Assembly: GCA_003024175.1 (NCBI GenBank) | Contig: MDYQ01000115.1 | Coordinates: 44,095 to 108,094 of the forward strand | Direction: 5' to 3' | From: Planoprotostelium fungivorum | Taxonomy: Eukaryota; Evosea; Variosea; Cavosteliida; Cavosteliaceae | DNA length: 64,000 nucleotides | Shown: piece by piece, positions 1 through 64,000 of the stretch | Layout: each line of letters starts with the position of its first letter | Position numbering within the stretch: position 1 is the first letter of the stretch | The notes under the pieces: model-generated | What the model was told of the DNA's origin: nothing | Databases searched by the model: none | What the model saw: the letters and a program-made list of their open reading frames with translations, nothing else | Position numbers and translations under genes: made by a program

Positions 1-66
1 CAGGCACACAGGGCTCCCACCCAAGTTGTAGACAATTACGCCATGTTCAACATCGAGGACGAATAA
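1..66 (+). CDS. 3' end of an unidentified gene
   Basis: An open frame runs from the window edge to a TAA at 64-66 and ends ...NYAMFNIEDE. It is too short to assign. The first base may already be inside an exon or just after an intron. It is convergent with the nonaspanin gene, whose stop codon lies 51 bp further on, so the two 3' UTRs must be very short or overlap. Confidence 0.4.
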   Translation, partial: QAHRAPTQVVDNYAMFNIEDE

Positions 67-117
67 ATACGATAAAGAATTAGAGTTTAAAGAGTTCGAG
101 AGGAGAGTTTATTTCGA

Positions 118-2293
118 TTAGTCGATCTTGAGTCCTCGATAGATTCTACGTACAAAGATGAGAGAAGAGTAGAAGCCAACCGTTCCGAGCATGACAAAGA
201 AGAAGAAACAGACGAGGAGCATGTAGGCAAAGTAGAAGCTGCTCTGGAGGGTACCCGTCATGTGTGAAGTAAACTTGTAGAAGAAGATGGAATAGCCGTA
301 GATGAAGATACCAGTCGACCTACCACCCTCTTAAAAAGAGCTCCAAGTGATGATCCTCTCACCCTCCGTTCAAGAAAGAATTCCACCACCACCTGTGGTC
401 CTCCATGGACAATTGGAAGTAAGTGAGGGCGATCGTGATGCAAGCCGTGACGATCAAGAGGATGATGGCGACTAAAAATAAGATTCCAAACAGCTGGTAG
501 GATTTGTGTCCCCAGGTGCTCTCGAACAAGTATCTCAACTCGGTGTATATGGCACTGCGACGGGTCAGCGTTGTATATGATGAATAAAACGAAATAAAAC
601 CTGAAGGGGAGGAAACCAGACATGAGCATCTGGAAGGGAAGGGAGCGGTAGAAGGGGATGGGTGGGATTTCTCTGGGGAAATTCTTCGTTCTACAAGGCG
701 CCTCGAATGAACCAGTAGACCTCCTGCCAGCGATACCTCCAATTACATTCAACGGGAATCCAACTACAACGAGTCAGTCTCAAACGTTCGTACCGTCGCA
801 AATGATTGTGCCTACCCATGATTAAGATGGCCAGGACGGTCAAGATACCGCTGACGGGAACGGCATTTGTCGCGTTGTAGATGATGGCCACAGTGTTGAC
901 GTAAGAGAAGACGAAGATAGAGGGGATGGTGTAGAGGGAACCCACGAGGACGATGTTCCAGGCCCAGCCTTCACCTCCAAACTGCTTGAAGAAAGAGGCA
1001 GAGACGAATCCTGATTAGAAGATGAGTCATTCGAAGATGGAAGATCGGATGATGATGAACCGTGTACCTCCGAGGACACTGGTCAATGCATAGAGGACGA
1101 TGGATGCCACGTAGAGGTTACCGTCGTTGCCTGGGTAGAAGACTCCGACAAGTGCCAGAATTAAGAGGCCAAAGAGGACGGCGAGAAATTGACAGCCGAG
1201 ACCGATGAGAGCACAGAAGAGAGTTCGATTCTGAGGGAAGCGGAAGACATCACCGTGAACCAGCTTCCAGCCGTAGTCTTCCGTGTCTGTCCCTGTGATG
1301 GATGAGATGATGATGGATGATATGGGATCGATTACCATCTTCTTCATCGTCGAGGAGGGCGTAACGAGTGTAATCGTTCTTGAGAATACGGAGGATGATG
1401 ATGGTGAGGAAACCAGTTAAGAGGAGGACCAAGATGATGGAGTTCATGATGGACAACCAGTGGATCTGCATGGGACTCTTGGGCTCCATTAATTCAGCGT
1501 ACTTGGCTCTCTTGCTGTAAGGAAAGTCTAAGAAATGTCAACATGTGTGCGCGACATTGTAGAAGATCTCTCACCTGTCTCTGACCATTCGCTGGAATAT
1601 GTGACATCGAAAGTGAGTTCATCACCCTTGAGCTCTACGACTTTGTTGAGATCGGCAGTGATGTTTCCGTAGATGACCTTTTAAAACATCAGTCAAATGA
1701 GACACATAACATTCACCTGATCTTTGTTGTATAAAAAGTGGAAGTGAAGGTGAGCAAAGTAGTAGTGGCGTCTGGTAGAAGGGGTGCTGTCGTCTTGCGA
1801 GTTAGACACGACACCTACGAAACCAAAGAGGGGGATTCCATCGTATTCCATTTCGAATTGGTAATACTGATCGATCGCCCTCTTATATTCCTCGATGTGC
1901 TTGCTTTCCAGAGTAATTGTGCAGAGTTTCTCTGACTTGGTCTCTGTAACATGAATTAGAACTTCGAATGTAAGATGTTCGAGCTTCTAAGAACTCGTTT
2001 TCCTTCTCACCTCTGAAGTGAATGTCATATCCGGTGGTGAACGCTCTATCTCCAGTTAGCTTGTGCTTGAGTGAGTGCTTGTGGCCATTTGCAGACCCCT
2101 CTGTGCGGCAGAATTTGATCTTATCATAGAACCCGTATCTCTCGCTGGGGTTCGAGTATGGTCCAATCTTGTTTCCGAATAGAGGGATAACATCACTCTG
2201 AGCATAATGGTTTCCACCCTTCTTCGAATCGGCCACCAGAAGGATCACCGAGAGTATGAAGACTCTACAGATGAGGGTGAAGGTTTTGGTCAT
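118..2293 (-). CDS. TM9SF-family nonaspanin (EMP70 / Phg1-like)
   Basis: A multi-exon gene for a nine-transmembrane endomembrane protein of the TM9SF family. In Dictyostelium, Phg1 members act in adhesion, phagocytosis and sorting of membrane proteins. The start codon at 2293 gives a signal peptide ([17 protein letters not shown]) followed by the family's lumenal domain, with the recognisable stretches IPLFGFVG and [12 protein letters not shown]. The membrane half carries family hallmarks: [34 protein letters not shown] and [17 protein letters not shown], ending in ...YRGLKID. A short charged C-terminus of this type is a COPI/Golgi-retention-like signal in the family. Exons are separated by short introns, several carrying the TTGTAGAT-type motif. 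The intron at 555-600 shares a 30-nt core with one in FKBP15. Which TM9SF subtype it is cannot be settled by eye. Confidence 0.9.
555..600 (-). repeat. TM9SF intron sharing a 30-nt core with an FKBP15 intron
   Basis: This 46-nt minus-strand intron joins ...GFLPF to [10 protein letters not shown], which is the expected continuity for the nonaspanin family. The core at 570-599 matches 27454-27483 at 28 of 30 positions, but relative to transcription it is inverted. Confidence 0.7.
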
Positions 2294-2623
2294 GGTGATG
2301 TGTGCTGATTGACCGCGAAAAAAAACTCTCAACAGCCACGTTGTCGGTAACTACCGAGAAAAAATTGCGTTCACAAAAAAGAGCGACTGCGACCTCGTCA
2401 GCTGCAACCTTGTCAGCTCGGCCACAACCTTTCGAGATGAAGTCATCACGTAAAATTTTCAAGCCAGATGGAGAGGTGTCTGATGTGGATGCGACATCGA
2501 TCGGGGAAGGGATGCCGAGGGAAATGGATCCTCAAAGACAATCCGATCGGCGCGTCGGGTCCCGTCCTCCGAGATGATTTCATCAAACACTATCCATAAT
2601 CTGTACCTCTTCTAAACAACCAC

Positions 2624-3598
2624 ATGGACATCGATCTAGAGAGCACGAGCATCCTTCGCTTCGATTCGGATGAGATCGAACACTTTGAGTGAGGATCAAT
2701 GACGTCGCTCAGACTGATCACGATGTCCAGGTACGATGTTGAAGAGCTCTTGGGGTCGTTACATTCGGCAGCACTAGTGGCCGAAGAGGACTGGAAGGAA
2801 GCTCAGTTCGCCATCGCTGATCTGAAAGGAGCTCGCGCCCAATTGAAAAGTGATCATCTTAGAAATGCATCATGATGCTGAGACACACTAGATGAAAGAG
2901 GGGTTAGCGACCTTCGAAAGCAGATGAGGGCGAAGAAAGAGGCCATCTACCTCCAATTGGAGTATCTCGAGCACACACTCCTTGCATATGAAGAGTTTAA
3001 TCTACACATTGACTCTTGCACACCCTCATCACGTCACGAAGTAAACAAGGTCGCCGCCGCCCTGACACATGTGAGCTCCCATCTTCAAGCGAGACATACA
3101 TCTGATGTCATTAGGTATTCAATACATCCCACGAGCGGATACATTCTGTCTTGTCCCTTCCACTCTCATCCGCAAAGGCATACACGAAATCCATCAATCT
3201 ACGAACGGGAGACACGAAACGATTCTTACAGGTGCACCATCTTTTTCATCCTCCATCTGATGTCATCTCAGCATCATCCGGCGGTTGCCGCAAGTCTACC
3301 CATCACCGCTGGAATTCTTTCCATCGCAGGTCTCTCCTTCATCTTCGGCCCTTTCAGCCTGGCCGCCCTCGCTTTTTTTATTCCCGCCACAGACAGCGTC
3401 TTGAAAGGCCAGATGCACAAAGACACGAAGGTCTTGAGAGAGTTGAAGAGGGCATCTCATCAGATGAAGAGGATGAGCCGAAGAGTGGACGCAGAGGGTC
3501 TGAGGAAGACTTTAGAATACGCAGCCAGCACAGATGATGCAAGGACGATCGCGAAAATTGGGTTGGAGAGGAAGGAATTAGGCATCGACGTGGAGTGA
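2624..3598 (+). CDS. Unrecognised coiled-coil protein with a hydrophobic C-terminal hairpin
   Basis: I do not recognise the family. Joining short introns gives a start MDIDLESTSILRFDSDEIEH, then an acidic helical stretch (YDVEELLGSLHSAALVAEEDW), then a basic coiled coil (KKEAIYLQLEYLEHTLLAYEEF). The last exon contains two adjoining hydrophobic segments separated by glycines (ITAGILSIAGLSFIFGPFSL, AALAFFIPATDSVL), then a basic helix. A helical domain followed by a membrane hairpin suggests a membrane-associated protein; that is inference. At least three introns are visible, at about 2691, 2843 and between 3114 and 3260. The last of these boundaries is uncertain. An open stretch just upstream (about 2470-2610) may belong to this gene or to a separate one. 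Confidence 0.5.
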
Positions 3599-4076
3599 AG
3601 ATAAATTCGTGTAAGAAGTCGTATAGCTGCTGCTCTTTCATTTTCATGCAGATCACAGAACGGTTGTCGATCACCATTGTGACACAGTTCATGACGTGGG
3701 GATACTATTTACGGACATTGTCTTCTAAAGGTCTACCAATGACGCGAGAACCTCCCACAGCAGTTTGAGACAAGAAGATAGAAGCGGATGGTGCACATCG
3801 CCTCCGATGGACACGGTGATCTCGATCGGGCCGAGAACCAGAACGAGTGCTTATGTGATGATCCTGCTGGTGCACTGAAAGCATAGGCCGACCAATCAAG
3901 GCAGACATGGAAACGACTGGTGAACCCAACCAATATGGCTGGAATTCATGGAAAGCCCAGATTACGCGAAAGAGTTTGTTCGTGTCACAGCTGAGAAACT
4001 GGTAGAAATTCCGAGCCGAAGTTTGGATCACCCGTCAACGGATCATTTTTTGAGCAGCACGATCAACAGCACAACA
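3599..4076. other. Interval without a confident gene
   Basis: All three minus-strand frames between 3705 and 4031 are open for long stretches, and one gives a 108-residue ORF. No frame shows a recognisable domain. The stretch EITVSIGGDVHHPLLSSCLK in a third minus frame looks protein-like, so a short spliced minus-strand gene is possible. I could not choose a model. Confidence 0.3.
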
Positions 4077-4238
4077 TGAGGACATACAAGACGACGATGA
4101 AGAAGCAATGGTGGGGGTCTACACCCGTAGAATGTCTATCGCAGCATACACTGAGCACGGGGCAAAAATCACCCAATCCGATGAGGAGGAAGGAAGCACT
4201 GGCAGATGCATCACCCAAGGGAGGTTCAATCCATTGAG
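4077..4238 (+). CDS. Small ORF (53 aa) of a two-member family with QWWGSTPVECLS core
   Basis: A 53-codon ORF starting MRTYKTTMKK, followed by QWWGSTPVECLS, then QHTLSTGQKSPNP and a basic tail, with a TGA stop at 4236-4238. A second ORF of 51 codons at 12033-12188 has the same layout: basic start, identical 12-residue core, then TLxTGxxSPxx. Both start codons lie in a similar context (CAGCACAAC and AGCAGCAAC before ATG). The match of 12 consecutive residues in the same frame and at about the same distance from an ATG argues that both are translated. No signal peptide or membrane segment is visible. Function unknown. The alternative is that the DNA, not the peptide, is the conserved element. 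Confidence 0.55.
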
Positions 4239-4462
4239 AGCGATAGAGGATCACATTTTAGAAGAGAAACAACTTATATCAAACCATGGATCCGACAGCC
4301 GAGAGAAGGAACATCTTTCACCAACATCGCTCGGATCAATCCCATCATCGAAAGAGGAGAAGCAATAAATAGACCGACGCCTCTATACCTGCGCCTCCTG
4401 CATCGTTCCCGATATTTTTAGAGAGACATACGTTCTGACACCGCACCATCCGAAACTCCCCG

Positions 4463-5113
4463 ATGATGATGAAGAACTCCAACCGTCTCGCTCTACCTCA
4501 TGCGTGTGGTTGTTCACTGGTGCACCAAGTATTCCATTTAGACATCAATTTACTCAGTCGTTCGACCGACGCGGGTAAATCAAAAGTGTCTCTCCTTTCG
4601 AGGACCTTACAGCACACTCGGGGCAAAAACGCGAAAAAGAAGGTCACACAGAGCATGGCGGCGGCACGCGGTCCAGAAGATCCATATACGCTATCAGAGG
4701 TCCTCAAAGACGATGTGAGCAGCAATGATGTCTCCTCCAAAACCCGGACTCATCATTTGCAGCTGTTGAGGGCAGAGTTTAGACGATTCCTGGTCCAATC
4801 GTTTGCAGAAGACCATTTAGATTTTTATGTGGACGTAGAGAACTTCAGACAGAACTATGATGATTCGGAGGCACATCGAATCGCCTCCACATACCTGGAT
4901 GATAAGAAGCCCCGGATCAATGTCTCTCATAGAGCTCGTCTGTTGGTCAACGAGAGAATTCAAAAGCAAATGGGACCACGCATTTTCGATCTCATACAAG
5001 AAGATGTGGCTGTCATACTGCAGAGCGACCTGTATCCCAGATACCTTTTGAGTGAGAGCACAAACGTTGTTCGAGCACCCGAATCAGAGGAGGAACCACC
5101 AAAGAAGAGGTGA
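4463..5113 (+). CDS. RGS-domain protein (regulator of G-protein signalling)
   Basis: A compact RGS protein, expected to accelerate GTP hydrolysis by heterotrimeric G-alpha subunits. The RGS box is clear from about residue 90 to 200 of the longest frame: LLRAEFRRFLVQSFAEDHLDFYVDVENFR, RIASTYLDDKKPRINVS, then IFDLIQEDVAVILQSDLYPRYLLSE. This matches the nine-helix fold order of the family, including the E/N-rich and terminal Y-P-R-F/Y-L segments. The N-terminal 64 residues from the first ATG are not conserved-looking, so the internal ATG at 4655 (MAAARGPEDPYTLSEVL) is an equally good start. After the nominal stop a GT...AG intron from 5108 could add a short tail ending near 5213. No transmembrane or other signalling domain is seen. 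Confidence 0.85.
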   Translation: MMMKNSNRLALPHACGCSLVHQVFHLDINLLSRSTDAGKSKVSLLSRTLQHTRGKNAKKKVTQSMAAARGPEDPYTLSEVLKDDVSSNDVSSKTRTHHLQLLRAEFRRFLVQSFAEDHLDFYVDVENFRQNYDDSEAHRIASTYLDDKKPRINVSHRARLLVNERIQKQMGPRIFDLIQEDVAVILQSDLYPRYLLSESTNVVRAPESEEEPPKKR

Positions 5114-5211
5114 TTTGAATGATCTCACATCTTCCTCACCATCAAGATAGCTCGAGGGGAAGGTCCTTTTCACTGAAGAATGTCTTTGGAGGATGTACAG
5201 TCAGTGTCTGA

Positions 5212-5476
5212 TGTGGATAACAGCGAAGATATGTCTTCATCAGATCACCCATTTGGCTAGACATCCCTCACCATGTAGAGGAGCCTGTCTGTATATATAG
5301 AATAATAATAACACAACAAGTGTGCTCTTCAATTCATTCATTTATCTCTTTCATCATCGACTGATGAATCATCTGTTGTAACTGTGACTTGACCACCGTG
5401 CATGGTGCATTGCAAAAAACTTCGATTTCATTTGGATTGTCTCTCTGGTTTGATCTGTACATGGGCATGAGCTCTT
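5212..5476. other. Intergenic 3' region between convergent genes
   Basis: AT-richer DNA with ATATATAG and AATAATAATAAC near 5295-5312, consistent with 3' ends and polyadenylation of the RGS gene. A short open stretch beginning MSLEDVQSVSDVDN at 5180 could be an alternative end of that gene. No other coding signal. Confidence 0.3.
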
Positions 5477-5856
5477 CTACATTGTGCCCGACGGTCGCTT
5501 CATTCTGCTTCTGTCTTCCGATTGACTCATGGTCCTTCGTTTCTTCGGTGTCATCGATGGTGGTGGCATCAGTTCAGATTCCTTCTTCTCTCGCAAAAGA
5601 GTCTCATCATCCGGCGTTAGAGGAACGGCCGGCTCGGATAGAACATCTTGTTGATCGAAGTTGATGACGATGTTTCCGTAATCTAAAGAGTCTATACGGT
5701 GTTTCGAACGGTGCGATGCCTGCTTCGCGCGTGATATGGCAGTCGAAAGCTGATGTTCGATCAGCTCCCTCATCATCTCGTCATTGAATGCCTCACCTTC
5801 AGAAAGTGGAGGGCAACGTTCTTCTTAAACAAACAGCTCTCTTCGTGGGCATCCAT
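5477..5856 (-). CDS. Small unknown charged protein
   Basis: The start codon at 5856 gives MDAHEESC. A 38-nt GT-AG intron then joins to EAFNDEMMRELIEHQL, and the frame runs to a TGA at 5477. The product is about 112 residues. The first half is predicted helical (MMRELIEHQLSTAISRAKQA, then HRIDSLDYGNIVINFD). The second half is proline-rich and basic (MPPPSMTPKKRRTMSQSEDR), which resembles a nuclear localisation signal. The helical part faintly suggests a histone-fold-like or complex-subunit protein, but I cannot name the family. Confidence 0.45.
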
Positions 5857-6224
5857 GTTCTCTGTTGGCGTAGAAATTCATCCCCGGGGAGGTAGAGCTC
5901 GCCCTCGGGTCCGCGGGCGCTAGATTACTACGGTTTTTGATGGACCACAGATCTGACGCTATACTGCATTATACAGACGATCGCCGGGCAACCTGTCGCC
6001 CAAAACTCAGCGTACTTACTTCTATCGACTACTGTTTCGATAGGACCCATCGAATAGCTGCTGGTTCATTTCAAACACAGATCCTCTGCTTGGAGTTCAT
6101 GCTGCTGTTATAGAGGGGAGAACTGTCGTGGCCGTTATCGCCCGAAAGTAAGAAGTATTCCCTTTACTCCCTTTAGCTCTTATATAGCAACGACAGTTGA
6201 CACAGATAAAACATGAGATCCACT
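5857..6224. other. Intergenic stretch, no gene seen
   Basis: About 370 bp between the small unknown gene and the 3' end of INTS2. It holds a short perfect stem near 6031-6053 (CTATCGA ... TCGATAG) and a TATA-like run (TTATATAG) near 6180. No frame is convincingly coding and no known RNA motif was recognised. Confidence 0.3.
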
Positions 6225-9200
6225 TCAGAGTCTATTCATGATCTTCTCCAGGGTCTCGTTGACCAATTGTGACAGCTGTTGTAAGAGAGGGAAGGTGATG
6301 CACTCGTGCTTCTGAGGTGTGAGCTCGACCAAGATGGAGACCACCTCTTCGGTGACGGATGGAAAGGCGCATGCGATGACGTAGAGCTGGTCGAGCGTGT
6401 GTAGGATGTAGATCTCTTTGCCGTTGTTCTTTCCATTCGTGCCTTCATAGGTGGAGACGCTCTTGATCTCAGTGATGTTGGGACGAGATCGCATGAAGTG
6501 GAGGATGGTGCGAACACAATCCAAACTGTCTTTGATTCAGTTTTCGGGTTCTAAAGGTCAAGATGATGGTGATGATGGATGCATGGAACAGAAGATGGAG
6601 CGTGCGCCACGCTCTATGATGAGACGATGAGAGTGCTCTGACCTCTTTGGTATAGGATACTTCTGAGCTAACGTCGCTCCCAATTTTGTGGCAAAGATCT
6701 GCTTCCTCTGCAGCACATCATCAGATCGACATCGTCTCATCTGATCTCACCGTGTGTGGCTGAGCCAGCAGTTCTGGAATGAAGTCCAAACAGATGTGCA
6801 TGGACGGAATACCTTCTACGGTGACCGGGATGAGAGTGTGGTGATAACCTTGGAAGTGAACCAACTTAGCCATGAGCGGATTGTCCATGAAGATGTCATG
6901 GATCATGAGGCACACTTTCATTCTTATCTCTTGGATATCACCTGCACAATTCAGTCGAAATGCAGAAGAAATATTGTAGCGTTGTAGATCGAATGTCTCA
7001 CCGATCTCTTGAGGTGCAGAATTTTCCAAAGAATTTCCGTTGTAGATGCACAATTCGAGTAATTGTTGGATGATGGTGCTCTCGGTGGACAAGATCAAGG
7101 TGGTCACCTCCTCGTGCTTCTTCTGCAAAGACGTCAGACCTATGAAGTCACACCACATCACCTGTGTCTGTCCGGAGTGCTCCAAGTTTCTCCTGGAGCA
7201 GACTGTGTAGAATTGGATGACTTTCAAAACCATATCCAAGACAACGGGGTGAGTGTAGCAGATGTCCTCTAGTTGAAAGAGTACCATTGGATCGTACAAT
7301 AGGTCCTCGTGACGTAAATTACGCTCGGTCAACCCTAGAGAGTTGACCAGAATGACGCAAGCTCGCTGTGGATCTGATAGGTAGCAATTGTACCACATCA
7401 TGGAGATCTTTTTCAGAGATTTCTCGTGGAAAATTTCCTCCCTTTTCGTGGAATGTTTCAAGAGGCGAGGTAAGTGATCGAAGAGAGAAGGCACTGGCAG
7501 TGTAGACAGTCTCTCCATCTGTAAGAAATATTCTCCTCCACGAAAGATATCAGAATCTTCCAGAGAATTTTCTGTGCAGTAACGGAGTAATTCCGGTTCC
7601 GAGAACCGATCCACGGTGCTACTTGGGTCAGAAATTTCGGAGAAATTTCACTCACCTGTACAATTGATCTTCCTCGTACAGCTGATCGCTGACATTGAAG
7701 AGTTGAGGACACTGACTGATAGCAAAGCCGTACATCGCTGCGTACAATTTCTCCATCTCCAGGGTGAAGCGAGATTTCATGCAACCTCCGTCTACAACGC
7801 TCACTTTTCTCCCATTTTTCCTCTTTTTCGGTCGAATGCTGTCGAGGATGTTCTTGATGGGAATCTTCTCTATGATTTCCCTGGAATATCCTACGAAATT
7901 TCATTGAGATTTCACATCGACATTCTCACCCTCTTGTTCCGGCGTCAACTTCTTGTCTTCTTGTCTCAGACGGTGAGATTGCTCGTTGTAGTGCAAGGTA
8001 TAATAAGCCACGAGGATCAATCGAGTTCGTGTCTGAGCCTCATTCAACGGTAGGTCTTCATTAAACACGGCAGCGATGAGGTCCATCTGCATTCTCGTTC
8101 CGTTCTCTGAACTCAACGTACTGTATGACGTCATCACACGTCATCCATATGGTCTCACCATGCGATGTATTCATTGATGATTTCGATCTCGTGAGGGTGA
8201 ATGGTATCAGATCTCGTCATGATCATCTCACACACGAAATCTCGCAGATTGGGCGCGAAACCGTGGTGTACGCTCAGTCTCCTCGGTCCCTTCATGCATT
8301 CCAACACCGCCTCTAATAACAGAAATCCCGATCCCTCGTGCTTCTACAACGCGCCATCAATCATCTCCGACGAGATTTCGATGAGATTTCACTCACTTCT
8401 CCGTGTATGGGTATGCTGATGACTCTCTCCACGACATAAGATTCAGGCATGATGTCCTCCGTGATCATCTTGCTCAATGCAACGTAACTCGCCTGGTGAA
8501 TCTGCACCTTTGCCTCGAGTAGATTTCTGACCGTCTGCACGGCCGCCTCGTATTGTTCCGTGTGCAACTGCAGGGCGAAGAGTAACAGTGCGGTTGCGGC
8601 CACGGCGTGTGTCTCCCCTCCCTCGTTCTGACAACCTTCCTTGACGATCGATCTCAATCCCGCCTTGAGTGCATCTGCATCAGCCGTCTTGTACACATCC
8701 TTTGCAATGAGGAGGACACAGACCACAGATAGCGTTGTAGATGAAGAGCGGGAGACCGATAGACCTCGCAGGAGTTTGTCGACGTCGACCGAAGACAATT
8801 CCATGGTGTGGATGCCGACGAGACCACACAATAGATGGGCGGCGGCATCAGATGATTGGGAGGATCCAGGGTCTCCGAGTGTGTGGAAGAGGTTGTCTTT
8901 CAAAATTTGAATGTCGTGAGGTTGTGAATATTCTTCTTCCATGCCGTTGAAATCTCGTCGGTTGTACGACTCGAAGATGGGTTTGAGCCACGCGTGATCT
9001 TCCCGCCAAAAGAGTGCGTTCAAAAATTGAATCTGGAGGGGTGAGCGGGAGATGATGATGACGGCGATCACGTGATGATCGAGTTGCATGGACAATGAGA
9101 TGACGAGAGAAGGCATGACTTGATGTTCAACCAGTTGGGCTCGAATTCGCGTGGCAATGTGCTTGCTCTTGCGAGATAGCGTCGACAGAATTTCCCTGGA

Positions 9201-10024
9201 AAAGTTGATCTACAACGCGATGAATGATGAAACTCACTTGACTACTTCTTCGTTGAGAGTGATGAGAGCATCGAGCAACGCTTCGAACATGTGTGGCAGG
9301 TTGTAGAACGCCGATAGAATGTATTTCGTCTTCCCAGTTGAGATGATACCACCCATTATGTCCTGTTCGTTTTTTCAGACATCACAATCGACACGAGTGA
9401 TGAAGAGGTTCTTACTCTGAGGGATAAGATGTTGTGGAGGATTTGGATGGATAGTGGAACTAGGATGTAGAGCTCATCTTCGTAAGCATCGACCGTCAGG
9501 AGTTGAGAGTGATCGATGGCCTGGCGGTTGGCTCCGAGTCGGTAGAAGATGGAGAGGACGTGTAGCTCGCTGAGGACGATATGCAATCTTCTGTCGTACG
9601 ATCCGGTTTCGAATTCGGTCAGGAGCTTATCTCCTAAGCTCGTCGATAAGGTTCTCTCTGTGAGAAGAGAGAATTGAACGGCAGGTGAGATGTTCAGGCC
9701 CATTGATGTAGATGACTCTCCCGCTCTGCACGATTCGACTTCTTTCGTGATAGAATCTGAGAGAAGGTCCGTGTCTACCGAGATGTACCGTTGCGTCGTC
9801 GGATATCGATCGTTCAATCTCATTCTCTTCCATATTTCGTTGGGTTTGTTGTCTTGTGAGCGTATCCGTGAATATCTCGTGAGGTATAAGAGGTGATCAG
9901 AGATGGCTTCTCCTCTCCAAGAGGATATGTCCTCTAAATGTCCGTCGAGGATCAGGTCTATGTGTTCTTCCGTTTCTGGGATTGAGACCACATTAAATAT
10001 GTCTTCAGCTTCTTCTTCCATCAT
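6225..10024 (-). CDS. INTS2: Integrator complex subunit 2 (INTS2) homologue
   Basis: A large multi-exon gene for a core scaffold subunit of the nuclear Integrator complex, which attenuates RNA polymerase II and processes snRNA 3' ends. The assignment rests on strong matches to the conserved C-terminal half: AKLVHFQGYHHTLIPVTVEG then IPSMHICLDFIPELLAQP, followed across an intron by QRKQIFATKLGATLAQKYPIPK. The last exons fit the family's end (FPSVTEEVVSILVELTP). The N-terminal exon (MMEEEAEDIFNVVSIPETEE) leads to IMGGIISTGKTKYILSAFYNLPHMFEALL. The predicted product is around 1,000-1,150 residues, close to the animal protein. Introns are short, and several hold GAAATTTC palindromes or TTGTAGAT motifs. 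It is divergent from the BCNT gene, with only 62 bp between start codons. Confidence 0.9.
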
Positions 10025-10086
10025 CTCATGATCACCATCTGGCGGATTGGGTGATGTGTTTTATTTTATTACGACTCAAACAAGAG
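10025..10086. promoter_or_regulatory. 62-bp divergent promoter region (INTS2 / BCNT)
   Basis: The start codons of INTS2 (-) and the BCNT protein (+) face away from each other and are separated by 62 bp. Any promoter must be shared or overlap the 5' exons. An AT-rich run (TTTTATTTTATTACG) lies just upstream of the BCNT start. Both proteins work on chromatin and transcription; coregulation is inference. Confidence 0.4.
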
Positions 10087-10799
10087 ATGAGCACGGAGGA
10101 CAAACCCATAGAGAAGAAGCCAGAAGAGGAGGAGGATTCTGACGAGGAGGATGATGATTTTGCCCCTTCATGTGAATCGATATCACGATTCATCACATTT
10201 CCATCACATTCTGACCTCTCCAAGATGGCGAGGACAACGACGCCGATATCTCGAAAGAACTTGTACCTGAGGACGATGATGACGATGAAGAGGGAAGCAG
10301 CCGTAAACGAAAGGCACCGACTGGCACCCCTGCAGCGTCCAAGATAGCCAAAGTAGAGTCAGAAACAGATAAGACAGAGGCAGTTCGTCCATCGACTCGA
10401 TCGACACCGGTCGCTGCGCCCCTCAAACCTGTGACCAAAGCCGCCGTTCCCGCCAAAAAGGTGAGTTCGAATTTCAAAAACTCCTGACTCTGTAAGGCCG
10501 CTGCCAAGCCACAGAAGCCCACGACGAATCTGGACAAGCTGTTGTCTAATCTTTCGGGTGGAAAGAAGACGTCCACACTGAGCAAGACACGTAATGACTG
10601 GGAGAAGTTCAAAGAGAAAGAGGGCATCACTGATGATCTGAGAGCTCAGACACAATCTGGAGGGTGATGTGTTTGAATGGCCTTGATGATGTGCAGCTGA
10701 TGGTATCACAGTTTCTTAGAAAAGCAGGCTTTCCTGCAGCGAGCCGATTTGAGAGAATTTGAAAAAGAGAAAGAGATCAGGATGAGCAAGAAGAAATAA
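10087..10799 (+). CDS. CFDP1: BCNT-domain chromatin protein (CFDP1 / SWC5 family)
   Basis: Four exons can be joined cleanly: 10087-10171, 10225-10460, 10497-10663 and 10712-10799. They total 576 nt, or 191 codons plus TAA. The family is a subunit of the SWR1/SRCAP remodeller that deposits histone H2A.Z. The N-terminus is acidic with the conserved DxDYxPS-like element (EDDDFAPSYGEDNDADIS). A basic and A/P/T-rich middle follows (SRKRKAPTGTPAASK). The C-terminal BCNT domain is unmistakable: LSKTRNDWEKFKEKEGI, then FLEKQAFLQRADLREFEKEK and the terminal RMSKKK. Length fits the smaller members (about 200-300 residues). All introns are 36-53 nt with GTGA starts. Confidence 0.93.
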
Positions 10800-10853
10800 A
10801 TGTTCTACTCGAACTCTTTATGCTATACAATGAAACGACGGCCCCTCTTGAAT

Positions 10854-11763
<910 letters not shown>

Positions 11764-12032
11764 GATGCACCGGAAACTTTCTAAATATAAATAAACTACG
11801 GGGTGTGCTATACAGTTATTCCCATGACGACCACCTTCACTGAACTGGAGGTACCTCAACGAGCACCATTCTTTTGTCGTTCCCACCAAAGAATGATCTA
11901 ATGGTACAAGCTGAACCCAACAATGGTGCTGTTGGGTGAAAAACTGACAGTCACAGGAAATAGAGAGTCCCGGACTCCTTAGGGGACGAAAACGATCACA
12001 ACACGCTTCCGCCGAAAGAAATCAGCAGCAAC
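11764..12032. other. Intergenic stretch upstream of the second small ORF
   Basis: About 270 bp without a convincing gene. It is the shared upstream region of the WW-domain gene (-) and the QWWGSTPVECLS small ORF (+). The bases just before 12033 (AGCAGCAAC) resemble those before the related small ORF at 4077. Confidence 0.3.
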
Positions 12033-12188
12033 ATGCGACCCGTCTCGAAGAGCATGAGCCAGAGGAAACAGTGGTGGGGGTCCACACCTGTCGAATGCCT
12101 ATCGGAATACACTCTCTATACCGGTTTATCCTCACCATCCACACCTCCACCCGTAGTAGGTGCACTTCGGTCCTCGACTCCAGTTTGA
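12033..12188 (+). CDS. Small ORF (51 aa), second member of the QWWGSTPVECLS family
   Basis: A 51-codon ORF beginning MRPVSKSMSQRK, then QWWGSTPVECLS, EYTLYTGLSSPSTP and a P/V-rich tail ending at TGA 12186-12188. The core of 12 residues is identical to that of the ORF at 4077-4238, and the downstream TLxTGxxSP is also kept. The nucleotide sequence of the core differs at several third positions (for example TCTACACCCGTA against TCCACACCTGTC). This is the pattern of selection on the peptide. Function unknown. Confidence 0.55.
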   Translation: MRPVSKSMSQRKQWWGSTPVECLSEYTLYTGLSSPSTPPPVVGALRSSTPV

Positions 12189-12540
12189 GTCCATAGGATG
12201 ACGAAACGATTCGTCTGCATGTGAATAAATAGGTCTAGTTTTGTAATGTCCCGTCGCCTCACACTTCATGATGTCGAAGCAGCGTGGGCTGGGTTTGGGA
12301 ACGTTTTTGATCATTCTTTCTTTGTATCACATGAATACATAAAGCTTCTGTGAATAAAGAGACTAAAGCTGAGGCGAAGTCATTAAGAGCCTGGCCTTGA
12401 GGCAAGGTTAGTATATGATGCCATCGTTATGAAAATAGTGACACGCGCAAATGAGCGTGGAATGACAGAAAGTAAGAGTAGATCTTAGATTTGCGCAAGC
12501 CAAAAACCACATCACAAGAACGACGAGGTAATTGTCCAGC
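12189..12540. other. Intergenic stretch, no gene seen
   Basis: About 350 bp with no good coding frame. A 60-residue minus-strand ORF at 12132-12314 overlaps the small ORF and has no recognisable feature. The segment near 12440-12470 (GACACGCGCAAATGAGCGTG) is GC-richer, but no RNA family was recognised. Confidence 0.3.
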
Positions 12541-14054
12541 ATGAGCATGCCTCTGTTCCTCGTTTGGTTTCCGGTATTGATCCTCTTTCACATATCGGGT
12601 GTGGATGCCTCACCATGTGATCCACCATGTTCTTCGGTCGGGCTCTGCAGCGCTACGAGCCAAGTATATAACACAACTACGATGCAGATGAGTCCTGTAT
12701 ACACTTGTGTATGTCAACTTTATTTTGGGGGCCGGACCTGCAGCACTCCTTGGTACACCGATGTCCAGTGAATCATTTCCCATCTTTTTCGTCTGAAATT
12801 GAACAGATACATGAAATGGGTAACAGCGTATCAAGTCTGTACAGTTGTTGCTTTTGGTATCGTCTTCCTATGGTCCATGTATGAGATTTATCACGTACTT
12901 CGATTTTATCCCGACGACCGCTTGAGTCTTGTAACATATGCTTTCTCCATCATTGCTTTCGGAGCTCTATGTGAGTTGAAATTGACATCACGTTCATCAC
13001 TCCATTCTAAAGAATTGCAGGTCGTACCGTCTTGTGGGCCGTAGATCCCAATCGTATCAAACTCATCCTTCCAAACATACCTTATCGTGTTTTCTTCACC
13101 ATTCCTGTCGTCTTGTGGTTCAGCGTCGGACTCGCTGCAGACATCTATTGGTGAGAACGACCTCTAAATGTGCATGTGGCTCACGATGAACAGGTTGCAG
13201 AAGAGCATCCAGATCGAAGGACACAAACTCCTCAAAGTCTTCAAGTGGGCCTTGGTCATCTCCACCATCTGCTTCATTGCCGCTCTGATGGCAGGTGATG
13301 TCGAAACATCATTTCATGTGATCTGATGTTCTTCAATAGTGACGATGGCGCCCAATACGATTCAAACGAGTGTCTCGAAGACGATGTACCTTCCTATCGT
13401 TCGTCTCCTCTACAACATCTTCATCATCCTGATGGGTCTCCTCTTCTGCGTGACGACGTCGGTGTTGGGTTACAAATTGTATGCCCACACGAAGATTTTC
13501 AGAAAGAACAAGACATCTCCGATACCTTTCAGAAGGGTGAGTGACTCATGTTGTTCGTGTCCCTGATGTCCATCAGATGATGACTCTCGTCTGTCTCATC
13601 ACGGCCTTCTTGGGCGCATACACCATCATCACCATGGTCGATCTGGCCATGGGCACGGCCAATCGTGTCATCTATCTCCTCCTCCACGTCTTCTACCGCA
13701 GTGAGTCTTTCATCCGAAATAAAATCAAATAAATCAATTTCGAAAAAATATCGGACATCATCGTGATGGTGAAACAGTTACTGAATTGGGCGCCATCGTC
13801 TGCATCAACCTCTTATTCTCCAGGACTATCAACAAGAAGAGAATGAGTCAGCAGCCCGAGAGTCATGCCATATCGCACTCTGTGCAGGACGAAATGTGTG
13901 AGTTGTAGATCGACGTCGCGTATACCTTCACGATGACTTTTTCTCGTGTGTCTGATGAGAGACAGTTACCATGGAAGAAGCTTCGTCTTATGAAGTGACG
14001 ATATCACGAGACGCAGAGACAGACAAGGCATTAGAGGCAGAAGGTACACCGTAA
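12541..14054 (+). CDS. Multi-pass membrane protein with Cys-rich EGF-like ectodomain
   Basis: The first exon encodes a signal peptide (MSMPLFLVWFPVLILFHISG) and a short Cys-rich ectodomain, CDPPCSSVGLCS ... YTCVCQLYFGGRTCS. Its six-cysteine spacing ends in the EGF-like CxCxxxFxGxxC pattern. Later exons encode about seven hydrophobic segments, for example VVAFGIVFLWSMYEIYHVL, VFFTIPVVLWFSVGLAADIY, ALVISTICFIAALMA, IFIILMGLLFCVTTSVLGY and MMTLVCLITAFLGAYTII. The cytosolic tail is Ser- and acid-rich and ends at TAA 14052-14054. An orphan receptor-like topology is plausible, but no GPCR family motif was recognised. Introns are short and mostly placed between helices. Confidence 0.65.
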
Positions 14055-15022
14055 ACGGATGAATTCTAAACAAAGAAAATGGATCAAAAATAATGAGGGG
14101 CACAATCGAGATGAGATCGTGTCACCATGTTCATCTTGCAGATGGAAAATAAATGTGGAAAAAGATTCGATTGGTACCACAATGGTCTTGTTGCCTGTCC
14201 TTTGATACATGAGCGAGGAGAACGAAGTTAGAGCCGCTTTATCCGTGGGTGATCGCAGTCAGCCTTGTATCTGTACTGAGTTTGTGAGAATTCTCATAGT
14301 GTTTCCATGATTTGGACAAGTGTCGCCGCGTGTCACAGGCTGGTCGGGTCAACACAGAAGAGGGCAGATGGAGAGGTGAAGTCATCGAAACGAGCGGATG
14401 CATGCACCCGTGAGACGAAAATGTATGCCTTACGCGTAACCAAGAACGCCAAAGATGAGAGTTACATGTGCAGATAGGATTATAGAATGGACACTTGGTG
14501 CATTTTTCACTCCAGATGAGTTTAAACCTATAGATTATTCATTAAACCATACGGATTCATCGATACGAACCTTTTAAGACGTTTACTGTGTCTGATCATC
14601 TAAATCTTTAAGATCACACCGATGCTCAATGATACGACTTGGCCTGTCTGAATAGCTATTCGAAGTTGAAGCTCATTGAGACCCCGATGCTCTGTGCGAG
14701 ATTTGAAGTGAGCTTGACCTCTAGGCGTTCAAGTTGCACCATCTTTCCCCCGCTTCTCCTCTCTTTCGTTCTCGAAATGAATCTACACCGCAGTAGCCGT
14801 TATGACAGTTACAAACCCATAATGCGATAGTCTATCCGAGCGGCTCCAACACCACCTCCCCCGCTTCGAGCGAGAACGAAGAAGAGACTCCCGACGAGAC
14901 CACTTCTGGTGTGCATCACTCTCATCATCCATCTGATCTGTCCTGTAGTTCGTTATGACTCCTTTATATGTCATGTCATTTCCATTGACTTTGTTTAACC
15001 GTGCCTTACTGGTGACGCAGCC
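14055..15022. other. Long interval with little coding signal
   Basis: About 970 bp. Apart from the possible small spliced ORF at 14209-14413, only short ORFs are present (63 residues at 14639-14830, with a basic, Ser-rich translation). I see no tRNA, rRNA or repeat here. It may hold regulatory DNA or a fast-evolving gene. Confidence 0.3.
14209..14413 (+). CDS. Possible small two-exon gene
   Basis: MSEENEVRAALSVGDRSQPC continues to an exon end at ...CTEF. A 37-nt intron beginning GTGAGAATT and ending GGACAAG follows. The second exon gives CRRVSQAGRVNTEEG ... ETSGCMHP and a TGA at 14411-14413. The intron length is not a multiple of three and its borders match other introns here, which supports the model. 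No family recognised. Confidence 0.3.
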
Positions 15023-15259
15023 GTGAAGTCAAGTGTGATGGACGCCACAGCCGACGTCGCATCATCACAAAAGATAGAACTTGCGTCCGAAACCCCACGT
15101 GGTGAGATGATGTCACCTCCCTTGGAATCTAATTTCTACCCAGATGACTCACTGGAGGACAAGGACAGACCCATGGCATCACAACAGCCATCCACAGAGG
15201 AAAGTCAAGGAGACACCTCAGACTCTGGTGTGTCTTCGCTCTCCATCATCATTGACTGA
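15023..15259 (+). CDS. Acidic, low-complexity ORF of unknown function
   Basis: A 78-residue open frame, with the likely ATG at 15038-15040 (MDATADVASSQKIELASETP). It is rich in Ser, Glu, Asp and Pro and has no recognisable domain. It could be the last exon of an unseen gene or the first exon of the gene that follows. The obvious GT-AG join at about 15226-15268 does not keep a frame. Confidence 0.3.
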   Translation: MKSSVMDATADVASSQKIELASETPRGEMMSPPLESNFYPDDSLEDKDRPMASQQPSTEESQGDTSDSGVSSLSIIID

Positions 15260-15268
15260 CACCGACAG

Positions 15269-15925
15269 ATGAGTTCCACTTCTCGTCCGCGAGGCACAAC
15301 TGAGGACGACTCGGAAGAAGTTCAGTACATCGACGACACCGTGGAGACCGCCGACCGTGATCGTCGTGCGAGTGATGATCCATCTGAATGAGTGGCAGAC
15401 GAACCGAACGAAGACAACCCTTCCGATGACTCGGCCACACCTGCCATCCCACCGGACTACCTTCTACCCGCCAACAATTTCCGCAGAACCCTGCGGTCAC
15501 CAGAGTGGGACCCCGTATCATGGGTCCATCACATCAGCATCATGCAACCGCATAACTCCGAATATCTCTATGATAGGATGACACCCATCTATCAGCTCCT
15601 CTCGGTTGCAACGGGAGAAGTGGTGGGTGAGGACAGACATCCATCAGACATGGACTTTGACCACCTCTTGATGGTGAGGACGTACCTACACTTTAAGAGG
15701 GAGAACCTCAAGGAGCCTGCAAAAGTGTTGCATCATCAGATCGGCTGGATCGGCAGCGTACTGGGTGCCTTCCAGCGCGAGTTGCTCCGCCGAAGATGAA
15801 GAGACCACCAGGGTCTGTTACAATTACAGGGGAGCTACCGAGAGGAACAAGTGGAATTCCTACAAGTGTGGCGTGACGCCCACCTCTGGCTAGGAGCAGT
15901 GCAGGAGCTGGAGAGACAGATGTAA
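15269..15925 (+). CDS. Unknown protein with an in-frame TGA
   Basis: The start at 15269 gives MSSTSRPRGTTEDDSEEVQY. A short intron joins to NEPNEDNPSDDSATPAIPPD. The frame then continues as a helical, amphipathic protein (FQRELLRRR) to a TGA at 15797-15799. The same frame continues past the TGA with equally protein-like sequence (RDHQGLLQLQGSYREEQVEF ... VWRDAHLWLGAVQELERQM) to a TAA. The protein somewhat resembles short Gag-like ORFs of retroelements in composition, but no zinc knuckle or protease is seen. A premature stop (pseudogene), a base error or a 54-nt intron hiding the stop are the alternatives. Confidence 0.4.
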
Positions 15926-16151
15926 ATACACAACCTTTTATATATAATAAATTACGAACGTTTCACCTCGTCATCGTGTATGTCGATCGGCTGTGACGGT
16001 GTAGAAGAAGAATGGTAATCGTGTGTCTTCTTGTGAAGAAAAGAAGAAGATCGATGATGAGACAATGAGAGTGCTCTGACGTAAAAATCCAAAAATTCTC
16101 CAAATACAACAGGCCACGCACCCGCATCTGGTTGAATTTATTGAGAACGAC

Positions 16152-17606
16152 ATGACAAGCCAGAGTGTCGAGCAGAAGATGTCCCAGCTCTCCGTGAATG
16201 GAGGAGATCTGGTCATGTACGTTCCTCTACACAGTAATCTGGGTCAGGTATGTTGCATGTGATGATCCCCTGTGCATCTGATGAACGGCGATTCAGGTGG
16301 AACACACAGCTGCTTTTCTGACAGATTATCCATCCAAATTGGTGAGTGAAACGCAATCGAATGGATTACCCACGGATGTCAACAGTTCCTTTACGAATGG
16401 AACACTGGGCAAGCGTCTGTCGTCAAGTTCTACTCTGATCCTTATTGGAAGTATGTTCTCTATCTATCGATCATCCAATCCATCACAGCGATATTCGACA
16501 CAGACTGATTCTGATCATTTCAACAGAAAGATAGAGGCTGTCACTCCATTCTCCGTCTCTAACCTTCTTTTGTGTCTTGAAGAAGAGAGGAAGGCCAAGA
16601 GGAGAGTCGTCTTCCTCCTCACTTCCTCCATCAACTATTCGTTCGGAAACGCTCAACAGTCTTTCTTCGGTTGTCATCCATTCTCCATCTTCATCTCATC
16701 CATCATCCACCTCATATCACATCACCTTCTCACCTCCTTCAGAGATCCTCAAATCCGAATACCCAGATGTCATCGCCGACATCTTCTCCGTGGGTCACTG
16801 CCTCTTTGGATGTCAATCCTGTGGCATCCGAGAGCACAACGTTCCCGTCTACTTGACTCGTTTCCACAAGGACCTCTTACCTTATTCCAAACACGGTGAC
16901 GTCAGACGATGTCACCACACGATCTGACCGTTGTAGACGTGAGGAGGTTGATTGGAGCTCAGAAGACGAGTACGGGTAGGACCATCAGTGTTCTCTTAGC
17001 TCCTTCTGTTGGAATGTTCAGCGTCCTGTTCTCCTCCACGGTCATCGACACACTCATCGCCGCGCAGAAAACTCTCGGAAATCTCCTGTTCATGGTGGGT
17101 CGCGGGCGCGTTGTAGATGGATGACCTCGGTAGGTCAAATTACATTCTTTCTGTTATCTCAACAACCATCCCCTGTCAGGGATCACCCCCACCGAGAGAG
17201 AAAACTTGAAGAAAATCCAGGAGAATTTCGTGATCATCGACGAGACGCAGCACAACATCCTCCCCCTCCTCTCTGAGTTCGATGTGGTGTGTAGATCTAC
17301 GATTCGATCTACAACGATCTAACGCGATCTAGATCATCTCTGATTTAGACTCTTCGGTCACCTTCGAGTCCCTCTACTTTGGTAAGAAGCCCAGACTCGC
17401 TTACCACCACGTGGAGCAGGTGATAATCTACAACGAGACATTTAAATATCCTCAATTTGGGACAGGATCTGGGAGTGCATCCCAACGAGTATCTCGATCA
17501 GTTGACTCTGTTCTCGTCACCGGAAGAATTATCCTCTCTCTTGAGAAGAATTTCTTCTGACGTAAAATCTTTCACGTGCAAGGATGGTTCAAACTACTTC
17601 AAGTGA
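16152..17606 (+). CDS. GT-B-fold glycosyl/glycerophosphotransferase-like protein
   Basis: A multi-exon gene starting MTSQSVEQKMSQLSVNGGDL. The C-terminal half resembles CDP-glycerol glycerophosphotransferases and related GT-B enzymes. It contains CYLNNHPLSGITPTERENL, then NFVIIDETQHNILPLLSEFD, then the donor-site-like DVIISDLDSSVTFESLYFGK followed by PRLAYHHVEQDLG. The His-Pro-Leu pair and the S-D-x-S-S-x-x-F-E element are the family's recognisable landmarks. N-terminal exons (SINYSFGNAQQSFFG, FSVGHCLFGCQSCGIREHN) are compatible with a Rossmann-like half but are not diagnostic. No signal peptide is evident. The stop at 17604-17606 lies inside the best start region of the next gene. Assignment is by eye from motif order. 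Confidence 0.55.
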
Positions 17607-20394
17607 AAATTTTTATTTGGTGGAAAAATGGTTCACACGATGTAGATCACTGTACGGAGTTGTAGATGGTGACGAAGTCAACCGAATTGCCAAGCTGAGA
17701 AACTGGTCCGCACCTCTTCCAGGTATCGTCCATCTACAACCCGTCAGATCAATGACGACTCACTTTATGAAGTTGTAGATGGAAGTCACCCCGTGGTGAC
17801 GGAGGAGAGGATCAAAGATTTGGTCCAGCAAGGAATGCGCGAAGGAAAATTCTCCACACCCATCATCGGTGCCGACTACTTGGCCATGGGAATGGAGGTA
17901 CGTCACGTGATCGTTGTAGATGGAAGATTGACCTCTCACAGATCCCCACCGAAGTCATCGCATTCGATCGTTTCGTCCAGGTGATTGAAACCTTCACAGA
18001 AATTTCCGAGAAACGTCGATCTACAACTGATACACGTCACAGTTACACATGCCTCAATTAGAAATCATGGGTCTTCCCAAATTGTTCTGGAAGGTGAAAC
18101 ACAATAATACAATATAATATATAATAATAGAATATAATATATCAATAGAATATACCATCGAGTCACATTTCTGACGAAAACAGACCGCATTTGACAAATT
18201 GAACGCGATGAATTTTGACGCCGGGCGCGTTGTAGAGATGGGATATGATGACGAGGCAGGAAGGTTCAACCTCACGACAAAAGTGGATCTGTCCGCCACA
18301 GGTACGATGTCATACCCACGATATCACTCATCGTTGTAGATCCAGAGAATCTATTTTTAGTCGACCACGCTTGGGAGACCATTTATCCGGAGGCACGTAA
18401 GCAGTTACGTACCAACCCCCCTCTCGTGGAGCGATTCTCCAACATGATGAACATCTCCACGGACATAGAAGACGAGGATATCACCCCCGTACGTAATTAT
18501 GTGCGACACGGCGTACTTAATTTCCCAGGGTTCCCAGGAAGAGAACGACGCGAAGGGAGACATCATCTGGGCTGAGATGTGGAAGTACAACATGACCTAC
18601 AACATGTCGGGTGATCAGATCTGGTACCTAATGGACGAGGTGACGTGTGATGACGTCATCGTCTCAAACCATTGAACCGCTACAGGTGGGCTCCGCTCTG
18701 TCACACTCGGATGAGCCGAATTATCGTTGCCTTCCCTTCTACTGGGCGGACAAAAAAATTTCCATCAGCTTCATGTGGCCCTCGAGAGACGTACAGGCCG
18801 GACAGGTACTCACCCGTAACTTCTACCTCAAACGTAAGTCACGTGACCTGTCACTTTGACACGCGGCGTCTGACACGTGACAGCCACGAGGGACGATCTA
18901 GAGAGGAAATCTCACCTGCAGGCTTGGTTCGAGCAAGAAGAAGAGTTGTTCACGGCTTCCATTCGACTTTTCCGTGAAAAATACGAGAATTATCCTCCCC
19001 ACGATCCCCTCCCCAACACCCAGTCTCTCACTACAACTCGTACCCACTACAAGGTACCACGAAATCTCTCCGAAATTTCGCTCACTTTTCCAGGTGTACA
19101 CCGACGTCATCGGAGTTCCCGAGAACTTGACGTTGTCCCAACATTTTGTCCACGTCGACGAAGCTTCTAAAGCGGACATCTTGTGGCTGGCAGACGAGTT
19201 CAAGACATACGCCATGATGTCATCGAATCAGATCGTCAATCAATTCGTGGGAGAGACTTGCATCGTGTTCAAGCACATGGTGAGAGGGTGTGGCGGGTTG
19301 TAGATTGACGAGGTCAGTTACCCGCGACCGTCTACAACGCGCAGGGTCTCGTGGATTATTTGCCTCTGACGTTCAACATGGACACTCAATTGGCAGAGTT
19401 CATCGGTAATATTTCTCAAAATTCTCTTCGGAAATTTTCCAGACTCTTCTCCGATTTTTCTGAGAAATTTCTTTGACCTCCTTTCAGGTGAGTACAAGAG
19501 GAGAGAAGAAGCGGAAGAGTCCAACTTGTGGATGGTGAAGCCGTGGAACAGAGCTAGATCACAAGACATGATCATCACCGATCACCTCCCCGCCCTCATC
19601 CGTTCCTCCGAAACGGGTCCAAGAATCGTCACGAAATGTATTGTCCATCTACAACGTTGTAGTCTGACCTCCCTCAGACATCGAAAATCCCATGTTGTAC
19701 CACGGAAGGAAATTCGATCTCAGATACATCGTTTTGGTTAAATCTGTAGATCCTCTGGAGATCTACATCTACAACATGTTCTGGATTCGTCTGGCCAATC
19801 TTCCCTTTCAACTTGAACATTTCGAGGAATACGAGAGACACTTTACGGTGACATTTCGAATGGCGGGTTGTAGATTGACGTCATCAGGTGATGAATTACA
19901 GTGCACACAAGTTGGAGCAACTTCACTACACGAAATTCATCTCCGAGATGGAATCGCAGTATCCGGGTAAATGGTTCATCCGTTTCTACAACGCTCACGT
20001 GACCAGGTCTCCGATGGAGCGACGTGCAGGGCGACATCAACAAGTCGATCAGAGGTCTCATCGAGGCTGCGTCCCTGTCTGAGCCTCCCTACGGTCTTGG
20101 TGCATCGAAACAATCGAGAAGCATGTACGGCATAGACATCATGATCGATGAGAACCGCAAGCCGAAGATCTTGGGTGAGATGATGATGATGACAGACACC
20201 ATGCTGATGAACGTCTTAGAGGTCAACTTCAACGCCGACACGAAGAGAGCTTGTGACTACGACCCGCAGGTGAGAGATGACGAGTGACGATGAGATTGAG
20301 GGGAACACAGTACTACAACAACGTCTTCTCTGTCCTCTTCTTAAATGAAGGCACCGGTGCACCCACCGCATGGACATCTGTGACGAGAATATGA
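17584..20394 (+). CDS. TTLL12: Tubulin-tyrosine-ligase-like protein 12 (TTLL12)
   Basis: The protein has the two-part TTLL12 layout. The middle region contains DPENLFLVDHAWETIYPEAR and then LWKFN/NMT-like WAEMWKYNMTYNMSGDQIWY, followed by LMDEVGSALSHSDEPNYRCL. The TTL domain follows with ATP-grasp landmarks: YIENPMLYHGRKFDLRYIVL, YGIDIMIDENRKPKILEVNF and NADTKRACDYDPQYYNNVFS. TTLL12 is usually regarded as catalytically atypical, acting on tubulin or histone modification indirectly. Many introns carry TTGTAGAT motifs. The start is uncertain: the only in-frame ATG found (17584) overlaps the last codons of the upstream gene by 23 bp. The stop is TGA at 20392-20394. Confidence 0.88.
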
Positions 20395-20626
20395 TAAAGA
20401 AGCGTAATTCGGTCCATCATTTCACGTGCAGGCGAACTCTTTGAAGTAGAGACGGGATCCAGTGGATAGAGAGAGTTGTTGTCTTACGCCTCGATGTGAT
20501 GGAGAGGACGACCTCTTTGAGGAAAAAGGTCACAGGTAGAATGACGATGAGTGCATCAGAGAATGACGGTGTGATGCCGTGGATAGCTGAGCTCTCTGGC
20601 ACATCAAGTGCGATGATTAGTCAGTG

Positions 20627-23247
20627 ATGAATCGGCTCAAATTGAAACTCCGAATTTTCAACGCCCAAAAAGTCAGGGAGCAGTTTGTAGCCCACAAACC
20701 GAGCCCAAAAACTTCGCTTCTTTGTCGACTACATAGACGGTGCAGCCTCGTTCGTCGACGTTTCCTCGTGACCCAAAATGCACGGCTTCGTTTATTTCTG
20801 CAGAGTTGAATCATTGTACGAAAAACAGCAAGACAGCCAGCTCAAAGAGGATCCAAATGATAGATAGACCCGTTCAATTGAAGGAAAAGAATACTGGGCT
20901 CGATGTGTCTGGTGAAACATCATGACACATACCGCGGTCGGCTGACCCCACACCAGCCAAACGCCTGGAAGATGATGATCTTCCAGCTTTCCAGATGGAG
21001 ATATCTCAGAACCCCCACTTGACTGATCTCAACGTCTCGGGTACGACCACTCTTCATTACCGACATTCTTCATTGGGCTCTGACGATGAACAGATGTCCT
21101 ATTAAGCCTGGAAGGAATGAATGTTCTCATCAAACTGCTCAGTGTCTGTGGGAACCTCCGTATTCTTCGTCTCGGGGGTGATGGACAAATGCACCGTCTC
21201 ATCCTGATCTGATACAGGTAGCCCACACCTCAGTGACGGACCAAACTCTCTCACGGCACTTCTGTGCGAGATCTTGAAGGGACTACCTGACCTCACCAAA
21301 CTGAATCTCTCATGTGAGCGCGTCTCACTGTGTATGGCTCGCTGATCGCTACAGATTGCAACATCGGTAAAGACGGTATCCGCACCTTGACCGACCTCAT
21401 GAAGGTGCACCCTCGTCTGGTTCACATCGATCTTAACTGTGAGCCATACCTTGACATCTCATTTCTCACCAACACAGACAATGACGTCACCGACGAAGCG
21501 GCACAGCTCCTCTTGGAAGCCGTGGAGACCAACTCAAACATCACATTCCTCTCCTCAGAAGGCAAGATGACCTCCACACATCATCGCTCACATCGATTAG
21601 GAAATCATCTGATCGCCACCGACACGCTGAATCTGATCTCCGACCGTCTCGAACGAAACAGAGAGATGCTCTTGAAATTCGAAGGAGAGGACTCGCTGGA
21701 CGGAAAGATCATCATCGAGAAGGAGAGGCGGATCAAGGAGGCAAACGCGCAGCTCGTAACAGCTCTGTCCACCGTCGATCAGCAGCTGAATGAGACAACC
21801 GAACAACTCAGCTGCGTTTGTGAGGAGAACAGTAACCTCCACGCCGGGGTGATCCGACGTGATGCGATGTCCTTGATTGACGACCTGAAGGTGGAGGTAG
21901 CAGAGGCCAAGATTGAGAGTCTGAAGGCAGAGCTCTTAGAGTCGAAGAAACTCTTGGAGAACGTTCGCAACACGGAGATGACTCTGTCCGAAAAGATGGA
22001 GGACTTGTCGGATGAGAAGCAGGTCATCATCGGCCGTCTGAACTCCATCGGAAAGGTGAAGCAGAGAGTGGTCAAGGAGAGAGAGGAATACAACAAGATG
22101 TGTTCTCAGCCCATGGACACTCTCACCACGGCACAGGTGATGTTGAAGACATGACGATCTTGGCAAGGTGATTGACCGACGATAGGTGTCCCAGCTTCTC
22201 TATCAGGAGGGAGTGCCCAAGAAGGACGTCGAAAAGTGATGAGAAGACGAGAAGCTGCATCGCTGAATGTCATCAGGATCGCAGCCGAAGACATCAACGG
22301 CTTGGTCTTGGCTACTCTCGACGCGGAGCTCATCCACAGTCTCAACGTCAGCATGGCCACTCAGAAGAAACTCCTCAAGATCATCGCGAGGTATCATTTT
22401 ATCTCGTCCGTCTACAACCTGCCCATCCATTGACCCACCGACAGGTATATTAATGGACTTCTGGAGAGGGATGAGACACAAGGATGGACTTCCCAACAAG
22501 TGTTGGCATGGGTCAGAGAAATCGATGACTCTCCTCTCCTCCAGCAGATCTTCTCCGAGGTGAGCTGGGAAGGGAAGACGAACACGCTCATGCGATCAGA
22601 TCGACGGTGATGCACTAGTCGAACTGAAGCCGGAGGACCTGAAGAGTATGGGAGTCCAACCCTTCACTCTCTTGGTCAAGATCAGCAAAGAGATCCAGAG
22701 GTTGCTCAGTTGGAGACGGTCGAGCCGTTGCGAGGAGAAGATGATGAGGTGATCGTCATCGATCGGCCGATTTTTTAAAGTGACGATGATCTTAAGCAAA
22801 GAAGAAGACACGACAGTCGACACTAATCGATACACCGACTACTTGGCGCAATTGGAAAAGTTCAAGACGGATCATCCTCATCGTGGAAAGACACAGGTGA
22901 CGATGGAAGATTTCATTTGACCTGTCGTGAATATCTGGCAGGTTCCTGAGGAGTTCTTGTGCTGCATCACTCACTTGGTGGGTGTTCGGTCTTCATCACT
23001 CGACTGATCGACGCAGCCGCTCCAGGAGCCCGTCGTGGCGAGAGATGGTAATACTTACGAGAAGTGTGCCATCTTGTGTTGGTTCGCCGGAGGAAAGAGG
23101 ACTTCGCCTCTGACCAATGAAGAGCTGCCCTCTCTGGATCTTGTGCCAAACAACAAGCTCCGCAGCCAGATCGCTTCCTTCTTTGCGGACAGAAAGGTCG
23201 AAGAGTCGGACGAGGAGTACGAAGACAGCAAGGGAGAGGACAATTGA
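20627..23247 (+). CDS. LRR-coiled coil-SAM-SAM-U-box E3 ubiquitin ligase (LRSAM1-like layout)
   Basis: Exons joined by short introns encode, in order: leucine-rich repeats (NPHLTDLNVSD, LRILRLG, LPDLTKLNLS, HPRLVHIDLN); a coiled coil of about 180 residues (EKERRIKEANAQLVTALSTV to KVKQRVVKEREEY); a SAM domain (VSQLLYQEGVPKKDVEKIAA to KKLLKIIARYI); a second SAM domain (WTSQQVLAWVREIDDSPLLQ to DLKSMGVQPFTLLVKISKEI); and a C-terminal U-box (PEEFLCCIT, PLQEPVVARDGNTYEKCAIL, LVPNNKLRSQIASFF). U-boxes recruit E2 enzymes without zinc, so the protein should be an E3 ligase with LRR substrate recognition. Animal LRSAM1 has the same order but ends in a RING. The stop is at 23245-23247 after an acidic tail. 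The first exons (MNRLKLKLRIFNAQKVREQF) are less certain. Confidence 0.8.
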
Positions 23248-23353
23248 ACTTCCATCACCCTTTTATAAATAGCAATATGTAGTTTTCTGTTCGTCATGGA
23301 CGGAGATAATATTCAGATGTCGCTGTGCTGATCCGAGTGGCTTCTACATTGCT

Positions 23354-23945
23354 GTGATAGAGTGTCTCTCTTCTTCTCTTGTCATTCTTGGCGTCACTTC
23401 TGATGCCGTGCACACTCTGCTCGACACCTGCATCCCTTCTGTATATGGGTACTTCATATTTAATCTCAACATAACTGGGTTCTACCGCACAGATTACAGT
23501 AACCGTCAGTGTGCCGCCTTTCCCACTCGAAGTGTCCTTGCTGGAGGTCTAGTGACTGGTCAGTGCATCACACCAGGGAATTACATCAGAAAGACAACCA
23601 ATTCGATCTCGCAAGCCCCCAACAGTCATAGACACTGGAATATCTCACAGATCGCACGGATGAATAGTCACCTATTGATGATGGAATGACAATGCAGGCA
23701 TCTGGATGGTGTACGCTGCAGAATAAAATCGAATCTTGCGTCTCTCACGTCCACTTAGCCACCTTCCGTCGGGATCTTTACCTCCCCGAGGTCTGTCGCG
23801 CTGCAGTGAAGCCGACCCGACAGCACCCCACTAATGCCCCCATCGTGTCCTCTATACCTTCCAATCTGCGCCTCTCTCCTCCTCCTTCACCCTCATCATC
23901 ACACTCATCACCTTGCTGGTGTTCGATTGGGTGATTGTGTCTTAA
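23354..23945 (+). CDS. Hypothetical membrane or secreted protein
   Basis: An open frame begins near 23354 (upstream exon sequence ADPSGFYIAVIE is also open). It encodes hydrophobic stretches (LSSSLVILGV, VYGYFIFNLNITGFY) and scattered cysteines. The 3' part in another frame ends in a clear membrane segment (SSSFTLIITLITLLVFDWVI) and a TAA at 23943-23945. The start codon and splice joins are not resolved, and no family is recognised. Confidence 0.4.
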
Positions 23946-24014
23946 AGTGACGAAAAAACAGAGAAATTCGGATTTTTTTGGACGGGCCGAGCTGATTGTG
24001 TCAGATGGAGTTCT

Positions 24015-25165
24015 ATGAAATCCTCCGAAGTGCCGCTCGGGCCTGTTGCGCATCCTCGGGGGACTGTTTCCTCCAACATCATCACAACGACACAGACGAA
24101 GACCATGCACGACCATCCGTTCGTCCAAGTAGAGGTCAGAGCGTATACAGATGACGAGCGATCGAAAGAGATGGAGGTCACGAGCGAGGCACCATTGTTG
24201 ACCGCAGAAGAGCTTGAGGAATCATCGGTGTCAGCTGAAGAGGCGAGCCAGCAGACGAGGAGGAAGTGTTCACCCGTGTCTGCTACGACTGTCGCGAAGA
24301 TCACCGCAATGTTGATTGTATTGGCCATGGGCATCACACTCGTGTGCCTCCTCTCGTTTTCTAATGGGGCCAGACAGGTGTGTCATCACAGTATCAACAT
24401 CGGCTGACGTAAGTAGGTTGCCACCAATGTTTTGAGCCGAGTATCAGAATTACCCACAGCTCTGAGCATGCTGCTCGTATCACTTTTGTATGCTCTGTCT
24501 CTCCTGTTCTTCTGTCCAGGTACGCCATTCAACATGCTGAGCGGGTATCTCTTCGGTATATGGATGGGATCCCTTGTAGCAGCTGGTGGCTGCCTCTTAG
24601 GAGCCATGATCAGTTTCCTGGCTGGGCGCACCATCGCAAGAGGTGACTTGAATCATCATCTTTATCACAGACACCAACCTCCTATAGATTGGGTCAAAGA
24701 TCAGATGAAACGACACCCATCTTTTGAAGCTCTCGACGCTGCCTTGGAAGACAACGGTCTCTATATCGTCTTTTTGACTCGTCTATCGCCTCTCTTTCCA
24801 TTCCCCCTCTTGAATTACGCCTTCGGTTCGACGAAGATCCACCTGTGGCAATACGCTCTCGGCACATTTGCTGGTACGTCAATCACATCTTACATCATGT
24901 CCATTCGTCTCATTTTGCATCAGGAGTACTGCCCAGCACCATCGGATACACGTACCTGGGTACTTTGTTGAGTGATCTCAACTCCATCTGGGAAAGTGGA
25001 GGTTCAACGAGAGATTACATCATCATGGGCGTAGGGGCAATAGTCACTCTCATCTCCATTGTCGTCATCAGCTTCATCACCAAGAGGGCCATCGACAGAG
25101 CAACAATCAAGTTTCAGAGGTTAGATGTTGTGACAGTCACGAAGGACTTTGCAGAGATGCCATAG
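24015..25165 (+). CDS. VTT-domain (SNARE-associated / TVP38-TMEM64-like) membrane protein
   Basis: A membrane protein of the VTT/DedA superfamily, whose eukaryotic members act at ER-Golgi membranes and include lipid scramblases. An acidic cytosolic N-terminus (DDERSKEMEVTSEAPLLTAE) is followed by a membrane segment (ITAMLIVLAMGITLVCLLSF). The VTT core is clear: PGTPFNMLSGYLFGIWMGSL, GGCLLGAMISFLAGRTIAR and then LTRLSPLFPFPLLNYAFGST. Two more membrane segments follow (DYIIMGVGAIVTLISIVVIS). At least two short introns are present, near 24377 and 24873. The exact start is uncertain between ATGs at 24015 and 24106. Confidence 0.8.
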
Positions 25166-26085
25166 AGGAGGAACAAGAGAAAGAACCATCACCAAAGACA
25201 ACAGGAGAATGATATAAAAGTGATGTTGATGTACTTTTGTCTCTTTCAGGAATGTAGGAGATCCACGTTGACCAAAACGGCTCTCAGCCTCAGGGAAGCA
25301 CGTTCTACGTTGGTTGTCACACGGTTCTTCATGTCGAGAGCGCTTTCTTTTGTATGTTTGAGAGTTCATGAAATGTACGAACATCGATAGAAGATTTATT
25401 GATGAATTGATCAAACACTCTATAGACATTCTTTCTTCTGAGCCAACTATAAGCACTCACTATCCCACATCCCTGAATGTAAGCGTAGTCGTGGCACAAA
25501 ATTCAATTTCTTCCCCGTCGGAACAACAATTGCGAGATCTACACCACATCGATTATGGTTCCATTTCTCACTGTGGTCATCTGCGGTGTTCCGCTTCTCG
25601 CTGCGAGAACACCTTGGTCACATCGAACTCGTTGCACATGTCCAAACATCGAAAACTGGAAAAGTCGTGAAAAAGTTCCGTCATCAAATTCTTCACTGGT
25701 AGAAGATGCACCTCGGTTCCCGCTAGGATATCCTCTGTTGTCTGTACTACATATCTGACTGCCAAACCTAACTCTAGTGCTGTATGCAGTTCAAGAATCG
25801 AAGGAAGATACTGGTGCATGATCTCATCTGGGTAGAGAATGTCTGTGAATGTCTGTGGCTGTAATGATTACGAGAGGTGTTGTTTGAATTGCGTCGACGA
25901 CACCGTTTCCGTCCTCGGATTTTGTTGGTCTACAAACCATTTTTCGCGAAACATCGGGGCAGAGACACGCATCTCCTGGTGTCTATATCATGTCGGGATA
26001 TTCAAGATACGAGGGATCCCTATTCGATGCTCCCTCTAACGCTCCAGGTCAGAGGTGAGGAGTGAACACTTTTATCATCCGATTT
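25166..26085. other. Interval with an unresolved minus-strand gene
   Basis: On the minus strand a 25577-25819 exon reads MHQYLPSILELHTALELGLA then VRYVVQTTEDILAGTEVHLL, which looks protein-like. Open sequence upstream (MFREKWFVDQQNPRTETVSS near 25955) and downstream (to about 25360) may be spliced to it. The G-L-A-x-x-x-V element followed by ILAGTEV weakly recalls a SET domain, but the rest is not seen. I could not build a consistent model. Confidence 0.3.
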
Positions 26086-29000
26086 ATGATACCCCTCGAC
26101 TCACCATCACCGTCAAGACCTCCTGCTGACACGTAGAAACAGAGGGAATGCCAACAGTCTTGGCAATCTCTTTTCAGACAGTGCATTAGACGAGAAGACT
26201 ATGAACACATCTCTCAGCTATCAGGCCAAGAAGCAACCAAAGGCTGAGCCCGCACCTGCACCTGTGAAGGAAGAGTCACAGATCGTCTTGAGTCTGACTG
26301 GAAACCTCCATGCATTGTGAGTCTGCTGAAACCACTCTCATAAGAATTAGACGTTCGTTTGCATTCAAACACGTTTGTTGATTGGATGATATCAGCAATG
26401 CCGCGACACAGTCATACAATGAAGCAGAGAGAGTTGGTATCGCCTTCGTTCGTGTCAAGCCCTCTAATCGAACGGACTTGATCGTCTATAGAGGTGAGTC
26501 ACTTCCCATCCCTCTCCAACATTGGTTCACTGTGAACAGAGAAGGATAAGAAGCAAGACACCATCTTCACTGTCACCATCACCGCCGAATTTTCTTTCAC
26601 GGTGAGATCCGATTACATGATTCACATTGGCCACGATGATTGACATCATCCCAAGGTCACAAATAAGATCTACACGTACCTGAAAGACAAGAACGAGAAC
26701 CAGTACACCATCTCCTTCAAGAAGGAAGAAGAGTGTATCCTCATGTCCGTCGCCGTCACCGCCGCCAAGGTGGCCGCCTCAGGTTACCAGCAGGTGCACG
26801 TTGTAGATCGTCAAATTTCTGACCTTTTCAGGTCAAATTCGTCGACGTTGTAGAGGGCGAGAAGGGAAGGAGGGTTGCAAACGGATGCAACGTTTCATTG
26901 AAATACACCGGTTACGTAACGGATGGCCTCAGGGTGGGACCATCCTTCTACTCCAACAAAGACTCCGGCAGCGACCACCAGTGAGTGTGACGTCATCGTG
27001 ACGTGTGATGACGTCATCACAGGTTCAAGGTGGGGACAGGAGTGGTGGTCAGAGGTCTGAGCGAGGGTATCATTGGAATGCGACCAGGTAGTCGACGTAT
27101 ATTAGTCGTGCCTTCTGAGTTGGGCTACGGTAAATCCTCCCCCATGGATGCCGTTCCCGCCAATTCTCACTTGGTGTACGATGTGAGTTCCCCGAGGAGA
27201 TTCCGAAATGACTCGTTGTAGATCGTCTGCAACAAGGTGAGGAAGGAAGATGCAGCTCCCGCTCCAACACCTACCCCCACCCCCACACCTGCTGCTACCA
27301 TCCCGACTACTGCATTCAATCTGAGACAGAGCAGCGAGAGAGAGGAGGGAAGATCTAGAGCTGGATCTAGGGAAGATCTGGTGGCCAGGATGGCCAGATT
27401 GGGTCAGCCCGCCATGATGCCTGGTACTTCACCCAAAGATGCACCACAGGTGAGTTGTAGATGATGAATAAAACCAAATAAAATATAGATACCTCCGCAG
27501 ACCCAGCAGCCTCAGCAGCAGCCTTCTCAGTCCGCTCCGACTCAGCAGCATCAGGCACCTGTTCAGCAGCACCAGATACCCGTACAGCAACCTGTGCAGC
27601 ATCAAGCCGTTCAGCAGCACCAGACTCCCGTGCAGCAGCCGACATACAATACGTACGGATCGTCCACACCTACATCCCCCGGGCATTACGCTCCGTCCCA
27701 AACTTTCTCGCAGAATAATCCGAATTATGATCCCAGGTGATCATCTACAACGCTGTAGATGGCGAACTGACGAAGAGTAGAATTCAAGGAAATTTCCCTG
27801 GATCTTCCGTGCCGCCTCAGTTCGCCTCGTCTGGTAGTCACAGTCACTATCCCAATTATTTGGGACCTCAGTCGTTCTACAACCAGCCAACGGGCAATTT
27901 CCCAAGCTCTCTGACGGGTGCCCACAGACCTGGAGAATTCGGTGAAAGTTTCCAGCAGCAACTCGATCAGAGGGGCTTCCAATTGGAATTAAAATCGAAT
28001 TTAAATCACATGACGACCAAAGTGGACGAGGTGAAGATCCATCTACAAACCGCCATTGACTCGTTGTAGATTCACTCCCGATTGGAAAATTCTTCCTTCT
28101 TCAAAGACAGAGAGAGAGGAAAGGGAGAAGAATTCTTACACGGCGTTCATCTCATCCAGAGCATCCAGAGGCTGGTAGACGACAACGACAAGCTCAGGAC
28201 CGACCTCGGCCAGAAGGTATGTCTCGTTGTAGATTCTCACCTCACCGAAATTTCAGGTAGAACACATCGACAGCCTCCGCGACAAGATCGCCCGCCTCCA
28301 CGAGAAGAACGAAAAGTGACGAGATTCCCGCGAAATTTCGCTCACCCCCTCAGGTTCATCGAAGAGAACAACCGCATCATGGAGCAGCGTAACGAGGCGA
28401 TGAAAGAGAGTGGAGAGATCACGAGGAGGCAGCTGAAGGAGCTGATCGATGAGAAGGCCAGACTAGAGAAGGAGATGACTGAAGCTCATGCTACCATCAC
28501 AGACAACGACAGGAAGGTTGCCGCTCTGAACCGACAGCTGTTGACCGCGAACGCCGAGTCGGCCAGCTTGAAGGTGAAATTTCGTGGAGATTCTGGAAGT
28601 GATGGTGGTGTAGGATGAGTTGGAGAAGAAGGCGAACGAGATCGCGGCGGGACAGCAGAGAGAGCATGAGTTGCATCAGAGATTGAGACATCAGATGCAG
28701 AGAACTGAAGAAGGTGATGTCCCTCTCATCACTCATCATTTATTCTTCATTTTCTTTTTCATTTGATTCTTATTTTATTCTTGTTTTATTCTGAATGAGA
28801 TGAACAGAGATCGCGAACAAGAAGGGAGTGGAGAGTGCTTACGAGAGTCTGAAAGAAGAACTGATGGAAGCGAAAGACATCTGCACCAAGATGGCCTCCA
28901 AGTTGGACAAGGAGAGACAGAAGAGAAGTGAAACCGAAAAGGTGAAGATCGATTCGAGGAAATTTCCGGCGGGAAACTCAACCGTACAGGCCTTCGAGAC

Positions 29001-29923
29001 CGAGAAGACCGCCTTCGAATCGCAGATCGCAGAACTGCACGAGAATCTGCGAAAGCAGAGGGCAGCCAACGGAATCGTCGCACAGGAAGAGATCGCCCGA
29101 ATCGAAAAGGAAGCCGAAGACCGCTACAAGACCATCCTCGAGACGAGAAAAGTCAGTGAAAACTCACCGAAATCTCCGACTCACCTTGTACAGGCCGAAG
29201 CTGCACGTAACACCAGAGACGACATCGAAGCCAAGGAGAAGCCACAGTGGGAGAAGAAGGGTGACCATTCTTCCACAATTTTCCGCTCTAGCTCAATCGA
29301 CTGACTCGAGCAGCTTACGACAACGGGCATCGCGCGGGAAGAGAGGAAGTCTCAATTCGGGACAAACCAATTTGGGAGCAGGCGGCTTATCAGGAGGGTA
29401 AGAGGGCCGGAGTCACCGAAGCGGCAGAGGCGGCCAGATCCGCGGCCGAGGCCGCCCGATCCGCGGAGAAGCCGAACGCCGAGGCCGAGGCCGTGGAGAA
29501 GCAGCTCCTTCAGAGAAAGGTCGTGGAGCTGGAGGGATCTTTGATGGAGAAGGAGATGTCGCTGAAGGAGAAGGAAGAAGCACTGAAGGTGAAGGAAGAA
29601 CAATTGGAGGAAGAGAAGAAGAGACCTACAGCGGTGGCGGTCAGCTCGGGAGGTGTCTCGCAGGAGCAGGTCGCAGAAATAAGGGAGAAGATGAAAGAGC
29701 AGGGAGTGGAGAGAGTGAAGAAGGTGAGATTTCGTGGAGAAGTAAAGTCTGATCGTTGTAGATCATGAATTCGGTGTACATGTCGATGAAGGAGGAGATC
29801 GAGGAGGAAGAGAAGTACGAAGGAAATCAAGTTCTAAAGATGCTCGTCACCACCATCAAGACTACCACTCTCAACATGGTCTACAAAGAAGAGGAGGAAG
29901 AGGAAGAGGAAGAAGAGGAAGAG

Positions 29924-29955
<32 letters not shown>

Positions 29956-31613
29956 GGAAGAAGAAGAGAAGGCAGCAGAGCTTCCACAGATCACAGAGGA
30001 GGAAGAAGGAGAGAGTACACCGGTACCTTTACCTGTTCCGATGCAGAAGAAGGGAGAAGAAGAGGAAGAAGAGGAAGAAGAGGAAGAGGATGATGATGAG
30101 GAAGAAGAGACGGTCGTGGAGGTGACATCCACTCTGGTGGAGGAGAAGGTGGAAATTGAAGAGAAATCGGAGGCAGTAGATCCTCTGTCTACAACCAGCC
30201 ACGAGGACACACCAGTAGATCCTCTGTCTACAACTAGCCATGAAGTCGCTTCAGTAGATCCTCTGTCTACAACTAGCCACGAGGTCGCTCCAGTAGATCC
30301 CTTATCTGAGACCATCCAAGAGACCATCACGGAGGATCCTCTATCTACAACTAGCCAAGATACTACTTCTGTAGATCCTCTGTCTACAACCAACCAACAA
30401 GAGCAGGTAGAGGAGGCACCTGTCACCGAGGTCGAAGAGAAATCCGTGGATCCTCTGTCTACAACCAGCCAAGAGGAGTCCTCTGCTCCTGCTCCAGTGG
30501 ATCCTCTGTCTACAACCAGCCAGGAGAAATCGACACCGAAGAAGGCCAATCCTCTCTTTGGTGACAGTGACGATGAAGAGCCCGTTCTTCCCGCCAAATC
30601 GAGTCCCAAAGTAGAGCCCGCCAAGTCGAGTCCCAAAGTAGAACCTATCAAGGTGGAGAGTCCCAGAGTTGAGGCCAAATCTGCAGTGCCCACACCAACG
30701 AAGCAGAGCAATCCTCTCTTCGGTGATGATGAAGAAGACTCTGAAGATCCCCTCGCTGCTCACACCCCCATCAAAACTTCTGCTCCCATTCAAGAAGAGA
30801 AGCAAGAAGAGAAAGAAGAAGAGAAGCAAGAAGAGAAAGAAGAAGAGAAGCAAGAGGAGAAAGAAGAAGAGAAGGAAGAGAAAGAGGAAGAGAAAAAGGA
30901 GGCTGAGGTGGAGCAAGAAGAGAAGAGTGAGAAGGAAGAGAGTGGTGCGTAGACTGATGTGAATCCGATCGGACTGATGTATGCAGCCACGAAGGAAGAA
31001 CCCACGACCTTCTCATTCAACATTCCATCCTTTGAAGATGCCGGAGAGAAAAAGGAGAGAGCAAAGAGCACCCTCTTTGGTGATGAAGAGGTGAGTTTCA
31101 CGTCATCACGATCACCTCATCTGTCTCATCTTCTCATCGTCCATAAGGAAAATCCGGGCACTCCTCAATTGTCCTCTCCGTTCGGTTCGACATCCAGCGC
31201 CACGAAGAACAAGGACAACTCGAAGCCTTTAGACCCCAGAAAATCGGAAGTCTTCAGCTCCGACTTCAACTATTTTGGAGAAGAGCAGAAGAAGCCAGCA
31301 CCCGCTGCCGTCTCTTCCCTCTTTGCCGAGCCCACCGGCGCTTTCGCAGATTTCGACAGTGAGACATCATCTCGATCACATTGCATCGTCTCGATCACAT
31401 CGCATCATGATGATCATCGTGACGAACACAAAGACTGAAGATGATTCAGGCAGCTCGGACTTTGTCATTCCCGCGAGCGTGGCACCGATCACAGAGAAGA
31501 AGAAGGGAGCGAACAGTGCAACGAAGGCCAAGGCCAAGAAGATGTTGTTCGATGACAGCGACAAGGACCCTCTGGGGGGTGCCGGCGGAGCCGATGACTT
31601 CTTCTCCTTCTGA
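26086..31613 (+). CDS. FKBP15: FKBP15 homologue (WASH-associated FK506-binding protein)
   Basis: The start ATG at 26086 gives MIPLDSPSP. A 31-nt intron then leads to GNANSLGNLFSDS, similar to the animal FKBP15 N-terminus. Next come a WH1/EVH1-like region (NAATQSYNEAERVGIAFVRV to FKKEEECILMSVAV), an FKBP-type PPIase domain (GCNVSLKYTGYVTDG, GTGVVVRGLSEGIIGMRPGS, GKSSPMDAVPANSHLVYD), a Gln/Pro-rich linker and a long coiled coil. FKBP15 links early endosomes, actin and the WASH complex. The C-terminal third is unusual: poly-Glu tracts, eight VDPLSTTSxE repeats and several LF-acidic motifs (NPLFGDSDDEEP, NPLFGDDEEDSEDP, LFGDEE, MLFDDSDKDPL). A TAG at 30950-30952 is probably removed in a 45-nt intron starting at 30908, because the frame continues in phase after it. 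Confidence 0.88.
27450..27488 (+). repeat. FKBP15 intron sharing a 30-nt core with a TM9SF intron
   Basis: This 39-nt intron contains, at 27454-27483, a 30-nt segment that matches 570-599 with two differences. The second copy lies inside the TM9SF intron, which is transcribed from the other strand. The two introns therefore carry the same element in opposite orientations relative to their genes. Confidence 0.7.
29887..29968 (+). repeat. Imperfect GAG/GAA tract encoding poly-glutamate
   Basis: About 27-28 consecutive Glu codons, mixing GAG and GAA, within the FKBP15 coding sequence. A second Glu/Asp tract lies at about 30052-30110 and a Glu/Lys/Gln repeat at about 30799-30905. The antisense strand gives spurious poly-Ser ORFs. 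Confidence 0.9.
30176..30531 (+). repeat. Eight VDPLSTTSxE coding repeats
   Basis: Eight copies of a 12-25-residue unit with the core VDPLSTTS (one is VDPLSETI, one lacks the first Val). The DNA core is GTAGATCCTCTGTCTACAAC, a small inverted repeat (GTAGA ... TCTAC) that closely resembles the intron motif found all over the window. Confidence 0.9.
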
Positions 31614-31699
31614 AAACAATAGACAAACAGCTGACATCCTCTTTTCACAACTCTTGTTTCATGATGTGTGTGATGACATAGATACATTTATATAGTCGT

Positions 31700-34600
31700 T
31701 CAATGTGCCCTGTCTGGCGGCAACGAGCTCTTCGCCCACATGGACATGAGAGTGCCGACGAAGGTGAGCAGCATCTTTGGATTCAGCTCTGTGATGTCCT
31801 CCCACAGGAGGAAGACGCAGCAGCCCAGCCCACGTGCGAGAGAAATGGCATACTGAGCGTTCAACTTGAAATCTTCACTCTCTTCTCCCTGCATGACGAG
31901 GCCGTAGTTGACACGGCCGGGACGGATGCAGTCGATGAGATCTAAGAGAAATTTACCGTTACGTAAGGTGGTATCTTTGAAACCGGTGATCCTCAGGGGC
32001 TTGTCGTGATCGGTCATCTGTTCGAGTTGGCTGGTTGTAGATCGACGTCAGCCTCACCTGACCGTTAGCCCACTGGATGATATCATTCTCCGAAAATTCT
32101 TTTGAGCTGGCGCTCATACTCGTTCTCAGATCATTCAAGATGGTGAACATGTGTAGACGGATGATCTGCCACACGATACCTGTTCTCGTGAGAAGAATGT
32201 CTCGTTGTAGATGACCATCACCTAGGGTGAGCTTTCGGTTTCCCTCGTAGAGATCTTTTCCTCCGATGTTGGTGACGGAGAATTTGAACGACTGCACGAG
32301 ATCAGATCATCAGCATCATCATGATGCGACACGATCGCGATCATCACCTGAGCCATCGAGACGACGTAATTGCAGTTTTCTATCTTTTGGTACGCATTGA
32401 GAGGCACCTTCACGTTCACCTTGTTCCAATTGACCTTATTCGGCACGATCGAGTCCATCACTTTCAGCAGGACTAATCCATCTCTCAAATCTTCGCTCAT
32501 GTTCCTTATCGTGAATCCCACGCTATTCATCCAAAGACGAAACGCTAATCATGTCATTCGTACATTTTACACCTCTTCCCTCACCTCTCTCTTCACGATT
32601 ACCATCTTCTTCTTCTTTCATGTTGGCGGTTAGGTCGAGTGAACTACTGGATGGAACGAAGGGTTGTCTCGGTGTAGATGGAGCTGATGTGGAGGTGGGG
32701 GTAACAGGGGGGACGGTGGGGAAGTGATGGTAGACGTCGGCGAGGAGAACGGTGATGAGGTGTCCGGTACCCTGGGGAAGGTCAGGAGTGGCGGGTTGTA
32801 GATGGGGTGACCTGTACGATGTCCCTCGCTCCCAGAATGGGCTTGGAGCATCCCATGAGAGAGGTGATGGATAATATCTTTTCGGCCCTCTTGAATAATT
32901 CCTAGAAAGGGTGAGGGGAGATCTACAACGAGACGATATCACCTGTGGATCGTCTGAGGGTGTAGTGATGGTGTTGAGTGAATCTCCACAGTGTTCCGGT
33001 GATATCTGACTCAGCACACGGATCAGAACACTTCCGTCCTACACCTCCATCAGTTGACGATCATCACCATCATCATGCATCATCAGAACACATCGCATCA
33101 GATCATCATCACGATGAGATGTCGCATGACTTCACCTTGAAATCGTTTGAGAAAGAGTTGACTTCCTTTGCAGAAGGATCACTCCTGCGCAGGTGAAAGT
33201 TGACCCAACGCATTAGAATGTCTTCGGGCAGCATGTCCCTCACTGTGGATGGTTTCTGTCCGATGTTTTTCATCAACTGGTACAATTCTACCGGGTGAAC
33301 CGAGTAAGAGACTTTCGATAAGAAGTAGATCTGCGGGGGTGAGATGATGACGTCATCATACGTCATCGTGACGTCATCACCTCTTCGACTTCGGCGACGA
33401 ATTGGAGGATGTGGGGTACGGCGGCATCTGCCAACATTTTGGAGGAGATGTTCTTACTGTGCTGAACTCCTGTGTCATCGTCAGCATCGACATGATGATG
33501 ATGATCGATCGGTGATGATGATATGATGATCGAGAGTGATGATGATGACTGACCTATACCGATGGCACTGTTGACACACAAGTTGTGATTGTCCATGACA
33601 CTGGACCAATCTTCAGGTGTCCACACTACAACACGACCGTCGATGGTTCCGGGAGCGGCCACGTTGATCAGCGAGCTATCCGAAATTGAGAAAAGATTAA
33701 AATAGAATAAATGTCACCAGAGGAGGGTACCATCGAAGAGAGAGGTTGCCACATCATAATACGTGTAACCCAACGGTTGTCTACCTCTGAATGCATTGTG
33801 TGAAGACAGTAGCTCGTTGAATACATCTACAACGCGCCTCTGAGCTTCGTCGACCTCCTGAGTTTTCATCGAGTTTTCGTCCAATTTTCCAGGGGCGAAG
33901 AGGAGAGCATGGCCCGGTATGGACTGACGCGTCTGTTAACGAGGACCATCGCGGTAAGACTCACCAGGCGTCGCTCGCGTTGTAGATCTTCCTCTTTCTT
34001 TCTCTCTTCTTCTTCTCTCTTTCTCCTCTCGTTCTCTTCTTCCATCTCCTTCTTCATCTTCTTCTTCTCTTCTTCACTCTCCTTCTCGTTCTCTTCGAAT
34101 TTTCGTATGGCCTCTTGATCTACAACCTACCAATCGTTCAGCGGTGGGACATCATGTGGCTCGTTGTAGATGGATGTTACCTTCTGTTGGTTCAGGTTTT
34201 CGATCGTTTTTCTCATGTCTTCCATCTGCCTGTGCATCTCCGTTAACTTGTCTTCCTGCTGCTTCGAATTCTCCTCGAATTTTCTCTTCTCAGCTTCTAG
34301 CTCCTCCCTCAACTTCTCCATCTCCTGACCCGTTCCCGCCTGAAATTTCTCGTAAATCTCCCGGAAATTTCTCGTCACCTGCCCACTCACCCTCTCGTTC
34401 TGCTTCTGTTCCTCGGAACGTCTGTTCTCCTCCACCATTTCTTGAAATTTCCTCGATAATTCCTTCTCCCTCTCTTGACTTTCTTCTTTCATTTTGACTT
34501 CTTCTCTCTCCCTCGCGACACTCTTCTCTCTCTCTTCTCTGACATGTTCTAATTCTCGATTGATCGCCTCCCTCTCTCGCTCTAATTCTCCGTTCTTCTC

Positions 34601-37600
34601 CTCCATCTACAAAGAGGTGGTTATGACGTCATATCACGTCGCGTGACGTCACCTTTCGGATCTGTTCTGCGGAACGCTCCGAGTCTTCCAGTCTCAATTT
34701 CTGCTCCTGGCTCCACGTCTCCTCTGTCTGTCTCTTCGTCTCTTCAGCTTCTTCTTCTCTTCTCTTCTTCTCTTCTTCCTTCTCTCCTTCTTCTCTCTTT
34801 CTCTGTTCCAGGTCATTTTGAATCCGTTGTAGAGCGATGGCGAGAGATGCACTCTTCTCGTTCAATTCCTGGTAGAGTCAACGCGTTGTAGATGGAGTAT
34901 TCTTCTTACGTGAAGTCTTCTCTCGTCGTCGTTCAATCGATCTACAACTCTCTTGGCACTCTCTCCCCTCTTCTCTTCCACGAAATTTTCCAGGCTTTCC
35001 ATACTCTTTCTGACGTTGTCCACGTCTCGTTGTAGACTCTCGATCTTCTTCACCGATCGATCCCTCTCTTCACAAACGCGTAACAGCTGCGAAAATTTGG
35101 TGTGGAATCGAGTGAAAACTGGTACGTCACCTCGGTTTGTAGTTGATCGAGTCTCTCTCTCTGTTCTCTTTCAACTTGAAGTTTGGACTCTTCAACTTGA
35201 GATTTTCCGGATTCTTGGGCCTCTCGTACGGCGATCTCCATCTACAACGAGTCAAAATCGATTAAGGCGAGTTGTAGATGGACTCTCACCTCGGCACGTA
35301 GAGCGGCCAGTGCATCTTCGTGACTTTTCATCGACTTCTCCTGCAGAGCTGACTTGACCGTTTCAATTTCCTTCTCGTAAAACAGAGCTTGCTGTGCGAT
35401 CTCCTCCCTCACCAACACGAGGCTGTCGAGTGCCTATAGACATTTCAGTGAAATTATCATCGATGTCGTCTCACTTCTTGTCTCGCTCTGTCTGCGTTTG
35501 AAATCTCCACCTCAGCTTTGTGTTTCAATTCGACGTACTTCTCCTCGAATTTTCTTCTGACAGTTTCTTCCGTTTTCATGCGGAGACGGAGCCTGTGACA
35601 TCATCAGACTACATCGTTGTAGATGGACGACTCACTCTTCCATATCTCTCTCGTGCTCGGAATCGACTGAAATGATGTCTTTCAATTTGTTTTCTGTTTC
35701 ACCCGTGATGGTCATGGATAGCACGGCGAGAGACTGAAATCCTATGAGACGATCCATCTACAACGATGTAGATCACCAGATAGAGCGTCGAAACAGAAAC
35801 GGCCTCCCCTTCTTCTTCCCCGGAATTTTCCAGGCTCTTTCCGTTCTTGAGCACGGATAATATTTTTCCTGCCACACACTGCTCCATGTCCTTCCCGCTC
35901 TGTACTTCCTCGTACATACCTTCTATCGTCTTCTTTGAATTTTCCAAGATCTTTCTCTCCATCTCCCCAAATTTCTCCGACTTTTCGTTCTGACGTACGG
36001 CCGCGCTCAGCTGTCCCCACATGCGTTGTAGATCGATTTGATTCGATTTCCCTGGCGTTCCCTTGCCATAGCGGCTGACAGCGTCCATCAATTTTTGATT
36101 CTCCCTCGCAGTTCGTCTCAAATGTTGCTTCAGATCGTCTTGTTCGGTGAGTCCCAATTGTGTGTCACACAAGTCCTCGTTCAGCGTGTGGACCTGTGCT
36201 TCTAACATCTGCTTCTCCACCGTGATCTTCTCGATCTACAACGAGTCAACGGCAGTCAAATTCGATCTTCACCTTCTTCTTCATCTTCTCTTCCTGCTGT
36301 TGAGATTGCAAGAGATTGTATTTCAGATCCTCTAATTCCTCATCCCTGGCCATCTACAACGGTCGATACGTAATCCGAAATCTCGTCTCACCTGCAGGGG
36401 TGTCCGCATCTTTTGAGACCGGCCGATAGTAGATTGATTATTGCTCTCGATTTGGCTCATGAGGTTCACGTTGACGGTGAGTGCTTCCTCTAATTGCGAA
36501 TTCAAAAACATCGTACGCGACTTCAATTTCGTCATCTTGTTCTCTGCCTTCTCTCGTGAGTCTTCCATCTACAGCGTTGTAGATCGTTCGATTTTCCCCA
36601 CCTTATCGTACATCTGTCTCAGCTCGTTGTAGTCTCCCTCTCTCTGCCTCACGGCGTGGATCTCTGCCTTCAGCTCTTCGTTCTGCTCCAAGAGAACCCT
36701 TCCTATCTCTGCTGCCATCATGGCCTGAGCTTCCCTCTCTTCTAAAGCTCTGGTGAGGGCGTCTAATTCTTCCTTCTTGTCGTCTTTCATCAAGCTCTTT
36801 GCAGACAGAGACCGTGTCAGTGTGGGCTTCTCGGGTGACTTTAAGAGGTCGGGTGTGGCTGTCCTCGACGGGAAGCCTATCCATGTCACGATCCGTCATC
36901 GACATCATCATGATCGTGTTGTAGACATGGATGATGATGGGATGATGATGATGAGATGTGGGACTCACTGAGACTGTTTAGACGTTGTCTGAGGTCTTCG
37001 ATCTCGGCTTGAGGTGCCAGCGTTGCCAGTTGAGATTGTCTCTTCTTCGCATCTTCCTTCTGCTTCATGGAAGCCTTCAGACTGTCCTGCCATTCTGCGA
37101 AGAAAGGTGATGTTAGACGCGTCTTCCTCCTCTCTCGCGTGGAGCCCAGATTGATCGGCTCGGCTTGATTTCTATATTCTAAACTCTCCTGGGTTGGTGA
37201 TGAGAAGAGATGAGAGGTGGTGAGATCATCCGATGGATGATTCCGTGTTCGATGAGAGTACTCACCACTGAAGATAGATCGGGTATGTCTTTGAGAGCGA
37301 TAGAATCTTCCAACCATCTTCGATTCTGGGGATCGTACAGGCCAACAGTTCCAATGAGTGGTAATTTATACATCTTTTGAATGCAGACTACTGCTTGTGT
37401 GACGTTCACATTGTTATCCAAGCAGACAACTTTGAATTCAAAAGGAAATTGTGTTGTGATGACAACTGAAGAAGAGTGATTCAGTATGTTCATTCGACGA
37501 GGACATTGTTAAGAAATGAGTGATCTCAGAATCGTGACGATGATATATGCACCTTTGCCTTCTGGATCATTGGGGTCAACCGTAGTCGTTGGAGGAAAAA

Positions 37601-37889
37601 CTATCTTCAAGTACAGTGAATTCTTCTTTGATGGTGAGGGAGGAGCCGAGGTCGCTGGAGATGACAAAATCCTATCCCTTCTGGTGGGGGACAACAGCGG
37701 CCCTGTATCCTCTATGATCGGCGTGGAAGTGTAACCAGTGCTATTTGGTCTCCTGAGAGATGGATTGCGTCGAATCATACTTGTCCTCCTACTCCTCTCT
37801 TTGGCATCGTAAGGTTGGGGAGAATCTCCACAGCTCTCCAATACATCTCTCTCTACTCGTTGAATCAGGGGAGATGATGGCTCATTCAT
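31700..37889 (-). CDS. Long coiled-coil protein with N-terminal F0/FERM-like module and C-terminal fimbrin 4xCH core
   Basis: The start at 37889 gives MNEPSSPLIQRVERDV. A Ser/Pro/Arg-rich segment follows, then a ubiquitin-like module (SLYLKIVFPPTTTVDPNDPE to KVVCLDNNVNVTQAVVCIQK and VGLYDPQNRRWLEDSIALKD) similar to talin/kindlin F0 domains. Roughly 1,000 residues of coiled coil span about 33900-37300. The C-terminus is fimbrin/plastin: LLSSLINVAAPGTIDGRVV, LPEDILMRWVNFHLRRSDPS, then DGLVLLKVMDSIVPNKVNWN with QKIENCNYVVSMAQ, and finally LDLIDCIRPGRVNYGLV with NAQYAISLARGLG. Fimbrins bundle actin filaments. The frame is continuous from coiled coil to CH1 (EDLQRERRL joined to TRQSIPGHALLFAPGKLDEN), so this is one gene. 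No EF hands are seen; the coiled coil takes their place. It is convergent with FKBP15 (86 bp) and divergent from NME7. Confidence 0.85.
33488..33556. repeat. GATGAT-rich intron tract
   Basis: An intron of the 4xCH gene made largely of GAT/ATGATC units with inverted pieces (CATGATGATGATGATCGATC). Similar GAT/ATC-rich introns occur at about 36895-36960, 32295-32350 and 43020-43190. Confidence 0.7.
35242..35289 (-). repeat. Example intron with complementary ends
   Basis: This 48-nt intron in the coiled-coil/CH gene has CCATCTACAAC ten bases from its 5' end. It ends TGACTCGTTGTAG, continuing into the exon as ATGG. The 11-nt arms CCATCTACAAC and GTTGTAGATGG are perfectly complementary, so the two splice sites could be brought together by a hairpin. 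Confidence 0.75.
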
Positions 37890-38000
37890 CTGTCCTCCTG
37901 ATGATCTGCGGAAGCAGAGAGGGTGACACGGGTGACACCGAATTTTCCGATTTAAGGTTATATTTAGACTTACAACGAGCACAGCCACACCATCGTCGTC
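37890..38000. promoter_or_regulatory. 111-bp divergent promoter region (coiled-coil/CH gene and NME7)
   Basis: The start codons of the two genes face away from each other with 111 bp between. An AT-rich stretch (AAGGTTATATTTAGAC) lies at about 37956-37971. No known factor site was recognised. Confidence 0.4.
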
Positions 38001-39639
38001 ATGTCTAAGGTAAAGAGGTTCTACGGTGCGTGCTGCGACCATCTAACGTGATGCAGGTGGATTTCTCAGCGAGTAAGAACGATCGACTCTGCTTCAATGC
38101 GGAATATTACGACCATCTAGCTGATCTCACGAGGAAGTATCAACTCTTTTTCTATCCCATAGACAATTCCATCGAGTTGGTGAGTTGCATCGTGCATCAT
38201 CACAACACTCACGACGCCTTCAGTTCGATATTCGTCTGAAGAAACCATTCATGAAGAGAATAGTCTATCCATCGATCCGTTTAGAAGATCTGTATGTTGG
38301 CTCAGTCGTCAACGTCAGTGGAAGGCAATTGGAGATATCAGACACTGGAGACCACAACACGAAACAGAAATTGGAAGGATCGAGAGAGCAGTGAGCCGTG
38401 ATTGTCGATGATGAACGTCATGTCGAACGTGTACAGAACTCTGGCCTTGATCAAGCCTGATGCATTCGAACACGCAGGAAAGATCGTCGATGCGATCTAC
38501 CGTGATGGTTTTCGCATCTTCAAGATGAAGAAGATCAAGTTGACTCGCAGCGAATTGGAAGAATGGGCATCTGTGTGCCGAAGACCATCAAGGTTAGAGG
38601 ATCAATCATCATCATCATCGAAACCGTCACATCATCACTGTCGTGATTTTCACCACCGCTCGCGCCTTCCCTTCGTCATAGATCTCTAACGTGACTCTAG
38701 TGAATTTTCTGACGTGATGATCGTCATCGTGCTGTCGGCTGTTTCTTGTGTCCAAAAGTGGCTGGACTTGGTAGGTCCAGACCACCCCAGTGAGGCTAGA
38801 AAAACAAATATCGATTCCCTGCGCGCATTATACGGTCGAGATCCTAACCGTAACGCTGTCTACGGCTCACAGACGCCACAAGACGCCAAGCAGGTGACCG
38901 ACGCGAAGACAGCACACTCATCATCCACCTCTCCATCGCCCGTGTGTGGTCACGCGACGATCTGACACACCACAGGAAGTGGATTTCTTTTTTGGACAGA
39001 GATCGTTCCCCCCAACTGCTGTCTTCAATGAAGTCACGTGCGGAGTCATCAAACCACACGCGGTGCTCTCGGGTGCGTGACTTCATACTGGATAATTGAT
39101 TTTCATCTGGATTTCATTCACTTCTTCCTACCACGTCAAATTTGCTTCCTAATAATCGCTCCTTACAGGTAAGGCTGGACAAATCATGCAGGCCATACTG
39201 GATGCAGGCTGGGAGATCACAGCCGTCGAGTCTATCAAGCTAGAACACGAGAATACTGCAGAGTTTTACGAGGTGTATAAGGGCGTAGTGAACGAATACA
39301 TGGTGAGTACGCTTCATTACACACCAATTGATCCCCGGCAGGACATGGTGGATGAGCTGTCGTCAGGACCTTCAGTGGTCATGGAAATCAGAAGGAGAGG
39401 AACGCCTAACCTAGTGCAAGCCTTCCGAGAGCTGTGCGGACCGCAAGATCCGAACGTGGGGAAGATATTGAGAAGCTCAACCCTACGAGCTGTCTACGGA
39501 GAGGACAGGGTGATAATCCTCCGTCGGGCGTATTCACACAGATTGAACCGCTTCACAGATTAAGAACGCCATTCACTGCACGGATTTAGAGGGGGACGCG
39601 ATATCAGAGGTGGAATACTTCTTTAAGATACTCCAGTAG
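38001..39639 (+). CDS. NME7: NME7, DM10 domain plus two nucleoside diphosphate kinase domains
   Basis: The start MSKVKRFYG is followed across an intron by a DM10 domain: RLCFNAEYYDHLADLTRKYQ, IDNSIELFDIRLKKPFMKRI and EDLYVGSVVNVSGRQLEISD. The first NDPK domain begins RTLALIKPDAFEHAGKIVDA and includes a divergent middle. The second is more complete: GVIKPHAVLSGKAGQIMQAI, EFYEVYKGVVNEY, STLRAVYGED and NAIHCTDLEGDAISEVEYFF. In the second domain the catalytic-histidine region NAIHCTD is intact. NME7 associates with gamma-tubulin complexes and ciliary doublet microtubules in animals, and in the first domain the enzyme is often inactive. The stop is TAG at 39637-39639. Long introns (about 38590-38750, 39077-39170) interrupt it. 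Confidence 0.9.
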
Positions 39640-39764
39640 CTGGAAGCGTGTGAGATAAAGAGCAATCTGCGCGCCAAATGTTGTCGTCAACAAGAGTCTC
39701 TGTCTGAAATCATCTCGTGCTGATAACTGGACGATATTTCACGGAGACCCACACGATACGCAGG

Positions 39765-40429
39765 CAAGGTTGTTGTAGCTAAGGAAGAAATATCTCGTCG
39801 CTAAGTGAAGTCAATGGCCATCTCTATAGCGGCAGCAGTCGTTGGGACGACTTTAAAACTCAGCGAGAACTTGGGTTTATTCAGAGGATTTGTTCCTTCC
39901 GAAGAGTGTCTCGGTTGCCGCGAAGCCAACAGCAACGAGAAGAAGAGGACAGAGGACTCTCGAAGGGGAGAAGGCAGGAATCTTGTCTGTTAGAGGTCAA
40001 GTGTGGAATAGCAGAGACAGAGAGACCACCTGATGTGGCTGTGGCCACGCAGGATAGAACACTGGACATCGACTATCTAATTCAGAAATTCATGAGCTAT
40101 CCAATAGAGAGGCCCGATGTGTTGCCAGTCGCTCGGAAGCCCACTATCATCTCAGATGAGACGACCTTCACCTCTACCTCTGTGGCTTCAACATCCTACC
40201 GTTCTATCTCGAGGGAACAAAAGGTTTTGAAACCAGTGGATACCATCGTGGATGCGGGAGGGGAAACAAGAACCAGTCGCTGGATGCATAACTTTCAGGC
40301 CCTCAAAGTCTTTAAAGAGATACACAACCACACCAACGTCACGAGGACCAAGCCCGAATACAAGACTCTTGGCAATTGGGTCCACGAGCAGAGGCGAAAG
40401 AGGAGGAACGGCCAACTATCGGATGCTCA
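39765..40429 (+). repeat. First copy of a 665-bp direct duplication
   Basis: This segment is repeated at 40431-41095 with an offset of exactly 666 bp and apparently no differences. A single N at 40430 separates the copies. The copy truncates a helicase-associated-domain reading frame just before its end. An assembly join error is the simplest explanation. Confidence 0.9.
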
Positions 40430-40430
40430 N

Positions 40431-41095
40431 CAAGGTTGTTGTAGCTAAGGAAGAAATATCTCGTCGCTAAGTGAAGTCAATGGCCATCTCTATAGCGGCA
40501 GCAGTCGTTGGGACGACTTTAAAACTCAGCGAGAACTTGGGTTTATTCAGAGGATTTGTTCCTTCCGAAGAGTGTCTCGGTTGCCGCGAAGCCAACAGCA
40601 ACGAGAAGAAGAGGACAGAGGACTCTCGAAGGGGAGAAGGCAGGAATCTTGTCTGTTAGAGGTCAAGTGTGGAATAGCAGAGACAGAGAGACCACCTGAT
40701 GTGGCTGTGGCCACGCAGGATAGAACACTGGACATCGACTATCTAATTCAGAAATTCATGAGCTATCCAATAGAGAGGCCCGATGTGTTGCCAGTCGCTC
40801 GGAAGCCCACTATCATCTCAGATGAGACGACCTTCACCTCTACCTCTGTGGCTTCAACATCCTACCGTTCTATCTCGAGGGAACAAAAGGTTTTGAAACC
40901 AGTGGATACCATCGTGGATGCGGGAGGGGAAACAAGAACCAGTCGCTGGATGCATAACTTTCAGGCCCTCAAAGTCTTTAAAGAGATACACAACCACACC
41001 AACGTCACGAGGACCAAGCCCGAATACAAGACTCTTGGCAATTGGGTCCACGAGCAGAGGCGAAAGAGGAGGAACGGCCAACTATCGGATGCTCA
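40431..41095 (+). repeat. Second copy of the 665-bp direct duplication
   Basis: The second copy continues into unique sequence (GATCACTCTC...) that completes the open frame to its stop at 41153. This copy therefore carries the true 3' end of the gene. The first copy carries the true upstream junction with NME7. Confidence 0.9.
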
Positions 41096-41153
41096 GATCA
41101 CTCTCTTGGAATCTCTTCAATTCGACTGGGTCAAGAGGACCAACGCACACTGA
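40572..41153 (+). CDS. Protein with one helicase-associated (HA) domain
   Basis: A 193-residue frame, probably the C-terminal exon of a slightly longer gene. An N-terminal basic Gln/Glu/Arg-rich part and a central Ser/Thr region are followed at about residues 125-190 by SRWMHNFQALKVFKEIHNHT, LGNWVHEQRRKRRNGQLSDA and LLESLQFDWVKR. This fits the HA domain pattern: W, then F..LK.FK..H, then LG.WV..QR, then G.LS....L..L.F.W. Tandem HA domains are common in algae and bacteria, but a single stand-alone copy is unusual. Function unknown; nucleic-acid binding is presumed from the family name. The duplicated partial copy at 39906-40430 has the same sequence. Confidence 0.65.
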   Translation: MSRLPRSQQQREEEDRGLSKGRRQESCLLEVKCGIAETERPPDVAVATQDRTLDIDYLIQKFMSYPIERPDVLPVARKPTIISDETTFTSTSVASTSYRSISREQKVLKPVDTIVDAGGETRTSRWMHNFQALKVFKEIHNHTNVTRTKPEYKTLGNWVHEQRRKRRNGQLSDAQITLLESLQFDWVKRTNAH

Positions 41154-42086
41154 AGAATGGTGGTTACGCCGGAGCATGAGGTGGTGGACAGCGGCATCCT
41201 CCATCCGCACCCTGGAATCGATGAGTCAAAGGGCACGTCAATAAAGATGAATCGTTCGAACCTTCGTACTTCATTTGATAAAAGGATGGCCCTGGATTTT
41301 GCAGGCCACACATGAGATGTGAATGAGAACAAGGACATCAGAGAGGGAAGGGCCTCTAAATCGGACCTCCTTTCTTTGTAAATACTCTCTGATCTTGTCG
41401 AGATGGACAGGGTTCTTTATGGCGGAGAGAGGTGTGTCTGTGTGTTGCAGATGGAAGATGGAAGACGACTGGGATCCATTTTCTCTGGTGGGCTTTGAAA
41501 CTTTTCGGCCATGGGTGAACATGTTCTATCTACCGTGATACTCCGAAGAGAACATCTTTGTGCCTCTGAAGACGTGAGAGAAAGACTTCTCCGAGTGATA
41601 ATGAGGTCTCAGAATGTGGGATTCTCCCACGATGAGGTGAGGATGGACCTCATTACGTGCAGTCTGTCGTCTGCAGGTGGGTGTTTAATTGGTGTGAAGA
41701 GTTTAATTCTTTACATCGATCAAACAGAAGAAGCTGCTGAAAGAGAACGATTCTCGTTTTATGGAAACAATTTACTCTTCCTTTGGGTTTGTTCCGGCCC
41801 AATTCAATTTCATTCATCTTCACGACGATCACACACCACAAGGGTTCGTTATATAATAACGTGATGTCCACACCTGCTTTGATTGTATCATTAGATATAT
41901 AATGTGAGGACTCTAATGGTGGACTATTGAATCGAAGATTGACGTCCGCGGGATGCCTCTATCGATGTCTCTGCTTTTCATCGAGTGAAAAGGATCGGTG
42001 TGAGAGCAGGGTTCGGATTCGCAGATGAGGCCGCAATTTGCGAATTTTGACGGCTTACAAAGACATTTTTCCAACTCGACACATAC
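41154..42086. other. Interval with weak gene candidates
   Basis: Besides the tentative spliced gene at 41451-41855, a minus-strand ORF at 41271-41522 (containing NPVHLDKIREYLQRKEVRFR) looks protein-like. The two overlap, so at most one is likely real over the shared part. 41870-42086 shows only AT-rich DNA (TTAGATATATAATG). Confidence 0.3.
41451..41855 (+). CDS. Tentative small spliced gene, unknown function
   Basis: A possible start MEDDWDPFSL is followed, after an uncertain join, by REHLCASEDVRERLLRVIMR and SQNVGFSHDE. A 91-nt intron then leads to KKLLKENDSRFMETIYSSFG, FVPAQFNFIHLHDDHTPQG and a TAA at 41853-41855. The last two exons read smoothly, but the family is not recognised. Confidence 0.35.
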
Positions 42087-44109
42087 ATGGCCAAAGACAT
42101 GCTGGAACCAATTTCCTCTCTGTCTTCTCCTACATTACTACCGTCCATGCTTGAGATGAGCGATAAGAACATCATTCGCAGTGAATCATATTCATACGGG
42201 TCTAGCACGAGCCTCAAATCGATGGCATCAACGGCTTCTACACCAGCACCAAGCATGTTCATGAAATTTTTGAAAGAGAGATACCCCGGGGAGAGCAATG
42301 CTAAGATCTTGATGAAGAATTTTGAGGATGAAGTCAAGGATGTCTTCGAGCAGACGAAGGCCACACGTGGAGGAAAGAATGCATCATACATCAAAGAATT
42401 AGAGAAGGTTGATCCTGAGCTCTTTGGAGTGGCTGTCCGAACGGTCGATGGACACCAGTTCTCATTTGGAGATGACGAAGTACAATTCTCAATGCAATCG
42501 ACATCGAAACCATTGTTGTATACCATGGCTTGTGAAGAGCACGGGCCAGATGAGGTGATCTATCATTTTTCAATCGTCTCCGCTTCATCTCTTCCACCAT
42601 ACTGCATCATTCCCAACGCTCAATGACGATATCAACCTCTCATTGACATCCACCAAGGTCCATCGATGGATCGGATGTGAGCCCTCTGGTGTTCGATTCA
42701 ACGCCTTCACTCTCAACGACTCGAACAAACCTTACAATCCGTTCGTGAACACTGGAGCCATCCTCTTATCCTCTCTCATCGCACGTGATCTGGGCAACGC
42801 AGAGAGGTACGACAAGTGTCTGAAGCACTTTGAGGTGAGGAGAATCGCATGACTGTGACTCACCTGCACAGAGCTTGGCCGGAGGGTCGAAGATTAATTT
42901 CTCGAATACGATATTTCTCTCTGAGAGAGATACGGCCGATCGTAACAAGGCCTTGGCTTATTTCATGGTGAGCGTTGTGATCATGATGTGTTGATGGACG
43001 ATCACGATCATCATGTGCGGACAGTGTCAAGCTCTCTTCTCGATTTACATCATCACGATGAGACCATTCATTTTCGATTGTTTCAATCACCATCTCATGC
43101 TCATCGTATCATCATCATCTCGCACGATCATCACATCAGCACGTGATCACCCTCTGATCATCGATGACAGTCAGAGCACGATGCTTTTCCCAAGGGAACT
43201 CACATCATGGACACTCTGGACTTCTACTTCCAATGTTGCTCCATGGAAGTCAACGTAAGGACCATGTCAAACATCGCCGCAACCATCGCCAACAACGGGG
43301 TCGACACCGTCACGAAGAAGTGAGAACTTTCCACGAAAACTCTTCCTCACTCCCCCCTCAGCCCCGTACTCAGCTACCGTACCATTCATTCCCTCCTCAT
43401 TCTCCTCTTCTCGTGTGGTATGTATGATTATTCTGGACAGTGGGCTTTCGAAGTAGGACTTCCCGCCAAAAGTGGCGTCAGCGGCTGCATCTTCGTTTCG
43501 ATTCCGAACCTCATGGGCTTCTGCATCTACTCCCCTCCACTCGACTTTAGAGGTAACTCGGTCAGAGGATTAGACTTTTGTCGAAGGCTCAACGAGAGGT
43601 TCAATTTCCACCTCTTCTCACAGATCATCGGAGGTCAAGCGATAAGAGAGCCAGGACATATCAATTCCCACCTTCATCTCAGCAGGTGACATCATCGAAT
43701 CGACACGGACCATCATTTCAGATCACACGATGTGATTGAGAGATCTGATGGAAACAGGAAACACGATTCGGACGACGACTATAAGACGATACAAGCCATT
43801 CGGGCCGCTGCAGATGGAAGACTGGTCGATCTGCAACATTGGCTTCTGAATGAGGGAGTCCATCCCGATCGAACCGATTACGACAGCCGCAGCATGTCTC
43901 ATCTGGCCGCTTCGGAGGGTCATCTGGATTGTCTACAGTTCATCATCGAGAGGGGAGGTTACATCAATCTCATCGATCGATGGGGAAACACGCCGACCGA
44001 TGATGCCATTCGGGGGAAGCATGCGGAGGTCATCGAGTGGCTGCATGCGAATGGAGGAGAGGCAAAGTCGGCTCTTAATCGGAGCCAACTCGTGGACAGT
44101 CGTTCGTGA
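42087..44109 (+). CDS. GLS: Glutaminase with C-terminal ankyrin repeats (GLS family)
   Basis: A phosphate-activated-type glutaminase converting glutamine to glutamate and ammonia. The N-terminus has an unstructured Ser-rich leader (a mitochondrial presequence is possible but not obvious), then a helical region (SMFMKFLKERYPGESNAKIL). The catalytic domain follows: VDGHQFSFGDDEVQFSMQST with the Ser-x-x-Lys nucleophile in QSTSKP, EPSGVRFNAFTLND, NPFVNTGAILLSSL, then RTMSNIAATIANNGVDTVTK and YDYSGQWAFEVGLPAKSGVS. The C-terminus carries two ankyrin repeats (RSMSHLAASEGHLDCLQFII and RWGNTPTDDAIRGKHAEVIE). The stop is TGA at 44107-44109. Introns include an unusually long GATC-rich one at about 42969-43190. 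Confidence 0.93.
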
Positions 44110-44675
44110 CTTCGAAACGGTTCTAAGAGAATAAACTCTTCGTGATGATGGAGATCACAAGAGATCGCAGAGGAAAGTCAAAAGATGGCCAATTGTTTCA
44201 CGTGTCAGGCGTTTCCTCATCGAAAGAGAGGATTAATAGGACCATCCTATTAATACAAAGACGTGCGTTGGGTGTGTTACAGCAGTTACCAACAGTAATG
44301 TAACCATGGAGCACCTTTTCCAGCTTCTGACAGGTCATCGCGTGATCCCCGAGGCTATAGAACCATCCCAGGGAGGAGTATACATACAGTATCCCATCAC
44401 TTTAATATAAATAGAGTTCAGCTGGGCTGATAAATCCCACGGGTGACAGAAAAACACTACTGAAGCGTAGTCGTGGGGAAATTCCGACAAAAAATAGACT
44501 CGTGGGCCATCGAATCCACCTATAGTGGCTGACCAACGACCGTTCCAGCCTCCATTCGGTCTCACCTCCATGATTACATCACAAATCTGTCATCTCCTTC
44601 CACAGCACTTAAGTGCGGACGATACAGTCTGGCTGGTGCACATAATCAACCACACCAACAAGAACAAACACGCAG
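44110..44675. other. Intergenic region with a perfect hairpin
   Basis: About 570 bp without a confident gene; short ORFs on both strands lack features. It includes the 9-bp hairpin at 44232-44254. Confidence 0.3.
44232..44254. repeat. Perfect 9-bp hairpin with 5-nt loop
   Basis: ATTAATAGG, loop ACCAT, CCTATTAAT. It lies about 120 bp after the glutaminase stop. It may be a 3' end signal or a regulatory palindrome; function is not known. Confidence 0.7.
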
Positions 44676-45353
44676 ATGCAAGATTCATCCTTTTTCACCG
44701 GTCCTCCACTTCAGCTCGTCATGGAGTGGATCGATGAGCTTTGGGCTCAAGAATGTGCCCCCGTGACCATGTCATCCGACTCACAAGAGGAAAACTATGA
44801 GGCTATCTTGGAGCAGCTCCTACCCTACGAACAGCAACCAGACTTTCAGCTGTTGGAACCTCTCAGGACAAGACAGAGAAAATCATACGAGGGAGAGAGC
44901 CGCTTCCTCACACCGAGACCCGTCATCGCGCTCCATCCGGTGAGCTTCATCGCGTCTCTTCTCATACCTCGCTGACTCTCCTTCAGTCTTCACCTCTCAA
45001 CAATCGTCTGAAACGCTGCACCGTCTCCGTCAGACTCTTAGACATCCACGGCTCACCTCTGCACTGCCACGAGCAGACGCACCTCTATGGCCCATATGGT
45101 AAAGAGGCGCTGCTATCCATTCCTCACGGCCGAACACCTCCCATCTCAGTCAAGATCGGCGGCAAGTGTGACCTGAGAGCTCTGAGACTGGGCTTCACCA
45201 TCGAGTACGAGACGGACGAGGGATACTGTGGACGGACACACTTGACTTCAAACGAAGTTCATCTGGCCAGGAAACAATGTCCGAACAAGAGAGGCACATC
45301 ATCACACGTGTCTCGTGTAAATATGCTGCGCAGAAATATCAAGTGCGAATAAA
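44676..45353 (+). CDS. Unrecognised protein, possible DNA-binding beta fold
   Basis: The start MQDSSFFTGPPLQLVMEWID is followed by an acidic region (QEENYEAILEQLLPYEQQPD). After a short intron near 44939 comes a beta-rich, Cys/His/Arg-rich domain: RCTVSVRLLDIHGSPLHCHE, QTHLYGPYGKEALLSIPHGR and CGRTHLTSNEVHLARKQC, ending NIKCE at TAA 45351-45353. The acidic-then-basic layout suggests a small transcription regulator, but I cannot name the family. Confidence 0.5.
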
Positions 45354-45557
45354 TGTAGATAATGTATCACCTGGGCGTCACTTCTTCGTGTCTGTGTCCA
45401 TTGCATGAGACAACAAAGGAGAAGAATCGAAGATATCTCAGCTACGATGATGCACGATCATCCAGTAGTCAAATGACAAGAGTTTGTAGTTTACATCATC
45501 TCATCCATCACGACACAAGAGACACAATCTATATATATAGTGTTACATCTATTCAAC

Positions 45558-47006
45558 TTAGGCAGTGAAAGCCTTTTTGAAGGCAGAGCTCTCCTTTCCT
45601 TCCTGAATGCGAGTGACGGGGACATAAAGAGGTAAGTTGTTGTTCTGCAGGTACTGCGTGGCAAAGTGAAGAGCCTGCTTCTGCTCGGCCTCAGAGGCAC
45701 TCTTACCGATCCAGGCGAAGACCTCCTCTCCGTTGTCTACAACGAAGGCGTCGCTCGAGTTGAGCTTGTCGCGGCCGAAGCTGCCCTCGGCGATCTACAA
45801 CGAGTCAGTCGACGGCTGTCGACGATTACGTATCACCTGCTCGAATTGGATGCTGCCGCTGGCGTCAGAAACACGGGCGAGACGCTTGGGGCCGTGTGGC
45901 GCCTCTGTGTCGTCACCACCTTCAGCAGCGCTCTTGATGCTGCCTCTACCTCCGAGAGGTCCCCAGAATCTCTTTAGAGGGTGAGACTCGTGTCATGCAG
46001 ACGATGGACATGATGAGATCACCTCGTCGTTGTCGTCTTCGGATAGAGTCTCGTTTCTGGCCTTTCCGTTTCTCTCGGACTCGATGGACTCGGCGACCTG
46101 TGGGGGTCAATCTACAACGCGGTGGGATGAGGAGGGGGTTCACCTGCACGGCCTTCGTCTTCTCGAAGACACCGGCCTCTTTACCGATCCAGGTGAAGAT
46201 GTGGGCTCCTCCGTCCAAGATGAAGCAGTCTCCACTGTTGAGAGAGCTGCAAGAGAGGGGGACTTGGCTGACTCTGACCTGTCTCGTGTCAGATGGACGG
46301 GATCATATGAGATGATTCGGCTACCTTTTTCTTTCCCTTGATGTGGAGGAGTCTAGGCTTGTACTCTTCGGGCTTGACGTGTCTGAAACCGGTCTCGATG
46401 CCTCCCTCTAAGATCTTGATGGGGGTGGGGAAGTATGAGAGGAAGAGAGCGGACTCTAAGTCCTGGACCTGCGTTTCGATGAGTTTCGTGGAACGTGGTG
46501 TCGAAGAGGGGATGTCGATGGAGGATGTACCTCTCTGTGTTGGATGGGAGCTCCTCCTAAGAAGTCGTCCAGCTCGACGGTCTTGTAAGCGGCCGTTCCA
46601 GCTTCATCTTGGGTAGTCTCGTCTCCGAGCCAGAAGTGAACGTCCCAGCGTAACGCATTCTCCCCTGCCTTCTTCCATGTGTTCAGAACGATGTATGAGT
46701 CTCCCTTGTAGAAGGTTCCTGTTTTAACATCAATCCGTGTTGTCTTGAAGAGAAGATGGCCTCACCGTAAGAGTCCTTGGGCCAAGACTTGACGTTGAAC
46801 TTCTCGATTCTCCAAATCTGAAGTCCAACATCTTTACCAGCGACCTTCCATGCTGCCTCTTTCTTCGCAGCGGCCTCTCTGACCTTCTTCTCCAGATCGG
46901 AGCCGAGGAGAGCGATGTTGGTGTCTATCACGGTCAGTCGCACGTCCATCTTCATAGGATGCTCACCGGCGATGTTGTACTTAGTCTGCTTGCGGAGTCC
47001 AGCCAT
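45558..47006 (-). CDS. Severin (three-domain gelsolin-family actin-severing protein)
   Basis: The start at 47006 reads [20 protein letters not shown]. Three gelsolin repeats follow. The first contains [20 protein letters not shown], then [34 protein letters not shown] and VELDDFLGG. The second contains [20 protein letters not shown] and the third [20 protein letters not shown]. The end is FKKAFTA. Three repeats, about 360 residues and no headpiece fit severin/fragmin rather than villin or gelsolin. It is a Ca2+-dependent actin filament severing and capping protein. Introns are short; two carry ATCTACAACG motifs (about 45795 and 46109). The stop is TAA at 45558-45560. Confidence 0.93.
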
Positions 47007-47399
47007 GTTTGTTGATGTTTGGGTTACGAATAATGGTTGTGTTCAGGCAGATTGTGACGGTTGTGGACCATGTCACGTGATCCATAGACCAATGGTTCTG
47101 ACTATGTCGACGTGGAGGACAACCTTAAAGATCTAGACTTAAGTTTATGGTTAAGGTGACACGTCTATTAATGGAAGTACTTCTATCCCAGAGGACCACA
47201 GAACACAAACAAACACGTTTGACTTGAGAGAGAAACACACAGAAGCTCTTATGATGATATTCATTCTGTGGCTGAGTGTTGTCGATTTGAACATGATATC
47301 ATTGATTGACCGCTGGCTTGGGGCATAATTGCGATATTAAATAAAATGCGAAATAAATCCAACGGGTGATCTCATGTCATCTTCAAATCAGATCGAACA
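47007..47399. promoter_or_regulatory. Divergent promoter region between severin and CDC73
   Basis: 393 bp with no coding frame. AT-rich runs at about 47330-47357 (ATATTAAATAAAATGCG) precede CDC73. A 7-mer pair around 47093-47103 and GTTTATGGTTAAGG near 47143 lie towards severin. No factor sites were recognised. Confidence 0.35.
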
Positions 47400-49211
47400 A
47401 TGGATGACCCAATCCCATTCCTCAAGGAGTTTCGAAAGAACGGAAGAGAAGTAGCCCTACAAGATGGAGTTTTCGACTTCGATGGAACGAAATTCCCTCG
47501 TGACGCGGAGACGAGTTTCAAAGCGAAGAAGGGACATGCTTACACTCTTGGGGCCATCTGGTTCCTGTTCAAGCACATCGACAAGAAGCATACGGATTAC
47601 GTCCAAGAATGCACGAAAGAGCTCTTCCCTGTCGTTTCTATCGTAGACAAACCGTGAGGTCTACGATCTACCTGTATCATTGACCTTTCTATAGGATTAT
47701 AATCAGTAGCATGCCCTTCGGCCAACCTCAAACAGGGGTCAAGAGAGATGCCTCCGCTTTAGAAGAGAAGAAGCCAGAAGAAAGCGCAGAGTCTATGTGG
47801 GTTTTCCTAGGTGGCCTCATTTCACACATTTGATCGTGCACAGTGCCGGTCTATCGATCAACTATCTGAGAGACATGAGAAAGAAACAGAGGAAAGAAGG
47901 TAAGTCACCATCTCCATTTCCAAGCTTCATGGGCGATCTGATCTCTATACAGTGACGTCTAAGACGGGTCCTCAATTGACCATTGCTGAGCCAGAGCCCG
48001 TTGGAGGGAGAATCGGGTAGAACATCATCACATCGATCTTTGTGAACTCACCTGTTTCAGACAAGTGGTCAACAAAGAAAGACACCTCAGCAATCGTAAT
48101 TCCATCTTACAGAGTAAGAAGGGAAAGTCATTCATCACCATCGTGGAGTCCGTAAACAATTCACTCAGAGCCGCCGAAGAGAAGAAGAGAGCGGTGAGTC
48201 CAATCGATCTACAACGGTGTAGATTGACCCAAACAAGGGCAAAACACCGGATCCAAAGAAGAGAGAAGGATACGATCGCTATGGAGAAGTCGACGATAAT
48301 CGTTTCTGGAAGGACAGACTGCAAGGTGATCATGACTCTTCACACTTGAAATTTCCACGAATAGACGAAAAATATTCAAAGAAAATCGACTGAAGTCTTG
48401 TACAGAGACTGCAGAGTTCAACATCGACACGAGAGGAACTTTCGCCACACCGAAGACGGGAAGAGCGGTGATCTACATTGTTGTAGACGAACGATCCATC
48501 TGATCACAAACAGCCACCGCAGAACACCCCCGTCAAATCCTCCACCCCCGTCAAAAAGTGGGACAAGAATCGTGAGTGTCTCGTTGTAGATCGACTCTCA
48601 CCATCGCCTCAGACGTACCCATCATCATCGTTCCCGCCGCTCAGACCTCCCCCCTCACCATGTACAATATCAAGGAATTCCTCGAAGACGGAACGTATCC
48701 ACCCTTCGAATCCCACTCCCTCCCTTTTTTTCCTTCACCCTCCACAGTTTCACCCCCAGCGTGGAGAAGAAGAATTCCGGAACGAAATTGGAGAGGACTA
48801 TCTACATCGAGAGGAAGAAGAGGGATGGCTTACCCCCCAACGCCGTCACAAAGTTCCAAGTGACCGAGGCGGTGAACCGTTTCGAGGGTAAAGACTGGGA
48901 CAAGGTCGTCGGCTGCTTCGTCTTAGACAACACGTGGCAGTTCAAGTCTTGGAAGTGGACTTCACCTCTTGAGATATTCTCTCACGGTGGGTTCGATATC
49001 GGGTCGTTGTAGATGGAAGGTCAGCTGAAAGAGTGCAGTGAAGGGATTTTACGTTCACTACGAGGAGGAGAAGGTCTCTGATAACGTCAAGGAGTGGAAC
49101 GTGTCACAGTTGAAGGTGTCGAAGCAGAAGGCGAGGAAACACGTGTCCCACAGTGCTATGGTCACCTTCTGGGATGCCATCGATGAAGCCATGGGAGTAT
49201 TAAAGAAGTAA
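47400..49211 (+). CDS. CDC73: CDC73 / parafibromin homologue (PAF1 complex subunit)
   Basis: The start MDDPIPFLKEFRKNGREVAL leads into the N-terminal domain (FDFDGTKFPRDAETSF, KGHAYTLGAIWFLFKH). A charged middle (VTSKTGPQLTIAEPEPVGG) follows. The family's central element is split by introns (TIVESVNNSLRAAEEKKRA, KREGYDRYGEVDDNRFWKDR). The C-terminal Ras-like domain is diagnostic: PIIIVPAAQTSPLTMYNIKE, DWDKVVGCFVLDNTWQFKSW and KARKHVSHSAMVTFWDAIDE. CDC73 is a PAF1-complex subunit coupling Pol II elongation to histone modification. The stop is TAA at 49209-49211. Some middle exon borders (about 47990-48060 and 48325-48600) are uncertain. Confidence 0.9.
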
Positions 49212-50055
49212 CCTTTCTCTTCTCCTCGTCTCATCTTCTCATCTTCTCCCTTCTTTCTTCCCTTTCTCTTCCTTCTCTCTTCCTCTTCTCTTCTCTCTTC
49301 CTTCTCTTCTCTTCCTTCTCTTCTCTCTTCCTTCTCTTCTTACTTCAGTTCTCACTTTCTCTTCCGACCTCTATGACCGCCCATCTTTCTGTACGAACCC
49401 TTTTGGATCTCCTCGTATCACGGAACCATCTGAATTGAGCTCTCCTCGGTTTCCGATTCAAGCGGCAATTCGGGCTCACCGTACAATAAACCCGCACGCA
49501 TGCGGTTTGAGTCGTCAATCCAACCCTTCCGGTTTTTGTGTGGTCCTCAACGTCAGAGGTGGCGAACAAGTGTACCTCTTAGAAGGAGCGCGCACTGTTT
49601 CTCTGGGCAGGAACGACGGGGCGTGGACGGACAATCGGACGAGTTTTCACGCAGGGTTGTCTCACCCCACTACGACGTAAGCTGATACAGGTCAGTTCCC
49701 ACACTTGTCCTTGAATGTACTTATAATAGCGGAAAGGAGTACAACGACGTACTGAGAATCACCGAGGCTACCCAAAGCGATGCGGATTTGCCGCGAGATT
49801 TCACTACGCAGAGTATAAGGCGACAAGGGTGGCATCAATGACTATCAAATTAAGAGGAATGAGGTACAGATCGGAGAAATTTCTATATCTGGTAAACGGA
49901 ACCTTCAACGATGCCCGTTTGACGCGGGGAGTGTCCATTTTTAAGTTGATCCTCGAACGAAAAAGGGCTGAAGGATCCGCTCTCACGTGAAGGCATAACA
50001 GCGATCACGCAGACACGAGAATACAGCCAGAAAGGTACTACCACGAACAACGATC
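49212..50055. other. Interval with a polypyrimidine tract and an unresolved ORF
   Basis: After the pyrimidine tract, an open frame at about 49520-49680 reads GFCVVLNVRGGEQVYLLEGA then RTVSLGRNDGAWTDNRTSF. This weakly resembles the start of an FHA domain (G..x-x-L-G-R). A further frame at 49837-49990 reads MTIKLRGMRYRSEKFLYLVN. These could be exons of one plus-strand gene, but no consistent join was found. Confidence 0.35.
49214..49346 (+). repeat. Polypyrimidine (CT-rich) tract
   Basis: About 130 nt almost entirely of C and T, with repeated TTCTCTTC / CTTCCTTCTC units and a terminal CAG. It begins directly after the CDC73 stop codon. Confidence 0.85.
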
Positions 50056-51973
50056 ATGAGCAACTTAGTCGCCCCATCACCTTCTTCGACGACTTCTAGA
50101 GGTTCTTCATCGAGCTCTCTCAACACTCGACTCCCCGGAGATCACATCGTAGAGGTGATGAACGACCATCTCCTTCATACCTTCTCATCTTCTTCAGTCT
50201 ATTCGCTGCCGAGAATATGCGCCACTTCATTCTCTCATCCGTCGCATCGACCCCGCACAGTACCATGCCCTGGCCGAAGAGGTCTGGATCTTCTGCGAAG
50301 ACTTCGACTGGGAGATTTTGAGGTGGTTCAGCAAATCGAAAGAGGAGATAGCACCTCTGGGACACTTGGAGTTCCCCGACTTGCTGCTGAAGCAGCTGGC
50401 CCTGGGAGACTTCTCCATGAACTTCCACCGTCGACACTTGGCTCCTCACTTCACACGAGCTCAGATGGCCGCCGATAAATTGGTGAGATAATCTCGTTGT
50501 AGATGGATGACTGACTCGTTGTAGACGACAGATAAATTGGTCTCCACCGTAACATCCATGATTGATTTATTGTTTCAAGCCGTCATCCAGAGCTTCTCTT
50601 ATTACCCAGTGTGAGTGTTCTACCTCCAACTTACAGACGCTAACACCCAGGCAGACAGTTACGTGTCTTGGGCATGGAATCCAGAGAGGAGGGAGGAAAG
50701 GGATCAGAAGTCCTCACCACTCAACTGAGAGAGTTCCTCATGTGGAACATGTTCCCCCTTCTCAACCGCCCCGCCGCATTCGGTTACACCGACATCGACA
50801 GTGAGTCATCTCCATCTCATCTCATCTTCACGTCCGTCTGACTCGTTGTAGATTGCCCGAAGATGAAGAGAATCGTAGACGAGTGCGCCAGAGTCGTCGC
50901 CAACGCCTGCCGCCAGAAGGAGTTGAAGAACGACGCATACAAGAAGCTCTACGAAGAATGGAACGACAAGCTGAACGAAGCTTTCGAGGCCGTCATCGAG
51001 GCCGAGGAAGTCATCATGGCCCAGAAGATATTTATGGCACAGGTGAAGCTTCGTCTACAACGTTGTAGATGCTGATATTGATGCAGCATTTACCCAACTT
51101 GAAGAAGGAGCAGAGAAATGCAGAGAAGTTGGCCATGTATATCGATAACCTCTTAGAAGAGAAGAGTGAAGAAGATATGTCCCAACACGGCTCTCCGTTA
51201 GATCTCGTACGTAACCTACGCATCACACGTCCATTCGCTGAGATTTCACAGATTCCCGCCAGAAGAGACGTACTGCTGAGCAAATTCGGCCTGGACTGGA
51301 AGGCCTTCAAATCGTACGGCGATCTCCTCAGTTACTCTTCCCCCTCCATCACCGTACGTATTTCACCATCTACAACGCTGTAGATACTCAACCCCTTCCA
51401 GATGGGCACACACGCCCGGGTCGAAATCTGGATCCAAGGCAGAGTGTCCGACGTTGTAGATCGAGTCTTTCAGGAATTATTCCACCGTGCCGACTTCATG
51501 GACGTCAACGTGACCCCAATGGCCAATGGACACAGACAAGTCAGCTACCGAAAGAGGATGCCGTTCCCTTACAGTCAGAGATACGTCAACGTCAACACGT
51601 GGACGACCGTGGACGGTAAAGAGGGTGTCATCTACATCGAGGACAACGCAGAACATCAGGGGAAACCGAAGGGATGTGAGAGGGCGAGATTGCAAGGTGA
51701 TGTTGAAGAGGTGATGATGATGGAGGCTGATGACGATGCAGCCAGTGGAGTCATCGTGAGGAGGTACGATGAGATGGTTAAGATGGAGATGTTATGGCAC
51801 GTCAATCTGGGAGGAAATGTCCCTGAATGGGTGCGTTGTAGATGGAGGTGGTCTGTTCTGACTCGTTGTAGATGGTGAAATACTGGACGAATATCACGGC
51901 CAAATCCCTCACGGTGATCGCGAAGAAAGTCAAGGAGACAGTCTCACGCAGCAGTTTCAAGTCCATTTCATAA
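50056..51973 (+). CDS. Unknown helical protein with C-terminal START-like lipid-binding domain
   Basis: The start MSNLVAPSPSSTTSRGSSSS is followed by helical exons (HALAEEVWIFCEDFDWEILR, FPDLLLKQLALGDFSMNFHR, DNCPKMKRIVDECARVVANA). The C-terminal part has START-domain features: ARVEIWIQGRVSDVVDRVFQ, QVSYRKRMPFPYSQRYVNVN, WTTVDGKEGVIYIEDN and then VKMEMLWHVNLGGNVPEW with a final amphipathic helix (YWTNITAKSLTVIAKKVKE). It may bind a lipid. Two introns end in TGACTCGTTGTAG. The intron at 50483-50524 is flanked by an 11-bp direct repeat. The 3' end lies in the left arm of the large inverted duplication, so a partial or complete second copy should lie beyond the right window edge. Confidence 0.6.
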
Positions 51974-52208
51974 CCTCATGAGCTGTAAATAAACGAATGG
52001 AGCCAGCGTGCTATTTGAATCTACACGATAGAATGAAAGAGATGAGATGCAGAGAGAAAAGAGAAGAAGACAGACACACAGGTGAGAAAGAGGTCATGAG
52101 AGAAAAACGTCTATGATGGGGATGCATGGAATCAGTCACGGCAGCATTGCAGAAGGGGACATATGGTGTCTGTGTCTACGAATCAGACAACGACGTCTGC
52201 GAGATTCG

Positions 52209-52228
52209 CCCGGAAAAACTTTTCCGGG
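52209..52228. repeat. Perfect 9-bp hairpin upstream of the left P450
   Basis: CCCGGAAAA, AC, TTTTCCGGG. It lies 70 bp before the P450 start codon and is conserved in the right arm at 63738-63757. Position suggests a promoter element or 5' UTR structure. Confidence 0.7.
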
Positions 52229-52297
52229 AAAGTGTACCGGATTAACGGAACAATCCGCTGTGCATACACCTGTGCAGATTTGTAACGCACAACGAAC

Positions 52298-54367
52298 ATG
52301 GACTCAGTTATATCTGCCGTCTGCGTGGCTATCGTCATTGCATCCTTCTTTCAGATTCGTAGATGGTGGCTCAGTGATCCGTATGTGGGGTGAGATCAGA
52401 TTACGTTGGCATTGAAAATTTCTAATCATCTGCAGAGTCGACCCCAACATTCCAGAACCCGTCAAATTCCATCCTTTCTGGGGTAAGCACATCTCTCCCC
52501 AGTACGAATGTTAATCATACATTGACAGGGGTGCTGCCTTACCGCGACAATGAAGTCAGACTCAGATGGGTCTTCCAATGGGCCATCGGTCGCCCTATCA
52601 TGAAGATCCATGCCTTCAAAATTCCATTCCGTGAGATGTCAATTTTGAAGGCTCTCCATGACCTCCCCCAGTTGTCGTCAGTGAGCCCGCTCTCATCCAA
52701 GAGGTCATTCAGAACCCTGCCTTCGCTCAGAAGGAACCACGCTCTTACCAGATCCTGGGACGTTTCATCGGTAATGCATTACCATCCACCCCCCTCTTCA
52801 CGTCTTCATACCCTCTCCTTCTTCTCTCCTGACACTCTACAGGTAGTAAGAGTACCCTGGTAACTCACGGACCAGAATACACCAACATCCAACGTCTCAT
52901 CCAACCCATCTTCCACAGGAGAAACATGGAAGACTACTTCTACCAGACCATGATCGATAGCACCGAAGACTATGCCACGAAGATCGCCACACTCGCCCCC
53001 AATAGCGACACCGCTGTGGAGGGTGAGGAGGACAGCACGGCTCGTTGTAGATTGACCTCCCTTCCAGGTCTGAATGCCCTATCCACAATCGACATCGACC
53101 ACTACAACACGATGTACACCTTAGACATCATCATGAGATGCATGTTCGGTGTCCGTTTCGAAACCGGAGCCGACGACGTCTCCAACCGAGTCGAAGCGGG
53201 TGACGTCATCACACGTCATCGCTCGCGTTGTAGATTGACTCCCTCAGGTGCAGAAGAAGTCCAGAAGCAGATCTCGAATCTCTTCTACGCTCTGTCTCCC
53301 CTCGCTCGTTACCGAAGTGAGACATATCTCAGACACTTGTCTCCTTCTCACATTCGTTCAGGTTACATCCAAGTGAGAGACATGAGGAAAGACTTTCTCA
53401 ACATCATCGAATCGAAGAAAAAGAACCCCAACGATGGTGAGATCTACAACGTGTCTCCCGTCTACAACGGTGGCAGGTACGAAGAGGAAAGATCTGGCGG
53501 ACATGCTGATCGAAGCGAGAGATCCAGATACCGGAAAGCCGATAGACGATGAGGTCCGTCATCTCATCGTTCGACACCTGATCGACGATGCAGGTCATCA
53601 TCGATCAGTTCCTCACTCTCATGCTGGCCGGTCACGACACTACCGCCCACACTCTAACTTGGATCTTACACATGCTATCTGAGAGGCCCGACGCAGAAGA
53701 GAAGGTGAAGCTTCCATTCGAATGGAATCCTGACCACACCAGCTACTGAAGGAGATCGAGACTGCACTCAACGGCAGGACACAACTGTCTTACAGTGAAT
53801 TGACCGAGCTCAAGTACATGGATGCCATCGTCAAGGAAACCATGCGTATCTTCCCCGCTGTGTGTACGTATGTACGTACGCAAATCGATATCTGACGCGT
53901 TGTAGATGCGGTGGGTCGCTGCGCCTTGTATGATACTCGCCTGGGTAAATACGAAGTGAAGGCGGGAACGAAAATCATGATCAATATCCTCACACCACAG
54001 CTGACCGAGAGGTTCTACAACGACCCCACCGGCTGGAACCCTGATCGGTGAGATTTCCTCGAATTATCTCCATCTACAACGCTCAACGTCACAGATGGAT
54101 GACTGCAGAGACCTTCCCCTCCCACTCTTACGCATGGATGCCCTTCTCGAAGGGAGAGAGGAGCTGCGTTGGACAGAGGTTCGCCCTCTTAGAGATCCGT
54201 GTCGCTCTCCTGCACCTCCTTCCCAGGTGAGAAGACGAGACAGAGGGAGAGAGACTGAGAGAGACAGGTTCAAGTTCAAGACGAGCCGCTTGCACAGCAT
54301 CAAATTGGAGAGGAGGATCACGACGCAGGGAGTCGTTCACATGACTCCAGAAATTCGAACGAAATAA
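52298..54367 (+). CDS. Cytochrome P450 (left copy)
   Basis: A microsomal-type P450 monooxygenase. An N-terminal membrane anchor ([18 protein letters not shown]) is followed by WW and the P450 body. The I-helix is [18 protein letters not shown] with the A-G-x-D-T-T oxygen-activation motif. The K-helix ExxR lies in [10 protein letters not shown], and the WNPDRW/PERF-like region follows. The heme loop is [18 protein letters not shown], with the Cys thiolate. All key residues are present, so the enzyme should be active; the substrate is unknown. It has many short introns. One at about 52592-52680 contains a 12-bp inverted repeat (GCCTTCAAAATT) and another has CCATTCGAATGG. The stop is TAA at 54365-54367. 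Confidence 0.92.
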
Positions 54368-54524
54368 AAGAGGACGTTAGATTGGAATGCAGAGGTGTGA
54401 TGTCTGTGTGATCGAGTGAACCTGACAGAGTGGTGGTGAATCCGAGGGAATAGTGGATCCAAGACAGTGAGTCTTTCAGAGAGATGAGAGGTTAAAGGCG
54501 TCTTAGGCTGGACGAAAGGGTCGA

Positions 54525-55353
54525 TCAACGGGAGAACTGAGATACCAACAAAAACCGATTTCGCAGCGAGAATGTCGTTTGTCGACTTGTTGGTTTGAGG
54601 CTCGCCGTCTCCGTCTTCGTCTTCTCTTTCAATCTCTTCTCTTCCTTCTTGTGCCACGCGAATGGACTCCATACAAGCCACAGTAAGATGACCAGACCTC
54701 CCCACACGCAGAAGAGGACGATCCAGACAGTAGCAGCTCCCACGTAAGCCATACCTGACGAGATGTTTACCACAGCCAATAAGAAGGCTACTCTTCCCAA
54801 CCATCGATGGATGATACCCTGATACCGTCAGTATGGTTTTCAGACCAGATAAGCTTCAAGTTACCGGAACAGTTGGACGTCCTTTCTTCGAAGGGTCTTT
54901 CCCTGCTCTGTGGTCGTGATAGACATGAGCTCCGATGCCTGCGCCTCGTCGTCAATTCACTGTGACTGGATAGGAATCGCGGTGACTCACCCAGGAGAAA
55001 TTGGACGGTGATGAAGAAGGTGATGAAGGTTCCTATCCAAGCATGGGCGATGATGACTCTCGTTCTCGTGTTCTTTCCGGGCCGTGTGTAGTCATTCTCT
55101 GCGAAATAGACTCCAAAGGCAAATGCGACGGCAACCAAGATGAAGGTGGCCGTGTTGAGAATGGCGTGATACGGTACCCACCTACTTCATGTGAGGAAGT
55201 GTGGCTGTCGAATCATCACCTCTTCTTGTAGGCCTTCGCAAAGTGGGCGATGAACGCGGCGAGAGGTAAGAGCAAGACGAAAGCGATGCTCATCAAGACG
55301 ATGTGAGCTGTTCGGTAACTGATGGGTGGCTCAGCCATGACGGCCGAGATCAT
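54525..55353 (-). CDS. Cytochrome b561-type membrane protein (left copy, stop codon lost)
   Basis: The start MISAVMAEPPISYRTAHIVL leads into a b561 core with hydrophobic helices and four candidate heme histidines: in AHIVLMSIAF, YHAILNTATF, IAHAWIGTFITF and IIHRWLGRVAFLLAV. Such proteins pass electrons across membranes, often for ferric reduction; there is no DOMON domain. Relative to the right copy, the TAA after ...KPTSR has become CAA, so the frame runs on for 17 residues (QTTFSLRNRFLLVSQFSR) to TGA at 54525-54527. Three short introns are seen. Confidence 0.8.
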
Positions 55354-56237
55354 CTGTAGAGTCTTAGGGTGAAGAACTTACAATTTTACCAATACCGCGA
55401 GGAATACCAAGGTGGAACGTGAGTGCATGGTATGTGATTGCGTTTTGATTTGACCTTCCGTGCGGCCTAGTCAGGTGCTGACGCCGTGCGGCAAGAATTC
55501 GAAGAGATCTGCGTGACATGAGCAGCTCATGTAGTCACAGATTACTCATCCCTTGCCAGAATTCATCCGCGGGGGTCACATACCCCACAGAAAGTTGGGG
55601 GGTGGTGATGATGGACGGAGGTAGAATTAGAAATCGGATGAGGACTTGACAGAGTCGGGTGTAGGATGATGTGCTGTCATCCTGACGAAGAAGAAGTCGC
55701 ACGTGCCTGAAGAATATGTTCACCTATGCATCGTGAGTCAGATACGGAGTCTCACCTCTCGACACGGCAGGCCATAGAGAGACGCACGGTCCAGATTCCG
55801 ACTTTCCTGATTCGTTCGAAGGGGAAGAGGAGGAGTACACCAACTCCCTTCAGGCGGTTGAAGGCTCCGAAATATCGACGAAACTCAAAGATAATGCGCA
55901 CTATTTGGAGGTGCCTCTACTCTGCCTCCTCCTCCAGATGTTGTCGTCAATCGTTTGGGATAGAGGGGTGTTGCTGCGGCCGCCTTATCGAGGAGATAGA
56001 CTCCAGGGGGGTTGAAAATGTACCCCGGTCGCTTGGAAACACCGGAGATGTCAGCTTTGTAATTGCCGCTCGAAATCTTACCGTGCTATGAGCACGGTAA
56101 GACAAGCACATTCGGGGTTGTAGAGCGGAGTTTTGATATTTCCATTGTTGGGATGTCTCTATCATTTTTCTTCTGTGGGTGATTGGTGAGGAGCATGATG
56201 CGATTTCACTGTGGCGCGGGGCTCATGGCGATTCAGG
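55354..56237. other. Left-arm interval with degraded ORFs
   Basis: On the minus strand a stretch reading ADISGVSKRPGYIFNPPGVY then LLDKAAAATPLYPKRL is shared with the right arm (about 60110-60235). The two copies differ after it, and no full gene is clear. The hairpin at 56077-56101 lies here. The remaining sequence has many indels between arms and is probably non-coding or decaying. Confidence 0.35.
56077..56101. repeat. Perfect 11-bp hairpin over a GGTAAG donor-like site
   Basis: CTTACCGTGCT, ATG, AGCACGGTAAG. The right arm keeps the stem as 9 bp with a 7-nt loop at 60074-60098, although the loop and flanks have changed. Confidence 0.75.
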
Positions 56238-56402
56238 ATGCCCACGTATACATTACACACAACAACGGATCACCCGCTCCTCGGACCTCATAAGAAGATT
56301 ATCATGGTGGCAGCCTCCCTCTTTGTCTTCGTCGTTTTCTGTTGGGTAATCCACCGACTGTTTCGAGTCTATCAGCACCTCAGTTCTGAACAGACCAAGT
56401 GA
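56238..56402 (+). CDS. 54-residue single-pass membrane protein (left copy)
   Basis: MPTYTLHTTTDHPLLGPHKK is followed by a strong membrane segment (IIMVAASLFVFVVFCWVIH), a basic flank RLFRVYQH and LSSEQTK, then TGA. The right-arm copy encodes the same protein although surrounding sequence has diverged. That supports a real gene. Function unknown. Confidence 0.6.
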   Translation: MPTYTLHTTTDHPLLGPHKKIIMVAASLFVFVVFCWVIHRLFRVYQHLSSEQTK

Positions 56403-57031
56403 GCATGCATAACAACTCCGGACTCCGCATTAACTCCGAAACAGGGCTGAAGCGAGGCCAAAACTGCAGCATTACAGACCCTTATCACCTCTAAAGACGA
56501 GTGGAGGGTCTCCGGGAGGCTCACTGGATCAATTAACCCTCATGCGAATCAGCAGCAGTGCATTGCCTCTTGATGGTTTCGGACGGAAGAGGGACTCACC
56601 GTCTCCGGCATCACCTTCTGAGTCGATTCACCTGGGAATGTCTGCAGAGCCATTCCGTGAAACGTGAGCTTTCCCGCCAAAAACTGAGGAAGAGAGAGGG
56701 GGATAATCACGTTCGAAGAGGATGAGTGGAGGAATTTATAGTATCTAAATCTGAAAGAGCTTCGATAAAGATGACATCTTGTACTTAGAAGTCGATCCAC
56801 ATGATCTTTCACACACGATGACACAGGATAGTCCAACGAACATAATCACGATCACACGAGAGATGAATAGTGAATGCCACTCAAAGATGCCGGAAATAGT
56901 GTCGATCATCTTCTTTGATGACAACCACGCTGGAGGGCATATAGCTGAGAGGAAATCAAATGACACTCTCCTCATGTTGTGACTGATCATGTCTTCGATT
57001 ATGATCTGCGAGAGGAACTTCACCACACGTT
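56403..57031. other. Left-arm end and spacer junction
   Basis: A minus-strand frame at 56549-56836 reads VIIPLSLPQFLAGKLTFHGM then ALQTFPGESTQKVMPETV and is the same in the right arm (59364-59627). It may be an exon of a gene whose upstream exons differ between copies, because the inverted identity stops at about 56925. Beyond it the minus-strand frame VKFLSQIIIEDMISHN is unique to the left. Confidence 0.35.
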
Positions 57032-58570
57032 TTGGCGGGCAAAGCCGCAGGTGTAGTGAGAGAAGAAATTTTCCTTCATTCAAATTTGCGACAGATGAGC
57101 ATCGGTGATGTGGCTTCCTCAACAGAGATCAGTTGTCTCACCGACTTCGGGTCACTCATTCACATTCTACCCCTGGACGTCCTGGTTCAAATCGTGAACG
57201 TTTACATCTCGGTTATAGACAGAGTCCCACTGGCATACACTTGTAGATATCTATCAGCCGTGGTACAGCGCAGTCAGAACATAGAGGACATGTTGATCGA
57301 TGCATACACATCGATCCCTTTTGGAGGGTCGCACATTCTGGAGTGGTATTACAGAGAAACGGGTATCAAACGGGAGAAACAACACACCACGTATGCCGCT
57401 CAACGGGGTGACATCAGTGCCCTCGAGTATTACCTGAACAAGAGCATCATATCCAGATGGGACATACAGATCTTCAAAGAAGCAGCCAAAGTGGGTCAAC
57501 TACAAGTCCTGGACCACTTTCTACGGGACGACATGGAGTGCGATGCAGATCTCAAGCACCTCTGCCTTCCAGCGGCAGCCGGTGGTCACATCAACGTATT
57601 GGAATGGCTCTATCTCAAGGTCGGACATCTCAGAGATGATTCGGACATGATGTGTGCCATCATTTCCAACGCACAACTGCCCGCTCTTCAATGGGTGTTC
57701 GAGAGAGGCATCGAACCGGGCTGGGCGAACCAGATCTGGCTGTCTTGGATCGCCATCACCACCCATCATAAAGATCCAGATGCCATGAAAAGACAAGTGG
57801 ACATGGTCCAATGGATGAAGGAGAAGGACCTCCTCTCTCCCGAACTCTCGCTGGTGGTCACCGTAGAATCGAAGAACATACATCTCATGGACTGGCTTTA
57901 TTCTGCGGGCCATCGACTCAAGACAGAGGAGATCTACAAGACGGCCGAATTAGGAGGGATCCACGTGGTCTTGTGGTTGAGAGAGAAGAACATCCCCATC
58001 CCCAAAGACTTTGTCATGCGGGGCATCACCATCCTCTCCGTAGACGCTCTGGACTGGCTCATGCGGGAGACCGAACAGGAACTAGACCACAGAGCCTTCG
58101 ACTGGGCCATCAATCACATGGGAGGACACGATCTGTGCGAAAAATTGGACTTTTTGACCCGCCACGGCTTCGCTCACGACGATTGGACCCTCCAGAAGGC
58201 CCTCGAATTCTCTAGGATCGACGCCGTCCACTGGATGCTCTCACGAGATCATGTTGCATCCGATACGAAACCACATCACAATTTCATCCACACATTAGAG
58301 TGGTTCCATCAGACAAAACTGGGGAGAAGGAAGCTCAAGTTTGTCCGCTCTACGCAGATGCTAGACGTTCCCGTCTTAGAGTGGCTCCTCCAAAACAGCC
58401 GCAGCAGTCTCAGTCGGTACCTCATCCGCATGGCGGTGGAAGAAGAGAGGATTGAAGCGTTGAGGTGGATGGCACGGCAGAACATCGAGATACCTAGAAG
58501 TATGAAGAGGGTGGCAGCGAGCCACAGGAAACCCAGAGTGTACGAATTCTTGCACCGTTTGTTGATATAA
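57032..58570 (+). CDS. Intronless F-box/ankyrin-like repeat protein
   Basis: A single 512-residue exon in a genome region where nearly all other genes have many introns. The second Met (MSIGDVASSTEISC) may be the true start. Residues about 45-85 look like an F-box (HILPLDVLVQIVNVYISVID, YTCRYLSAVVQ). The rest is a series of degenerate ankyrin-like units of about 30 residues of the A..G....LEWL type (AAQRGDISALEYYL, AAAGGHINVLEWLYLK, VESKNIHLMDWLYSAG, AVEEERIEALRWMARQ). This form is common in giant viruses of amoebae and in amoeba genomes. A role as a substrate adaptor of an SCF ubiquitin ligase is inferred from the family. It sits in the spacer of the inverted duplication and has no second copy here. 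Confidence 0.7.
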   Translation: MAGKAAGVVREEIFLHSNLRQMSIGDVASSTEISCLTDFGSLIHILPLDVLVQIVNVYISVIDRVPLAYTCRYLSAVVQRSQNIEDMLIDAYTSIPFGGSHILEWYYRETGIKREKQHTTYAAQRGDISALEYYLNKSIISRWDIQIFKEAAKVGQLQVLDHFLRDDMECDADLKHLCLPAAAGGHINVLEWLYLKVGHLRDDSDMMCAIISNAQLPALQWVFERGIEPGWANQIWLSWIAITTHHKDPDAMKRQVDMVQWMKEKDLLSPELSLVVTVESKNIHLMDWLYSAGHRLKTEEIYKTAELGGIHVVLWLREKNIPIPKDFVMRGITILSVDALDWLMRETEQELDHRAFDWAINHMGGHDLCEKLDFLTRHGFAHDDWTLQKALEFSRIDAVHWMLSRDHVASDTKPHHNFIHTLEWFHQTKLGRRKLKFVRSTQMLDVPVLEWLLQNSRSSLSRYLIRMAVEEERIEALRWMARQNIEIPRSMKRVAASHRKPRVYEFLHRLLI

Positions 58571-59244
58571 AGAGCCTCGTGTAGTGGATCATCTTCTTTG
58601 GCCGATGATGATGGACCTCTCATCTGCCCTCTCCTATGTTGACCCAACAGTCCTTCGAATGTTCCTGTGACGCGCGGCGACATATACAGATGTCCAGGCT
58701 CTGATGCACGCATAATGTGTCTCCTCCACAAGAAACAGATCACATCATCAGGACAAACAACATGGAAGTCTCAAAAGATTACAATCTATTGTGCGATTCT
58801 GCCATGATATCCATCTTGAAGTTTATATCGGAATTTTTTTTGTTGCTGGGTCCGAATTTTCCAAATACTTGGACAAATTGGCTTTTGAAGCACAACCGCC
58901 ACGACCAATATTTCGTCTAACACCGCCTCTTCAATCACAAGTACACTTGCTACAAAACAGCAGCACTGAGAAGCTTTTAGGTATAAATGATATACCATAT
59001 TCTTCCCCTGCTTGGGGATGGCCTCCACGTGTCAAGTTGTTGTGGGAAGCTGCAGTGCAAGAACACGTCTGAAGACCCCAAAGACCAGGCACCCATTGAG
59101 AACATTAGGAGAATCTGCAGAGAGATCTTAGACGATCTGTTCAGCATCGGCACATTTGTGCAATTTCCGGAGATCTTTGTGAGTGACGACATCACAATGG
59201 TCATCACCTGGAGCAAGAAAGACCAGGATGTGTATGTCCATGTT
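58571..59244. other. Spacer interval with an unresolved ORF
   Basis: A plus-strand ORF from 58987 reads GLHVSSCCGKLQCKNTSEDP, IRRICREILDDLFSIGTFVQ and ITMVITWSKKDQDVYVHVTR. It runs across the right-arm breakpoint to 59367, where its end (FEWHSLFISRVIVIMF) is shared with the left arm. The fusion of unique and duplicated sequence suggests that the breakpoint cut a gene. No family recognised. Confidence 0.35.
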
Positions 59245-59773
59245 ACGAGGATGGTTGTCATCAAAGAAGATGATCGACCTATTTCCGGCATCTTTGAGTG
59301 GCATTCACTCTTCATCTCTCGTGTGATCGTGATTATGTTCGCTGAGATATTCTATGTCATCGTGTGAAAGATCATGTGGATCGACTTCTAAGTACAAGAT
59401 GTCATCTTTATCGAAGCTCTTTCAGATTTAGATACTATAAATTCCTCCACTCATCCTCTTCGAACGTGATTATCCCCCTCTCTCTTCCTCAGTTTTTGGC
59501 GGGAAAGCTCACGTTTCACGGAATGGCTCTGCAGACATTCCCAGGTGAATCGACTCAGAAGGTGATGCCGGAGACGGTGAGTCCCTCTTCCGTCCGAAAC
59601 CATCAAGAGGCAATGCACTGCTGCTGATTCGCATGAGGGTTAATTGATCCAGTGAGCCTCCCGGAGACCCTCCACTCGTCTTTAGAGGTGATAAGGGTCT
59701 GTAATGCTGCAGTTTTGGCCTCGCTTCAGCCCTGTTTCGGAGTTAATGCGGAGTCCGGAGTTGTTATGCATGC

Positions 59774-59938
59774 TCACTTGGTCTGTTCAGAACTGAGGTG
59801 CTGATAGACTCGAAACAGTCGGTGGATTACCCAACAGAAAACGACGAAGACAAAGAGGGAGGCTGCCACCATGATAATCTTCTTGTGAGGTCCGAGGAGC
59901 GGGTGATCCGTTGTTGTGTGTAATGTATACGTGGGCAT
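59774..59938 (-). CDS. 54-residue single-pass membrane protein (right copy)
   Basis: The mirror of the left-arm ORF at 56238-56402, with the same start MPTYTLHTTTDHP, the same membrane segment and the same end SSEQTK. I found no amino-acid difference. Confidence 0.6.
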   Translation of the reverse strand: MPTYTLHTTTDHPLLGPHKKIIMVAASLFVFVVFCWVIHRLFRVYQHLSSEQTK

Positions 59939-60073
59939 CCTAAATCGCCATGAGCACCGCGCCGCAGTGAAATCGCATCATGCTCCTCACCAATCACCCA
60001 CAGAAGAAAAATGATAGAGACATCCTTACAATGGAAATATCAAAACTCCGCTCTACAACCCAAATGAGCTCGA

Positions 60074-60098
60074 CTTACCGTGCTTGAGACACGGTAAG
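60074..60098. repeat. Hairpin, right-arm counterpart of 56077-56101
   Basis: CTTACCGTG, seven-nucleotide loop CTTGAGA, CACGGTAAG. The stem is kept although the loop differs from the left copy. Confidence 0.7.
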
Positions 60099-60734
60099 AT
60101 CGCAAGCGGTAATTACAAAGCTGACATCTCCGGGGTTTCCAAGCGACCGGGGTACATTTTCAACCCTCCTGGAGTCTATCTCCTCGATAAGGCGGCTGCA
60201 GCAACACCCCTCTATCCCAAACGATTGACGACACCATTTGGATGAGGAGACAGAGTAGAGGGCACCTCCAAGGAATGCGCATTATCTTTGAGTTTCGTCG
60301 ATATTTCGGAGTTCCACCTCAAGGGAGTTGGTGTACTCCTCTTCCCACTCGAACAAATCAGGAAAGTCGGAATCTAATTCTCCAGGCGTGCGACTTCTTC
60401 TTCATCAGGATGACGGCACATCGTCCTACATCCGACTCTGTCAAGTCCTCATCCGATTTCTAATTCTCCCACAACCTCAGTCCATCATCAACTTTCTGTG
60501 GGGTATCTGACCCCCGCGGATGAATTTTCTGGCAAGGGGTGAGTAATCTGTGACTACATGAGCTGCTCATGTCACGCAGATCTCTTCGAATTCTTGCCGC
60601 ACGGCGTCAGCACCTGACTAGGCCGCACGGAAGGTCAAATCAAAACGCAATCACATACCATGCACTCACGTTCCACCTTGGTATTCCTCGCGGTATTGGT
60701 AAAATTGTAAGTTCTTCACCCTAAGACTCTACAG

Positions 60735-61502
60735 ATGATCTCGGCCGTCATGGCTGAGCCACCCATCAGTTACCGAACAGCTCACATCGTCTTGATGAGC
60801 ATCGCTTTCGTCTTGCTCTTACCTCTCGCCGCGTTCATCGCCCACTTTGCGAAGGCCTACAAGAAGAGGTGATGATTCGACAGCCACACTTCCTCACATG
60901 AAGTAGGTGGGTACCGTATCACGCCATTCTCAACACGGCCACCTTCATCTTGGTTGCCGTCGCATTTGCCTTTGGAGTCTATTTCGCAGAGAATGACTAC
61001 ACACGGCCCGGAAAGAACACGAGAACGAGAGTCATCATCGCCCATGCTTGGATAGGAACCTTCATCACCTTCTTCATCACCGTCCAATTTCTCCTGGGTG
61101 AGTCACCGCAATTCCTATCCAGTCACAGTGAATTGACGACGAGGTGCAGGCATCGGAGCTCATGTCTATCACGACCACAGAGCAGTGAAAGACCCTTCGA
61201 AGAAAGGACGTCCAACTGTTCCGGTGAGTCTCACCCGAGAACCATACTGATGGTGTCAGGGTATCGTCCATCGATGGTTGGGAAGAGTTACCTTCTTATT
61301 GGCTGTGGTGAACATCTCGTTAGGTATGGCTTACGTGGGAGCTGCTACTGTGTGGATCGTCCTCTTCTGCGTGTGGGGAGGTCTGGTCATCTTACTGTGG
61401 CTCGTATGGAGTGCATTCGCGTGGCACGAGAAGGAAGAGAAGAGATTGAAAGAGGAGAAGACGCAGATGGAGACGGCGAGCCTCAAACCAACGAGTCGAT
61501 AA
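60735..61502 (+). CDS. Cytochrome b561-type membrane protein (right copy)
   Basis: The same protein as the left copy with the ancestral-looking end ...LKPTSR followed by TAA at 61500-61502. Exon joins include KKR/WVPYHAILNTATF across an intron ending CATGAAGTAG. Four conserved histidines lie in helical contexts (AHIVL, YHAIL, AHAWIG, IHRWLGR). Differences from the left copy include SAFAWHEKEE against SPFAWHKKEE and a two-codon change in the charged tail. Confidence 0.8.
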
Positions 61503-61601
61503 ATGACATTCTCGCAGCGAAATCGGTTTTCATTGGTATCTCAGTCGTGTTCCTCTCTCTCACAGACATGACACCTCTGCATTTCAATCCAACTTCCTCT
61601 T

Positions 61602-63668
61602 TTATTTCGTTCGAAGTTCTGGAGTCATGTGGACGACTCCCTGCGTCGTGATTCTCCTCTCCAATTTGATGCTGTGCAGGCGGCTCGTCTTGAACTTGAA
61701 CCTGTCCCTCTCAGTTTCTCTCCTCTGTCTCGTCTTCTCACCTGGGAAGGAGGTGCAGGAGGGCGACACGGATCTCTAAGAGTGCGAACCTCTGTCCAAC
61801 GCAGCTCCTCTCTCCTTTAGAGAAGGGCATCCACGCGTAAGAGTGGGAGGGGAAGGTCTCTGCAGTCATCCATCTGCGACGTTGAGCGTTATAGATGGGG
61901 AGAATTCGAGGAAATCTCACCGGTCAGGGTTCCAGCCGGTGGGGTCGTTGTAGAACCTCTCGGTCAGCTGTGGTGTGAGAATATTGATCATGATTTTCGT
62001 TCCCGCCTTCACTTCGTATTTACCCAGGCGAGTGTCATACAAGGCACAGCGACCCACCGCATCTACAACGCGTCAGATCAAGTTACGTACGTAAGCACGT
62101 ACACACGGCGGGGAAGATACGCATGGTCTCCTTGACGATGGCATCCATGTACTTCAGCTCGGTCAATTCACTGTAAGACAATTGTGTCCTGCCGTTGAGT
62201 GCAGTCTCGATCTCCTTCAGTAGCTGGTGTGGTCAGGATTCCATTCGAATGGAAGCTTCACCTTCTCTTCTGCGTCGGGCCTCTCAGATAGCATGTGTAA
62301 GATCCAAGTTAGAGTGTGGGCGGTAGTGTCGTGACCGGCCAGCATGAGAGTGAGGAACTGATCGATGATGACCTGCATCGTCGATCAGGTGTCGAACGAT
62401 GAGATGACGGACCTCATCGTCTATCGGCTTTCCGGTATCTGGATCTCTCGCTTCGATCAGCATGTCCGCCAGATCTTTCCTCTTCGTACCTGCCACCGTT
62501 GTAGACGGGAGACACGTTGTAGATCTCACCATCGTTGGGGTTCTTTTTCTTCGATTCGATGATGTTGAGAAAGTCTTTCCTCATGTCTCTCACTTGGATG
62601 TAACCTGAACGAATGTGAGAAGGAGACAAGTGTCTGAGATATGTCTCACTTCGGTAACGAGCGAGGGGAGACAGAGCGTAGAAGAGATTCGAGATCTGCT
62701 TCTGGACTTCTTCTGCACCTGAGGGAGTCAATCTACAACGCGAGCGATGACGTGTGATGACGTCACCCGCTTCGACTCGGTTGGAGACGTCGTCGGCTCC
62801 GGTTTCGAAACGGACACCGAACATGCATCTCATGATGATGTCTAAGGTGTACATCGTGTTGTAGTGGTCGATGTCGATTGTGGATAGGGCATTCAGACCT
62901 GGAAGGGAGGTCAATCTACAACGAGCCGTGCTGTCCTCCTCACCCTCCACAGCGGTGTCGCTATTGGGGGCGAGTGTGGCGATCTTCGTGGCATAGTCTT
63001 CGGTGCTATCGATCATGGTCTGGTAGAAGTAGTCTTCCATGTTTCTCCTGTGGAAGATGGGTTGGATGAGACGTTGGATGTTGGTGTATTCTGGTCCGTG
63101 AGTTACCAGGGTACTCTTACTACCTGTAGAGTGTCAGGAGAGAAGAAGGAGAGGGTATGAAGACGTGAAGAGGGGGGTGGATGGTAATGCATTACCGATG
63201 AAACGTCCCAGGATCTGGTAAGAGCGTGGTTCCTTCTGAGCGAAGGCAGGGTTCTGAATGACCTCTTGGATGAGAGCGGGCTCACTGACGACAACTGGGG
63301 GAGGTCATGGAGAGCCTTCAAAATTGACATCTCACGGAATGGAATTTTGAAGGCATGGATCTTCATGATAGGGCGACCGATGGCCCATTGGAAGACCCAT
63401 CTGAGTCTGACTTCATTGTCGCGGTAAGGCAGCACCCCTGTCAATGTATGATTAACATTCGTACTGGGGAGAGATGTGCTTACCCCAGAAAGGATGGAAT
63501 TTGACGGGTTCTGGAATGTTGGGGTCGACTCTGCAGATGATTAGAAATTTTCAATGCCAACGTAATCTGATCTCACCCCACATACGGATCACTGAGCCAC
63601 CATCTACGAATCTGAAAGAAGGATGCAATGATGATAGCCACGCAGATGGCAGATATAATTGAGTCCAT
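61602..63668 (-). CDS. Cytochrome P450 (right copy)
   Basis: The mirror copy of the left P450 with the same motifs ([22 protein letters not shown]). The N-terminus differs by conservative changes ([16 protein letters not shown] against [16 protein letters not shown]). From about 62106 to 63620 it looks identical to the left copy, introns included. The 3' third has several substitutions. The stop is at 61602-61604. Confidence 0.92.
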
Positions 63669-63737
63669 GTTCGTTGTGCGTTACAAATTTGCACAGGTGT
63701 ATGCACAGCGGATTGTTCCGTTAATCCGGCACACTTT

Positions 63738-63757
63738 CCCGGAAAAGTTTTTCCGGG
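63738..63757. repeat. Perfect 9-bp hairpin upstream of the right P450
   Basis: CCCGGAAAA, GT, TTTTCCGGG, the counterpart of 52209-52228 and 70 bp upstream of the right P450 start. Confidence 0.7.
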
Positions 63758-64000
63758 CGAATCTGCACGACCCCATGCATCCCCATCATCGACGTTTTTT
63801 TCTCATCACCTCTTTCTCTGTACTTCTCATCTTTGTCTGTGGGTCTCTCATCTCTTTGATTCTATCGTGTCGATTCGAATAGCACGTTGGCTCCGTTCGT
63901 TTATTTACAGCTCATGAGGTTATGAAATGGACTTGTAACTGCTGCGTGAGACTGTCTCCTTGACTTTCTTCGCGATCACCGTGAGGGATTTGGCCGTGAT

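Follow-up and report, generated by a model that had tools for sequence, protein, structure and literature searches.

Why does one nine-base word recur in intron after intron of a 64-kb stretch (the window) of the genome of the fruiting amoeba Planoprotostelium fungivorum (Amoebozoa)? Exact copies of GTTGTAGAT or its complement ATCTACAAC number 66 in the window, where about 0.5 would be expected; GTTGTAGAT occurs 40 times on the forward strand and 26 times on the reverse strand (expectation under a trinucleotide model, 0.22 + 0.27), and TGACTCGTTGTAGAT occurs 4 + 3 times. A sequence-only reading had put the motif at some 60 or more places, far beyond chance for a 9-mer, and these counts bear it out, as they do its statement that the copies are chiefly intronic and less often exonic: by gene model, 48 lie in introns, 18 in exons, and none in intergenic DNA. 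Gene models were made ab initio with self-training for the window and for 200 kb of another contig (C1), and the detailed analysis is based on 264 kb out of 36.9 Mb. Across both stretches, motif density is 2.15/kb in introns (101 copies), 0.36/kb in exons (61 copies, a tally that includes some introns missed by the gene models), and 0.04/kb in intergenic DNA (2 copies); the earlier claim depended on the motif being commoner in introns than in exons or intergenic DNA, and so it is. The 7-base core is present in 125 of the 939 introns, in keeping with the dozens first reported, and an extended 19-mer, TGGCTCGTTGTAGATGGAC, is found at 302 places when at most one mismatch is allowed. Sites named earlier at 19290, 19866, 53040, and 53227 were recovered no more than 7 bases away, at 19297, 19867, 53044, and 53227; a missed intron lies behind an "exonic" copy at 28226, and probably likewise at 53044 and 53227. 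Three features lay beyond the reach of the earlier reading: a concentration in gene interiors, a preference for the motif in exons as well, and a larger 18-bp palindrome of which the motif forms one half. Its core clusters in the window as follows.

16930..19999, forward strand: core cluster, both orientations, covering the central and 3' portions of a long gene (model 15038-20394, core in 11 of 30 introns).
26800..29763, forward strand: core cluster in an FKBP-domain gene (model 25990-31613).
32034..36925, reverse strand: core cluster in a long-gene interior (model 31700-37889, core in 13 of 25 introns, none in the model's first ~0.96 kb).
48207..54080, forward strand: run of cores over three adjoining genes (models 47400-49041, 50001-51973, and P450 52298-54367).
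53044..53056, forward strand: core left exonic by the P450 model, in a context (TTGACctcccttccag) that suggests a missed intron.

For the occurrence of the core, position in the gene matters most. With distances counted from predicted start codons rather than transcription starts, the core is present in 1/80 window introns at <750 bp but in 34/74 interior ones (p = 3e-12), and in 9/281 versus 47/261 in C1 (p = 9e-9). Compared gene by gene, it is more frequent in the interior in 28 genes, less frequent in 2, and level in 11; for control words the figures are 6/347 and 5/344. Distance from the start still matters at equal intron number (Mantel-Haenszel odds ratio, 3.8). Two further palindromes, TGACGTCA and GAAATTTC, share this gradient in weaker form: near-start and interior introns carry TGACGTCA in 0/80 and 6/74 cases in the window and 8/281 and 20/261 in C1, and GAAATTTC in 0/80 and 6/74 and in 2/281 and 15/261, respectively; gene by gene, the evidence for TGACGTCA is weak (13 versus 4, p = 0.049). 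These three unrelated palindromes have one common distribution, their densities being 0.02 to 0.09/kb in intergenic DNA, 0.07 to 0.18/kb in the first 750 bp, and 0.53 to 1.48/kb in the interior, and in 35 of 37 long genes the interior introns contain one or more of these words. Interior density varies among genes beyond chance (P = 0.011 for the core and 0.0002 for all three), a spread not to be predicted if the words marked every gene interior alike. Depletion at the 3' end is uneven: among introns at <500 bp from the stop codon, the core is present in 9/110 in C1 but 10/30 in the window. Introns at this distance were also compared for avoidance of the neighboring promoter: any of the three words is present in 7/68 where the next gene runs in the same direction and 11/56 where it is convergent. 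The second and third words are represented by the following introns.

26981..27022, forward strand: intron with two TGACGTCA palindromes (second family).
33331..33380, reverse strand: intron with two TGACGTCA palindromes (second family).
19848..19887, forward strand: core and TGACGTCA palindrome in one intron.
7619..7655, reverse strand: pair of GAAATTTC palindromes in one intron, separated by 11 bp (third family).
19054..19093, forward strand: intron with GAAATTTC (third family).

The full site is an 18-bp palindrome, ATCTACAAC/GTTGTAGAT, of the form CTACA-N4-TGTAG; the exact 18-mer is present at 287 genomic places (control, 0), and GATGACGTCATC has 993 copies (control, 4). CTACA-N4-TGTAG itself has 33 copies, and any other gap from 0 to 11, or an outward arrangement, has at most one, so that the site shows the inverted half-sites at one rigid spacing that characterize targets of dimeric DNA-binding proteins. 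Single half-sites also occur, often as the composite TGGC-NN-GTTGTAGAT-GGA. Genome-wide, intron-like contexts hold 602 internal sense and 531 antisense copies, and both orientations are placed alike within introns (Kolmogorov-Smirnov p = 0.51 and 0.24). The outer pair of the palindrome shows no covariation (A-T, mixed, and G-C in 287, 300, and 31 copies); since paired types are not in excess, an RNA hairpin is not needed to account for the palindrome. Examples of these arrangements are listed here.

51053..51070, forward strand: palindrome GTCTACAACGTTGTAGAT in predicted 26-nt intron 51043-51068, its second half giving the predicted 3' splice site; the paralogue alignment has a gap near this junction.
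17732..17780, forward strand: intron 17723-17778 with an antisense half-site and, 31 bases further, a sense one that serves as 3' splice site.
35240..35279, reverse strand: intron 35242-35289 with a pair of opposed half-sites, of which one lies at the 3' splice site.
53437..53476, forward strand: P450 intron with two antisense half-sites.
46098..46143, reverse strand: gelsolin intron with an internal sense site.
19280..19317, forward strand: intron with TGGCGGGTTGTAGATTGAC, the composite TGGC-NN-GTTGTAGAT form.

Exonic copies lie in conserved protein sequence and arise through synonymous codons. Val-Val followed by Asp or Glu is encoded GTT GTA in 18/33 cases (0.6 expected), compared with just 4/188 before other residues, and removal of four doubtful cases leaves 14/29 (p = 2e-17). 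Interior exons contain 18 copies of GTTGTAGA versus 0.6 in synonymous shuffles and 50 of TCTACAAC versus 10.2, the latter count being inflated by a protein repeat at 30195-30516; exons near the start show some core excess too (4 versus 0.3 and 12 versus 3.4). Both orientations are present, and exonic copies rise toward the gene interior as in introns. The window provides four Val-Val examples.

45736..45743, reverse strand: exonic core, Val-Val-Asp (GTT GTA GAC), in gelsolin FVVDNG; residues identical in P0002.
26847..26854, forward strand: exonic core, Val-Val-Glu, directly ahead of the FKBP domain.
51453..51461, forward strand: exonic core, Val-Val-Asp; the paralogue has VVE at this place.
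33825..33833, reverse strand: exonic core, Val-Val-Asp, by gene model.

We read the observed enrichment with its strand symmetry, the rigid geometry of the dyad, the gradient along genes, and the codon choice in exons as the trace of palindromic DNA sites, putatively for dimeric proteins, that mark the interiors of long genes and perhaps suppress internal initiation; from sequence, we give this reading a probability of about 60%. Several other explanations were weighed against it. Ordinary transcription factor sites or intragenic enhancers, placed in genes as intergenic DNA is short, are unlikely: TGACGTCA, which we take to be the CRE/ATF word, fits a known factor class, and, with gene length controlled for, core density correlates with GC3 (partial r = 0.40, p = 0.001, n = 66), but the words are rare where activator sites would be expected, between genes and in the first 750 bp, and their presence in nearly all long genes is also against this explanation.

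A splicing signal read at the RNA level, as an extended branch-point/3' splice-site module or an intronic splicing element in pre-mRNA, is less probable still. In its favor, 43 of the 939 introns end in the motif, its TAG being the 3' splice site; this class ends ...CTGACTC GTTGTAG/AT (the slash marks the junction), with CTGAC just upstream, and three such junctions are backed by protein alignment. Copies that had been placed at 3' splice sites at 27224, 50524, and 51875 correspond to introns ending in GTTGTAG at 27221, 50524, and 51871, and the class includes the following members.

27183..27221, forward strand: FKBP-domain gene intron ending TGACTCGTTGTAG/AT, by gene model.
45795..45836, reverse strand: gelsolin intron ending GTTGTAG/ATC; the model is exactly PROFUN_08751, gap-free over 358 aa versus P0002.
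50483..50524, forward strand: two copies in one intron, internal and at the 3' splice site, by gene model; gap at the junction versus the paralogue.
50801..50851, forward strand: intron ending GTTGTAG; junction gap-free versus paralogue PROFUN_06366.
51831..51871, forward strand: intron holding two copies, the first internal and the other at the 3' splice site; junction PEW/MVKYW gap-free versus PROFUN_06366.

Strand-specific placement at a fixed position relative to splice sites, as expected of a splice signal, is found only for these 43 copies. Against the explanation, antisense copies are about equally numerous at similar positions, exonic copies occur in both orientations, and the motif is depleted near gene starts. 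By eye, U1, U2, and U6 have canonical recognition sequences, and none has a Watson-Crick match to the site of more than 6 bases; with G-U pairs allowed, U1 has an 11-base match to the sense 19-mer, which would speak for the explanation, and there is one of 9 to the palindrome, all others being 7 or fewer; we give these matches no weight. The motif is not mainly a splice signal, but since it serves as the 3' splice site of those 43 introns, it may have an RNA role in them. The proposed extended 3' splice-site consensus accordingly holds for 43 of 939 introns and fails for internal, antisense, and exonic copies, and an intronic regulatory element, the nearest of the three meanings first offered, is too narrow in one respect, as the motif is not intron specific and exons show the same interior rise.

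We give similarly little credence to replication, recombination, or topoisomerase sites tolerated inside genes. Such sites would suit the palindromic geometry and strand symmetry and make a link to splicing unnecessary, but they offer no evident reason for depletion at gene starts or between genes, and histograms of site spacing showed no periodicity by eye; among the words, only GAAATTTC showed some pairs offset by 11 or 22 bp (12 pairs in total). A target of gene-body CpG methylation was also considered and rejected, as there is no interior CpG loss (observed/expected, 0.89 in exons near gene starts, 0.90 in interior ones, and 0.93 in intergenic DNA). Cytosine methylase-like matches are present in the assembly.

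Pairing between RNAs, with sense and antisense copies joining within or between introns and palindromes forming hairpins, is very unlikely. The same genes hold both orientations, a CTACA-NCGN-TGTAG stem with a 4-base loop is possible, and 10 introns with both orientations folded with a mean z of -1.21; however, the 104 introns with a single orientation show no folding advantage over 250 others (p = 0.41), the orientation of neighbors is near random (28 same versus 33 different), and orientation is balanced within genes no better than binomially, in addition to the absence of covariation at the outer pair.

Comparison with paralogues bears on mobile introns. In 34 directional comparisons of motif introns, 26 positions were shared (10 with a partner carrying the motif and 16 without) and 8 were absent; non-motif introns gave 159 shared and 78 absent. 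These tallies are directional, count some introns several times, and include a near-identical P450 pair, without which the partner shares the core in 6/21 cases; as 24% of interior introns carry it anyway, conservation of individual sites is not apparent. Since introns stand at shared positions in paralogues even where the partner lacks the motif, the motif does not create introns and so lacks the defining feature of introners (PMC9860276), alike as the two are in that many introns share sequence, sometimes with inverted ends. Introners or other short mobile elements, inserted in genes and retained in introns, are therefore already largely refuted and extremely improbable: the abundant 19-mer, random orientation, and inverted ends of some introns speak for them, but positions are shared with motif-free paralogues, motif introns are no longer than others (median, 41 versus 43), copies are nearly absent intergenically, exonic copies arise by codon choice in conserved protein, and three unrelated palindromes are distributed alike. 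Similarity between introns ends at about 19 bp by eye, and no obvious target-site duplication was seen in introns inspected by eye.

Marking of gene interiors by palindromic sites, the reading we prefer, differs from the known systems that come closest. Factor sites in coding sequence ("duons") constrain codons, and MSL recognition elements sit in fly gene bodies; both resemble the present words in being DNA-binding sites inside genes, and we know of neither as a palindrome set in most long-gene interiors. The Arabidopsis intron-mediated enhancement motif TTNGATYTG is promoter-proximal, inactive far downstream, and acts from transcribed introns or exons with no requirement for splicing (PMC6760150); like the P. 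fungivorum words, it is short and was detected by over-representation in a positional class of introns, whereas ours are palindromes that avoid the first ~750 bp. The gradient here runs opposite to a promoter-proximal concentration. Caenorhabditis elegans PATCs are periodic An/Tn clusters that work from introns and prevent transgene silencing (PMC7725773); they may be comparable as noncoding intronic DNA signals, but they are periodic A/T runs and the P. fungivorum sites are specific palindromes. A/T runs with a helical period are not what these sites contain. To our knowledge, PATCs are not written into codons. The 9-mer occurs in 281 papers, and among the matches listed the contexts are unrelated, judging by title and opening of the abstract; the 18-bp palindrome was absent from the literature searched, which was mostly without subscription papers; and a search there for gene-body palindromes found none, a related match treating motifs at transcription starts.

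Under interior marking, the core, which is half of an 18-bp double-stranded DNA palindrome, would be maintained along with TGACGTCA and GAAATTTC in long-gene interiors, in introns through free sequence and in exons through synonymous codons, all three words being rare between genes and over the initial ~750 bp. Their occupants would be DNA-binding proteins, sequence-specific and probably dimeric. More weakly, and at less than even odds, these proteins might block transcript initiation in the chromatin inside long, transcribed genes or aid polymerase passage there; on that proposal, promoter-near sites would be useless or harmful. A half-site that happened to follow a branch point CTGAC could have its TAG recruited as a 3' splice site, as a by-product.

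The distinction that cells draw between a gene's interior and its promoter is generally credited to histone marks coupled to transcription rather than to the sequence of the DNA. Tentatively, the small set of palindromic words, present in most long genes in both introns and synonymous codons and kept out of gene starts and intergenic DNA, could amount to an identity code for gene insides, read by dimeric proteins that would signal to chromatin that a region is transcribed interior and no place to initiate. In this organism, gene interiors seem to be specified by DNA words, and strongly enough to dictate codon choice; they would give an exonic cause of codon bias, explain a class of odd 3' splice sites, and make the question of gene inside versus promoter directly testable in an amoeba.

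The motif has a 7-base core, GTTGTAG (sense) or CTACAAC (antisense), that is half of an 18-bp palindrome, and together with two further palindromes, TGACGTCA and GAAATTTC, it forms a set of three words that concentrate in gene interiors and that codon choice favors in exons. Where the sequence-only reading had estimated 60 or more sites, we counted 66 copies of GTTGTAGAT or ATCTACAAC in the window, with about 0.5 expected. Across the window (C52:44095-108094) and 200 kb of another contig, C1, of the same 36.9 Mb, 471-contig assembly, the density of the 9-mer is 2.15 per kb in introns, 0.36 in exons, and 0.04 between genes; introns are thus richer than exons or intergenic DNA, the reverse of what that reading had named as grounds for abandoning the motif. 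The NCBI Planoprotostelium fungivorum entry is really Protostelium aurantium, according to PMC10639083.

Detailed counts rest on these 264 kb. Genes were predicted ab initio with a two-strand hidden Markov gene finder (order-1 models for intron and intergenic DNA) trained on its own predictions in the window and the C1 stretch, and positions within genes were measured from predicted start codons, not transcription starts. This gave 953 introns with a median of 43 nt; later intron counts use n = 939, with lengths from 20 or 23 to 150 nt. The following features of the window bear on the models and counts.

45558-47006: gelsolin model, identical over 370 aa to PROFUN_08751 of Planoprotostelium fungivorum (which may itself be a prediction); a JGI protein, 80% identical, aligns with it without gaps along 358 aa
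50001-51973: the START gene of the sequence-only reading, without a Pfam match in a Pfam search; 62% identical to its paralogue PROFUN_06366
51893-56927 and 59252-64000: the two arms, each about 5 kb long, of an inverted duplication (pieces 88-98% identical) that holds a P450, the adjoining membrane-protein gene, and flank
39765-41095: perfect 665-bp direct duplication adjoining the window's single N, possibly an assembly artifact

The gelsolin identity and the ungapped JGI alignment support the gene models, as do the ungapped junctions against PROFUN_06366 at two of the four 3'-splice-site copies in 50001-51973; a gap lies near the other two, and at least one stretch of this model resembles a missed intron. 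One copy of the inverted duplication was left out of the per-gene comparison of near (within 750 bp of the start codon) and interior introns, and both were kept in other counts.

Introns with each word, one duplication copy left out (near; interior; genes with interior above near, below, tied)
Core: 10/347; 83/344; 28, 2, 11
TGACGTCA: 8/347; 27/344; 13, 4, 24 (p 0.049)
GAAATTTC: 2/347; 21/344; 14, 1, 26
Control words: 6/347; 5/344

In successive 200-bp steps from the start codon, any of the three words was present in 5/98, 2/103, 9/103, and 9/80 introns, then in 13/62 at 800-1000 bp, 30/89 at 1000-1250 bp, and 24-37% beyond. Beyond 1000 bp from the start, the percentage of introns with any of these words varied with distance to the stop: 10% below 250 bp, 17% at 250-500, 38% at 500-1000, 30% at 1000-2000, and 42% deeper. 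Near, interior, and last-500-bp counts for the core were 1/80, 34/74, and 10/30 in the window and 9/281, 47/261, and 9/110 in C1, so that 3'-end depletion is clear only in C1. The distance effect persists at equal intron number (odds ratio 3.8 for the core). At least one of the words is present in the interior introns of 35 of the 37 long genes that have three or more such introns, and the core in those of 31, but interior density varies between genes more than by chance (P 0.0002 for three words, 0.011 for the core). At equal gene length the core correlates with GC3 (partial r 0.40, n = 66), which may reflect expression. Promoter-proximal introns (<750 bp from the start) favor a different set of words, namely ATGTTC, ATGTCC, GATGTCAA, and complements, which are rarer in introns more than 1 kb in (window and C1; uncorrected for how many words were tested).

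The core is present in 125 of the 939 introns, which fall in overlapping classes: 43 use a copy as their 3' splice site, 49 have an internal copy in sense orientation, and 48 have an antisense copy. At the splice site the consensus is CTGACTC GTTGTAG, with AT after the junction, and a branch-point-like CTGAC lies just upstream of the core; were the first AG past the branch point used, the TAG of the core would be recruited as the 3' splice site. Internal sense copies share TGGCTC GTTGTAG ATGGAC, and the 19-mer TGGCTCGTTGTAGATGGAC has 302 genomic places at ≤1 mismatch (control 0). Some predicted introns are very short, 23-30 nt (e.g., 51043-51068 and 48194-48222), and several of these end in GTTGTAG or GGTGTAG and hold both palindrome halves.

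Spacing within the palindrome is strict: CTACA-N4-TGTAG has 33 copies in the 264 kb, with ≤1 for each gap of 0-3 or 5-11 and for each outward arrangement at gaps 0-11. Genome-wide, the exact 18-mer ATCTACAACGTTGTAGAT has 287 places (control 0) and GATGACGTCATC 993 (control 4). A scan of gene interiors for 5-base dyads seen at least six times yields essentially three systems, the 18-bp palindrome, (A)TGACGTCA(T), which has another half close by, and GAAAT-9-ATTTC, with some CATCA/GATGA repeats ranking weaker. Intronic placement is alike for both orientations, and GTGAG...GTTGTAGAT...CAG (602) and GTGAG...ATCTACAAC...CAG (531; controls 3 and 4) are similarly frequent genome-wide, a few introns being counted twice and palindromic introns falling in both.

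Exon counts were compared with synonymous-codon shuffles. In interior exons GTTGTAGA was seen 18 times versus 0.6 shuffled and TCTACAAC 50 versus 10.2; near the start the counts were 4 versus 0.3 and 12 versus 3.4, so some excess exists there too. In interior exons TGACGTCA gave 11 versus 2.2 expected (near, 2 versus 2.0) and GAAATTTC 16 versus 2.5 (near, 5 versus 2.1). Missed introns supply part of this excess, and a DPLSTTSQ-like protein repeat (30195-30516, FKBP-domain gene), whose codons hold TCTACAAC seven times, inflates the count of that word. Val-Val before Asp/Glu is written GTT GTA in 18/33 cases (codon usage predicts 0.6, p 3e-23; near 0/3, interior 13/18, other 5/12) and before other residues in 4/188. 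Of the 18, the case at 28226 clearly lies in an intron that the models missed, and context makes three more doubtful; with all four dropped, 14/29 would remain (p 2e-17). The exonic core in gelsolin encodes FVVDNG, identical in the JGI relative, and this site therefore arose without insertion.

The strand symmetry in introns and exons, with near absence between genes, points to a DNA rather than an RNA signal. The outer palindrome pair (A..T 287, mixed 300, G..C 31; 309, 256, and 53 expected under independent halves) lacks the surplus of paired types expected of an RNA stem, and one-orientation introns fold no differently from usual. U1, U2, and U6 appear canonical, and their Watson-Crick matches to the site are ≤6 bases; U1 reaches an 11-base match to the sense 19-mer once G-U pairs are allowed. 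The assembly holds 14 U2 matches above cut-off (C27, C123, C387, C90, and others). At C74 a pair of U6 matches stands in tandem, and the second of them has an altered stretch after ACAGAGAAGATTA. The earlier suggestion of introners, which create introns (PMC9860276), fails on that point, since motif introns are shared with paralogues as often as others (26/34 versus 159/237; directional comparisons, with repeats) and the partner intron lacks the motif at 16 of the 26 shared positions.

The Arabidopsis IME motif likewise acts from introns and exons, without splicing, but is promoter-proximal (PMC6760150), whereas the present words are interior; PATCs, intronic DNA signals against silencing (PMC7725773), differ in kind from these palindromic words. 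The palindrome was not found in the literature searched, most subscription papers lying outside that search. CpG depletion was not found in gene interiors; cytosine DNA methylase (PF00145) matches lie in two contigs (C72 and C271), of either eukaryotic or contaminant origin. We infer that the three words would be read by dimeric DNA-binding proteins. Tentatively, their most likely function may be the chromatin upkeep of long transcription units, for example by blocking internal or antisense initiation, and promoter-close sites would then be counter-selected.
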